Below are positions 1-64,000 of a DNA stretch of 64,000 nucleotides, one piece after another. A program made the translations under genes and the position numbers. Position 1 is the first letter of the stretch. Each line of letters opens with the position of its first letter. This stretch comes from Ganoderma boninense (Eukaryota > Basidiomycota > Agaricomycetes > Polyporales > Polyporaceae): NCBI GenBank assembly GCA_002900995.3, contig CM035306.1, positions 1,488,001 to 1,552,000 on the forward strand, read 5' to 3'. The notes under the pieces are model-generated. The model saw only the letters and a list, made by a program, of their open reading frames with translations, ran no database searches and had not been told where the DNA came from.

Positions 1-207
1 AGACTTTTCGTGACTCTACAGCCAGACGAAACAGCACAGCACCAGCATGGACCCTATTAAGTCCGAACAGACACGTCGTACACTATGTAGCATCTCCGAC
101 CACCTGCAGCTGCCAGCACAACCATCCACATCCACATCACGTCTACGCAAGTCCGCTCGAAGCGTCCAATCGCGGCGCGAGCACGACCACACCTGCCTGT
201 CTGCGAC

Positions 208-1398
208 TCATACGGCTTGTCCGACACGCGAACCCGGTCGCTCTACCTCCTCCCAGCCTTCTTCAATCGTGGGGTTGGTGCCCGAAGAGCCATTGGCACG
301 GGACTTGCGTCCTGACAGCCGCATGCGGACCCAGATGAGACCGCGGGCGAGGAGGAACGCGAGACACTCTGCGACGCCAATGCCTATGATGTAACCGGCC
401 AGCTTCGCGTGCTCCTTCTGTGGGTTCAAGAACGAGTAGGCTGTGAGGGCGGGAAGGGGGTGAGTACAAGTTCTTCGATCCACATCCACACGCCACTTCG
501 GCGACATATTGCGTCTCTGCGCCACACAAACAACGCCGCCAAGGGGCCGAGGAGGAAAGGGGGGACGCACTGTAGAAGCCTTGTGTGGCGTGGGTGATGT
601 ATGCGACGCCGAGGTAGCATGCGAGCATGAAGACGCAGACGGGGAGGTGCCACCATGAATTGGGGCCGACGTTGGTGAGTGTGATTTCGAAGAGAGCGTA
701 TCCGGAGTTTATGGCATGTTCGGAGATGTTGTACCATGCTGGAAGCATGACGTTGAGGCGGTGTGCGAGGAGAGAGGTGGATGGGGATACGCACCGGACA
801 GTGTCGTCGCGAAGGTGCCCGAGTCTGCTAGGAGTGCCCAGAATACGACGGTGACCACCAGGGCTGCACTCGTTTCATTTGAACAGCTCGCGCGTGGGCT
901 CGACATGCAATGAGACTTACGATAGGTGGTCACCGTAGAGTACAGCAACTTGTGGAGGTATTGAAGAGGGCGGGGCCATCTCTGGAGGGGGTATCCTTGT
1001 CTCCGGTTCAATACATAGCAGAGTGTCTGAACACCTGCAGCGTACATGTACGCAATCAAGCCAATATACGACAAATGGGTAAAGTAGGAGAAGAATCTGG
1101 GGGCGATCGGTCAGCGTCTTAAGCTCGCTCGGTCCCGAACGCGGCGCCTGGAAGTGGTGAGTGCAAATGTATGCGTGGGGACTTACGTTTGGGCGTCGTG
1201 CTCCTTCACCCCTTCCTCGATCAGCTGGTAGAGCGCAACGAAGAGGGCATAGGTCGCGAGGGTGAGGCGAATGCCTGCGAGGACGGCGGGAGGGAAGACA
1301 GGGGAGGTGACGAGGTGATGATTGGGGTCGAAGGTGGTTGGGGACTGCGGGTGGCAGAACCGGCGGATACCAGCTCCTCGGGCTCTCTTGTCTTCCAT
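208..1398 (-). CDS. FAR-17a/AIG1-like multi-pass membrane protein
   Basis: Five exons join in frame on the minus strand. They begin at the ATG at 1396-1398 (MEDKRARGAG) and end with the TGA at 208-210; joints are near 1187/1096, 921/863, about 800/743 and about 580/446, all GT-AG. The product, roughly 250 aa, has about six hydrophobic segments, among them the stretches starting AGIRLTLATYALFVAL, FFSYFTHLSYIGLIAYMY, LVVTVVFWALLA and HLPVCVFMLACYLGVAYI. A polar His/Asn/Glu pattern (SEHAINSGYALFEITLTNV) falls before the last segments, and the C-terminal tail is basic then acidic. This pattern and the size suit the FAR-17a/AIG1-like family of ER membrane proteins (fatty-acid-ester hydrolase relatives). 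I infer the family from topology and the His/Asn/Glu region; an unrelated six-TM fungal protein is the alternative. Confidence 0.6.
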
Positions 1399-3104
1399 GA
1401 ATTGGTGGTCGTGTGTGCGGGCACGTCTGGGGGCAGACGGGTGTGCCGAGGGAGGGAGGTCCGCGGGGAGGGAGGTGAAGAGGACTTGGTCGGAAGGAAA
1501 AGAGCGTGAGAGGAAGGACAGAAATTAGAGGGCCGGGGTATTCGTCTGGCGAGCAGAGCGTGGACAAGACAGCGTGACACTGACACACGGACTTGGACTG
1601 GTCGAGGGTGGCAGCAGAGCAAAGCAGAATGCAAACGGCAGCGCCCACCACCAGACGCTCTCCCCCATGGCCACCAGACCACATCGACTCCCTCTCTCTC
1701 ACCATCCTCCCATCATCTCACCCGACTTCTGTTGCTGATGGCGGCCATCTGGTTCATCTGCAGTTCACCTCCTCAGTTGCCGAACTCATCCAGGCCTTTA
1801 TTACAAGTGGCGTCGGCCGTGGTGCCTGCGGATGCTCCATTTCCAGTGTGTGTTTTTGTTTCCCCCGAATCTCGTCCGGGTGAAGCCTGTTTTGATCGGT
1901 TGCCCTCCACTGTATACAAAGCAGGACGACCAGCTGAAAATCCAGTCGATCCAAAGTGATCATCTTTTTCAATGGAATTCACGGATCTCTGCAGGTAACT
2001 ACAGGGAAGACGAATTCGAACCTCACAAGCTGGAGGGGGAACCTTTGCCAGAGGACATGGATGGTGCGCCTGGATGTGGGCAGACAGGCAACTGTCTGCA
2101 GCTGTCTCCACATCCACGGAGTGGCCTGGGTTCTGCCAAATTACAGATCTTTCGGATTTCGTCAGGCTTTGGCCGTCGGTGATCTGAGTCCCGAGCCTGA
2201 AATCCAGGGGATTTGATTCATGTGAACGACTTCACATTGATCCACGTGCTCGAAAAACTTCCTTGGTACAGGGGAAATGAAGCAAATGCATAAGTTATGT
2301 GAGCAAGGAGGTATTCTGTGTAGTTACTGTGCAGTACTTGCTCACCGATCCGCGAGCGTTGACAAAAGGGACGAGGCCGTGTGCAAGTCGTGTAAGGTAA
2401 GTAAGCGGTATGAGATGGTTAACTAGGGGTGTGCTTCGGTTTGTCATTTTTGACCCACCCCGCGGTCAGGTACATAATGCCTAGAACAATTAAGTGACTT
2501 ATTGCGTGACTGACACCGTTCATCGCCCCAAATTGTATGGACACGTTTTCAGGAGCTCTCGTCACCTTTCGCTATCTTGGTAGCCTGAAGGAAGTCGCCC
2601 TGGCCAGCTATTGCTAGAGGTACAATGCTAGTCGGACTCACATAGCTTGGTCAGCGTAAGTTATGTGCTAAACTTAACTTGAACATATGTAGAACTTCTA
2701 TGCCATGACGATCGTTGCGGTTTTCGGTGCTTTAAAACCTGTACTTGTTTGTGAGCGCATCTCCCGTCTCTTCTCATAGCGTGGGACGCTGCCAGTGAAC
2801 ACGTAGGCTTCCACGCCCAACGACACACACTGGCGCCATCCACAGTTCTCAAGAGCTTCGATTCTGCTATATTTATTGACCACGTTTGCATGCCACCTCA
2901 TCGATACATTTGACCCGCTGAAGTGTATACGCGGATGCTGTCGCGACGTAAGTACTAAATATCCCATTCAATGGTCCGCATGCATATATTGTGGCGCTGG
3001 TATTTGTTGATAAAATGTGCATCTAGGTTCAATGGTCCGTTAACACGACACCAGCACAGAGCAGTGTGTAGCGACTGCCACCGAGTGGACCTCAATGACA
3101 CAGC
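1399..3104. other. Intergenic region without a resolvable gene
   Basis: About 1.7 kb between the start of the membrane-protein gene and the stop of phosphomannomutase. Several open frames of 60-115 codons lie on both strands, but none shows a family motif, consistent splicing or conserved-looking composition. It presumably holds the promoter of the membrane-protein gene. Confidence 0.5.
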
Positions 3105-4248
3105 CTACAAGTCAAAGAGCTCCTTCAAGATCTGCATCGTATCTGCGGGACTCTTCACAGAATGGCCAATGGTCCTAGCATCCGAGTAGATCTCGTAGTC
3201 ATTGCCACCCTTCGATACCAAGCAACGTCAATAAAGAACGTGGCGGGGAGCAGTCGACAATCCTTGCCTTGTATGTCTTGTCTCCGAAGAAGTGGATCTC
3301 TTCAAATTGCTCGTCCGCGACGTGCTGTAGACAGAAGGTCTTGTCCCAGCCGTTAGGGAAGACGTCGAAGGAGATTTGGCCGCCTATCGAGTACGTAAGG
3401 CCGTAGTTGGGGAACTTCTCCTTGAGTGCGGTCACGAAGGCCGCGCGAATGCCACGTTGCTGGGGAGCGATGTCAGGGTTTCATATTATCCAGAGAGAAA
3501 GAAATCCGAGCTACTTTGTCGAAGGCCTCGAACTCGTTCCGTTCTTGTACTCTACGGGGAAGTCAGGACTAGGTTTGACGACATGTATGATGACTTACGT
3601 TGCATTGCGTCCAATGGGACTGACGTTGATCATTCCGTTACGGAACTCAATGAACGTGCCTCTGGAGAGCGCAGTGGGCTCAGCCCAGAGGCATACATAG
3701 GGGGTAATAGGCGTCTTCGCCACCGGACGTACCGCTTGATAGGGAGATCGATGTCGGCGAGATAATGAAGAATGAAGTTGGCAAGGGTTTTGTAGCGGTC
3801 CTCGCCGATGAACTTGATGAAGGACTGGGATGGCAGCTGGTTGCCCAGCTTGTAGGCGGTCAGGCCGTTCTCGGCAAACGTGAAGTCAAATTCGTCGGTG
3901 ACTATGCGGGCGAAGAGGGGCGGCGGATCATGAGAGGCGCATAGTGTGGCGCGAAGAGGTGAGATGAGAAGGACAACACACCTTTTGAACCCGAGACGGT
4001 GAGTTGTTCTGAGACCTTTGCAAAGTCGGAGCCGCCAACAACGCCGATCGCGACCTTCTTGCGTAGTGCGCGAAGCAGCGCAATCATCTCTGGAGAGACT
4101 GACTAGAAAGAAAAAGGGGCGAGAATGATGCGTGTGGGCAAAGGCATGTTGGAGGGAGACATACTTGACGAGCAGGGGTGAGAGTGCCATCGACATCGAA
4201 GAGGACGAGTTTCTTGAACGGCCTATCGGCGAAAGCAGCAGAGACCAT
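3105..4248 (-). CDS. SEC53: Phosphomannomutase (PMM/Sec53 family)
   Basis: Interconverts mannose-6-phosphate and mannose-1-phosphate, feeding GDP-mannose for glycosylation and GPI anchors; a cytosolic HAD-superfamily enzyme. The start [17 protein letters not shown] leads into the nucleophile motif DVDGTLT near residue 20. Other family blocks are [83 protein letters not shown] and a C-terminal LKELFDL before TAG at 3105-3107. Seven exons join without any frame break, giving close to the family's usual length of about 250 aa. The last intron is a GC-AG intron (see separate entry). This is probably the single housekeeping copy; nothing suggests damage. Confidence 0.95.
3210..3267 (-). other. Noncanonical GC-AG intron in phosphomannomutase
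   Basis: The exon ends ...GACAAGACATACAAG and is followed by GCAAGG instead of GTAAGT. The 58-bp intron ends in GAAG, and the next exon begins GGTGGCAATGAC. Joined, it gives GDKTYKGGNDYE, the conserved phosphomannomutase sequence, so the splice is fixed by protein conservation. The exon side AAG and the intron GCAAGG form the strong consensus usual for GC introns. Confidence 0.85.
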
Positions 4249-4664
4249 GGTGGAGGGATACAGGAGAGGACTCGGGCGTCGGCGGAATCGATGGAAGAGT
4301 GAGAGGCGGACGGAGGCAGGGAGGAGGGAGGCTGAAGGTACAAAAGCACGTTTGGGCGCAGCGCCGCAGCCCGTCGCCCGAGAGCGCGAGTCGAGGATCA
4401 AGATCGCCTATAGATCTATAGCACCCACGTTGCATTCCCACGCGACGTCGTACCCCTGGAAAGGCAACTCGGGTTACTCAACTGCCAGGCACCACAGGAA
4501 GCTCAGCTTTAGCCCCGGCTCTCTCCGCGGCCGCACAGTTCATGGACCTCTTGTAACTTAGACCCAACATTGACCGCAAAGGTCTCTCAGAGTCTCAGCC
4601 TTTACACATATCCCCTTCATTCCTCGCGTACCGGTACCAATCACTGGCAACTGAACAGATACCA

Positions 4665-6289
4665 ATGGAGAACGTCCCCATTATCTATCCGACTTCGAAT
4701 CTCCTCTCCGTCGACGACGTTCGCAAGTACGTCGCCCGCGAAATAGCCACACAACGCCTAGCCGTTCTCTCCGCAAATGCGAGGATCATCCAACTATCTA
4801 CCTTCCATAACGCATTCGCACCTGCCAATTCTCTCCCTCCAGAGCTTCTTCGCCAGATATTTTCCTACCTCAACTCCCCGCAAGGCTGCAACGCCGACCT
4901 CATTCATGCCACCCATGTCTGCAAGCTGTGGCGAGCCACTGCACTCACAGATCCCATCCTCTGGTCCTCCTTCGCCCTCCACAGCCCCGATGGTGTCAGG
5001 GAATGCCTCGTCCGCTCCAAGAACATGCCTCTCTCCCTTTCCCTTGCCTTGACACCTTCCCCCGCCGTTGTAGCTCATCTTCGGCGGGCTACCCATCGTA
5101 TTCGCTCGCTTTTGATATCAATCCCAGAGGCAGAAGAGATAGAAGCCTTACTCAACACCCTCAAGGCCGGCGCCCCAGCCTTGGAAGAGCTCCGCGTCAA
5201 ACAACCAATGACGGGCTATAGAGGAGGAGGAAGGCTCCGCCGTCGCCCGGTAAGCGTTACTGGACCTCACTTCGTTTTCGACGAAACGGTGCAACTTCCG
5301 TCCCTATGCTCCCTCTCCATGGACGATGTCCCTCTGCCGTTCCTCCCGCCCGCGACACTCCAGCACCTCGATCTTACCATGTCCGTGCGCACCCCCGAAT
5401 ACCCCTTGCCATCCCTCCCCAGGCTCCTCGGTCTCCTAGAACGCTGCCCTCAGCTCCGCGAAGCCAAGCTCCATGGTCGCCCCGAACGGTCCGATGCCCC
5501 CATCGCGGGCACTCTAGTCGCGCTGCCCTATCTGACGCACCTCACGCTCACACTCTACCCCCTCCGCGCGAACGCGACCCTGCTCTCGCACCTCGTCCTC
5601 CCCGACGCCCTGACGACTCTCTGTGTCCGCGGGCAGGTCCGCGCGACCGTTGGCGAGACCATGGCCGACATGCTTCTCTTCCTCCACCCCGCTCACCCCT
5701 CGCTGCGCTGGACAAAGGCCCTTCGCCGTCTCCTCCTCACGTGGGCGCCCGGGCGGTGGGACCTGCATGCGCACCGCGGCGCGGACGACTTCACGGGTAA
5801 CCCCGATCTGAGCCTCGCGGGGCGCGCACACGCGCACGAGGGGATGCCACTGCGCGGGCTCCTGGGCGGGTGGGCGTTCAACACGGAGAACATCGAGGTC
5901 GCGGTGCTGTCGTTCGTCGAGAGCGCAAACGGCGAGATGCGGAATCTCGTGCGCGAGCCCATCACGTACCGAGGCGCTGCCTGTGTGTTGCGGACGCTCC
6001 GCGTCATCGGGCTCGTCAGCGAGGACGTGTGGGCTCTCGTGGACGTGCTGGGGAGGACGGAGCCCGCGGTGTTGTGCCCGAAGCTGGAGGCGCTGGAGTT
6101 CATGGACGTGCGGTCGAGGCCGTGGAATACGGCGTGGGGACAGCTGGTGGATGCGGTGAAGGTGCGGGCGAGGCGGGAGGGGCGGAGGGGGGCTTGGAGA
6201 GGGTTGAGTTCTTCAACTGCTGTGTTACGACAAGTGCGGAGAAGGAGAAGGAGTTCAATGATGCCGGTGTAGATCTTGTAGTTGAGTAG
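4665..6289 (+). CDS. F-box-like / leucine-rich protein
   Basis: A single-exon gene starting MENVPIIYPTSNLLSVDDVR, with a short N-terminal helix (residues 10-45). An F-box-like motif follows (NSLPPELLRQIFSYL at about 54-68, then HVCKLWRATALTDPILWSSF), and after it a long leucine-rich region. Such proteins are putative substrate adaptors of SCF ubiquitin ligases; agaricomycetes have large families of them and the substrate is unknown. The uninterrupted frame stops at 6272 after an unusual Arg-rich tail (VLRQVRRRRRSSMMPV). The +1 frame over the same DNA gives LERVEFFNCCVTTSAEKEKE, ending at 6289, which looks far more like a leucine-repeat F-box C-terminus. The frames switch at a run of six G (6187-6192), so one G may be missing there. 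Confidence 0.8.
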
Positions 6290-6642
6290 GGAGCCTTGTA
6301 TCTAGTAATCTGTGTACTTATTCGCATGGGTTTGGTTGTGTGTTCATAAAACGGGGAGGCGGGCCGGGATGCTAACGGGCGGTATTCATGGGCGCTACGA
6401 AGCATGGGAGTTGTGTGGCGCGAGTGTGAACCTGGTCTTCATCAACGTTGCCCTTCTTCCTCATCCCCTCCCTCTCCCTTTACTTCCTTCCTTCCGACCA
6501 TGCCCCATGCCATTCCAACTCCTGAGACACTTTCTTGTGTCTACAACATACCATTGGCCCTCGATCACACTCTCCTCCAGACCCGTGGGCCAGAACCCCA
6601 TTTCGCCTCCTTGGAGATTGTAAACGGTCCATTGCGGGACCC

Positions 6643-9322
6643 ATGCCTCCCCAGCAATTCATAGATCGCTTTCTTCCTCAGCCCTCCAAATTTGACCGAA
6701 TTGGACAGCCTAGACGCCAATAAGTCCGTGCCGCCGAGTGGCATGGACGCGTCCCAGATATATGAGCCGTTGGTGAGCTATTTGTCGGATTTACTGTTCT
6801 GTGGCCTCCTTCTAACTCGTGCAGGTCGCTGCGCTAAACGCATGTAGCGGCAGCAAATCGCGTTGCCCAGGATTCATATTCGAGGTCGCTGCCAACCGGA
6901 GCGCACATCCAAAACGCCCCGGCTACATGAAACCTCACATTTGCTGTTACACCCCCAACAACTCCAAGCTCGTGAGCCAGTCAGACCCATCATCCAGAGT
7001 CGACCTTGGATACACGGAGCTGTTCGTCAGTGTTCAACCAGACCCTGCGCTCGACTTCTTCGTAGACCCCCCACCTGATTTCGAGCCTGCTGCCCGTGCC
7101 TCGCATGATTTCATGCAGCGCTCTCGCGGTGAGGACGGAATGCCGGAGGTGAACCTTGTCCTGACTTTGGGCCAACATGTCGCATATGTCGCCGAGATTT
7201 TCGCTCGCCAACCCCGCACCTTCCTTTTCACCGTCGCCTTGTCGGGTTCGCGCGCCCGGTTACTCCGCTGGGATCGCGCAGGTGGCGTGGCCACTGAGGC
7301 TTTCGATCTCCGCGAGCAACCCGGACTGCTGTGCGAGTTCCTGTGGCGGTTTTCGCAAACTTCTTGCGCCGGGCGTGGTCATGACACCTCCGTACAGCCT
7401 GCCACGGAGGAGGAGGAGTCGTTGTTTCGGGAGGTCATCCAGCATCATGCGCGTTCACAGCTGCCACTGGGCAAGGACGACGATGAAGCCCTCAAAAACG
7501 CCGTTGCCGAACACTACAAGGCCGGCCACGTCTACGCGATCGACGTCTCAGCGACCTCAGAGTGGCGAGAGGACCCGCCGGTTTCTCGTGTCCCGCCCTT
7601 TGGTGTCCACGCTTTCTCTTTTTGGGCGAGGCACTCGTGGCTATTGGGTAACAGACAAGATCGATCGATCGATAGCTTTCATCAAGGATACCTGGCGTTC
7701 TACCTCACTGTCCGAACTCGAGGCGGAGACTCTTCAGCACTTGAACGATCTCGGCATAGACTACGTTCCAACCGTCACGTGGTACGGCGATGTAGAGGAC
7801 TCTGGTAGTGTTGTCGATGACCCCTGAGAAGCGTCCGCTGGTGAGTACAGATGGTAGTTATATTCAGCGGAGAGTACTGACAGCATCGTCTTGTAGATAC
7901 GAAGTACCAGCACACCTTGAGCCATGAAGTGATGTCACAAGCATGGGTCTGTCTGTTTCACAAGGACCCACCGTTTGCGATAAGGCGAAGGCATCATCGC
8001 TTGGTGATGGGCACTGTTGGGTACAACTTAAATCGTCTCCGGGGTACAGAAGAACTGCTCCATGCTACATATGATGTCTATACTGGTAGGTATCTTAGTT
8101 GCCAATGTCGTTGTGTTGTTTCGAGCTGCTGCTTACCACTACGGGGACCAGCAATGAGGCAGGTAATTGCAAAGGACTCTCACATCCACAGGGACATTAG
8201 CGTTGGCGACATCATCTTGGTCCAAGAGCCAGGCAAGACGATTCGGAGTGGATATCTCATTGAATGGGAAACATCCTGCAAAGTGGATGATACTGGCGCT
8301 GCCACTGAGATGGGCCGCGTGGTATGTTGCTCTTCACTGACGATTTACGCTATCAAACCTAACCATGTTGTCAGGGCACTTGGCAATACGTATCTATCCG
8401 GATGCTGCGCGAAGCCAACGGCCAAACTGGCAAGGCGACATTTCAGGACGAGATGGAATCTCTCCTCTATGTCGTCTTGTACTGTGCGCTGCTTTGGCAG
8501 CACCATGGTGTCACTATGAAGCAGCTCACTAGCACCATCACGGAATTATTCGATAACTTTTCGGAGTTCGAGGCTGGCATAAAAGACGGCGGTGACGGGA
8601 AGATGGTCAATGCTGAGTACCGTGTTTACACCCGTTCGGCCCGCTTTGAGAACCAAGATCTCAGCGATTGGCTAAACACAGTCATGGATTTTCATTCGCC
8701 TCGACCTCACCAGCAGGTTGAATACAAGGATAAGTGGTCCAATCCAGAGCAGCTGGACGCTTACTGGTCCAATTTCCTTCAGACGCACACACTAGATCGC
8801 AACAATCGGGCTGACAACAAACTTGATCACTTCGATGTTTACGATTCAATCACACCGCCATCTCCGCCCCCAGAATACCTCCCACCCCGGCGACTGTCGA
8901 AAACACCCCCTCCGCCATTCCCTCGCCGACGCAAGCGAAAGATCGACGAGTCCCTGGGCGATTCCTCGGAATCGCAACCGAAGCAAGCACGCACGGAGCC
9001 ATCAGTCTCTACGCAGGTAGATCCCGTGCAGCCAGCCTCCTCAAAGCCGTCCTCCCCACAGCCTTCCTCTCCACAGCCTAGCTCTGTGCAGCCAGCTGCC
9101 GAACTTATGTGTCCTGTGACGCAAAACATTGCTGATGTGCTACCAGCTGCAGCTATCGTGCAGCCCCCGTTTGCGACTTCATCTCAGGATTCAACCCCGC
9201 TCACCACTCTCCGTCGGAGTCCGCGAAAGCATGCAGGCAGCACACCCAAGCCTTCTGTCAGCGGGGGTAAACCCCAGAAGAAAAGGACAACAGAGCCATC
9301 CACAACACAGGGTCGCACGTAG
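6643..9322 (+). CDS. FunK1-type fungal protein kinase, reading frame disrupted
   Basis: Matches the basidiomycete FunK1 kinase layout. The N-terminus is GPMPPQQFIDRFLPQ (about 6640), then YEPLVAALN, then YTELFVSVQPDP..FF (7015-7070), then ARLLRWDRAGG (about 7250). The N-lobe is FLVSRPL..LFGRGTRGYWV..KDTW (7583-7700), the catalytic loop HIHRDISVGDIILV (about 8190), then GYLIEWE (about 8260), GTWQYVSIRML (8375-8405) and the DEMESLLYVVLYCAL helix. A long Pro/Ser-rich tail (PSSPQPSSPQPSS) ends at 9322. Two frame breaks are visible: one at CCC 6682-6684, one at about 7569-7576. An in-frame TGA at 7825-7827 is avoided only if the weaker donor at about 7803 is used. The catalytic Asn is replaced (VGD for VGN), and the usual DWD reads EWE. 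The gene is decayed, or carries sequence errors and encodes an inactive kinase. The 5' exon is unresolved. Confidence 0.8.
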
Positions 9323-10269
9323 ATCTGTCCTGCCTCACATAGAACTGTGCGTTGGCCGTATTGTTGTACTGACCATTTTCAGCTCTCGTCCGGAGAGACG
9401 TGCATCCCGCGATGACGTTCGTCTTGTCAACCCTTCCATTTGCGCGGACTAGAGAGCGGCCTCTTGAGTTGAGGCTTGAGTGGGTCTTGGTAGGGGACGT
9501 TGACGGGAATGCGGGCCTCCAAGCCGGCAAATCTAGATGATATGTACCCTCCTGAGTCCCAAAATGCATTTCCTCGTAGCTTCTTAATCCAGTAGCTTCG
9601 CGGTGGCTGCATATGGTTGACAGTGCGAATGTCACCTAACGCGCCTCATGGATTTTTTTACTAGATACCTCTAGGTGGCAAGACGGACGATGACAACAGC
9701 ACCAATGAGTGCCATCGCCTTCGTACACATAGTTTGTCGGACATGTTGCATCATCAGGTCACATCATGGATTTCCGCTGAAAGGCTGGAAGAGACAGGAA
9801 GGGATGTTAGTGAGCAGGAGAAACGGACTTGACCGTGAGAGTGGAGGACTACTTAATATGGATGGTGAGCCCGTTACTGGTGTTTTTGGCAGCGGCTTTT
9901 ATGGCATCTGGACCACAAAGAGTACGTAACTATAGTAGGTGAGCAGTTGAAGTTGAAGTTGAAGCCGTGCATTCTTGTGCTCAGACCTAGTGATGCGATG
10001 TGTTGTCTGGATTTAGTTCTATGTTTGGCGTCACAATCATCTCGAGCCTGTCGAGACGGCGACTGGGTCCACATTGAAGATGTAAACGTCAAACAGCAAC
10101 GCCGGCGATGGTCACAGAGACTTAGAAGGAAGGGAGAATTATCAGTGGGGCCTGAGGTCCGCGCTGTGTGCACTATACATTCTGCCTCACGACCAGGGAC
10201 AATAAAAGATGATACATGTCTATCCATACTTACTTTCTTATCTATTCGTTATGAGCAGGTGGTTCACAA
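9323..10269. other. Intergenic region without a recognised gene
   Basis: About 950 bp between two convergent gene ends (FunK1 + and AAA -). Short open frames (for example 9675-9929 + and 9427-9612 -) show no motif. Around 9660-9900 short hydrophobic stretches occur on both strands, too short to call a gene. Confidence 0.5.
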
Positions 10270-12931
10270 TCAGATCCTCCCCAGCGCAGCAAACTCAGCC
10301 GTGAACTCCTCCATCGCGTCGAGCGTCTCGTTAAGATGCGCGAACCCGAGGTCCTCCCCACGGCTCACCGCCAGCGACTGAGCCGTCCGGCACGCGTTCT
10401 TGATCTGCCGTCCGTTGAGCTCGCGCTCGGCGAGCTTCTGGATCCGAGCGTTGTCCACCTCGGACTCGGGCACGCCTGCCTTGGTGAGGAATGCACGCCA
10501 TACCTGCACCTTCGCGGCCACGGAGAGCTCAGCGAAGTGCAGGGCGACGTGGATGCGCGAGAGGAAGGCCTCGTCGAACGCGGTGATGCGGTTCGTGGTG
10601 AGGAAGAGGATGCCCCGGTAGTACTCCACGTGGCGCAAGCTGCGCAACACGGTGGTGTTAGAGATGGAAGAGACAATGGAAGGACTCGGACGTACAAGAC
10701 TGCGACCATGGCGTTCCGCTCAAGGTCGTGCAGGGAGCGGCGCTCCAGGAAGACGTCCGCCTCGTCGATGAGGACGATCGCTCTCCAGCTCGTCGCGATG
10801 TCGAACACCCGCTCGAGAGCGGCATCGAGGTCGGCCGCCCGCGTGCCCAGGTCGCCACCGCCGACGACATACAGCGGAGCGCGGACGTGCTCGCTCGTCG
10901 CTTCCGCCGACAGGGTCTTTCCGACACCGGGGGGACCGAAGAGGTTGATGATGAGCCCCTGACCCTTGCCTTGGACGAAGTCATCGAACCCGACGTCGGC
11001 GTTGTGCGCGTCGACGAGCGAGCGAAGCAGGTTCTTGCGGTCCGTGGCGAGCACGAGACCTTCGAATGCTTCGTCGTTCCACTGGATCGGCTCGATGTGC
11101 ACGACGTTGAACTCCACTGGTTAGAAGACGGTGAGAAAGGCCACCTGGAGTCGGGCAGAAAGACATACACCAGATCTTGTCAGAGAGACTAAAGCCGTAG
11201 ACGATGGGGGACGCGAGGATGAGGTCCTCGTCCTTCATAGGAACCTCTTCCTCCTGGTGCTTCGTGCGGACGTCGAGCATGGGATACCATCGTTCATGTC
11301 CGCAGGGTTTGCGTTCGTCATCCTGTACTGGTCTGGGTGTGACACGCTCAGTAAACGGCTATTCAAACAACCTGACGTTGACACATACCTGTGTTGCCAT
11401 CGTACTGGTAAGTGGGCTGCTGTGCAGACTGTGGGTTTGCCTTCGGCATCTCATAATTAGGGTTCAGACGAATAAAGTTTCCTGAAGACCATCAACGTAG
11501 GTTCTCCGTCAGGTAGATTTAATGATGAGCAGAGCATCAACAAACCTCTGTCGACCATAATTCTAGAATTAACCTGATATGGAAAGGAGTTAGCAAGCTA
11601 TATGCACCCGACAGTGGTACAGCGAAACACTCACATTGTACTTCAGGAGTTCTTCCGCCCGCCAATGCTCGCTACGAGGGCCGCAGTCCCGTCATAGTGC
11701 ATGTGGTGGATACCCTTCAACGAGGCCCACTTCTTCCCTCGCTCGAGAAGCTCCGTCTTCAGCCCCTCGGGATCAGGGTGGTACTTAATAGGGTAAGCTT
11801 CAAGCGAGTTGATCTTCTGCGTCCCCTTGAACCCAAATATGATGATCTTGCTCTGCACCCGGCCGAAGGAAGGCCCCTTCAGGGCGGCAGACGTCGTGGT
11901 GGGACTGATTACCGCCAGCAGCAGCAGCAGAAGATGACGCGGCCTTCTTGCTCTTGCGCAACGCCCTCAAGGACGCAAGGCGATCGCGGGCTGACTTGGA
12001 GCCATCCGGTTGGTCGCTGACGTTGCGGCGGCCGGGGTGTGCGCCCTCCTCGGTCGAGTCGACGCTCTCGCAGAGCACGTTGTAGAAGGTGCACATCTCG
12101 TTTCTCGACCTTGGACGCGCTGAGGATCTCGAGCGCGCGGGGCTCACCCGTGACAGGGCACTCGGTGACGACAACCGATCGAGGCACGAGGACAGCGTAG
12201 AGGAGGTCGAACGTGATCTCTCCGTGCGCAGTGAGGTTCGCAATCCGTGCGAGCGTGCCGCGGTAGTCCTTGCGCAGGTATTCAATAAGGATGCCGACCG
12301 AGTTCAACACGTGGTTCTCCTCGGGCGTGCGCGCCTTGTTGCGGAGCGTCTTCTCGTATTGCTCGAACTGGGGGAAGAACGCGAGTAGGAGGTGTGGGTC
12401 GAGCTATGGGTGTGGTAGGAGAAGGGTGTAATAAGGTGAGGGGTGGCTGCTAGACGCGGATGGTAGGGGACGTACCTCGAGGGGCTCGGCGGTCCAAGAC
12501 AGGCCAGGGATGGTGCCGACGACATCCTTGCAGGCCTTGAGCAAGTAGGGGCTCTTGATGACGATCTGGAATGTGATCTCGCCGGCCTCCCTGCGTGGGT
12601 CGGGGAGCTTCCGAATGACGACGAAGCAGAAGTTGGCCCAGGGGTCGCTGTCGCTGCCATTGCCGACCGGACGGACGGCCTCAGCGACGACGCCGGACCC
12701 AGTGTTCCTGTACTTCCAGGACTTCCCCCAAGAGCTCCAGTAGTAGTCGACACGCTTGATCTTTAAATTGGCTGGCGCAAGAGGAGCAGGTGGCACGACA
12801 GTCGCGGTGGTCGCAGTCTCCGTGTCCGGGGTGCTCTCAGTTGCACGCAGCGGGTTTGAATCCTCTTCCTTCTCAGAAGGCATGCCAGCAACAGAAGCAC
12901 GGCGCGAGTGAGTGGACAAGAAACGACGCAT
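10270..12931 (-). CDS. AAA+ ATPase with N-terminal DUF7025-type domain
   Basis: Starts MRRFLSTHSRRASVAGMP at 12931. An N-terminal region (VDYYWSSWGKSWKY, HVLNSVGILIEYLRKDYRGT, INSLEAYPIKYHPDPEGLK) resembles the DUF7025 domain that precedes AAA modules in expanded fungal families. The ATPase module has Walker A GPPGVGKT (about 10925), Walker B AIVLIDEADVFLE (about 10765), sensor ILFLTTNR (about 10600), SRIHVAL (about 10550) and a helical lid ending FAALGRI before TGA at 10270-10272. The family is related to the Bcs1/katanin-like AAA group; substrate unknown. Several joints need a frame change that ordinary splicing does not supply: near 12105 (AAA run), 11885-11935 (CAG repeat), 11680 (GGCCC) and 11281 (CCC). 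It is either decaying or affected by homopolymer errors; the ATPase core itself is open. Confidence 0.85.
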
Positions 12932-14570
12932 GGCGGAGAGAGCGGAGGGCAGAGGAGGATAGTGGTTGGGGATGGGAGAGTGCTGCAGCGTCTGCGAGTC
13001 CTTTATAGGTGGTCGAACCCTGGGTTACATATTCCAAATTAAACATGGAAGCTTCCAAGGGAGCATACGAGCAGTGCCCCGACCTCAGCAGACCTCATCG
13101 CTGTCGTAGGAGGTTTAACATTGATTCACCGCCACGGCGCCTGCCGTCAAGTATCGCATCCGCGTACTTTGCTGGACGTCGCGAGCCTCGTTGTGCCGGT
13201 GTCTGACTCGGGCAACTTGCAACTTTCGCAGCCGCATACCCAGTGCGTGTCAGGCTACCAAGCATCCACGATCGTCGCCATCTACACAACTTGCCTTCTT
13301 CGGGGATCATCCGTGACAGGACAGCATCGAGCGAGTGCACCGTGTACTGCCCTCCTACACCGGCGCGATGTCATTAGCACCTGAGCGGGATAGAGCCGAT
13401 GTCGAAATATTCCTATGGAAGTACCTGCGAAGTCCTGGTGTCGAGCTGTTGCGCCCGACTCTGGCTTCGTCGACCGCTGTATGAACTCGGGTGAATAGGA
13501 CGACCGACGGCAATACGCTACGTACCCCTCCGATCATAATGGAACATTAGGTGGGTGCTGTGAAGCGGAGTTCCAGACAGGGTTCTGAGGCACGGCTGGA
13601 GTGGACATCCTGTCTTCGTCCTTCGAATCGAACGGTCTGCAGAGTTTGCCACCCTACTGGCGGAACCGCGCAAGGCTGTACGCGTAGTGGATGACTCGAT
13701 CGAAGGGAAGGCAGGCCGAATAAAAGGGGACCAGGGCTGCCAGGAACATGCACAAATCGCTCATCCAGAATGTAGAGAGGTCGATGGCGGAGTCAGTAAG
13801 ACAGCACCTGCAGGCGACGACGCTGCAACTTCGAGCATGCGCCGAGGCCCGAGTACTCTAGTTTATGTACCGGCGCCTAACATGGTACTTACACTTAGAC
13901 GCAGTCGCGCGTCGGATTGTACGTCGGAAAAGGCCGGCGAGCAGGCGCTCGCTTCCCCACACCCACAATTCGCATTTCCAACAACAAAAGTAACCCACTC
14001 ACGAGTCGGAGGAAGGCGCCGTTCCGGGAATAAGGATGTCCTCTCAACTTCCCACCTACGAAGATGACTGGTCTGCGGGTTCGGGTCTATGACATTAGAA
14101 TGATCACTTTACCAAGACAGTGCCACTCTTCCATCCTTATAATAGCAGAGGGTTAAACCATCCTGGGACATGTTGTTATCACCGCCGTGCCAAACTTGGA
14201 GCTGACCTTGCGCTACCTGCGTCGTCATTGGCAAGTTGCCGAGAGTCTGCCAAGGTGATAAGTAGATAAGACGGCGACGATGGCATTATAACTTACGGCC
14301 CGCGACCTTTCTGCACTAATTCTAGTTGCAGCCGGTGACTAGTGTATTCGGTTATTGAACCGCGATGAGATGATTAAGCCACGGATTAATAGCACGGCTT
14401 AATCATCTGTAAGGATGAGTGCCTTTGTCAGACTCCTTTGCGACCAGAACAAACACATTGAAGAAGCCTTACTAAAGTGCTCCCCGCTTGTCTGAGAAAT
14501 GTAGCTTGAAGCGCAAAGCATTGAGACGAATCTGGGATTCCAGGATTTCTGGGTTGGTCATAGACCCATG
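12932..14570. other. Intergenic region left of the 48-kb block
   Basis: About 1.6 kb between the AAA gene start and the left AT-rich terminus. Open frames (for example 13687-14067 + and 13547-13753 -) show no recognisable motif. If the block is an insertion, this stretch plus 62743-63141 was the shared upstream region of the divergent AAA gene and RSP5. Confidence 0.5.
14568..14570. repeat. Candidate target-site duplication, left copy (ATG)
   Basis: ATG directly precedes the left terminus CACCGTGG; the right terminus CCACGGTG is directly followed by ATG. A three-base match has a 1 in 64 chance. A competing 5-bp pair, GTCAT, lies at 14557-14561 and 62751-62755. Confidence 0.45.
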
Positions 14571-15634
14571 CACCGTGGGCAAATATCAATAAGATCGCTG
14601 ATCCTATCAAGAACTTATAGTGAAAAGTGATTTAATAAGATCTCAATAAGTGCACGGATGTTATTTGAGACTTTATTTACAATGATTATTCCATAAATGC
14701 TGCCTATAATCAATTATAAATACCAGGAAAAGTCAGTGAAGAAACTATAATACCACTTAAGATTATATCTGGCTTATAGCAGTGATTCAACTTAGAAAGC
14801 TGTTTGACTATATCTTCTGACCTTTGCAGGCTAATATTTATATCAAGATACATCTGGGTTAAGCCTACATCAGTGGGATCTATCTGAATGTGATCACGTA
14901 CATCTATAAGATCTAACAGAGGCATTTTTCATAATAGAGTCTTCTTGTTTATGGTGTGGTCATACAGTGATCAGATTAGTCATATAATACAGAGTATTAT
15001 TGTGACCTTACCTTGAATACAGTGTTAGAAAGGTCATATATAGTTGCATGATTTTGTTATGAGACCATTTATAGTAAGATCTATCCTATGTTCCTAGTGA
15101 AACTTATGATCTTACTATAATAGTATTATGATTTTGCTGTAATCATATTGTAATACAAGTCTCTATATAATCAAGACTTGTTATAATCAGTTCCCAGATT
15201 TGTATTGGTACTTCTATAAGACTTTACTAAGATCTTGACATTAATAAGTGGTAATAAGATTTAGATACTAGCTTCAAGTCTGATTAAAATGTTCTAGGTA
15301 AAACTATTGAAACATAAGCTACTTATTATAGTATGACTTGACTTTGATCCACTTTAGTGACTACATCTGTAGTACAGTCAGAGAGAGTATTTAGATATCA
15401 GTCTAAGATAACATTGTGAACCTATCAAAATAGAGTCTTGAGAAAATGCCCTGATAGTATTTAAATCTAGATTCTTGATGAGCAGAGGTAATAGAATGAC
15501 TTTACTCTAAAACAATCTTAAGACTACACTTTGATTTTATTAATACAGAAATCCAACACTTCATACTGATATCACTTATTTTGCCAACCTCAGAGACCCA
15601 ATGAGATCAACTGCAGATTGTGGCTTTTCATTAG
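14571..15634 (+). repeat. Outer terminal inverted repeat, left copy
   Basis: AT-rich, about 1.06 kb, the reverse complement of 61681-62742 with only small differences (for example a 2-nt indel at the GTGTGG/GTGG position near 14955). It ends at the sequence GGCTTTTCATTAG, where the repeat array begins. It contains one open frame of 71 codons. Confidence 0.9.
14710..14925 (-). CDS. 71-aa ORF in the left terminal repeat
   Basis: The open frame starts MPLLDLIDVRDHIQIDP and ends FPGIYN, inside very AT-rich DNA. The same 71-aa frame, with an identical translation, is present in the right terminal repeat. No family recognised and no clear promoter. It may be coding, or simply preserved because the two termini are kept alike. 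Confidence 0.25.
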   Translation of the reverse strand: MPLLDLIDVRDHIQIDPTDVGLTQMYLDINISLQRSEDIVKQLSKLNHCYKPDIILSGIIVSSLTFPGIYN

Positions 15635-17180
15635 TAGTCAACTGTCTATAGTCAATAGCCAACAATTTAGAGTCAAGCAATGATTTATAGTCAATTGTCT
15701 ATAGTCAATAGTTAACAATCTATGGTCATGCAACTGTTTATAGTCAAGTGTCTATAGTCAATAACCAATGATTTATAGTCAACTGTCTATAGTCAATAGC
15801 TAACAATCTATGGTCATGCAACTGTTTATAGTCAACTTTCTACAGTCAATAGCCAACTGTTTATAGTCAACTGTCTATAGTCAATAGCCAATGATTTAGA
15901 GTCAATAGCTAACAATCTACTGTCTACAAATGATCAATAGCTAATAATAACCTATATTCAATCCTCAATACATAGTCAACTGTCTATAGTCAATTGTTTT
16001 TATCTGAGGGGCTAGTGGGATTGTTGGCTGGAACACTATGAATAATCAATAGGTGACAAAAGACAATAATTGACTAGAGATTATTGACAATAGACTGTAC
16101 TTTAAATTATTCACTAGAGGCTGTTCACTACACAATTTGCTCTATAGAAGCAGCTTATTATATAAAGGACCATACACTAAAAACATGAAGTGTAGATTAT
16201 TAACTTCAAGTGTAGATTTTATATAGTGGTTTATTGTTGAATCATCAATATTCAATTGTAAAGCATAAGGAGAGAATCACACATTGTTGACTATATTAAT
16301 CTACTCACATATATAAATAGATGCAGTAGCCACAAAAATCTTTACTTCTCCTCTCAAACTTGGGCTTAATTAAGCCTGAACCCAAGCTCAAGTCAATTGT
16401 TACTACTATTAACAGTAGACTGTTCACCATGTCGCAATACACTACACTGTAAGATTTGCTCTGACTTCAATTATTTTGTTAGCTATTGACTAAAGACAGT
16501 TGACTATAAACAGTCGTATGAACAATTGATTCTCAGACAGTTGACTATAAATCATTGGCTATTGACTATAGACAATTGATATAAATCATTGCTTGACTCT
16601 AAATCATTGGCTATTGACTATAGACACTTGACTGTAAACAGTTGCATGACCATAGATTGTTAACTATTGACTATAGACAATTGACTATAAATCATTGCTT
16701 GACTCTAAATCATTGGCTATTGACTATAGACAGTTGACTGTAAACAGTTGCATGACCATAGATTGTTAACTATTGACTATAGACAATTGACTATAAATCA
16801 TTGGCTATTGACTATAGACACTTGACTGTAAACAGTTGCATGACCATAGATTGTTAACTATTGACTATAGACAGTTGACTATAAATCATTGGCTATTGAC
16901 TATAGACAATTGACTATAAATCATTGCTTGACTCTAAATCATTGGCTATTGACTATAGACAGTTGACTATAAATCATTGGCTATTGACTATAGACAATTG
17001 ACTATAAATCATTGGCTATTGACTATAGACAATTGACTATAAATCATTGCTTGACTCTAAATCATTGGCTATTGACTATAGACAGACTATAAATCATTGG
17101 CTATTGACTATAGACAGTTGACTGTAAACAGTTGCATGACCATGACCCATAGATTGTTAGCTATTGATTCTTAGACAGTT
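15635..17180 (+). repeat. Left subterminal block: inverted tandem arrays around a unique core
   Basis: 15635-15960 carries repeats reading ...AACTGTCTATAGTCAATAGC. 16480-17180 carries the same repeats in the opposite sense (CATTGGCTATTGACTATAGA, period about 35 bp, with variants containing AACAGTTGCATGACCATAG). Between them lies a unique core of about 0.5 kb (TCTGAGGGGCTAGTGGGATT to AAGCCTGAACCCAAGCTC). The arrays are therefore inverted relative to each other and flank the core. About 15793-17120 matches the right block in the same orientation, although the outer repeats are inverted. Confidence 0.85.
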
Positions 17181-17436
17181 GACTACTAATTAGAACTTGG
17201 AAGTTGTTAATGACCCTGAGCTTGGCAAAATAAGTGACAAATTTTGTATTAAGAAAATCAAAGTATAGTCTTGATGAGTAAACAGTCTCTAGTCAATTAC
17301 AGTCTCTTGTCAACAGTCTATAGTCAACGGTCAATAATATGCACTAGAGTTTATAGTCCATGAACCCCTGGCACGCTTCAGCCACAGCGGGCTTCGAACT
17401 TATGCGAGTCGGGATCGGAGAGACCCTCACTGATCA
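17181..17436. repeat. Diverged inner copy of the terminal-repeat edge, then AT-rich tail
   Basis: 17184-17290 (TTGACTACTAATTAGAACTT ... TTGGCAAAATAAGTGACAAA ... AAAATCAAAGTATAGTCTT) resembles the right outer repeat edge at 61672-61800 (TTGACTACTAATGAAAAGCC ... TTGGCAAAATAAGTGATATC ... AAAATCAAAGTGTAGTCTT), but is clearly diverged. The left AT-rich block thus ends in a vestige of a second terminus. Confidence 0.6.
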
Positions 17437-18437
17437 TTGTTAGTCTGGTACGTCAACGCCGTGGCTCCTTCTCTCCGCACCGCGAATGCTGAAAAGGTAG
17501 CGACAGGCGTGTGCCCATCGCTGCCATCAGAGGGATACGACGACGACGCTCTGACAGAGGACTATATACCTGTGAGTCTCCTCCCCGTCATACCTATGTA
17601 TTCGCCTCCTTCGATGATATCTCCTCTGCATGACAAGCCGCCAACCACTTGGACCCTTCACGCCCAGTATGCCCAGCGCGAGGTGAAGCTCCGGAGCGTT
17701 CTCAGGCAGCCGATCAACGCTGAGCCAGGTGAGCAAATAAAAGCAACATCGCGCAAATACGGTCGACGTACCTTCTGCTCAAGCCCGTATGCTGCGCTGG
17801 CACCGACGTGCGGATGCGTAGGTCCCTCCAAGCTGAGTACCTCGACGAGATCTTCTTCGGACTTGACGTCTCCCGCTAGAACATGGCGGCCTTGGACGTC
17901 TCCCACTGGAACATTTGTGATCCGCTTCGTCGCTCCCGATCTTCTCCACCTTGGCCTCCCTGAGTGGTACGGCCGCTCTGGCATCAAGGCGCCTAGCTAC
18001 CACCCGAAGATGAACCCGCTCAGCCTGCCGTACAGGTACGACCGAAATAGGAGGTGTGGGTACTTGCTGCGCAGAGGGGGGATATCGAGGACTTCAGTGC
18101 CAGACAAGGAGGCGATGGTTGGTGCGGTGCGAGCTCTCCGCACGGGCTGACGACGAGATGTCGTCAGACACTGGCTTTCGCAGCTACTCCCGAATGCTTG
18201 GGGCCGGCCCTTACCCTCGAGGTCGGGGGTCGGCAGCCTCCGCCTCGCCCACGAGACCCTCGCCGCGCTCAAGCATAAGGTTGACGTGTCCGATGCCGAG
18301 TACGCCTCATCGCTTCTCTCCCGTCCTGTGTTCACGTTCTCAGGACCCTACAATCACTGGCACGACATCCGTGCGAGATCGGAAAGTGGGGTACGGTCGG
18401 GATAAAGGGATAAATTTTTACAGACAACCTCTTGACT
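17437..18437 (+). pseudogene. Degenerate or unresolved coding sequence
   Basis: The first GC-rich sequence inside the left terminus. One open frame runs 17437-18150 but changes character (TLHAQYAQREVKLRSVLRQP, later LGLPEWYGRSGIKAPSYH). A different frame at 18250-18390 reads LAALKHKVDVSDAEYASSL followed by RPVFTFSGPYNHWHDI, which looks coding. No single spliced model holds these together, so I treat it as a decayed gene of unknown family. Confidence 0.3.
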
Positions 18438-19483
18438 TTAGAGTACCGTGAATACTACGCCGCGACCCCTAGCAACATGCACATTGACGTCACGTTCAGT
18501 GGCCCTTGGAACGGCTAACATCGGCGCACATGGATATGCTTCTGGGAAATTGGAGCCGTCTTCATCAGCAAAACGCATCTCTACGTCCTCTCCCGGTGCA
18601 GCGGCGGTGGCCGCACTGTGTTGTGTGGCTTGAATGGGCGTCTGGGATTGGGTGATAGTAGCCTGAACAATGCGCAATTCGCCCTGCATATGACGAAGCT
18701 CTCTTCTCATCTCCTCGACGGCCGAGAGTAGCGTCTGCATGCCCTAGAGATACACAGCTGGTCAGTCAGATTATCACTTGAACAGTCTTTGTGCGTAGGT
18801 ACAATTTTGAGATCCCTGCACTCGGCACAAATGCGATCCGAGTCAAGGCGGATCTGAGGCGGTGCAAATGCAAACGTTGCGGACGGCATATCTGGGAGGG
18901 GGATCTCGTAGTAGTCAAGCCTTGTGTGGTTTGCACCGGCTACTCCGAGCTAGCGAGAGGTACGTGGGTGTGTTAGTCGAGAATATCTCAGGGGACTGAA
19001 TGTCGCGCACCGATGAAGATGAGCCAAATGCGGTGTGCTGGCCCGGCTCAGGCAAATTAGTGTCCTCAACGCCAAGGGGACTACGCCCTAGTAATGACAT
19101 CCAAGCAGAAGTGCCACCCTCGCTTGCCGTGTAGAAGGACTCCCTGCTAGACGTCAATCAGGTGAGGGGTGAAACGGCCTAACAGTTGGATATGCTCACC
19201 CTTCGTTGGCCACCCTCGTCGGAGAGACGGTGGGTGATACCGGCTGGATTTGCATCTCTACTACGAGGTCCAAACTGGAAACCGATACCGATGTAGTTGG
19301 GAGGCAGTGGCGGGAACGAGGGCAAGAGTGGAATAAAACCATCTTCTCTCGACTCCAAGCTTTTATGCTGAGCAGAAGACAAAGCCGGTTAATGCGGGCC
19401 AGCACAATGGTCGCCTTTGTCGCCTCACCACCTCCACGCTGCTCTTCCTTTGTAAGCGTCTCTGCAGTCGGAGCGAGGGTCAC
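18438..19483 (-). CDS. Uncharacterised cargo gene N1 (C-terminal NVHVARGR protein)
   Basis: Multi-exon gene on the minus strand. The last exon (about 18740-18438) encodes a helix-forming segment LLSAVEEMRRELRHMQGELR, an acidic linker (GEDVEMRFADEDG) and the end NVHVARGRGVVFTVL. The preceding exon gives SATFAFAPPQIRLD...CAECRDLK, with a Cys-x2-Cys pair. Earlier exons (19157-18960 and 19483-19196) encode Ser-rich, low-complexity sequence; the start at 19483 is uncertain. The same blocks recur in a diverged gene at 49245-51128, which confirms that the frames are real. Both copies lie directly downstream of a helical-family gene on the same strand. No known family recognised. Confidence 0.5.
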
Positions 19484-19713
19484 TTTAACAGAGACGATGA
19501 GTTATCGAACCAGCACTTGATTAATAGATCAAACTTCAAGTTGATGGTACTAATACAAAATATGGACCGAACGCGACCGAGAAAGTTGAGAATAATGTTT
19601 GTCAAACCCTTGTCATTTCGACGATGTTTGCTATGGCCTCCAAGTCACTCAAGGACTCACGCAGAGACAAGTGCCAATCAAGCTGTGCCTACGAAGGCTT
19701 GTTAGAGTCCGGA

Positions 19714-20863
19714 GACTAAAATGGCGAGCAACCCTCTCTTACCTTATGTAGCTCGATAATCTGCTGCTCAAGCTCGATATAATCCTGCGCCGCAGAGAGA
19801 AGGTCGCGCACTGCAACGGTATTACCATCCGCAACATGAATGACGGTAGGATATTCCGCTGCATTTTCGCGAAAAGTCTACGTTTTATGAGATTCTAGTT
19901 AACAGATCGTGATCGCGACAGTTGCACGTACCATAAGCGAGCGGACTAAACTTGCTTCCGTCGAAGCCTGTTGTAATGCGTACTCGTGCAACTCGTGGAC
20001 GTCCCTCAGCAGGTTTTGCGCCGCTTCGGTGCTCAGAGCGTCTGTACCATGCTCCTCGAGATCGCCAACGTCCTTGATCAAGGTAGATATCGTATCTTGC
20101 ACCTGCTTGCGTCGTTCCCTCGACTGATGGAGCTCATCGGAGAGCTCGTCGATGCGCGGATGTCCGTTCGCATTGATTTGGTCTCGGATCGGGCCGATCA
20201 GTAATTCAAAGCCATCCTGAGGGCATGTGTCAGATACGAACGTCAAAATTACAAGCACTCTCACCTCAGGCAGCGCAAGGATATGAAGGATGGTGCTGAG
20301 CTCCGAGAAGCGACGGAAGAGAAGAGCTTCTCTCTGATCCAACTCCGACAGCGAATCCAGAACATAGTAGACCTCAGCCTCTAAGCTAGCCCGCTGTGAG
20401 GACGCTCCCCCCTCCATCAGTGTTTGACAAACGGAGGATAGCTTCGCATAGGGACGTCAGAACAGTGGATCCACTTGACCGATGGAAGTAACGCGACTGA
20501 CCTCAATAGCTTGAACGTGGAGCCTGGAAGTCATGTAGGCAACGTCGTCGAAATCCTCGCGGGTGATGGACACGAGATCCGTGGTTCGAAAATGGGAGGC
20601 ATCCCTTTGAAGCGCTTGCAAAGCGTCGAGTCGATACTTGTGGTTGTCTTCGAGCAATTGACCAACGAAGGTCTGTCGCCACTGGTAGGTGGGAGCATCT
20701 TTACCGAGACCAAGATACCTGACAATTCATGAGCTCGATCTCCGACTCCAGAAGAGAACACTTACTGGTACAAGCGCACGTCCATGTGGGAGCATAGCTC
20801 TGCGATGGATCCTTCAACGTCGCGAAGGGTGTTGTAAAGACTCGGGCTGCTTGTGGGCTGCAT
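19714..20863 (-). CDS. Helical cargo family member P1
   Basis: Start at 20863 (MQPTSSPSLYNTLRDVEG). Exons follow with RYLGLGKDAPTYQWRQTFV, LSELDQREALLFRRFSEL, then the joint ILALPE|DGFELLIGPIRDQ, then LRDVHELHEYALQQAST, and finally TFRENAAEYPTVIHVADG with the helix VRDLLSAAQDYIELEQQ. Five GT-AG introns. Nearly all of the roughly 300 residues are predicted helical or coiled-coil; no signal peptide or TM segment is seen. It shares exon order, the splice joint after Pro-Glu and the final Asp/Tyr-Leu-Glu helix with five other genes in the block (P0, P2, P3, P4, P6). The C-terminus may continue past a GTAAGA donor at about 19733. Function unknown. Confidence 0.6.
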
Positions 20864-21355
20864 GTCGACGAGTTAGTGTCTTGCCATGCGCGACAAGGGT
20901 CTATATAGACCGAGCAGTAACAAAGGTGCATTATGGACCTCGAGATGAGGCGTCGTCACAAAGGAAGGGGGCTCTTTTAGGGGAAGACAGGAACAAATGG
21001 TACGCACAAAGGTCTTTGACGCTCCAGCGGCACGTTGGTAACATGGGGTAGTCGCGGTAGGCATGGGGCGAACATGGTGTCTCAGCGGACGAGGAAGCTA
21101 AGGAAGACGACGACGACGGTCACCGCAGACTCGCAGCGGGAACGCTGGTGGAATCCTTACGTCAGCACATCGAATTCGTGGCAGTAGCACTCATGCCTGC
21201 ACCCGATCGTTCCGAGAAACCAGCCCTTTGGTTCTTACGACGACTTTCACCTGCCTACGCTATTCTCACTTCGATCCTTGTCCTAGACAAACAGAAAATC
21301 GCATTGAAAACCATAACAACATTAAAGCATCTAATATCACACTCGACGAAGGTCT

Positions 21356-22622
21356 TCACAGTCCCCTCTCCTCAAACGCCTGCCGCGGCCGCGATTTCAA
21401 CAGAAAATGTGCGTACTCTCTCAAGCAAGAAGTCGAACATCTGAGGAGGAACGTCAGAGTGATAACGCGCGCATAACTCATGCGACATACCGCAGATACT
21501 TCAGTCGCCTCAGAGATGTCGTCGTACTCCTCCAAGACTGAGATGAGTTGAGAGACCTCGGTTATCCCGAGTTCAGGATCAGTCAAGAATATAGGGCCTT
21601 CGATAGCCCAGTCTCTGAATTCCTACCAGACACTCAGTAAAGCAGAACCTAGGAGTGGCACATGGACGTACTTCGATGTCGGTAAGAAGCTTGTCCTGTT
21701 TATCGTCTTGAGAGTGTAACTTCCTGAAGAGCTTCCGCACTTCCCTCAGCACCTTTCGTTGTTCCGTTTGTGGAACCTGTCGCTCGAGCCACTTCTTGGC
21801 TGTGTCGGCGACGACTGTCTGCATCTCTTCCAGGCATTCGTGCCTAATCCGCCACATCTGAATGAGACGATCGAGCTTGGGGTCGAGCAACGTAAAGTCG
21901 ACAAAGTCAGGCTGGTGCCGTAAGGGGTCAACGAAAGCTTCAAAACGGTCCTACCAGGGCAGATCGCAGTATGTCAGCGCGTTCGAAAAGAAAAAAAATT
22001 GAACTCCAACCTCCGGAAGCATGAGGAATTGTAGACCCCTCTTCACAGATGTGAGCTCGTCCTGGAGCTCTGCCTCACCCTCCTCGATTGCGGTCATGGT
22101 GGATTGAATTCCGCTCATCTCTTGCAAGAGAAAATCCCGACGCGGGTCGGCATCAGCGAATAATGGGAGACATCGCTGGAAGATATCGAAAAGCTTCGAA
22201 ACGGGGCCCACAGACCATGAGCATCGGTTTATACGATTGTGTAACTCGGACTTACCTTATCAAACTCGAAGCTCAGCGCAGTGGTCTTCTTTACGAGCTT
22301 TGCGTGCTCTTCATCCAGTCGTGACGATATTTGTGAAGTCTGCGGAAGGCCCGAATGTCGTTGCAGCTGCCACAAAGCATTCATGCGGTGTTCCTTCATA
22401 GCCTCGCGCATCTGCATCTCGAACGGTGCCTTCAAGATCTCTACATCACTGCCGATGAAAACGCCGAGACGACTTCAAAGTTGTGTGTCAAAAGAAAACG
22501 AGGGGTAACATGACGCGGATAATGACGTACTCGAATACGGAAGAATCCATCTTGGAAACGATGTCCTCCGCTCTGTCCTGTACTTCACGAAGAGGTGCAA
22601 GGATATCGCGAACTTTCGGCAT
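21356..22622 (-). CDS. Helical cargo family member P2
   Basis: Start at 22622 (MPKVRDILAPLREVQDRAED). Exons then give FEMQMREAMKEHRMNALWQL, IFQRCLPLFADADPRRDFLL, the joint LQFLMLPE|DRFEAFVDPLRHQ, LRLFRKLHSQDDKQDKLL-type helix (KVLREVRKLFRKLHSQ) and the last block EFRDWAIEGPIFLTDPELG with the helix VSQLISVLEEYDDISEA. The layout matches P1, 0.5 kb downstream on the same strand, so the two are diverged tandem copies. All-helical, soluble-looking, function unknown. The exact 3' end is uncertain (21356-21480). Confidence 0.6.
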
Positions 22623-22925
22623 GACGATGGATCCGGGATGGAAGCGACGTGGTCTGGGGAAAGTCTGGAGGGAAACGAGTGCGTACGATGAGACTGAGCG
22701 CCGTCAGGCAAGCTTCTTATCTCCTCCAAAATTTTGCTTCCATCGACTGCAACAAAGAACGATGGGCCAGCAGTTTTACCGAGAACGGGGATTGTCATGT
22801 CTCCATCCAAAGATACATAACGTTTGTTCAGCTCATCTAGATAATAAAGATGTCCTTTGGGAGAAAGGGATGGCGTCATTCGAAGGCTAACGGAGGCGAG
22901 ATACCAGTGGGCGTACCCGTCATCC

Positions 22926-23199
22926 CTCCGTCCGTCCCGACCATGCCTCCCTCAGTCCGTCTCGACCACGCCTCCCTCAGTCCGTCTCGACCACGCCTCC
23001 CTCAGTCCGTCTAGACCACGCCTCCCTCAGTCCGTCTAGACCACGCCTCCCTCAGTCCGTCTAGACCACGCCTCCCTCAGTCCGTCTAGACCACGCCTCC
23101 CTCAGTCCGTCTAGACCACGCCTCCCTCAGTCCGTCTAGACCACGCCTCCCTCAGTCCGTCTAGACCACGCCTCCCTCAGTCCGTACACATCTAGACCA
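22926..23199. repeat. 25-bp GC-rich minisatellite
   Basis: About ten copies of CCTCCCTCAGTCCGTCTAGA + CCACG in tandem, the first units reading GTCTCGA and later ones GTCTAGA. It lies between the divergent genes P2 (-) and P0 (+), upstream of both. Confidence 0.95.
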
Positions 23200-23839
23200 T
23201 GCCGGACTATCAGCGACGCGGAGAAAACGTACATTTCGATCTTGGAATTCGCTGGTATGTGTACCAGCGACACTTCACGGTCGTGACGGAGGGTGCTTCC
23301 CAGGGGAGATCAAAGATCGTCGAGTCGTGCCGTGTGTCGGGGCTTGAAGATGCAACGGAAATGAAAGGGCTTTAGCATGGCGTGTGGCAAGGAGTGGCAC
23401 TGTTTTGTCCTGCTCGGCGTCCACCGGTAGATAGACGCCAAGATTACATCGGGTCAATTGCATTCAACAATCAACACTCTTTCAACATTCAATATATTTC
23501 TTACTTCGTCCTGAAGCACGTGAGCCATGCTCAGCTCGTCACACATGCCGCTCTCAGGCTCATAATCTGCTGCTTGGTCCCAGTGGCATCTCAGGTTCGT
23601 ACGGATTGGATGCTCGGAGTTCGGATCACCCTTCCTTTGACTCTGGTCTCTTCGGCATGCCTCATTGCGTGCGCCAGCACGACGTGCAGACCATGATTAC
23701 CCCAGGCCTTTGTCCTAGGTGATTAAATCTGAGCTCTCGTGCCTGCCATAGAACTCAGCGATGCATCTGCATATATACCCCACTGTGCTCATCCGCCCAT
23801 ACGTGCTCGCCAACTTGGACATCTCATTCTTACTACACC

Positions 23840-25112
23840 ATGGACTCGCTCATCATATTCGACGCCAGTAGCGCATCCCGTGAAGTTCAACGCTGCACAA
23901 AACTGTTTGAATGTCTCTATAATGATTTAGAAGCCTGCGTGAGACAGTACGTTCCGACGATTTCATCGTACAAAACCGCTGCTCACCCCCCTTTGTAGGT
24001 TTTGCCAACGGTGGGCTTTGGATCCCAACCAGCCCCACGCATGGCCCTCTAGCCTTTCATCGACCATGTGCACTCTCAACCGGGACTTCCGGTATACCGC
24101 TATAGAGATTATCACCAGGCGCATCAAGCTTGCTCGTGCGCGCTCCGCCGCTACCATTATCAAGCAAGGGCTTCCTTCAGTGCTCACCTTGAACGTGCGC
24201 CAGGAACTATCCGTTCGCGAGGTGAGATTGACTGTTCTCTCGTGCTTGTATTGCATTGACGCTTCTATTTATATGTGTGTTTCATCTATGACAGATCGTG
24301 CGCACCTTGAAGTCTAACTACGACAACCTACCTACTTCTCACCGCCAATCTCTGAAAGAACAGGTTTGGGAGCTCAGGCAGCTCTCCGAATCCTATTCAA
24401 AGCGTACGGCAGATGTCCAGTCAAAGAGCACTCGCCTTGACGAGTGGGACCACTTGCTCTCGATGCCAGAGGTGCGTTTCTTGCGTCATGCGTTACCGAG
24501 GATGGCGGAGTTCTCACGAACCAGCAATGTTAGACGGCGTTGACTACCCACCTTGACACGCTTCGAACCGAGGTATATCATCCTCGCGACCTGAGAGTAA
24601 TCATCGAATCTCTGTCTGCCATGCGCAAGGTGCGGACCTTAATGTTGCAGGACGTTCAACACGCCTCGACGCACACGGCAGCACGGTGGACCGACACCGT
24701 GTCCCAGAAGACTTGGGCCGAAACGTTGTCTCGAGTGCGAGCGTTTTACCGTACGCTCCACAAGCAGGTTGGTGCTCAGCGAGAGCTCATTGACGATATT
24801 GCGGTTCGTATTCTCGTGCCTCTCCTCCCACCTATTTAGCCTGACGACACCCTCAGAACGTGATGTTGGAAGCGAAATGCTCTTCAAGAGCTATCAATTT
24901 CCCAACCGGGGCTTCGTACGAGCTTTGTAACCTCATCCACACAGTGTGTACCCTCGAAGAGGTCGAAAAGGAGGTCATCACCCTCGACAAGGTATCGTAT
25001 TGCATCCACGCACCAGATGTATTACCGCTCACAATCCATTCAGATGAGCGCATCCCTCCGCAAGGGTGTATACGACGCGCAGGGGCGGCTCAACGACCTA
25101 CGTTTGTATTAG
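23840..25112 (+). CDS. Helical cargo family member P0
   Basis: Start ATG 23840 (MDSLIIFDASSASREVQRCT). Introns at about 23949-23998, 24221-24296, 24472-24534, 24805-24855 and 24992-25042 join FCQRWALDPNQPHAW, IVRTLKSNYDNLPTSHRQ, LLSMPE|TALTTHLDTLRTEV, LREVRAFYRTL-like helices (LSRVRAFYRTLHKQVGAQ), ASYELCNLIHTVCTLEEVEK and MSASLRKGVYDAQGRLNDL before TAG at 25110-25112. The product is about 380 aa and almost entirely helical. The exon plan and the Met-Pro-Glu splice joint match P1-P3. It is divergent from P2 across the minisatellite. Function unknown. Confidence 0.65.
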
Positions 25113-25219
25113 AAGTAGATAGTAATAGAACGCGGGATTACTGTGGAGGATGAAACGTAGAACTTGTGCAATAGAATAACTACTAGCATCGGGGGCACGA
25201 CGATAAGGCCAACAATTCC

Positions 25220-25582
25220 CGCGTGGGTGATGTCCTCTCCGCTGCACCGGGAGGTCTGCTACTACCCGTCGGCCGTTCTTGCCGTGGGTATCCTGTGGAA
25301 CGAATCAGTGGTGGCTCCTGACGGCTCGGTGTCAGGCCAGTCTCACCGAAGAGCGGGCATTCTCGGTCCCTGGCATTGCGCGCAGGAGAACTGAGAAGAC
25401 GGTCTTGCCGCCCATTCGGCGCTACTGCCTGTCAACTTTCCATCCACGTGCCACATACCATATATGGACTTTCAACTTCCTCACCGCCTCTTCCTAGCAT
25501 TGCCGCCCGCGCGCGACTCGACTCACCCGTCCATCGTTCCCCGAGTGGGTCCTGCTCCTCCTCACCATCTTGCCCAAGGTGC
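25220..25582 (+). repeat. 363-bp perfect inverted repeat, left copy
   Basis: By eye identical to the reverse complement of 34695-35057 along its whole length, with abrupt edges (CGCGTGGGTGATG ... CCCAAGGTGC). It contains a TATA-like CATATACCATATATGG. The sequences beyond the edges differ. Confidence 0.95.
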
Positions 25583-25965
25583 ATGCAGTGTGTTATCTTT
25601 TCTATCCAAACACTCGCCCTCGCCAGCTGAGTGCTAAACAGCCTCCGACATCAAGACCCAGGTCAACTGTCACCAGTTCGTGTTCGTTGTCTCTCTCTCC
25701 TTCTACCTACCATAGCGACTTTGAGCCTTTTAACTTCCACAGTCATCGTTGAGACGCGATTCAGAGCGATCACAGCTTGACTCCTTCGCGCCGTCCGAGG
25801 ACTAGTGATGAACTCCAAAACTGAAATTGGATACTTGAGCACGTGTAGGTTTACTGGACTCCGCCAGTATAAAGAAGGTGTGTGGCGTTCTCCCTCTTTA
25901 TTTAAGACCTCCTCCCTGGCCACAGGTTCTCCACTACGATCTTCTGAGTTCACTGATAAGCCGGC

Positions 25966-26579
25966 ATGTATCCTACCATCGCGATCCGGACTCCGTGTCC
26001 TGTCGTTCAAGTACGCTTTCCGCCCTGTTTATTCTTCTGCGGCACGCCGGTGACGATTTGTCGTTTCAGACTAGCAAGACCTTCCAAGGTCTTTACTACG
26101 GCTACTCCTCGCCTACGCCCTCTCAAGTGAAGGTTCATACGGTTTTTCCGCCGCAAGAAAATGCCTTTTCAAAACGTTTCCCGATGTTCGAAGCTATCAT
26201 GGGTACCTCCCTCCCCATCCACGAGTGTCTCGTCCGCGTTCCGAGCCCCAAAGGGCCCATCTTCTTTCTCGTCGCCTATCAAGAGCGCCCCACCTCTCCT
26301 CCAAACCACGCACTCTTCTCACTTGTTCCCGACGTTCAGCTCAGCGGCGAGATCCTCATCGTACGTTCGGGAGAGGGAATCCTCGTAACTTCCATGGGCG
26401 GACGTGTCGGCATTCAAGCAGCCAAGGAAGCTGTGCGCGCGTGAGTCTTAATCACCTCAACACCGTATTCTTCTTCAACGCCGTTTTTCAGCTTCGTGAC
26501 GGAGGCCGTCGCTCACAAAGCCTTGTACAAGGGAAGACGTAACCCCCCTCCCCTTCCATCGCTGATTGAAGTGGCCTAG
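25966..26579 (+). CDS. Uncharacterised small cargo protein
   Basis: Three exons give about 175 aa: MYPTIAIRTPCPVVQ, then TSKTFQGLYYGYSS ... PMFEAIMGTSLPIHECLV ... VPDVQLSGEILIVRSGEG ... GGRVGIQAAKEAVRA, then FVTEAVAHKALYKGRRN and LPSLIEVA before TAG 26577-26579. Introns at about 26011-26069 and 26442-26491 are clean GT-AG and keep the frame. A mixed alpha/beta composition is likely; no TM segment and no recognised family. Confidence 0.55.
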
Positions 26580-27177
26580 CTACCATAGTTTACCTCACAC
26601 TCGAATTCTCTCTCCGAAAACCGTCGTTTTCCCTCCTGAGCGAAAAAATGTACTGCTCCGCGCCATTGTGCATAGTAAACATACCCCCCGTACCTCGTTC
26701 TTGAATTCAGGCGCGCACGCTCGTCATTCCTGTCCAGATCAGGTGCTCCACCCCGCTTGCGCTATCTTTCGTCCCCGAGGCCCCTTGCAACTTTGTGCCA
26801 CACGGAAATTGCGCCATCGCGCATTTCTTTCATTTCCTGCGCCCCGTGCACTCCAAGTACCATGCGCTGTCTCGTCTCGTTCCCTTCCACGATGCTTGCA
26901 TTGACGGCTTACTTTGATATTTTCAGCTCCGCGGCGTAATGAGTGGCACCCTTCACAGACACCTGGAATTTTCCCGCTCAGCAGCACTGTCAACGAGGGT
27001 TGCATGAGGCCACGGTGTCCCCACTATCCCCCTTCCGGCGGCACACCGTGCAGATGCGCAGTACGTGAGCGCGATTGCTCTTGCTTGCGTTCCAAAAATC
27101 AAGGTTTGAGGGGTGGATATAACTGCAGCGTTGCAGTCGGCCCTATCTCCATCGCGTTTCTGTACCACCTCTCGCCT

Positions 27178-27232
27178 TTGCCTTCGCCCTCGCCTTTGCC
27201 TTCGCCCTAGCCCTAGCCCTAGCCCTCGCCTT
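27178..27232. repeat. Short CCTTCGCCCT / CCCTAG repeat
   Basis: CCTTCGCCCTCGCCTTTG-type units followed by three to four CCCTAG units. It is short and sits just upstream of the next gene. It is not the telomere motif CCCTAA. Confidence 0.7.
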
Positions 27233-27240
27233 CTCGTGCG

Positions 27241-28147
27241 ATGAACCCGGACGCTTCTGTCCCCTTGCAGCGTGCGACGTAAGCGCAGCTACCATCGTAG
27301 TATGATCCCAGTTCTAACTTTGTTTCCCTGTTAGCCCCATCATACCCCTTTTCTCTGGGGCTTCGGTTGGGATGACTCGTAGTGCTCCCCATGCAGACCC
27401 CTTCTTGAACCTCTGCGACTTGGAGGGTGACCATGACCAAGTCCTCGTGATGATCGCCGAGGTATTGCCCGGAACCTGTAAGGCTCACGACCGCGAACTT
27501 TCTAGCCTTTACTCATTCAGACATCCACAGACTCTATCGCGGCCAGAGAGAACCACCCGCTCCCTCCACCTGCCAAGAAAGTTATTTTCTTTGCAGAGAT
27601 CGACGAGGACATCCTGATCTCCTGCAACCCGGTGTGTACCTTCCATGCCGGCTCCAAGTCGCATACCTGACATCGTATTCTTCAGCTCTACCAGTGTGTC
27701 GCGATCAAAGTCGAAGGCTTCACGTGCTGGCACCAGTTCGAATTCGATCACGAGGCAGAGTACTTCGGTTTCCTGGCTACTCTCTCCCAGGTCCGAAACA
27801 GCCAGGTCCATCGTCGCCGCCTCATCGAGCAGCAACTCATATCCTTCCATGAGGATTTCTTGACGTACTTCAGACCCACGATTTCCCCCCCGTACGACGA
27901 CTTTGATGGGGTGGTGGAACTCTTGGAAGCGGAGGCAGAGGCAGAGGAGGTCGAGACTGTTCGCGACCGCCGCAGTCGCGGCCGTGTTGATGAGGAAGAA
28001 AACGGTGAGCCAGACTCACTCCCATCCTTGGGTTGGCTGGTCGCTTACTTGTCGGGCAGACGCGTGACCTACTCGGACATCTGCGCTCCACCAAATCAAG
28101 TTCTTCCTCTGTGTCTCGATAATAGATCTCGGGTTCCGTACGCGTAA
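27241..28147 (+). CDS. Uncharacterised acidic cargo protein
   Basis: Start ATG 27241 (MNPDASVPLQRAT|PIIPLFSGASVG). Later exons give HADPFLNLCDLEGDHDQVLV, PPPAKKVIFFAEIDEDILIS and LYQCVAIKVEGFTCWHQFEF...YFGFLATLSQVRNSQ...FHEDFLTYFRP, followed by an acidic tail (LLEAEAEAEEVETV, VDEEENGEP). The introns are GT-AG and frame-consistent. The end is either 28147 (read-through) or, if the GTGAGC at about 28004 is used, shortly after about 28060. About 230-280 aa, no family recognised. Confidence 0.5.
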
Positions 28148-28576
28148 TGGCTCATATGACTTAAGTAGTTATTTTCTGTACCAATTGGTTTTTGAATCGG
28201 AGTCAGAGCTCTCATGAGCAAGCAGATCTGAACCTGGGACGGCATGAGATCACTTGATCGTGAGACTGGGAACGCCTGACTAACACTCTAGCTGTCCTCG
28301 GCCGGGGCCAAGGCATGAGGTTCAAGCGCCCAAGTTGTCTCTCTTCCCATTCGTACACGGGCCCAGGTCGGACACAACCGACTTTCTGCCAAAGTGACTC
28401 CCGTTTAGAGGCTGTACGTGTATAAACCCCCTTTGTATGCGTCCTCACAATGCAAACCGCTTTGTCTGTCCGCCTTTACCACAACTTCGCGTTTGAATGC
28501 CGATTGTCCATGTCGGGCCTCGTATAAGGACTCTCGCCTTCTCGCCCTCTCCTTCTCCCTAAATCTCCCTCTCATC

Positions 28577-31500
28577 ATGGCTTCCTACACTAACTCCCAT
28601 TTTGTGCATCCTGAGGCCGACGACCTGCAAGCGGCATGGTCGGCGCAGCCAAACCTCCAAGAAGATCAAGAGACTCAGTATGGTTCGTGGTCCCTCTCGA
28701 TCCGAAGGAAAAGACTGATTTGAACAGCAGGTCATATGTCACTCCAAGTTGCTGGTCAACAGATGTTTTCAACGTATCCCATGGATGCCGGTATTGGGTC
28801 TCTCGGTGGTTTTCATGGTGCGTACAACCTAAAGTGACTCCAGCGCTCTGCGTCATTGAGTGTGTCCAGGCGACGGGACTCAACCCGCTCACAATACCCC
28901 GAACGTCCCGCAAGGCTTAGGTGACGGACACTTCTATGTAAGTGTATACCGCCCACTTCTTTCCTCGCTAAACGGGCCCCTCCAGAATCCTAATGCCGAC
29001 CATCACCTGGCGGTCCAGTATGGGTTCCAACACCATCACCCGGCGGTCCAGTCTGGTTCCCAACACCATCTCCCGCCTGTCCAGGCTGCGCCGTTCCAAC
29101 ATCATCCTTTGACGGTTCAGTCTGGATTCCAACATCATCCTTTGACGGCTCAGCCTGGGTTCCAACATCATCCTTCGACGACCCAACCTGGGTTCCAACA
29201 TGATCCTTCGACGACCCAGCCTGGATTCCGGCCCCAATTCCCGATGATCCAACCACAGTTCCAACACTCTAACTACGAAGCGGTCGGCGATCGTGGCGCA
29301 CTCGAGCCAGGGCAGTTCTTACGACAATACAATCAGCCTGACATGGTGCATTCCAATCAGTCGGTGTTTGTACGGCCAGAATCGGTACAACATCAAGATG
29401 AAGATATGTATAGCGCCAGCGAGGACGACGACGGGGACAGGTTCAATGATGAGCTCGACTCCAGTGATACTAACGACAGCCACGATTTTGATGGGCGAGA
29501 GCACACGGGCAACGAAGGCGATTTTGATGAAGAACACCACAGCCATAGTATTGCTGATGACGGCTACATCGGCGGACAAGAAGATTATTCTAGTGAGGAG
29601 GAGTCTTTCGAAAGCGATGAGGAGGTGGAAGGTCACGGGTGAGTGCCCATTCCGGTATGGCTCGTTCTGCACCTCAGACCTCCCTACCCTAGCCCTCGAA
29701 GCACGCTCCTTGCTCCCTATTCGTACGGGGGGAGTCTCAGTCCCTCCGACTCCATGATGAGCTCAGAGTGAGCTGCTGTTTCAAAGACTCGATTTCTTTC
29801 TGTGGCATTCACAGAGTCATAGGTCCTTGCCTTCCATTCGCGGCATCCTGGGTTCCCGAACCCACAATTCCTTAGGATCATCCATGGTCGAAGAGGCGAG
29901 GACACCTGCGGGTGCACCACGTTTCGAATTTGTGTACGAGCAACCGATGAATCCTGGATCGTCCGTTCCTCCACCTTTGCTGAACACGGGGTACGTCTGT
30001 CCTCATTACCTCTATCCCAGTGTTTTGACAGTCTCCAAGCGATGGTTGGGTTTCCGGAGATGGGAGTGCTCCTGCTCGACATGGTAGAACACATATACTT
30101 GGATCGCAGAACCCCAGAGCCAGGGCCAACGCGAACAGGGCGCCGCCGATCCCTGTCCTCGGCCCTCCGGGCTCTCCTAGTCTTGCAGTGATCAAGGAGT
30201 ATGCTTATCTTCTCGACGTGACCTGCGAAGTTGCACTGATTGTATGTTTTATAAGAGGCCTCAAGCGTTTTGGGTCTCCGCTTTCTACAGCATCCACGAC
30301 AGATAGACAAGGAAAACATATTTCGAAGAAGTACAAGCAAGTCCCAAATGCTATCCAAGCCGTCTTCCCCCCGCCCCGTGGCCGGGTTCCGGCGTTCAGT
30401 CCGAACGGATCAGCCTCCTCAGTCCTAATCTCCCAGCCGTCCATATCCGAACGTTCACGGAGGGATTCTCTCGCTGGATCGCCGGTGGCCTTTGCGTCGT
30501 CTCGCTCTGGTCTGTCTAGCATCGATCCGTCTCTCCATGCTGGGCCGTCTCGCGTCGCGCCATCCACAGGCGGGAATCCATACGTATGTGTACAAGCCGT
30601 CTCGACGCGGAATGAGACTAATACTTCTCTGTAGGCTGTACCTGCAAGTCGCGCGGAGATCACAGAGATCCGCAGGATCCTAGACGGCCTGACCACAGCA
30701 GTTCGAGAGCTGTCCACTACATGTACTCGCCTTGCCTTGGCGCACCAGCTGGAGCGACCTCGGGAGGGCTCGGCTGGTGGGAACACAGCAGATCCACCTC
30801 CCCAGGCAGAGCACTCCCAAGCCAAGCGGAAGGGTGCGCCAGTGCATCGATCAGATGACGCGCTCATGCTTTCGGTAGGTCTACATTCTCATGGAAATAA
30901 TGGGTTCCCTGACCGATGCGATTTAGGCCAACGTACAAGAGTTTGCTCGTACCATGCTGAAACGAGAGACAGCCGATTCTCCTTTTGACTCAACCACTTT
31001 GGCGACTCCTCGCGAAGTGAAGCGGTGGAAGAAGTCGAAGAAGGGAGATTTCTGCTGCACCAAGGACAATTTTCGCATCGATATCAGCTCTGGTGCTCTC
31101 AACGAATGGAACAGATCCGCTGCTGTCGTCTTCACAAACGCCTTTATCGATTCAGGCGATTACGAGTGCGAAGACCCGGAGCTCATCGCCGATGCATTCG
31201 TGACGCATCTTCGCACACTGCGCAAGAAGTTTCGCGAGCGAGATCGAACCGTCGGCGAGGTCGAAGATGCCCAAAAGAAAGCACGGCGCGACCAGCGTAA
31301 GGACAAAGTGGGTGTCCTCTTGACCGCGGTTCGGACGCGCATTAACATCTGGCTTACAGTTATTTCACCGCCGACGGCGTACGGCGCTGAAGAACCCGGA
31401 GCTTGCACCACATTTGTGCATGCTGGAGACGCTGGGGGTCGACGGAATGAGCTCTGACGAATCTGTGCGGGAGAATGGGGAAGTTCGTTACAGGATTCTG

Positions 31501-31873
31501 AAAAAATCCTGGAGAACAGATGATGTCACACGGTGGTTGGCAGGATTCGATGCTGTCGATGCTATTACTCGGGGAAAGCGTGGCCGGAAACCGCACAAAC
31601 GGGTGGTCTCTACCAAGATCGACGACAGCCGTCCGCCCGTTCAAGGCCTACCTAAGAACGCATACAACTCCACATGGTACGCGACGATCGGTCCCTTTGA
31701 TCGCTCAAAGCTTCGCCGTAGCCAAGCAGAATATTCCTTCCAGCACTGCGATGCTGTTCAAGTGTGCGTAGATCTCTCAACAATATCTAACTTTGCGAGC
31801 TGATGATCATGAGTACCATAGGGTCTTGGGCGAGTACACTCAACAGATCAATAATCCTGCTGAGTATCGTTGA
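28577..31873 (+). CDS. Large uncharacterised protein with His/Gln repeats and conserved C-terminal domain
   Basis: About ten exons from ATG 28577 (MASYTNSHFVHPEADDLQ) to TGA 31871-31873 (VLGEYTQQINNPAEYR). Residues about 70-170 are tandem 11-aa units of the type FQHHPLTVQSG. A very acidic stretch (MYSASEDDDGD ... SSEEESFESDEEVEGHG) follows, then Pro/Ser-rich linkers, and from about 30950 a folded-looking domain: KKSKKGDFCCTKDNFRIDIS, GALNEWNRSAAVVFTN, LGVDGMSSDESVRENGEVRY, WRTDDVTRWLAGFDA, RPPVQGLPKNAYNSTWY. From memory this domain recurs as hypothetical proteins in agaricomycete genomes, often in repeat-rich DNA, but I cannot name it. Ser/Thr and acidic content suggest a nuclear or chromatin role only weakly. 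Confidence 0.6.
28990..29270 (+). repeat. Coding tandem repeat (33-bp units)
   Basis: About eight units of the form TTCCAACATCATCCTTTGAC + GGTTCAGTCTGGA, encoding FQHHPxTxQPG. Open in all units, so length changes keep frame. Confidence 0.9.
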
Positions 31874-34694
31874 GTCTATTGGGCCGGTCTCTTGCATGTA
31901 GTCGACTATACAATTGTGTATTTGTGTTTGATAGGGTCAACGCAATGTCGGGGATGGGGAATCAGCTGCGACAGGGTGGCGGAACATATATTGAGATGGG
32001 TTTTCGGGCGATGTTGTCCTAACCTCCATTGAGCAGCTTCTGGACCCGGACGGGTCGCATTGGTCCGGGGCGCACGCGGTGGTCACGCGTCTATCGATCT
32101 CCTCCCAACCGCCATGTCCATTTGATTTCTGCAACGAGAGCCTACGCAACCACGACCACTCGACCCAACGAAAACGCCGTATGCCTCGCGAAAGGGACAT
32201 CCACCCCACCAGCAAGCACGACCGCAGGAAACCCATGCTGCAGGAAACCCATGCTGCTCGAACTGGTACGTCAAGTTTTCATTCCATCGGTCAGCTCCAG
32301 TCACCGACACCGGCATCATAATCGTGCCCCAGCGGCGCAACGTCCTTCTCCAGCGAGCTGTCTCTCCTGACTCGCGGAGCGAGTCGTCGTTCTCGCTCGG
32401 GGAGTCGTCGCCCATTGCGCAACGTTGATAGTCGCTTCAACTCCCAGTATCGTACCAATCCGGTCGAATCAGCTCCCTCGGGACATCGTGAAAGTCAAGC
32501 TTGTGAGTTGTCGTGTTTTGTGGGCCGTGTGAGTATTAGTTCGGTCGCAGCGTTCGGGGGCGCAGCTCATTCCCTCCATTTGCAGGGCCCGGGCACTTCT
32601 TCGAAGCTCTGTTGACGGCGTGTGGCGAGGACCATCCCAGCTTCAAGTCTTCCTGGGTTTTGGTTCTCAGAGGTGCCTCACAAGCCCAGGTTGGAGGGAC
32701 AGCAATACGCCGAGGTATGTCTTGCCTTTGTATGTCGACTGCTCTGATAGTTTTGCGCACATGTAGTTGCTCATCGGATACGACGAGTATAGTGAGATCG
32801 AGTACCTTTTCCCGCCGCATTAAGTCTATGGAGGAGGCGATCGAGGACGTCACGGTTCTCGTCAGGGGCGCGATATTGAGCAGTCCAATGCAGCTCGGAA
32901 CCACAATCATGATCGTCAAGGCATGGCACACGAACCTGCCCTTGCATGTCGTTCCCGCTCCCCGCAACAGTGTAGCAAGATTAATCGTCAGCGTCCATGC
33001 AGTCCAGATCCCCCGTCCCACACGAAGTTACATCTGCTCTACGCATCCCTCCTCACGCTACCGCATGACCAAGTGGCTCAACGGAGATTAGCCTGGACCG
33101 CAGGATGGACCACGGACACTCGGTTACGCGCTCTCCGACTCCCCAGTGGGGCTTCTGGCCTCGATATACGAGAGGTGGATGGACAATATTCTTGGATAGA
33201 TGACGAAGGTACGTATCGCATCGTCATTCGGCCCCTACTCGGTATCGTGACGATCACTTTAGCCTCGTATGCAGCCCTCGAATGGATCTCAGTTTTCTCG
33301 CGCGGAACCTGCAGCGTCAACTAGGATCTATCCACGAGATAGGAAAGGGGGCACCCCGCCTGGGGTGTCATACTTCCCCCCGAGCTCATTCGCTTGCCTC
33401 AGCCGTGCATGTTCGACGTTGGATAGGTGGTCGCGTTATGACGCGTGAGGCTTCCAGGTCTGGAATCGAGTCTCGGGAATGATTTCCTTCTGGGTTATGT
33501 TATCTAGTGATTACCACAGGATACTGGTATAGCGAGAACGAGATCAACATATACTACGAGTATGCAATCAGTTGTTAACTGTAATATAGAGCATGGGTGG
33601 GGGGTCATCCAAACCCTTCTACCTAACCACTATGACTAGCGATACAATATATGTCGTGCGCGAAACGAAAGTCGCCTCGGTAGTGCCCGAGCGTCCAGGT
33701 CCAATTTACGAGCTCCAAGGACAAACGCAGCCAATCAAGTGACACTTTCATACCCTGCGCTTCACATCCCCGCCCTCGCCCACTTCCAGAGGCAAGAACA
33801 GCGGGCGCGTCGGGGGACCGCCGTTCCCGGGCTAGTGACCCGGAGATTCGCTCCCGTTTGGCGGGTTCTCTAGGCCCATGCCCTGCTGGCCACAACCCGC
33901 GGACTGCAGGCCCCTATCCGCGCGCATACACCCGTCAGCAGAGTGCACGCGATCAACGGAGGGGCAAAGACTTACTGCATGATATCGGCAGTCCGTTAGC
34001 CACCCGCACTGGCCAGCTCTTCCGTGTCGGCGCCGTCGTCAAGCCCATCGAGGTCCACTGTCGCGTACAGCGCGTCATCGTCGGAAGGGAAATGGTACTG
34101 ATCCTCCTGCGAGTCGTCGTCGCCGCAGCATGTGGTGCTACCGGAGGCGGCGTTTGGGCGGTGGGACACGCACAGGTGGTACTTTGATCTTGACAACCTC
34201 CTGGGTTTAAGCGCTTCACGGTGTCCGTGACTGCCTCTTTCTTGCACTACATATATGCGCCTTGAAAGCATGGAAGAGGGGTGGGGAGATGATGACGTAC
34301 CTTCTCCAGAGCAGCACCCTTACTCTTCTCCAATAACCCGCATCCAACATCTTTATGAAACACACTATCTCCGAGGGTGTCACCCGCACGATCATGGTGA
34401 AGTCGACGGTGATGTTGACGACCCTCGAACTCCAACCACAGAAACTGAACCTGGTTGGTTCCCGTTAGCATCTCTCCAGGGCTACTATCTACAACGCACA
34501 CTCACACTTCGTTCGCGAGGTTGATGATCTTCCGCCCTACAGTCCGGTAAAGATCTAGGAAAGTTATGAAGTGTGGAAACGTACCCTCGATACCAGCTTA
34601 GAGCCTCCTCCAGAGCGTGGTCTTTGCGAGATGTACTCCGGGCCAAATCTCTGCGCTACGGCTCACGTTCAGTCCCAACGGCGGTCTCCTTCAC
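31874..34694. other. Region with coding-like fragments but no resolvable gene
   Basis: Overlapping frames on both strands. The plus strand gives FKSSWVLVLRGASQAQVGG (about 32645), LLIGYDEYSEIEYLFPPH (about 32767) and LHLLYASLLTLPHDQVAQ with SWIDDEGTYRIVIRPLLGI (33024-33324), suggesting remnants of one gene. The minus strand gives QVQFLWLEFEGRQHH (34440) and SQEDQYHFPSDDDALYATVD (about 34100). A 16-bp duplication GCAGGAAACCCATGCT occurs at about 32224-32256. No complete model and no family. Confidence 0.35.
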
Positions 34695-35057
34695 GCACCT
34701 TGGGCAAGATGGTGAGGAGGAGCAGGACCCACTCGGGGAACGATGGACGGGTGAGTCGAGTCGCGCGCGGGCGGCAATGCTAGGAAGAGGCGGTGAGGAA
34801 GTTGAAAGTCCATATATGGTATGTGGCACGTGGATGGAAAGTTGACAGGCAGTAGCGCCGAATGGGCGGCAAGACCGTCTTCTCAGTTCTCCTGCGCGCA
34901 ATGCCAGGGACCGAGAATGCCCGCTCTTCGGTGAGACTGGCCTGACACCGAGCCGTCAGGAGCCACCACTGATTCGTTCCACAGGATACCCACGGCAAGA
35001 ACGGCCGACGGGTAGTAGCAGACCTCCCGGTGCAGCGGAGAGGACATCACCCACGCG
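34695..35057 (-). repeat. 363-bp perfect inverted repeat, right copy
   Basis: Reverse complement of 25220-25582. The two copies bracket 9.1 kb. Confidence 0.95.
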
Positions 35058-35385
35058 ACGTAAGCTGAGGCGAGGGAGGACAATGGAGGGCCAATGTCGT
35101 TGTGCTGACTGGCTCGGCGTCGCGCGCGCGTTGTAGAGCATGGTCTCCTTCCATTATGTGAGTTGTCCTGCATGCTTCCTCCCATATGCATCCCTTTGTG
35201 GGGTCTGATCATCGGAGTTCGCGTGCAGCTTCTCCTTTGTCTGAATAGTAGTTCGTGCGCGGCTTCTCCTTTGTCTGATTGTTCAACTTCGTGCTCAATG
35301 GCCCTTTCATCACCTGATTGGTATAAAGGTGCTGCATCTAGTCGTCGGAACGGCAACTAACTCCCTGATCCTCTATCTGGTGATA

Positions 35386-35995
35386 ATGGCGTTGTATCGG
35401 TGAGTGTATTTGCGCGTTTCCTTTACTGCCACTAATTATTTCTACGCTAGCGAGGCATTGATTGCGTTTTCCATGCCCGGAATCAGGTTCATCGACGCCT
35501 CCATGGAGGGCCATATACATCTGCTCCTTGCTGAATATTCGAAAGACTGTTGTAAGTGGGACCTCGCTGTATGTAAATTCAGTATTGACATATACCATAG
35601 ACGTTCTTGCTATCTGCGCCCAAGAGGGAAGTACACGTACCACACCCCCCCAGGTCTTGCATAGGGTGATGCTTCCAGACGATAACGTCACATTCAACGT
35701 TTGGGAGGTGAGTTCAGTCCATGCATTTCCTCGACGCTTGATGGCTAATATCTCCTTGCAGGCAACTGGTGTTATCGAGATCGCCAAGAACCACTGTGCC
35801 GTCTTTCGACTCCTCTTCGACTGCGGCATCTCCTCTGAGTCGTCAGACTTCTGGGAGATCAGTCGAATCATTGCCGAGGCGAAAGGCGCAGCCGCACAGC
35901 GGAACCTGGAGATTGAGCAGCTTGTCAAGGATGCTATTGGTACCATACCCACCAGCGACATGGGTGTTGCATTGGAGAGCGGGGAAGACCAGTAA
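35386..35995 (+). CDS. Uncharacterised small cargo protein
   Basis: Four exons: MALYR, EALIAFSMPGIRFIDASMEG...LLLAEYSKDC, YVLAICAQEGSTRTTPP...LPDDNVTFNVWE and ATGVIEIAKNHCAVFRLLFD...SDFWEISRIIAEAKGAAAQ, ending VALESGEDQ before TAA about 35993-35995. The splice sites are GT-AG and keep the frame. About 150 aa, cytosolic-looking, ending in a charged helix. No family recognised. Confidence 0.5.
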
Positions 35996-36131
35996 CACGA
36001 GGGGTAGAGAAATATGCAGTGACCTGACGGCATAATCAACAATGCATGGTTCGATTGCTAGAAAAACAAAACAGCGTGCTTATTCAAGAATTATAACATC
36101 GTGAGCGTAACGACGGCCTGGCTAGGCGAGA

Positions 36132-36456
36132 CCACGCTCGCAGCAGTACTGGCACGCGTTCGCATCTTCAGAGACGGGAGCGAAGTCGTGCTCGATCCGG
36201 CGATAAGAGGTGGGTTCGGCCGTCTCCACTCCGCGCCAACAGCTCTGGGTACGCAGCGAAGGGTGAGTATGCAGCATATAGCCACCTAGTGTAGCGTGAT
36301 GCCAAGCATGACTTACCCCGGCTCCTCGTCTGCTTCTAATCGTCGTCATCATGCCCCTCCTCTCCTTTAACCTCCGGCTCACTAGGAATCTCAACGACCT
36401 CCAGCTCGACTCTCATCCCCTCTACTCGCCCGCTTCCTCTTCGCGTGCACCCGTGT

Positions 36457-36518
<62 letters not shown>

Positions 36519-38230
36519 ACCGCATCGTCCCGCCGGTGGGCACCTCATCGCCGACGTTGAGTCCCGGGGTTCCTAGGCATAGAGTCGGTCAACCTCCTAG
36601 TCCAGAAGCCGAGATGGAGACTTGTGTTCGAAAGCATCTCTGCAGGACTGTTGCTCCCCACCGATGTCCCGAGCAAGCAGCCGTGACGGAAAGCATGAAT
36701 GATGCATAGGGTATGAAAGGAGGGAAAAAAAGGGCCAAAAGCACTCACATTTAGTTCTTCCCTTGCCGTCCCCCGACGAGACAGCGAGTTGACCGTGAGG
36801 TGCTCCGCGAGGTTGCTGTCGCCGTCCAACAGTACAGTATGCGCTCCCGCTTCTCCGCGGCGATGACTCTGGGGCTCGGACTGGAGCTTTGACTCGAGCA
36901 GGGCCGGGGCCGGGGCAGGTGATGTATGCGATACGGCTCGCGCCTAGGTGTGGTGCTTGTGCCACGGCCGACCTAGAGAGGACCATGTACAAAGGTAAGT
37001 ATGCGCGATGTCGGTTAGATGGAGTAGGACGTTACTCACAGGCTATACGATCGAGTACGGGCTATTGGTTGCGGGACACCAGCACCAACGCTGCCTGGGC
37101 TCGCAGATTGCCGCGTTTCAGGCGCCTAATGGCTCGTCTCATCGGATCCTATAGTCCTGGTCCTGTCCTGGCTCCGACCACGGCCATCGACCCCTCCGCT
37201 CGACCTCCCCACGACCCCCGACCCCCGCCATGATCTCTGTCTCAGCTACGACACTTAGGATCAATGCTACCGTGGCCATGGTGTGCCCCCTCGGGATTTC
37301 TTTGTACGGTCTATGGTCAAGGACGTTTGTTCCTCTCGTCATAGGCCTTTGCTCGCTTCTCGTTTAAAAGGACCCAGGGTGGGGGTACGGTCTTCCTCCT
37401 CAATCTTACATCCACATCTCTCATGTTTGCGAAGTGTCCGATTTGTACCACTCAGTTTTGTCAAGACGTCCCAAGCGAACGTCCAATCGTTCTGGATAAC
37501 TGTGGTACGCCTTCCTTTGTGCCTTCACAGCTCCATGACTCCGTCTCATGTGCTCCGTCTCATCCAAGGGCATGTCTTTTGCACATCCTGTTTCAGAAAC
37601 ATCTTGCAGACAGCACGGCCATATTGTCCGTTTCGCTGTGACACGAAACACAAGTTGCGGCTTGACGATGGTAAGCCGTTGCTGATGTCCATGAAGGAGG
37701 GAGATCCTGTATACACAGACCTGCGGCTATCGCGAAGTGCGTATTTTCCAATCTCGTCATCTGGTTCTTACCCTGTTGTATGCTTGCAGAAGGAAGGACG
37801 AGATCGCTCGTGCTCGCGCGCGAGCCCGCAAGAAGCAAAACCAACTTAAGGACGAGGCTCTTGCCATCGCCGCTCTCATTCGGAATCAGGAGCAAACCAT
37901 CATCAACCGCCTCAAGTATATGGCTCGAGAAGCTGCCAGGATCGAGAAGCTTCGCGCAGACATCACGAAGAGACAAACTGCGCTTCGTGACGCCATGACC
38001 ATGAACATGGAGGCACCCCCAACTAGTCCTTCCGTGAGTCCTGCTAGCTAGCGATCATGCATCTCTGCCTCTTCCTGACCGTAAGCTTCGTGATACAGAA
38101 ACCTTTGTCGCCGAGCGCGTCCACCTCTGTCGTCAGCCGCATGCTGCCGCGCAAGCCTCCTTCGCCTCAACGACCCACACTGTCGCGCAAGCCTCGGTCG
38201 CCCCAGCCGGACGGTCCGCTCTTAGTCGAC
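36132..38230 (+). repeat. 2.1-kb inverted duplication, left copy (carries RING gene R1)
   Basis: Matches 58032-60133 in reverse complement with abrupt ends (CCACGCTCGCAGC ... TTAGTCGAC). Where I compared them, the copies differ mainly in homopolymer lengths (runs of C or G near 36640, 36902, 37190-37230) and at one G near 37708. The minus strand also carries coding-like sequence (LELEVVEIPSEPEVKGEEG ending in DDDD) whose gene I could not resolve. The plus strand carries RING gene R1. Confidence 0.95.
36459..36514. repeat. (GA)n microsatellite
   Basis: About 28 uninterrupted GA units; the mirror copy is at about 59753-59806 as (CT)n inside the right duplication. Confidence 0.98.
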
Positions 38231-38236
38231 CGATAG
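37423..38236 (+). CDS. RING finger - coiled-coil protein R1 (frame-disrupted copy)
   Basis: Exon 1 is MFAKCPICTTQFCQDVPSER with ...VLDNCG; exon 2 is GHVFCTSCFRNILQTARPYC with PFRC. Together they give a C3HC4 RING (CPIC, C, H, CxxC, CPFRC), the hallmark of E3 ubiquitin ligases. A long basic coiled coil follows (KDEIARARARARKKQNQL ... INRLKYMAREAARIEKLRAD) and a Pro/Ser-rich end (PRKPPSPQRPTLSRKP). In this copy the exon after KEGDP lacks one G (CCTGTAT at 37706-37712, against CCTGGTAT in R2). That shifts the frame before the coiled coil, so only the RING part is read correctly. Either a real inactivating deletion or an assembly error. Confidence 0.75.
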
Positions 38237-38402
38237 TCATACGTTGAAGCGTCGATATTTGCCTTTAATTTGTAGAGAGAATTGGATTGGATTTGACGCG
38301 CTGCCATGAGTATTAGTAAGACTGTCAAGTTATAAACGCCTTTTGATCGATGATGTTCACACATCCTCTCCACCGAGCTCCTCCGTTGCCACTCTGCCAC
38401 TC

Positions 38403-41400
38403 ATGTCGAAGCACAAATCATGCCACAAAAAGGGGAAATCCCGAGCCAGCGAGTCAACTCAGCGTCGGCGGAAGGAAGACGAGGAATTGCAACGCTTATA
38501 TAGCCAGGCATGTACGGAACAACCCTTCACAGGACTCGAACGAGCAGTGGCTCGTGCTACCCTCGATTGTGGTCCTTCGAGGTCAGAGGGTTTTCTGTAT
38601 CGCTTCCCTACCTCATGCATCATTAACGTTAGCGGTATTCTAGGGATATTAACACGGGCCAGTCGACCCTTTCCAACGATGTTCCACCTTCTTTTAGTCC
38701 ATCACCCACCGCCACCGACGCTCATCGTATCGCCCTTGGAGAGGAGCTCAAAGCCTTGGTTAGGATCAAACACACCATGGCTCACGCGAGAGCCACTCTG
38801 CCACTTGTCGCGCCGTCCTTACAATTCGTCCGAGACCCCCGCTCTGCTGGTCCGTATCGCCGTACGCAGTACGAGGGCGAGATTACGGCTAACGCTGGTC
38901 CGCACGCCCTAGTTCTGGAGCACGAAGGCAATCAACTCTTACTCAAGTTCGAGACCACCCTTATCGCCATGCTCAGTGCACTCACCTTCCCCTTGGCTAT
39001 GACACACCCTGACGTCGATCCTCTACGCGAAGCGCTTCTTGAATGCGTTCTTCAAGACCTCAACAGTCTGGATATCGCAAAGAGGGATGAATGGCACCGA
39101 CAACAGGAAAGTTTATGTAACTCTCAACAACACGAAAACACAGTACAAACCGGTATGTCGCCTAGAGTTCTCACTTATCACAATGCTCATAAATGTGCAA
39201 GAGCGTTTCTTCGACCGTCCGTGGGCTCTATGGTCAAGGCGCGAAGTCGTTCTACATTCTGTCTTCCTTGTCACTCTCGTCATGCATCTCCTGGAGGGGC
39301 TGCCCCGTCGCGCAACAGAACTCCTACTAGCCGGCTTTCGCGCAACGACCACTGTTACTCTGCAATACGCCCACAGGTCGGATACGTTGTCTCCTTGGGA
39401 CTCCATGTTGATCGACGATATTCCCCGCAATCCTCGTACTGTCCTCATGCGTTACAATCTAGAGCCTGTGCTCGATACCTATGTCTGCTGCCCGTCATGC
39501 TTTGCCCTCTACCCCATCGCTTCAACGCCACCACTTTGCGTCTATAAGAGCGTCCCAACAGGGTCTCCCTGTGGTGCGAAGCTCGTTCGCATTCGGACTG
39601 TGCGCGGGCAGCAGACCACCTCCTTCGTTCGCACCTATCTTCATCAACCAATGCGGCAGTGGGTCGGGCGGCTGGTATGTCGTCCGGGGATTGAAGACCT
39701 TTTGATGATGCCTAGCGTCGAGGACGTGATTCACCCACCACCAACGAAGTGTGACTTTTGGCATGGTTCTGCGCTCAGAGCCTTCCTCGGCCCTGACAAG
39801 ACCACACTATACGTTGATGTTCCTCCGGACGAGACCAGGCTCATTTTCAGTCTAGCCGTCGATGGATTCAACCCGTATCAATCGAAGACGGCCAAGCAAA
39901 CGGTCAGCTCCACCGCAATCTACATGGTTTGCCTCAATCTTCCCCCTCACCTTCGATATCTTCCGGAGAATATGTATCTAGTCGGCGTTATCCCAGGACC
40001 TACGAAACCGTCCCTGGATGAACTCAACCACTTCCTCCGGCTTCTCGTCGATGACATGTTGCATTTCTGGCACCCTGGCGTTTTCTATTCACGTACTTGG
40101 AAATATCAACAGGGTCGTCTCTTCCGCGCAGCGATGGTGCCGCTGGTCTGCGATGTCCTAGCTGCTCGTCAGGTCAGCGGGTTCGGGTCACACACGTCCC
40201 GCTTCTTTTGTACCGCTTGCTATCTCCCTTTCGACCAGATAGAGAACATCCTCATCGCGACCTGGCCCCGACGAGATCTTGAGGAACACAAGAGGAGAGC
40301 CGAGGCCTGGCGTGATGCCTCTACTATCATCCAGCGTGAAGCGCTCTTTGACCAGTACGGGATACGTTGGTCGGAGCTACTTCGTCTCCCTTATTGGGAT
40401 CCCATCAAATATACCGTGGTTGATTCTATGCACAACTTGTACCTTGGGCTACTCAAGAACCATTGCCGCGACATCTGGGGTATCAATGCTGATGTCGATG
40501 ACGGTGACGCCTCCTCACATCCCACGAAGAAGCCTCCCCCCTTCCCTTCCCAGTCGGAGTGGGAGCGCGGAAACGACATCTTGTATCACGGAAACGATGG
40601 CGAGCTTCTGAAATGCAAGAAGGCGGTTCTGTGGCACTTGTGCTACCAACGCGATCTTCGACGCGCAGGCACTGTCAAGCAACTAGCGAAAGCATTGATG
40701 AATTGGGTGCGTCATATACCGCTTGCAGAGGGCTTTACTGATTTTTGGTGAAACAGAGAGACAAATCGGGTCTCCCACTACCACGGGGCCCCGCGCAAAT
40801 TCCTCCGCAAACTTGTGTCTCTAGGCTCGCCCCTCCCGGCCTTCCCGCTCCGACACTCCAGCCCCGGGCCCCGGGACCCTTCACCCTTCCACGCCGACAA
40901 GGTTCTGACATGCTGCCGTCAAGTCAACCGCTTGGTGATCTCAACGGTCTGCGATCACGACCCATAGATCCTCATGAATTCAGCAAGGAAGTTGACAAAG
41001 CTGAGCGCAGCCTCGCTAAGGCAAAAGCTGCCAGTACTCTGACCAAAAGAAAAAAGGCTGTGCTCGTCGCGATGTGCGCATCACGCAATATCCCCACCGC
41101 CGGCGCGACTATCCCCATGCTAGCGGATCGTCTTTGGGATTGGAAGAATTCTTGCGTGCGTATAACCTTGCGAGTTCGAGTTGCCGTCGATGTACTTACC
41201 TCCTCGTCAGGTTGGTGCGGAAACTACGGAGAGCGGTGCGCCACAAGAGCGAGGGTCGTCTAACTTCGCGCTCGGCCGACAGTCTATGGATGCCTACGGA
41301 CAAGTAAGAGAACGCATGCAGCTTCCGAGCTGGGTGTCCCCCGCACCCAGAGGGTTCGGTACAGCCGAGCGCGGGAAACTCAGCGCAGATCAGTGGCATA

Positions 41401-42658
41401 CGGTCTGCACCGTTGTGCTCCCAGTGGCCCTTATTTGGGTCTGGGGAGCCTCAAACGATGAACGTAGGCTTCGGATGCTCACCAATTTCATAGATCTAGT
41501 CTCCGCTGTCGTCCTTGTTGGACTCCTCGAGACATCAGACCACCACATCGACCTGTTTAAGGAGCACATGCTACGCTATTTACAGGATTTGCAGGAACTA
41601 TTCCCCGAGGCATCCTTCAAGCCCAATCATCACTATGCGTTGCACATCCCTGATTTCATGGAGCTTTTTGCCGCAGTTCACTCGTGGAGATCATTCGCCT
41701 TTGAGCGGTACAATTACGTACTCCAGAGGATGAACACAAATCTTACATTCGGTGAGAGTATTGTCATACAAGTTGAATGACTTATCTAACATGATACTCA
41801 GGAGAATTAGAGTCGACGTTTATGAAGACTAGCTGCAGAGCCGCAAACCTTCGACCTCTCCTCCACGACCACAACGTGGGACCTGCGTTCTCCGAGTTCA
41901 TGAAGGTTTTCAACAAACTTTCGGGTGAGGATGAACGCGGCCTACGATTGGACGCGATTTTGCGGATAGATAGGCCTGAACATACGACACCCTTGCCCCA
42001 GGAAGGCAATCGCGGCGCAAAACTTGACAGGCACCACTATCTCGCATTACTTGCGCTCCTCAATGGCGAACAGCCTTCGAGGCCTTACGTCGACCGTAAA
42101 TCTGGCCCGTCTCAGGACGCATACAAGCTTCCTCAAACCGTACGACGGATGGCGAAAGTCTTCATATCCGGCACCTACTACCATGCCCAACCTTCGTCAT
42201 CGCGGGACTCCAATATCCTTTTCTCTCCCTCATCTAGGGCCCCCAGAGTGGACTCTACTTCCTCATTCTTTCACGCCGCGTCTGTTCAGGAGGTTTTTGA
42301 GCATTCTCGGCCATTGCTAGACGGACGCGAAGTGTCTGAGGTCTTTCTCCGGATCGCCCAATTCACAGAGCTCAGCCCGGACGATCAGAGCCGCGATCTT
42401 TTTCGCCGCTTTCCTATCGCCGGCGGCCGCCTTGTTTACGAGAAGATTCTCTCCGATTCAGTCATTATACGTCCTTCGCAAGTCATATGCCACGTTGCGA
42501 GGACTCCTTTGAACGTCGACGGGATCGACCAACCATGCATCCATATCCTTCCGTTGGATCGTGTGAGTCACGAGCTATGCTGTTTTCAGGATAAGGCTAA
42601 CGTCATGTGTTTAAAGATGTTACGGTTCATGAAATTACAAGAACGATCAGAGGAGTAG
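38403..42658 (+). CDS. Tnp2-type (CACTA/EnSpm) transposase
   Basis: Likely cut-and-paste transposase of the CACTA superfamily. The main exon (about 39199-40719) carries family blocks: FFDRPWALWSRREVVLHSV, LMRYNLEPVLDTYVCCPSCF, TLYVDVPPDETRLIFSLAVD, YMVCLNLPPHLRYLPENMYL, GVIPGPTKPSLDELNHFLRL, RAAMVPLVCDVLAARQVSGF, RWSELLRLPYWDPIK and VDSMHNLYLGLLKNHCRDIW. Asp residues in VPPDETR and LVCDV fit the RNase-H-fold acidic site; the Glu was not assigned. Downstream exons continue HTVCTVVLPVALIWVWGAS, ETSDHHIDLFKEHMLRYLQD, NHHYALHIPDFMELF and HSWRSFAFERYNYVLQ to the end at 42658. Introns at 39136-39198 and 40720-40756, and near 41158-41212 and 41750-41800, splice in frame. No stop or frame break is seen, giving over 1,200 aa. 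The 5' end (MSKHKSCHKKGKSRASEST) is tentative. Confidence 0.85.
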
Positions 42659-42713
42659 ATAAATATAGGATGTATAGAAACACTCATAAGACACTGTGCG
42701 TGCAGGTCGGACA

Positions 42714-44273
42714 TCAACAAGCCCTTGCCTTTCCTCGAGCCAGTAATTGGCCCTCCCTCTGACGCCGTCTGCTCTTGTAGGAGCGAACTGTCTGCCCTTT
42801 CACCCAACTTGGTTCAAGCTTTGACCGGAAGCACAGGTATCGATCCGGCAGTGTAGGATGGGGATCATACTCATGGGAAACGACCCACTCAGAGTGCCAT
42901 ATCCATATCTGGACAGTACCGGTCTGGTCATGTTCGTGTAAAAACACATCCCCAAGCTGCCACTCTCCGAATGGCGGTCGAGAGAGGGGGAACGACGCAG
43001 AGGTTTTGAAGCATCGTGTGTATCCGTCTTGCTCCCCTGCCCGAAAGCGATGAACCGCAAAGGAAGGAACAAGGGTATTTGGTGGAAGACGAGGGGTGTT
43101 GTCGACTGCGGCAAGCCGGGAGCCTGACGAAGGCGGCAAAGATGGGACGCGAGGAAAGGGGACATTTTGCATAGGGTCGTCTGGCTGGGGCTGAGAAGGA
43201 CCCTGGATAGCTGATGGGGACATGGTTTGCGACGGAGAAGGGGACCATAAAGTCGGTGGTGGGGAAAGCATGTTTGATTGAGACGTAATGTGCATTTCGC
43301 GAGGAGGTGTGGATGGAAGGGAGTTAAAGGAGGGCGCGGCGATGAATGTCGTGCTGAATGAGGCCAGTGCCAAAGTCCCTGGCGCAGGCACCGGATTGTT
43401 GTCGGAAGGGGTGGGTGAGCGTGTCGTGATTCTAGGCAAGGGTGTGTGAAGGACATTCACTGGAGGTTCCGGGGATTGAGTGCCCCCCGCGCGGAAGCCG
43501 TTATCGTCAGGCACAGCCATTATTTCAGGACGGATGCGTTCGATGAGGAACCGAAATTTCCTAGGAGTGACCACCGCAACCACAGACTGCGCACGAGGCT
43601 GGGCCGAGCCAGAGCGCTGATCGCACGGCTGGACTTCTTTCGGTCTGTGATCTGAGCCCGCGCCAAGATGCATTTCACCACGACGAGGAGAAACTGAAGG
43701 ACCGTCATTCTCGCTGCCGGAGTCTGAGCTACCCCAAGAGGCTTCAAAGAGTGTGCCAACAGCAGGCGACAGCGACACTCGACCCGTCGCGCCATAGGAC
43801 GAGCCTTCAGCTAGGCCGCCCGCTGAGATACCCTGATTGTCAATCAGTACGCCTTACGCTCGGGAAACAACTAATGTCGCACCTGTGCGTGATCCACACG
43901 GTTCTGTAAACGAGGCGGAGCTGTAGTGTTCGGAAATAGGTGGAGGTGATCGGGCTCCTGCGGTACACGGCCGGGGTCGCCACACCACCTAAATGAGTTT
44001 CTGGGTCAGCAAGCACTCCGTGAAATTTGAGACATCGCTGATACTGGGATCCTCGAGACTTACGGGGAAGGCAGAGCACTATCCTGTGCCCTTCCGTCAC
44101 CCTGGTCGCGGATGGAAAACCGTCTCCGGTTCAGATGTTTCTGGGATATGAAGCGTTCAGTGAAGAATTGAATAGATGAATAGATCAACACTCACCTTCC
44201 ACTGCCTCCGAACATCATCGTTTGGGGGTCTGGATAGAGTTGCGACAGTAAAGCAACGCGAATGAGGAGCCAT
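42714..44273 (-). CDS. Uncharacterised Pro/Ser-rich cargo protein
   Basis: The main exon (43778-42714) is open for 354 codons: a Ser/Pro-rich half (FEASWGSSDSGSENDGPS ... PSPSQTMSPSAIQGPSQP), then a folded-looking end, RFRAGEQDGYTRCFKTSASF, FGEWQLGDVFLHEHDQTG, VQIWIWHSEWVVSHEYDPHP, ending in a basic tail (SRRRQREGQLLARGKARAC). An upstream exon starting MAPHSRCFTVATLSRPPNDD at 44273 and a middle exon (NRRRFSIRDQGDGRAQD) probably belong to it, but the joints around 43800-44010 are not certain. Tail-to-tail with the transposase, 55 bp apart. No family recognised. Confidence 0.5.
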
Positions 44274-44279
44274 GGTCGC

Positions 44280-44877
44280 TGAGCCACAGCAATGTCTGGG
44301 TCGGTGAGAAGCATTCACAAGGAGAGTCGCCCACCGCTTATAAGGCCATCGCATCCTGGACTAAAGGCTTAGTGTTGAGAGAAGCGATTTGTCAAAGGGA
44401 CGAGAAGCCATTGACAAAAGATGAAGGCCTTGTTTGGAAGCGGCCGTGCTCACGCTGTCTTTGCGGGACATCGGGCCGTCTCCTGCCGTCCCGCAAAACG
44501 ACAACGTGGCACACCCTCAGGCGCCCTGTGCTCGAGGCCGTGGGCTCAGACCGTACTCCAACTGGCAAGGAGAGCCGTACGCTACAAAACAAGGCATCAG
44601 GCCTGAAATGGCGGACTGCGATTTTGCTTGATACTGTAATACGGCACTGAAGAATCATATAGCAGTCTTCGGAGGAAGAGCGCTGGTTGTGGGGTTGACT
44701 GCTACAGACTGGTCCATGCTCTCTTCAGGGAATGAAATGACCGGAAGAAACGGTTCAACCATCCCAAAACTATCCCAACGGCTCTACTTGTAACCACGGC
44801 ATCCTCGTACGTCGCACCGAGCTCCTAAAACATATATATTAGTTTCGAGAAGAACCCGCAGGCGGAGCAGGAACGGG
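44280..44877. other. Intergenic, no gene seen
   Basis: About 600 bp. Short overlapping frames of about 60-90 codons at 44372-44658 on both strands lack motifs or splice continuity. Confidence 0.5.
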
Positions 44878-46427
44878 TCAGACCATCATCGCTCTCTCTT
44901 GCCGTCCGAGCGAGGCATCCAGACTGATAGCAACCAGGAGCAGAAGAACACCGCACATCCATAGTAGATATCGGCGGATATATTTTGTTATCTGCCGTCC
45001 TGCGCAGACTTCGACTACGCTCCCTAGACGCTGCTGCCCCTGGATGTCGTCAACTGCGTGAAGGTCAGTGGTTGGGTCAGCCTGTTGAGGGATGGCCGAA
45101 TCATCTTCTCGAGTGACAACGTGATGCACGCTGGAGCGTGCATGCCATACTCTGATTTGTGTATGTTGACCGCGTTCCGATGAACCTGTGGCGATATAAT
45201 GTAGTGTGTCTGCAACGACAACATAGGCCTGCGGCGCGGGACGTCAGATTTCCTTAAAGTTAATGTATAACATACTGACAATAGCTTGCACTAGATCACC
45301 TAGGTTAAAGCATTAAGCGCTAGAATCACTCAGAAGAGCGGCGTGAGGTGTACGAACCTGCATGGTCAAGGGTCTGGACGAGGGAACCGTCATCCTTATC
45401 GACGATGGTCACGGCGCCGCAAGCACTTCCGAAGAGCAAGGCATCGCCATCATGAATGAAGGATGCGGGAAGAGAGACATTCTCCCCAGCCGGGATTGAG
45501 TAAGTCCGAACCAGCTTGCGATGGTCGATTCTGTAACGATCGAAGCCATTACTTAAGTTGCAAACTACGATTGATTTTCGATCCGGGGATATCGTTGACC
45601 GTGTGCTTAACTCGTTGTCAGAGTGTTTGAAGATGAACGAGTGAAGAAGCAAGCCGCACATGCGAGTGTTCGACGTCAACGTCCACCTAACTTGGTTCGA
45701 CTGCGTATCCCAGCACCTGCAACAGAGTTAAGACAGCCATGCATGGGAATTGGGAGGGTACTTGCACTAAACCGTGATAGAGGTAGGAGACAACGATCGC
45801 ACGGCCGTCGTCGATATAGTGCAAGGAGCACGGCGAGATTTCTCGTGTGTTCATTGTGTTCACCGAAAACGTGGGTTCAGGAAATTTGCGTAATCGATAC
45901 CTCCCTAAAATTTCAAGTCAGTAGAGACACGCGTTGTTATACTTCGCCTTACCGTTTGCCTTGTGTCTCAGTTTACACACTACCACCTCCGAACCTACAA
46001 TAGCCGCCAAGTTGTGCCCGATGGTATCATAATCCAAAGCCTCGACAGGACCGGGCGACTCAGCATCAATGCTACTTCCACTAGGAAACGCCTGCTAAGC
46101 ATGAATGAATCAGCTTTATACGAGCACTACAAGGAGAAACTGCAAAACCTCCATAGCAATTCGGTACAAGAATATTGCCCCATTACTGTACCCGACGAAG
46201 ATGCTATCCGCCTCGACTGGGTGCCAGAGTAGGGAGGTAACTGGGGTTGGTGCGACTAGGCTGATGTCGGCCTTCTCCCCACCATGAACGTTAAAGATAG
46301 CGAAACGACCGTCGTCGCCACCAGCAGCGAGCCACTCGCCCTGAGAGTTGAACTGCAAGCAGTTGATCGAGTCCTCGAAGCCCTCTAGGGTACGCAATAA
46401 CGTGTATTCTCCGACTTGAGGATCCAT
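44878..46427 (-). CDS. WD40-repeat protein with C-terminal membrane anchor
   Basis: Start at 46427 (MDPQVGEYTLLRTLEGFEDS). WD-type strands follow: INCLQFNSQGEWLAAGGDDG, RFAIFNV, VTSLLWHPVEADSIFVGYSN, AIVGSEVVVCKLR, LHYIDDGRAIVVSYLYHG, SPDRKSIVVCNLSNGFDRY, IHDGDALLFGSACGAVTIVD, DTLHYIATGSSERGQHTQ with IRVWHAR. After a linker, a single hydrophobic segment (RRYLLWMCGVLLLLVAISL) lies 15 residues from the end, so the propeller is probably tail-anchored with its bulk in the cytosol. About six GT-AG introns. Divergent from the FHA kinase, 545 bp apart. From memory such WD40 genes are repeated in polypore genomes. Partner and function unknown. Confidence 0.7.
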
Positions 46428-46972
46428 TGAGGGAGCGCGGGAGGTTGTACGCGGGAGGTGGCCCAGAGAATGAAATTGAGGACTTGAAGACGTTCGAGAT
46501 GAGCATTCGCTGGAGATGGTGGGAAGGATCACGCGGTGTCACGCGGCGGTGAAGTCGGCGCTAGTCCACGTGGAACCCTTCTTGCGCACTCCTTCCAAGT
46601 CCCTTTGCGCACTCCTGCCAAGTCCCTTTGCCTCCGCACTTTTTGCGAGCTGTCTTGCAGCCGCTGACTGCTGACCCTCATGCACTCGTTCGCTCAACCA
46701 TGCCTTCTTTGGAGTGGATCAAGGTGCGGTTCAAGGTGCGGTCCGTTTGTGCCCATTGTCAATCAGCCGACTATTAACACATGAGTGCAGCTATCCATAC
46801 CGCTTTGTTACTTGACCGCTCGTATTTATGGTCCAACCATCACCTCGACGCATCCTACCTCAGGAAGCCCCCCATTTTCACTCTAGCTACCTCCCTCTGC
46901 TGACCTGCTCTAGCAACGACTCGCTCTGACGACCCGCTCTAGCCGCCCGCCTCCCCAAACCCTCAGCTTCCC
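46428..46972. promoter_or_regulatory. Shared divergent promoter of WD40 protein and FHA kinase
   Basis: 545 bp between two opposite start codons. It contains a short tandem GCGCACTCCTNCCAAGTCCC (46584-46630) and pyrimidine-rich stretches near the kinase start (46860-46960). Promoter role inferred from position. Confidence 0.4.
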
Positions 46973-48706
<1,734 letters not shown>

Positions 48707-49244
48707 CTGGGGCATGCAGGTTCATGTAAATACCTTATCGCAATGTAATTATGTACCATGACTTGAACGACTGGTCCTTCACGCCTGTTAAGTCGGACGA
48801 GCTCCCGTTGCCGAGCCAACTCCTTGGCATCCAGCTGCAGCTTGAAATCGCCCGTACGTTCTTCGTCTCCAGGGAATCTTTCAGTACCGTTGCTCCCGTC
48901 CGCAGCCCCAGATCCGCGGGCCACGAACGTGCAAGTCTGGACTGTGGACAGCAACGCCAGAGGGTCCTGAAAGTCAGCAATCTAAGGGGCTACGGCATTG
49001 CTACAGTCTACACCGTTCTCATGAACCTTGATGGCCAGATTTTCGCAGCCACCTAACGTCTGCTGATGGACGAGGACTAGTTGAGTACGAGACTTGTAGT
49101 CACCGATCCATCGATGACAAGGACAAGATTCATTACGAGGAGAAATGTATGATACAGCAGACGGAAGCAGGGCGCACATGGTCAAAACTGGGATGAGAAC
49201 TCTATGATGTAACATGAGCCATAGACGGTAAAGAACGCATACTT

Positions 49245-51128
49245 TCAAAGCAGCACGAATGTCACCTTCCGACCGCGAGCAACGTGCACATTGACTTCGC
49301 CTTCAGCAGTGGGCGGAAGCGAGACTGACGTCGGTGCGCTTGAATAAGCTCCCGGGAGCTGTGGGTGGCCTTCATCGCCGCCATCCTGCTGAACTGTCGC
49401 AGGGCGCATCTCTATGTCCTCTGGTGCTGCTGCTGCTGCCGCCGTCACCGCCGCACGGTGTTCCATGGCTTGAACGGGCTGGGACCCAGTGATAGCAGCC
49501 TTCACGACGTGCAATTCGCCCTGCATGTGTCGGAGCTCCGTCCTCATGTCTTCGACGGCTGAGAGCAGCGACTGCACACCCAATAGATAGACAGGGAGTT
49601 AGTTCAATCCTCACTTGAAGACGCTTGGCATGTACGTACAACCTTGAGATCCTTGCACTCAGCACAAGTGACGTTTCCTCCATGCTGACTCTCGTCAAGG
49701 CGGATCTGAGGTGGTGCAAACGCAAACGTCGTGGACGACGGTGCATGTTGGATATTGATATCATAAGCATGAAGCCGTGTCTGGTCCACGCCAAGACTGG
49801 GCTCGGGACCCATATGCTGACGGTCCGGGTTACTCGTAAGGATTTTTAGTAGATACATTTGACTCACGGAGGAAGTTGGTGCGGACTGATGCAAGTTTTC
49901 CGTCACCATGGCTGGAGGAGCAAGTACCAAGTGTGGCGCCCCGCTGGAGATACCGTAAATTTCATATCAACGGCAGTACGTGGTGGAAACCATACCTCAG
50001 GCCATCGGGCCTTCGAACCTGCGGGGACCCGCGCGGGCGATGTTTTCTACGAGCATGTTTGTCATCGGTCTTTGCCCTTTTCTCGCGGGCAGTGTCCGCG
50101 GTATCGGGGGACCTAGTTCTTTTCACGCCTACCTGTGGTGGCCGTCTGAAAGCATGCTACTTAGCGGGCGGATGACGATACTTACAAGTTGACAACTTAC
50201 GTCTCTAGGCCACCATTGGGCGGTTGAAGTTCTGAGGAGAAGTCGGCAGGACCCGCTTGGGGTGATTCCAAGTCGGGAGTGCGCGCCCGTCGCTTCCCGC
50301 GTGCCTTCTCCGACCTAGATGAAACATAGATCAGTCAAGGACGAAATCGAGGCAAATATGTGGAAATAAATCTCACATAATCGGAGTTGTTGACCCATTA
50401 CGCCATGGGTCAACGTTGATTCCCCACACACTACAGGGATCCAGTATTTCAGCCAGACTCCACGTTCGTGTACCTGAGGACTTACTTTGTGGTAGCGAAT
50501 GCGTCGGGAGTTTCAATGACGGGGAGGGGATCCGGTAGTCGAGCTCTAGCTCTCTCACTGCGCAGATATGGGATGAGCACTGCATCGAAAGGCATGAAAT
50601 GGCATCTCACCGGTGATCGTCAACTACAGTTGAAAGCGGGGAAGGAATCCGGTAGCCTTCCAGGCCGACGATGGTAGGCTGAAGGTAATTGGAGTCCATC
50701 TTCAGGTCGTGAAGCACGGTAGATCTGGATCTTCTGAAGTGGCGTTGCCGGAGCGTCGGGAATGGTTCAAGAGAGGGGCATCCCAAAAACATGGGTACTT
50801 ATACTGGGGAAAGGTCAAAGGCTGGGGCATACCTTTGTCACTGATCGGCAATCCGCCTTTATGACGACAAATTTGCGTTGTGCGAGACGAAGGTTCTTTG
50901 GTGGCATGTTGAGCATAGCCGCAAATGTGCGATCGTGGAAGAAGGAAGCAAGGTTTTAGAACCAAGGCACTGGCAAAGGTGGAAGTTGTGTCGAATGGAT
51001 GAGTTCGCGATTGAAAGGCGAGCAGGAGGCTGCGCGTTGCTGGCATCCGGCGATGTCGTCCCGGAGCTCCGCAGGCGCTCTCTTCCAGTTGCAGGCGGCC
51101 TCTGGCCAAATTTATCAGAATCCAACAC
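49245..51128 (-). CDS. Uncharacterised cargo gene N2 (paralogue of N1)
   Basis: The last exon (49583-49245) has LLSAVEDMRTELRHMQGELH, an Ala/acidic linker and NVHVARGRKVTFVLL, closely matching N1. The exon before it gives SSTTFAFAPPQIRLDESQH with CAECKDLK (N1 has SATFAFAPPQIRLDSD with CAECRDLK). Further upstream are a basic SEKARGKRRARTPDLE (about 50270, a possible nuclear signal), LDYRIPSPSLKLP (about 50530) and a similar GYRIPSPLSTVVDDHR (50607-50660). The first exon probably starts MLDSDKFGQRPPATGRERL at 51128. The exon chain is incomplete in places. As with N1, it lies directly downstream of a helical-family gene (P3) on the same strand. Confidence 0.5.
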
Positions 51129-51332
51129 CAGCCCTGGTACGGTACCGCACGCCAGCCTGACGCGATTAGGTCATGAACAGACTACCGACACCATGAAGCA
51201 TTGAAGCGGAATTTATTGGTACACATAGGAGGTAAACGGGGGACAGGATGGCATACGAGGTCTATGGACATACGACGCGCGCAGCACGTAGGATGGACTG
51301 AAGGGACGGCTTGAGGACACAAAACGACCTAA

Positions 51333-52570
51333 TTACACATCTAGTGCTTGGGAACCATTCGCGCAAGACTCCGCCAGCACAGACGTCAGCAAACTCAGAC
51401 GCCCTTCTGCTTTTGTTGCTCTCTGATGGCTTGATGAGAAATCAGCCGTGAAGGAACGCTGGAAGGGTACTCACCTCCTGCAAAGCTTGGAGATCAATCG
51501 GCAGCCGTTCATACTGACGCACCAGTGCGAGTACACGATCGAAGGGCACCTCCTGTCCATCTAGCACGAGGGATGAAGGACTGCCTTCTGCCTCTATCAG
51601 AAGAAACTATACGGTGGCCCGCAAACGATCAGCTTAAGCGAGACAGAGAAAATAAACTTCCCACCTCGAGATCCTGGATCAGATCACTCTGTCGCCAGCC
51701 AGCCCTCTGCATACTATTGCGCAGGCGCGTTACTTCATTGACGAAATTATCGGGCAGAGACGAGCTGTCGAATGCCGTCAGGTTCTGATACATCCGGTCT
51801 GCTTTCTTGACACAGCGGATGCGCATCGTACGCAGTGCCCGCAACCTTTCCGCGACGCGGTACAAAGGACGCTTCTGGACCCGAGCTGGGAGAGGCGACC
51901 GCAGTCTATCGACCAGGACGTCAAACCCCCCCTGCAGTCATCATGCCAACTTCAGTACCTACAGAAATATGAGAATGAAACACGTACCTCATTGAGCATA
52001 GGATGTAACTCCCGACGCATGGCATTGAAGCTTGCTCGGATACCCTGAGTACGAGTTGATATCAGCTTGATGAGGTCCCTTGCACTGCTGATTTGCTCGA
52101 CTACTTCATTGTTGGTTCCGGAGTGGAGCATGGCAAGACGGGCCGCATAAAGCTCCTCCACCTATGCCAGACAGTTAGCAATGAGAATCATTCAAGGAGG
52201 AGACCCCATACCCGTGACAGCTGCGTCTTGAGACGACGGTCGGTAGTGATGGCGGCTTCAACTTGGACGTGGAGAGGAGACTCCAGGTCAAGCCGTTGGA
52301 TTTGAGTGGCATGAGTCCGGAGGCTCTTCAGGATGGTTCTGCGGTACTGTTCGTTCTGTTGCTCAAGCAAGCGGAGGAAATCGGTGCGCCACTGCTCGCT
52401 CCAGGTGATCCCTAGCTCGGACATGTAACTGAAGGGATCGTCAGTTAGAGTGCTAGAGTCCGTGAAACGTAAAGGATAACTCACCTGCAGAGCTCATCGT
52501 CAGCACGTTTGTGCATCTGCGCGATGCATTCACACATCCGCTTGACGAGCTCGGTTCCTTGGCGCGCCAT
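51333..52570 (-). CDS. Helical cargo family member P3
   Basis: Start at 52570 (MARQGTELVKRMCECIAQMH). Exons follow with YMSELGITWSEQWRTDFLRL, VEELYAARLAMLHSGTNNEV, GGFDVLVDRLRSPLPARVQ, RRLRALRTMRIRC-like helix (AERLRALRTMRIRCVKKADR), LLIEAEGSPSLVLDGQEV with the helix VLALVRQYERLPIDLQAL, and a last exon RATKAEGRLSLLTSVLAES ending before TAA 51333-51335. The second exon aligns with P1 (QWR..F..LLE....YR). All-helical, about 330 aa, function unknown. Confidence 0.6.
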
Positions 52571-52606
52571 GGTAGTCGGTCTTGAGGATTACGGGGATAG
52601 AAGTTC

Positions 52607-52830
52607 GCCATTTTATACGTGGACTTCCGAAAACAACACCCATTGGCATCTGAATGCTACATGGACTTCCAAAAACAACACCCATTGGCATCTGAATGCT
52701 GATTGTTCGTCGGTCGCGATGTGGTCAGAGGAGGCTGAGGGCGACAAAGGGTCATGGTCCAGACTGATTGTTCGTCGGTCGCGATGTGGTCAGAGGAGGC
52801 TGGGGGCGACAAAGGATCATGCATCATGGT
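52607..52830. repeat. Two adjacent short tandem duplications
   Basis: A 45-bp unit (TGGACTTCCGAAAACAACAC + CCATTGGCATCTGAATGCT) occurs twice at about 52619-52699. A 64-bp unit (GATTGTTCGTCGGTCGCGAT ... GGTCAGAGGAGGCTG) occurs twice at about 52700-52827. Both lie just upstream of P3, between it and P4. Confidence 0.9.
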
Positions 52831-53200
52831 CCAGACTCCGGACCTCCGCCCAGGCGTCTAACAGCGGCGCGAGTCTGGCCATGGGCGCCAGCAGACGTCG
52901 TGAACCTCCTCCTCTCCGTCGTACTCGATCATCCCCGCGCTGCAATATATCTCCTTATTCTTTCCATTCATTGATGAGCATTGTTCCCTAGGTCCGGTAA
53001 GTGTTCCCTTCAGCCTGTTCTAGACTGTCGACGGTATTGCTAGGTAAACAAAGGCACTTCGTCCTCTCCGGGATGGAGGTCGCTCCTGCAGGCGGTGAAT
53101 GCTTGCTTTCTTCGTTGAGGGTCCTTTGTCTCAGTACGTTTATATGTGACGTGCGTATCTCCAATCTTTATCTCACCTCTTGGCAAGTGCCGGAACTTCC

Positions 53201-54552
53201 ATGCTCCCCACACCTATTCTTCCCGAGCCCGCTATGAACACTCCTCGCACAAGTACCAGAGAAGCACTCAATGAGGTCTCAAACACAGAACAGTCGCTCC
53301 TCGCCCTGAATCTCGCGGCTGAAGCAGAATATCTTACGTGCGCCATCCTCCCCTCTTTTCTGTATCTTCGTTGACCGATTCTTGGTGTCTCGTGCAGCTT
53401 CTACGGCCAGTACGTACTCACCGGACTACGAAGTCTGGACGAAGGAAGCCGTGAATATGCTAGACGACTGGTATTTCTCAACAAGAAGTACCGCCACGAT
53501 ACGAAGCAAGCCTTAGCCGACAGCGCACTACAACTTTTACGCCTGCATTCGAATAAGCGAACTGGTGAAAGTGCTCACGAACGTCTGAAGTCTATGGTGT
53601 CTACCACTCTTCGTACGTGCCACGATTTATACTCGATTTACGATAAGGTACGGCGCTCCTCTTCCTGGTGATATTTTCCTAGGCTGAACACTGAATCTCC
53701 GCAGAAGCTCCAAGATTGGGCTACTCTTCTCCAAGTCGGCAACGAGCGGCCAGCTACCCGCCTATACAACAACCGACGCATCGAATACGTGGAGAGCATC
53801 GTGTCACAGGTACGGCGGGATGAGCAGTTGATCAAGCAGAGTTTGGAAGACTGGGAATCCTGCTTCGAGGCGCTTTGCGCGGAGGTCAGTTCTTCGATTG
53901 GAGCTCATGACAAGAAGCTAAATCATAATTACCTGCATAGGACCACCTCCAAGCAATGTATGCTGCTCTTCACGAACGTAAACTTAGTCAAACCTGGTTT
54001 GTGAAAGAGTGCACCCCCCGTTTCGTGCGTCTCGAAGAGCTGTGGAATAACCGTAACCAGATCTTAAAGGATGTCCATGACATTGGGGATAGAAAACTTG
54101 CCATGTGGACGGCCAGCAGGGAGGACTACGTCCCCACTCTTCAAGTTCGGTCGCAGCTTGAAGTTTACAAGCGTGCTGAAGAGGTTATTTCCATCTCGAG
54201 GGAGTTCCAGAGGCAAACTATCAATGAATTAACCGTACGTCCCCCCGCTTTTACAGCTGATAATCGTTCACAGAGGAACTATCTCGACTAGGACTTGGAA
54301 ACAAATGCCAAGTGTACGCCGGCTACACTGCCGGGGCCTGGCGGTATTGAGGTCTCTGTGGAGCGTTTTCGCGATGCTACACGTCAGTACGAGACCCTAC
54401 TCGGGCTCATCTCGAAGACATTCACGGTGAGTTTTCCCTAGATTGTCAATAGATCCGGACGTTTTCGTGACCACTAGCCGTTGTAGATTGCCATGGGCGC
54501 CCAGGAGGAACTGAAAAATATTCAGGTTGAGGTCGTTGTCTTGCCAGTGTAA
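53201..54552 (+). CDS. Helical cargo family member P4
   Basis: Start ATG 53201 (MLPTPILPEPAMNTPRTSTR; an in-frame Met also at 53234). Exons follow with FYGQYVLTGLRSLDEGSREY, LQDWATLLQVGNERPATRL, the joint FEALCAE|DHLQAMYAALHER, FVRLEELWNNRNQILKDVHD, VISISREFQRQTINELT, PGGIEVSVERFRDATRQYET with LLGLISKTFT, and IAMGAQEELKNIQVE. The same exon order and final helix as P1-P3. Predicted all-helical, about 330 aa. Divergent from P3. The last codons (to TAA 54550-54552) could be replaced by further exons if the GTTGAG at about 54525 is a donor. Confidence 0.55.
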
Positions 54553-54734
54553 TTCTATAGATTGTTATTAGACTTCCCACTCTCTCGGTCGTGTCTAGGC
54601 CGTTGTACAAAACCTTTTGTGTTCATTGTTCCCATTGTCACGCCTAAAGCGATTGTTCACGCTGTCCTCTGTTATAATGACCGCCGCCGTCGGACTTTCT
54701 CCCCAAATCCCTCCAGTTGGACCATCTGCCTAGA

Positions 54735-55440
54735 ATGGATGCCCCAAGGTAAGCCCCGGCGATTCCTCTACTACAGCGAGCCGCTGATTATAGGATGGAT
54801 ATCAGAGATATCGTTCCTTTATTCGCTTCATACGCAGCCGTGTATGCCTTCGCCACTGAGGGCAACGACGGGATCGACACTCACGTCAAATGGAGATACT
54901 GCTCCGTGCTCATCACTATGTTTGAAGGCGGGTGCTGTGCGTCGTGAATCTTCGTTGACTACCTTCCTTGCCTCATGCTTGCCTGCTGCTGTACACGCCC
55001 GGTAGATGGGATAGTGGTCAAGCAGTCGCAGTGCTTTTCTTGCGACTTCTCTGGCAAATTTATCGCTTCCGCACTCATCGGTAGAGATATGGAGATTATT
55101 ACTCACCAAGTAAGTGATGTTCAACGTCCTGATAACACAAGCTGACCTGTTGCAGGGTAAAAATATTGTCAATCTGAAGTTACCCGGCATCACGCAGCGG
55201 ATTCAGCTGCGGTTTTGCCTGGACGAAGACTTCTGGTGGTTTATGAACGAAATTTCCGGCGCAATGCTTGTATCCGCTCAGATCGAGGACGAGGGTTGGC
55301 TCATCGAACTAATGAACCAAGTGCGAACGTACTTCGCCACTTACATGCGATGGGGCTGCAAGGAGTTTTTGCCAATTCTCCGACTTCGTACGGGATGGCC
55401 TCAGGCTGAGGATATGGTGAAGGCTTGCTTGTGTGAATAG
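54735..55440 (+). CDS. Uncharacterised Cys-containing cargo protein P5
   Basis: A four-exon model from ATG 54735: MDAPRMDIRDIVPLFASYAA ... VKWRYCSVLITMFEGGCY|GIVVKQSQCFSCDFSGKFIA ... MEIITHQ|GKNIVNLKLPGITQRIQLRF ... FWWFMNEISGAMLVSAQIED ... YFATYMRWGCKEFLPILRLR, ending VKACLCE and TAG at 55438-55440. All three joints are GT-AG and in phase. About 185 aa; a CFSC pair and several other Cys are visible. Not obviously part of the helical family despite lying between P4 and P6. No family recognised. Confidence 0.5.
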
Positions 55441-55609
55441 AGCTTCACCATCGATACCACTTTGTAGAGTCGAGTCTCTGAAACATTGTTTGTACTTGTC
55501 CGTTTGATTTCAGCTGGGAGGCAAGGCCATTGTGTGTCGCATGTACATATATTACCTGCTGTCGCCTTCCCATCCCACCAGCACTCTCCCCTCCCCACGA
55601 AGCACGGTC

Positions 55610-56845
55610 ATGGCAAATCTCGACCAACAGCTAGAAGCCTTCTCAAAGATACGGGCCACTGTCGGACGAATGCAAGGCGACTGGATCGTCTGCGCGCGAC
55701 CGTAAGTCATCTCCATATACGAACATGCTGTTGAACTAACGCCATAGGTGGCAGTTTTATTTCCCCTGAAACAAACGTGACAGACGTCGATTCCTGCTTT
55801 GCAGAATTGGCGAAGATTTTGGAAGAGAGAAGCCATACTCACCGCAATCAAACACTTGTCGAACTGAAGGATATCGCGCGTAGGACACGCACAGATTCCT
55901 TTTGGGGCGATACTTCGAGAAAACTAGCCACCGCTGTTAGTGCCATCAATGCCTCTCGAGCTGCTTGTAATCAGGTGAGATATTGTCACCTTCCGAAGAG
56001 CGTATGGAAGACTCACTTTCTTGATAGGTTGTTTGTTGTTTCCGCCGATCTGAAAAGCTTCTCCCCGAGGAGTTGCGATTATCCCTCGCTGAATCAATCG
56101 AACACTGCCGCCAAGGATGCGCTGCAGGAAGGACGCAGGAACGACAAGTACGATTTGCCTTCCGAGGTTTGAAACACATCCTTGATGCGCTTGTTCTCTC
56201 TGAAGTACCGTGGTTGATTTTACGGCCTGTCTCATGAGCTAAATGAGGGTATATAGGACGAACACGCACAAGCATTCCTTACGTTCCCATACAAGGGAAC
56301 GCTAGACGATATACGGCGCCGTATTCATCAAATTCACCGCAATAATGAAAATGCAATGAACGCTGCCATAGTGGCCGTCGTCGAAGGCATCATCAACTCG
56401 AGGGCAGCACCACATCAGTTTGTCACGCTGCAGCAAGTAGGCATGAGTTTGACGGACTTACAGCGGGACGTGGAAGCTCGTATGTTTGACCAAGATGAGT
56501 GCCTCGTATCGATTAAAGTGACATTCTCTGTTACATTGTCCATGTAAGATTCGCTTACGTCCTAAAAGCATTTGATAGAGCTAGCCTCCTGCGAACCCAA
56601 CGCCCTTTCCACGGGTAGTGGTAAGTTTACTATCCCGGACTTTCAGCGAGCTGTTCAAGAGTTCGATTCGCTGCATTCGGAGCTGGATGCTATAACCTGG
56701 GTGGGTCTATTGTGGACTCCATCTCCGCTTCTATGACTGACTTCTGCTTCTTCAGATGGTTAGGGATGTACAGAAGACGACAGTCAAGCTCACAAGATTG
56801 ATTCGAGATGCAGGACGGGAACGACTGACATATGCTGAGATGTAA
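55610..56845 (+). CDS. Helical cargo family member P6
   Basis: Start ATG 55610 (MANLDQQLEAFSKIRATVGR). Exons join as CARP|FISPETNVTDVDSCFAEL, ASRAACNQ|VVCCFRRSEKLLPEEL, LKHILDALVLSE|DEHAQAFLTFPYKG, AAIVAVVEGIINSRAAP with SLTDLQRDVEARMFDQDECL, ELASCEPNALSTGSGKFTIP with FQRAVQEFDSLHSELDAITW, and MVRDVQKTTVKLTRLIRDA to TAA 56843-56845. The SE|D joint and the closing helix match P1-P4. About 330 aa, helical, function unknown. Confidence 0.55.
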
Positions 56846-57204
56846 GATATGCGCAGAGCAGAACTCACGAAGTAGCGGAGGGCTGAGGTCGGTATGTGTT
56901 GCTTGCCAGTGCGCGCAGGGAGTGGGAAACAGGAACAAGGTGGTAGTGGCGGAAACGGATAATCGAGCGCCTTTCACCTGCACTTCTGAGCTCGCAGGCA
57001 TGCCCCGTACCGGCAGGACGCCATCTCTTGTCCATCGCTGTGCCACACGATCCGACACTCGCGTGGAGAGAGAGAGAGCGCGGGACCGAGCAACGACGCC
57101 CACCGCGCGGAAGTGGTGTGTTTCTCTTGCAATCGAGGGGCGGGAGACAAACGTAACCGATTCATTTCATTCTGTACTAGTTCGTCTCACTCGCTCTTCA
57201 ACTC

Positions 57205-57781
57205 CTACGACAATTCGTCTGCCCTTTTTTGAATCGCCTCCATGCGATCTACTTGCATGCGGTACATTAATCGCATGACGGTGAGCTGATTGTCGAGTTT
57301 TTCGATGTACGCTTGGTTGTGAGCTTGCTCTTCCTTCAGGATATCTAAGCGTTTCTGCAAAGGTCCAACTTGGCGTTCTTTCTCCAGGGCTGCTCTGTCC
57401 TCCGAAGTGGCACTTGACGATCGTAAGTGATTTGTTCCGAGATATGAGGAGCTAGACTCACGATGTAACTTCAGCTTGAATGAGAGCGTCGTGCTCATCT
57501 TCCTCGTATTCTATGAATACTTTCTTGAACTTGTTCCCCTCGCGAAGTGAAGCATGACACAGGCAACAGGTGGCTCCTACTACCCTTGCCTGTATAGTCA
57601 CGCAATCGCGATGAAAGACGTGACCTATGCAGCGGAAGAAACATTTGTTTATGCACTATTGGATGAGAGAGAAACTCGTACCGCAGGAGGTCGCCACAGC
57701 CTCTGTCACGACGGCTTCGGAGACACTCTCTTCCCCCCTTGGAAGAAAGAGAGAGTTGCAAATCGCGCATATGTGGTCCAT
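57205..57781 (-). CDS. RING-H2 finger - coiled-coil protein R3
   Basis: Start at 57781 (MDHICAICNSLFLPRGEE). Exon 2 gives GHVFHRDCVTIQARVVGATC with CLCHASL, so the finger is CAIC, C, H, H, C, CxxC (RING-H2). Exon 3 (SATSEDRAALEKERQVGPL ... IEKLDNQLTVMRLMYRMQVD) is a coiled coil ending KRADELS before the stop at 57205. Introns GT-AG at about 57685-57630 and 57461-57413. Same plan as R1/R2 but strongly diverged and shorter (about 150 aa). It lies 250 bp downstream of R2 on the same strand. Confidence 0.7.
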
Positions 57782-58027
57782 GACTTGGGACTGGACAAGT
57801 GGCTCGCAGATGGGGTTGGGAAGGCTTGGAGTTGTGGCCAAGGTTCTTCAGAGGAGCTTATATATGCAACCCATACCGACAATGGTCTTTATGCAGCTTG
57901 ATCTGCTTTGTCAAGCTCGTAAGATCCGCTTCGTGTTGAACAAACACCGATAGTGTAGACAATGAGCGCCGAACATATTAATATTGACGTTGATCGCATG
58001 ACATATATAGAGACGTAGAACGTAGGC

Positions 58028-58841
58028 TATGAGTCGACTAAGAGCGGACCGTCCGGCTGGGGCGACCGAGGCTTGCGCAACAGTGTGGGTCGTTGAGGCG
58101 AAGGAGGCTTGCGCGGCAGCATGCGGCTGACGACAGAGGTGGACGCGCTCGGCGACAAAGGTTTCTGTATCACGAAGCTTACGGTCAGGAAGAGGCAGAG
58201 ATGCATGATCGCTAGCTAGCAGGACTCACGGAAGGACTAGTTGGGGGTGCCTCCATGTTCATGGTCATGGCGTCACGAAGCGCAGTTTGTCTCTTCGTGA
58301 TGTCTGCGCGAAGCTTCTCGATCCTGGCAGCTTCTCGAGCCATATACTTGAGGCGGTTGATGATGGTTTGCTCCTGATTCCGAATGAGAGCGGCGATGGC
58401 AAGAGCCTCGTCCTTAAGTTGGTTTTGCTTCTTGCGGGCTCGCGCGCGAGCACGAGCGATCTCGTCCTTCCTTCTGCAAGCATACAACAGGGTAAGAACC
58501 AGATGACGAGATTGGAAAATACGCACTTCGCGATAGCCGCAGGTCTGTGTATACCAGGATCTCCCTCCTTCATGGACATCAGCAACGGCTTACCATCGTC
58601 AAGCCGCAACTTGTGTTTCGTGTCACAGCGAAACGGACAATATGGCCGTGCTGTCTGCAAGATGTTTCTGAAACAGGATGTGCAAAAGACATGCCCTTGG
58701 ATGAGACGGAGCACATGAGACGGAGTCATGGAGCTGTGAAGGCACAAAGGAAGGCGTACCACAGTTATCCAGAACGATTGGACGTTCGCTTGGGACGTCT
58801 TGACAAAACTGAGTGGTACAAATCGGACACTTCGCAAACAT
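58028..58841 (-). CDS. RING finger - coiled-coil protein R2 (intact copy)
   Basis: Same gene as R1 on the inverted duplicate. Here the frame KEGDPGIHRPAAIAK|RKDEIARAR is continuous through the GTGCGT donor into the coiled coil. The last exon (KPLSPSASTSVVSRMLPRK) ends LLVDS then TAG at 58028-58030, the final codon lying just past the duplication edge (R1 ends LLVDR). About 200 aa. Likely an E3 ligase, partner unknown. It is in tandem with the diverged R3. Confidence 0.8.
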
Positions 58842-59748
58842 GAGAGATGTGGATGTAAGATTGAGGAGGAAGACCGTACCCCCACCCTGGGTCCTTTTAA
58901 ACGAGAAGCGAGCAAAGGCCTATGACGAGAGGAACAAACGTCCTTGACCATAGACCGTACAAAGAAATCCCGAGGGGGCACACCATGGCCACGGTAGCAT
59001 TGATCCTAAGTGTCGTAGCTGAGACAGAGATCATGGCGGGGGGTCGGGGTCGTGGGGAGGTCGAGCGGAGGGGGTCGATGGCCGTGGTCGGAGCCAGGAC
59101 AGGACCAGGACTATAGGATCCGATGAGACGAGCCATTAGGCGCCTGAAACGCGGCAATCTGCGAGCCCAGGCAGCGTTGGTGCTGGTGTCCCGCAACCAA
59201 TAGCCCGTACTCGATCGTATAGCCTGTGAGTAACGTCCTACTCCATCTAACCGACATCGCGCATACTTACCTTTGTACATGGTCCTCTCTAGGTCGGCCG
59301 TGGCACAAGCACCACACCTAGGCGCGAGCCGTATCGCATACATCACCTGCCCCGGCCCCGGCCCCTGCTCGAGTCAAAGCTCCAGTCCGAGCCCCAGAGT
59401 CATCGCCGCGGAGAAGCGGGAGCGCATACTGTACTGTTGGACGGCGACAGCAACCTCGCGGAGCACCTCACGGTCAACTCGCTGTCTCGTCGGGGGACGG
59501 CAAGGGAAGAACTAAATGTGAGTGCTTTTGGCCCTTTTTTTCCCTCCTTTCATACCCTATGCATCATTCATGCTTTCCGTCACGGCTGCTTGCTCGGGAC
59601 ATCGGTGGGGAGCAACAGTCCTGGCAGAGATGCTTTCGAACACAAGTCTCCATCTCGGCTTCTGGACTAGGAGGTTGACCGACTCTATGCCTAGGAACCC
59701 CGGGACTCAACGTCGGCGATGAGGTGCCCACCGGCGGGACGATGCGGT

Positions 59749-59808
<60 letters not shown>

Positions 59809-60133
59809 ACACGGGTGCACGCGAAGAGGAAGCGGGCGAGTAGAGGGGATGAGAGTCGAGCTGGAGGTCGTTGAGATTCCTAGTGAGCCGGAGGTTAAAG
59901 GAGAGGAGGGGCATGATGACGACGATTAGAAGCAGACGAGGAGCCGGGGTAAGTCATGCTTGGCATCACGCTACACTAGGTGGCTATATGCTGCATACTC
60001 ACCCTTCGCTGCGTACCCAGAGCTGTTGGCGCGGAGTGGAGACGGCCGAACCCACCTCTTATCGCCGGATCGAGCACGACTTCGCTCCCGTCTCTGAAGA
60101 TGCGAACGCGTGCCAGTACTGCTGCGAGCGTGG
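58032..60133 (-). repeat. 2.1-kb inverted duplication, right copy (carries RING gene R2)
   Basis: Reverse complement of 36132-38230. It ends about 230 bp from the right subterminal AT-rich block. No target duplication is seen at its edges. Confidence 0.95.
59753..59806. repeat. (CT)n microsatellite
   Basis: Copy of the left (GA)n in the inverted duplication, of nearly the same length. Confidence 0.98.
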
Positions 60134-60359
60134 GCATAAGGCGCGACGCGCACGAGGACTTCTCGACGTCTCCCGCCTGGACAGTCGATATTAATAGTTC
60201 TGCAATGTATGATCAACCATTGTTTATTCACATCAATAGCCAACAATGCATGGTCAACAACTATCTATAGCCATAGCCAATAATCCTTAACACACAAATT
60301 CAATGTGGACCCTCTATAGTGAATAATTAATAGCTAACAATGTATAGTCAAATTTGTAT

Positions 60360-61680
60360 AGTGAACTATCTACAAATGCTCAATAGCTAACAATCTATGG
60401 TCATTCAACTGTTTATAGTCAACCTTCTACAGTCAATAGCCAACTGTTTATAGTCAACTGTCTATAGTCAATAGCCAATGATTTAGAGTCAATAGCTAAC
60501 AATCTACTGTCTACAAATGATCAATAGCTAATAATAACCTATATTCAATCCTCAATACATAGTCAACTGTCTATAGTCAATTGTTTTTATCTGAGGGGCT
60601 AGTGGGATTGTTGGCTGGAACACTATGAATAATCAATAGGTGACAAAAGACAATAATTGACTAGAGATTATTGACAATAGACTGTACTTTAAATTATTCA
60701 CTAGAGGCTGTTCACTACACAATTTGCTCTATAGAAGCAGCTTATTATATAAAGGACCATACACTAAAAAACATGAAGTGTAGATTATTAACTTCAAGTG
60801 TAGATTTTATATAGTGGTTTATTGTTGAATCATCAATATTCAATTGTAAAGCATAAGGAGAGAATCACACATTGTTGACTATATTAATCTACTCACATAT
60901 ATAAATAGATGCAGTAGCCACAAAAATCTTTACTTCTCCTCTCAAACTTGGGCTTAATTAAGCCTGAACCCAAGCTCAAGTCAATTGTTACTACTATTAA
61001 CAGTAGACTGTTCACCATGTCGCAATACACTACACTGTAAGATTTGCTCTGACTTCAATTATTTTGTTAGCTATTGACTAAAGACAGTTGACTATAAACA
61101 GTCGCATGAACAATTGATTCTCAGACAGTTGACTATAAATCATTGGCTATTGACTATAGACAATTGATATAAATCATTGCTTGACTCTAAATCATTGGCT
61201 ATTGACTATAGACACTTGACTGTAAACAGTTGCATGACCATAGATTGTTAACTATTGACTATAGACAATTGACTATAAATCATTGCTTGACTCTAAATCA
61301 TTGGCTATTGACTATAGACAGTTGACTATAAATCATTGGCTATTGACTATAGACAATTGACTATAAATCATTGCTTGACTCTAAATCATTGGCTATTGAC
61401 TATAGACACTTGACTGTAAACAGTTGCATGACCATAGATTGTTAACTATTGACTATAGACAATTGACTATAAATCATTGGCTATTGACTATAGACACTTG
61501 ACTGTAAACAGTTGCATGACCATAGATTGTTAACTATTGACTATAGACAGTTGACTATAAATCATTGGCTATTGACTATAGACAGTTGACTATAAATCAT
61601 TGCTTGACTCTAAATCATTGGCTATTGACTATAGACAGTTGACTATAAATCATTGGCTATTGACTATAGACAGTTGACTA
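60360..61680 (+). repeat. Right subterminal block: inverted tandem arrays around a unique core
   Basis: The same composition as the left block: short array, unique core (TCTGAGGGGCTAGTGGGATT at about 60590), then a long opposite-sense array up to 61680. Core and arrays read in the same direction as on the left. Small differences include GTCGCATG versus GTCGTATG and different array copy numbers. Confidence 0.85.
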
Positions 61681-62742
61681 CTAATGAAAAGCCACAATCT
61701 GCAGTTGATCTCATTGGGTCTCTGAGGTTGGCAAAATAAGTGATATCAGTATGAAGTGTTGGATTTCTGTATTAATAAAATCAAAGTGTAGTCTTAAGAT
61801 TGTTTTAGAGTAAAGTCATTCTATTACCTCTGCTCATCAAGAATCTAGATTTAAATACTATCAGGGCATTTTCTCAAGACTCTATTTTGATAGGTTCACA
61901 ATGTTATCTTAGACTGATATCTAAATACTCTCTCTGACTGTACTACAGATGTAGTCACTAAAGTGGATCAAAGTCAAGTCATACTATAATAAGTAGCTTA
62001 TGTTTCAATAGTTTTACCTAGAACATTTTAATCAGACTTGAAGCTAGTATCTAAATCTTATTACCACTTATTAATGTCAAGATCTTAGTAAAGTCTTATA
62101 GAAGTACCAATACAAATCTGGGAACTGATTATAACAAGTCTTGATTATATAGAGACTTGTATTACAATATGATTACAGCAAAATCATAATACTATTATAG
62201 TAAGATCATAAGTTTCACTAGGAACATAGGATAGATCTTACTATAAATGGTCTCATAACAAAATCATGCAACTATATATGACCTTTCTAACACTGTATTC
62301 AAGGTAAGGTCACAATAATACTCTGTATTATATGACTAATCTGATCACTGTATGACCACCATAAACAAGAAGACTCTATTATGAAAAATGCCTCTGTTAG
62401 ATCTTATAGATGTACGTGATCACATTCAGATAGATCCCACTGATGTAGGCTTAACCCAGATGTATCTTGATATAAATATTAGCCTGCAAAGGTCAGAAGA
62501 TATAGTCAAACAGCTTTCTAAGTTGAATCACTGCTATAAGCCAGATATAATCTTAAGTGGTATTATAGTTTCTTCACTGACTTTTCCTGGTATTTATAAT
62601 TGATTATAGGCAGCATTTATGGAATAATCATTGTAAATAAAGTCTCAAATAACATCCGTGCACTTATTGAGATCTTATTAAATCACTTTTCACTATAAGT
62701 TCTTGATAGGATCAGCGATCTTATTGATATTTGCCCACGGTG
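61681..62742 (-). repeat. Outer terminal inverted repeat, right copy
   Basis: Reverse complement of 14571-15634. It starts CTAATGAAAAGCC inside and ends TTTGCCCACGGTG at the outer edge. Homology stops abruptly at 62742. Confidence 0.9.
62388..62603 (+). CDS. 71-aa ORF in the right terminal repeat
   Basis: The translation equals that of the left copy (14710-14925). It reads inward-to-outward toward the terminus, as the left copy does. Confidence 0.25.
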   Translation: MPLLDLIDVRDHIQIDPTDVGLTQMYLDINISLQRSEDIVKQLSKLNHCYKPDIILSGIIVSSLTFPGIYN

Positions 62743-62745
62743 ATG
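62743..62745. repeat. Candidate target-site duplication, right copy (ATG)
   Basis: Partner of the ATG at 14568-14570, directly outside the right terminus. Confidence 0.45.
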
Positions 62746-63141
62746 GTCTTGTCATCAGGTCAGACCAGCGTCACTTCTGAGATTTCCACGGAGCTCTAAG
62801 GCCGCTCGCTGGGATAAGATGTCGGATGTAGGGTGCGCCAACTTCTGTGGTCCACGGAACAGAGGAATTCTAGATAGTCTGGCGTATTTCAGTGCGACAT
62901 GGACAGTTGGGAAGAGAGCGTCGGGGGTTTCGGGGGAAGGAAGAGGAGGAGGGAACACGGGCGGGACGGGTCAGGCGCCGAGGCTGTGGCTTGCTGAGGC
63001 GAGAGCGCGCCCGACAGCCTCTGACTTACAACGACCATCACTTCAAGTTCCCCGCCGGTCCCGTCCCCTTCTCCTCCCTCCCTCCCGACTCTTCCTCCAT
63101 ATAATCTTCCTCGGAGCTCAGCTCGATCCCTTCCTCCCGCC
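62743..63141 (+). promoter_or_regulatory. RSP5 upstream region truncated by the block
   Basis: Only 399 bp separate the right terminus from the RSP5 start codon. There is a TATA-like CCATATAATC at 63098 and CT-rich DNA (63060-63140), common upstream of fungal housekeeping genes. A 67-codon minus-strand frame here has no motif. Confidence 0.45.
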
Positions 63142-64000
63142 ATGTCGGCAGCTCAGGGTGGCCCGTACGTTTTCTCCCCCTCCATTCTGTTCCACCCGTG
63201 CCTAACCTCCTCCCAGGAAGCGCATCAGGATTACAGGTATGTTTCCTGCTTATCTCAACCCAGCCTTGCCCTCATTCGTGCCCAGTCGTCGCTGCCGATG
63301 GCTTGTCCAAGCGCGAGGTGTTCCGTCTTCCCGACCCCTTTGCCGTCATCACGGTAGATGCGGAGCAGACACACACGACCAGCGTCATGAAGAAGACCCT
63401 CAACCCGTACTGGAACGAGAGCTTTGACATGTGTGTTTGCCTGTCAGATCTCCTCGAATACCGTTCCTAACCCATCGATAGCACCGTGAAAGACTCCTCC
63501 GTGATCGCTGTCCAGATCTTCGACCAGCGCAAGTTCAAGAAGCGGGATCAGGGATTCCTGGGAGTCGTCAACGTTAAAGTCAGCGATGTCATTGACTTGG
63601 AGTTGGGAGGGCATGGTGCGTGTTTCCTGCATCTCTGGGGCCGTCTGCACCACTCTATCCGAGACATCGCCCTTGCGCCTCACCATGTTCCCACCGGACT
63701 GCTCTGATACGATGCCAAACGGGGGTTCTGGTGGACCTCTGCTATGCATGCGTTATTCTTAGAGGTAACGGGCTCCTACGCGTCTGCGCTTTGACTGTGC
63801 GGTCATGTGCATGGCTCGCCACACGGCAGATCCTCACTGTGCTGCGGAGGGCCCCTCTTGTCAGGTTCTTCCAAACACCATGTTTACCACTTTTTTCTTG
63901 GCAGAAATGCTCACTTTGGACCTGAAGAAGTCCAACGACAATCTTGTTGTGCATGGGAAGCTTATCATTTACCTCTCCACTAATGTCAGCCAGCCCATCA
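63142..64000 (+). CDS. RSP5: Rsp5/NEDD4-type HECT ubiquitin ligase, N-terminal C2 domain (partial)
   Basis: Start ATG 63142 ([21 protein letters not shown]). Four GT-AG introns join a C2 domain ([95 protein letters not shown]). The Asp of LPDPFA and later acidic loops fit a Ca/phospholipid-binding C2. The sequence is that of the fungal Rsp5 N-terminus, whose WW and HECT domains would follow beyond the window. It ubiquitinates membrane transporters and endocytic cargo. No frame break in the visible part. Confidence 0.95.

What the first reader, a model, noticed from the sequence alone, without database searches (positions are those of the whole stretch)
14571..62742. A 48-kb giant element with long AT-rich inverted termini and many cargo genes
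Seen: 1.06-kb near-identical inverted termini starting CACCGTGGGC, abrupt loss of homology outside, a 3-bp direct repeat ATG at both edges, subterminal tandem repeats, a Tnp2-type transposase inside, and at least 15 other genes. Known: CACTA elements start with CAC, make 3-bp duplications and have subterminal repeats. Inferred: this is one giant cargo-carrying transposon, comparable in concept to fungal Starships but with a different transposase class. The size and gene content are far beyond a usual CACTA element.
Basis: partly seen in the sequence, partly recalled or inferred. Interest (0 to 1): 0.92.

Follow-up and report, generated by a model that had tools for sequence, protein, structure and literature searches.

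The report
Family of giant fungal CACTA transposons
A 48-kb stretch of a fungal chromosome is one huge jumping element, and the same genome carries at least two more of 52 and 59 kb that share its ends, its transposase and companion genes; one companion looks like a DNA-damage checkpoint kinase.

Summary
Window 14571-62742 (48,172 bp, E1) has 1.1-kb inverted ends that begin CACCGTGGGC, lie between two ATG triplets and have no other copy in the 55.6-Mb genome. It is not alone: the same genome holds a 59.2-kb element (C4:1010-60188, flanks CAG/CAG, ends 98.4% alike), a 51.8-kb element (C4:250990-302833, TCG/TCG, ends 99.6% alike over 3.8 kb), a 1.7-kb non-autonomous relative (ATA/ATA) and a partial fourth giant. 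The two further complete giants carry Tnp2 genes 69% and 56% identical to E1's. So this is a lineage of giant EnSpm/CACTA transposons. The 'cargo' is mostly not random host genes: outside E1, 36 of 37 genome matches to four E1 genes (A, B, WD40, RING-like) lie within 45 kb of a Tnp2 gene. An FHA-kinase of Rad53/Chk2 type sits in the same place in two giants. Relatives of the transposase and of gene B occur in named Polyporaceae and unnamed public contigs. The mechanism (cut-and-paste by Tnp2, helpers managing host DNA damage) is inferred; no empty site could be tested. In the papers seen, the largest EnSpm/CACTA elements were 15-20.5 kb.

The parts
14568..14570 (.). left target-site triplet ATG
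   Evidence: read directly
62743..62745 (.). right target-site triplet ATG
   Evidence: read directly
14571..15676 (+). left terminal inverted repeat, AT-rich, starts CACCGTGGGCAAATAT
   Evidence: arms 100% complementary apart from a 2-bp indel
61639..62742 (-). right terminal inverted repeat
15635..17128 (.). left subterminal tandem repeats; a 1.3-kb module here (about 15793-17085) lies in the opposite orientation to that of the right end, 95.8%
60406..61680 (.). right subterminal tandem repeats
19899..22622 (-). two diverged helical (coiled-coil-like) gene models, 19899-20863 and 21372-22622; the first has its only other genome matches in E2 (C4:54.3-55.1 kb)
   Evidence: models; similarity; genome search
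23840..25112 (+). helical gene model of the same loose family; source of a Phage_int_SAM_1 hit below cut-off
25808..26440 (+). gene A, conserved part (first two exons of a rough model); homologues in E2 (two), E3, E4 and at C1:2110 kb
25220..25588 (+). 369-nt inverted repeat with 34689-35057 (99%), around the gene A-gene B segment; nature unknown
28577..31873 (+). gene B model; conserved exon 31324-31800, homologues at 11 other genome places, 10 of them near Tnp2
36132..38236 (+). 2.1-kb segment with the RING-like gene (model 37230-38247); inverted copy at 58027-60133
38403..42658 (+). Tnp2 transposase gene (rough model, 6 exons, about 1,300 aa); Transposase_21 at 39837-40220
42717..43853 (-). 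gene D ORF, 379 aa, no Pfam; a short stretch is shared with E4
45353..46427 (-). WD40 gene, 5' part (first exon about 46116-46427; 3' end not settled)
   Evidence: WD40 28.3 bits, cut-off 27
46973..48667 (+). FHA + Ser/Thr kinase gene of Rad53/Chk2 type, HRDLKPEN and DFG present
49245..52570 (-). two rough gene models, 49245-51046 and 51442-52570 (helical); no Pfam
53201..56736 (+). two rough gene models, 53201-54552 and 54795-56736; no Pfam
58027..60133 (-). inverted copy of the RING-like segment, next to the right end
   Evidence: gene copies 99.6% identical

Best explanation
Window 14571-62742 (E1) is a complete giant DNA transposon of the EnSpm/CACTA superfamily, one of a lineage of such giants in this genome. 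Shown: long inverted ends with a common outermost sequence, matching 3-bp flanks at all four complete elements found, a related Tnp2 gene in each giant, and a recurring set of companion genes. Inferred: Tnp2 recognises the ends (in E1 perhaps through the subterminal repeats), cuts at CAC..GTG and re-inserts the element with a 3-bp stagger, cut-and-paste. The companions are then helpers of a very large mobile unit (I put this part at about 0.35): the FHA-kinase would tune the host's DNA-damage checkpoint or repair when about 50 kb leaves the chromosome, and the WD40 and RING-like proteins would engage host chromatin or ubiquitin machinery. The long ends and internal inverted duplications are kept alike by gene conversion or are recent.
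For: Ends and flanks of E1. E2 C4:1010-60188 with CAG/CAG, E3 C4:250990-302833 with TCG/TCG, small element C6:3910274-3912014 with ATA/ATA: 4 of 4 complete elements have matching triplets, 3 of them new tests with a chance of 1 in 64 each. Tnp2 in E1-E4, first two catalytic-type Asp and a C(2)C pair conserved in the aligned part. Companion genes near Tnp2: WD40 17 of 17, gene B 10 of 11, gene A 5 of 5, RING-like 4 of 4 non-E1 matches, zones covering 6.6% of the genome. Order and orientation RING-like, Tnp2, WD40, FHA-kinase are the same in E1 and E2. dN/dS E1-E2 0.08 (Tnp2), 0.06 (WD40), 0.21 (kinase) in single exons.
Against: No empty site could be tested and no step of transposition was seen. 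E1 has no second copy. Ends were found by searching for E1's own outermost bases, so their likeness is partly by design (the triplets are not). Ends were not found for 4 of the 8 close Tnp2 loci, and one of E4's. E2 and E3 ends show no dense subterminal repeat like E1's. The kinase is in E1 and E2 only, and 9 of its 10 other genome places are far from Tnp2. One gene B match is far from any Tnp2. Helper roles rest on domain types alone; RING has no Pfam support.
Confidence: 0.85

Rival explanations
1. Two ordinary CACTA ends, or two solo insertions, that happen to bracket a normal gene-bearing region; the 48 kb does not move as one unit.
For: E1 is single copy, small non-autonomous elements with such ends exist, and no empty site was tested.
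Against: The outer triplets match at E1, E2 and E3, which two separate insertions would not give. E1's genes recur inside the other bracketed regions and near Tnp2 genes elsewhere.
Confidence: 0.06
2. A true giant CACTA transposon whose extra genes are captured host genes under no selection for transposition: a passenger-carrying element.
For: The FHA-kinase is of a host type and resembles other genome copies, for example C10:292-294 kb at 44%. It is in E1 and E2 but gave no match in E3 or E4.
Against: Four of the other genes are found almost only near Tnp2 genes, and the kinase itself has stayed in the same place in two elements whose Tnp2 proteins are 69% identical, with dN/dS 0.21 in one exon.
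Confidence: 0.2
3. An endogenised large DNA virus or Polinton that took up a CACTA transposase (Teratorn-like fusion).
For: Giant size, long inverted ends, a kinase gene and many proteins without known domains.
Against: No capsid, DNA polymerase, helicase or packaging-ATPase family in the near-complete six-frame Pfam scan of the interior. A scan of viral contigs for close relatives of the transposase exon found none. My gene models have many short introns.
Confidence: 0.03

Closest known systems
Fungal EnSpm/CACTA transposons (PMC12730594; passages read)
   Same: Termini CAC..GTG, 3-bp target-site duplications, Tnp2/EnSpm transposase, C(2)C motif.
   Different: 48-59 kb, inverted ends of 1.1 to at least 3.8 kb, and a recurrent companion gene set (WD40, RING-like, A, B; FHA-kinase in two). 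The families in that paper were picked for a TET/JBP gene; no such family turned up in my Pfam scans of E1.
Enlarged algal and plant EnSpm/CACTA: red alga 16-20 kb with 4-5 ORFs (PMC6431247, passage), Ectocarpus up to 15.2 kb (PMC12477816, passage), soybean 20.5 kb (title of PMC2613891, listing)
   Same: EnSpm elements larger than usual, some with accessory genes.
   Different: About two and a half to four times shorter; no kilobase-long ends were mentioned in the passages I saw.
Starships (PMC12134995, abstract start in listing; reported also in the basidiomycete Tremella fuciformis, PMC13066641, passages)
   Same: Giant gene-carrying fungal transposons.
   Different: Starships use a tyrosine recombinase; E1 has a DDE-type Tnp2 and no tyrosine recombinase family above cut-off.
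KDZ and Plavaka transposons (PMC12730594, passages)
   Same: DNA transposons of mushrooms, some with accessory genes; Plavaka is placed near EnSpm there.
   Different: Zisupton makes 8-bp duplications; Plavaka ends are TGT..ACA or CATCA..TGATG. Here CACCG..CGGTG with 3 bp.
Teratorn (PMC5601938, abstract start in listing)
   Same: A giant composite DNA transposon.
   Different: piggyBac type fused with a herpesvirus; no viral family was found in E1.

Membership tests
EnSpm/CACTA superfamily | termini 5'-CAC..GTG-3' | tested here: met
   E1, E2, E3 and the C6 element all CACCGTGGGCAWA; found with that pattern
EnSpm/CACTA superfamily | 3-bp target-site duplication | tested here: met
   ATG, CAG, TCG, ATA: 4 of 4 complete elements; no empty site seen
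EnSpm/CACTA superfamily | Tnp2 (Transposase_21) transposase | tested here: met
   over the Pfam cut-off in E1-E4
EnSpm/CACTA superfamily | catalytic D, D, E with C(2)C and H(3-4)H motifs | tested here: inconclusive
   two conserved Asp and C(2)C seen by eye in E1-E4; the last acidic residue and the His motif were not settled
EnSpm/CACTA superfamily | subterminal repeats | tested here: inconclusive
   strong in E1 (63 against 1), no comparable 10-mer repeats in the E2 right end or E3 left end
EnSpm/CACTA superfamily | excision and re-insertion as a unit | not testable with these tools
   no relatives of this genome held
Starship | tyrosine-recombinase captain | tested here: not met
   no such family above cut-off in the Pfam scans; one Phage_int_SAM_1 hit at 19.5 bits, cut-off 22.3; two short antisense stretches unscanned
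KDZ (Zisupton) | 8-bp target-site duplication | tested here: not met
   E1 flanks match for 3 bp only
Plavaka | TGT..ACA or CATCA..TGATG ends | tested here: not met
   ends read CACCG..CGGTG
Polinton/Maverick or large DNA virus | DNA polymerase, capsid, packaging ATPase | tested here: not met
   none in the interior Pfam scans; diverged proteins could be missed

The most novel reading that the evidence does not exclude
A new kind of giant mobile element of polypore (perhaps wider) fungi: a DDE-transposase counterpart of Starships that has kept its own multi-gene set (WD40, RING-like, genes A, B and D and, in one branch, a Rad53/Chk2-type checkpoint kinase) over long evolution, and that uses those proteins to survive and repair its own 50-kb excisions and perhaps to move between fungi.
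Probability: 0.4. Interest if true: 0.88.

Novelty: new variant of a known kind. Interest (0 to 1): 0.75.

Why it matters
Giant gene-carrying transposons of fungi are known chiefly as Starships with a tyrosine recombinase. A second route, by a DDE transposase with kilobase-long inverted ends and a recurrent companion set, would show that giant size evolved more than once in fungi, and it gives searchable markers (CACCGTGGGCAWA ends; Tnp2, WD40 and gene B as neighbours). A transposon-borne checkpoint kinase would make it directly testable whether large transposons manipulate host DNA-damage signalling.

Tried and rejected
A protein search with the 889-residue spliced gene B model gave nothing; its conserved exon alone found six proteins, so the first answer was probably an effect of the length filter. 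Single-sequence structure models of the gene A and gene B exons are useless (mean pLDDT 38.6 and 35.9), and no fold search was made. The 10-mer CACCGTGGGC alone is unspecific (179 matches, 113 for the reversed control; only the first 100, on contigs C1-C5, were listed) and added no paired ends around Tnp2 loci. Viral contigs: none. Rfam at gathering scores: none. My first gene-finder settings missed or fused genes and were replaced; all models are rough. A reading of the weak Phage_int_SAM_1 hit as a Starship captain was rejected: it is below cut-off and lies in one of several diverged helical gene models. dN/dS could not be computed for 3 of 6 exons. Not scanned with Pfam: the minus strand at 38.5-42.7 kb, the plus strand at 42.66-44.0 kb, and the terminal repeats; the plus strand at 38.7-42.65 kb was scanned as four long ORFs only.
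Full report
WHAT WAS CLAIMED AND WHAT IS THERE. The window lies in a 55.6-Mb genome of 74 contigs at C3:1488001-1552000. The inverted ends are real: 386-nt and 721-nt arms, each 100% complementary, separated by a 2-bp indel. They begin CACCGTGGGCAAATAT and sit between ATG and ATG. A search of the whole genome with the left end plus 50 bases of flank gave 31 rows: the two ends of this element and 29 shorter matches inside its own repeat-rich ends. So the ends are a single pair and homology stops at the edges. A 9-mer, TTGACTATA, occurs 63 times in the two ends against once in the interior. A 1.3-kb subterminal module lies in opposite orientation at the two ends (95.8%).

A FAMILY OF GIANTS. The transposase ORF (39003-40745) has 42 matches in the genome, its own included. 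Seven other loci are 48-69% identical; the remaining matches are 46% or less. A 16-mer of the end with up to 2 mismatches (19 matches; reversed control 5) and a 13-mer pattern (18 matches; reversed control 3) gave paired ends around two of these loci. E2 runs C4:1010-60188 (59,179 bp) with CAG on both sides. Its left end is interrupted 14 bp in by a 4,258-bp insertion of PIF/Harbinger type (DDE_Tnp_4, 39.1 bits against 24.8; own 3-bp flanks AAT), after which the two ends align at 98.4% over 1.52 kb. E3 runs C4:250990-302833 (51,844 bp) with TCG on both sides and ends 99.6% alike over 3.8 kb, the limit of what I fetched. A fourth, E4, has a right end at C3:403440 related to E3's (90% over 69 bp, 72% over 777 bp). 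Its left end was not found in the 100 kb fetched, which hold three runs of N. A 1,741-bp element at C6:3910274-3912014 has 558-bp ends (99.6%), flanks ATA/ATA and 79% identity over 1.2 kb to E4's right end, as a non-autonomous relative would. All 4 complete elements have matching 3-bp flanks. Since the ends were sought with E1's outermost bases, that shared start is partly by design.

THE 'CARGO'. Translated comparison showed that E1 and E4 share more than the transposase: gene A, gene B, the RING-like gene, a short part of gene D and the WD40 gene. Genome-wide searches with E1 exons then gave, outside E1: WD40, 17 matches, all within 45 kb of a Tnp2 match (14 of 17 within 20 kb, median 8.8 kb); gene B, 11, of which 10 are near and 1 is not (C5:2061 kb); gene A, 5 of 5; RING-like, 4 of 4, the E3 and E4 ones weak. 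Such zones cover 6.6% of the genome. The 45-kb limit was set after seeing the distances, and the Tnp2 list of 43 places counts some fragments apart. A helical protein has its only other matches inside E2. So what looked like cargo is largely an inherited element gene set, and the WD40 gene accompanies many Tnp2 loci beyond the close clade. Whether those more distant loci are giants too was not tested.

THE KINASE. The gene at 46973-48667 has an FHA domain (59.5 bits against 20.7) and a full protein-kinase domain (198 bits against 31.7) in a hand-joined exon model; single frames alone already gave Pkinase at 102.3 bits. The best solved relatives are Rad53 and Chk2. HRDLKPEN and DFG are present in E1, HRDIKPEN and DFG in E2. 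Its best match outside E1 is in E2 (52%), about 1 kb from E2's WD40 gene, so RING-like, Tnp2, WD40 and kinase have the same order and orientation in E1 and E2. The other 9 of 10 kinase places (18 rows merged by place, E1's own left out) are more than 100 kb from any Tnp2 and may be host genes; C10:292-294 kb is 44% identical and matches both domains. E3 and E4 gave no kinase match. The gene was thus probably gained before E1 and E2 split. dN/dS between E1 and E2 is 0.08 (Tnp2 exon, 503 codons), 0.06 (WD40 exon, 90 codons) and 0.21 (kinase exon, 102 codons), with dS of 1.5 to 2.4 and therefore rough; for 3 of 6 exons it could not be computed.

REACH. The Tnp2 exon matches 640 public proteins among 7,994 scored candidates, 120 of them listed. 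The best, at 85-87% identity, have no name; named ones include Trametes versicolor (55%), Ganoderma, Lentinus tigrinus and Pleurotus ostreatus. The gene B exon matches six proteins, the best at 92% and unnamed, with named hits in Pilatotrama ljubarskyi (61%) and Cubamyces lactineus (47%). Trametes, Pilatotrama and Cubamyces are Polyporaceae, Pleurotus is Agaricales. P0002 (Tnp2) and P0121 (gene B) both list 28,846 as longest contig, which suggests one contig; I could not open it. That the host is a polypore-like fungus is inference.

HOW IT MOST LIKELY WORKS. That the kinase helps with the break left by excision, and that WD40 and RING-like proteins address chromatin or ubiquitin, are guesses from domain types; the RING label rests on a Cys/His pattern seen by eye, without a Pfam match. 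E1 also carries a 2.1-kb inverted duplication (36132-38236 and 58027-60133, 99-100%) with the RING-like gene, one copy lying directly inside the right end. With the kilobase-long ends this suggests repeated inverted duplication or conversion.

WHAT SPEAKS AGAINST. No empty site; no second copy of E1; no ends found for 4 of the 8 close loci; no repeat array like E1's in the E2 and E3 ends examined; several single CACCGTGGGCAWA matches far from Tnp2 that I did not follow; no RNA. The interior scans leave two short antisense stretches and the ends unscanned.

COMPARISON AND NOVELTY. Fungal EnSpm with CAC..GTG ends and 3-bp duplications are described (PMC12730594, passages). The largest EnSpm/CACTA sizes that I met in print were a 20.5-kb soybean element (title of PMC2613891, listing), 16-20 kb in a red alga (PMC6431247, passage) and 15.2 kb in Ectocarpus (PMC12477816, passage). 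Giant elements in a basidiomycete are not new as such: Starships of 42-606 kb are reported from Tremella fuciformis (PMC13066641, passages). Searches for giant or cargo-bearing CACTA elements of basidiomycetes showed none in their listings (in one search, 10 of 15 papers listed). The library lacks most subscription papers, so this is weak evidence of absence. I file E1 as a new variant of EnSpm/CACTA: the tests on ends, flanks and transposase family are met. It resembles a Starship in scale and gene number, not in its enzyme.

Noticed in passing
G000:C4:1024-5281 (L053): A 4,258-bp PIF/Harbinger-type element (DDE_Tnp_4; second gene with DUF6818) sits 14 bp inside the left end of E2, flanks AAT/AAT; the other end of E2 was not changed to match.
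   Followed up: partly
G000:C6:3910274-3912014 (L068): 1,741-bp non-autonomous element with 558-bp near-identical ends and flanks ATA/ATA, 79% to the E4 end.
   Followed up: partly
G000:C8:169-176 kb: Three hits to the FHA-kinase lie close together, about 250 kb from any Tnp2; possibly a host gene cluster.
   Followed up: no
window 19899-25112 and 51442-54552: Several gene models (19.9, 21.4, 23.8, 51.4 and perhaps 53.2 kb) look like diverged helical paralogues (pairwise E 4e-6 to 0.04).
   Followed up: partly
window 25220-25588 and 34689-35057: 369-nt inverted repeat, 99%, around the gene A-gene B segment; in E2 gene A itself is present twice in opposite orientation around gene B.
   Followed up: no
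P0123, P0125: Gene B relatives in Pilatotrama and Cubamyces carry the precomputed Pfam label PF26792; the local Pfam scan showed no match for gene B.
   Followed up: no
   Followed up: partly
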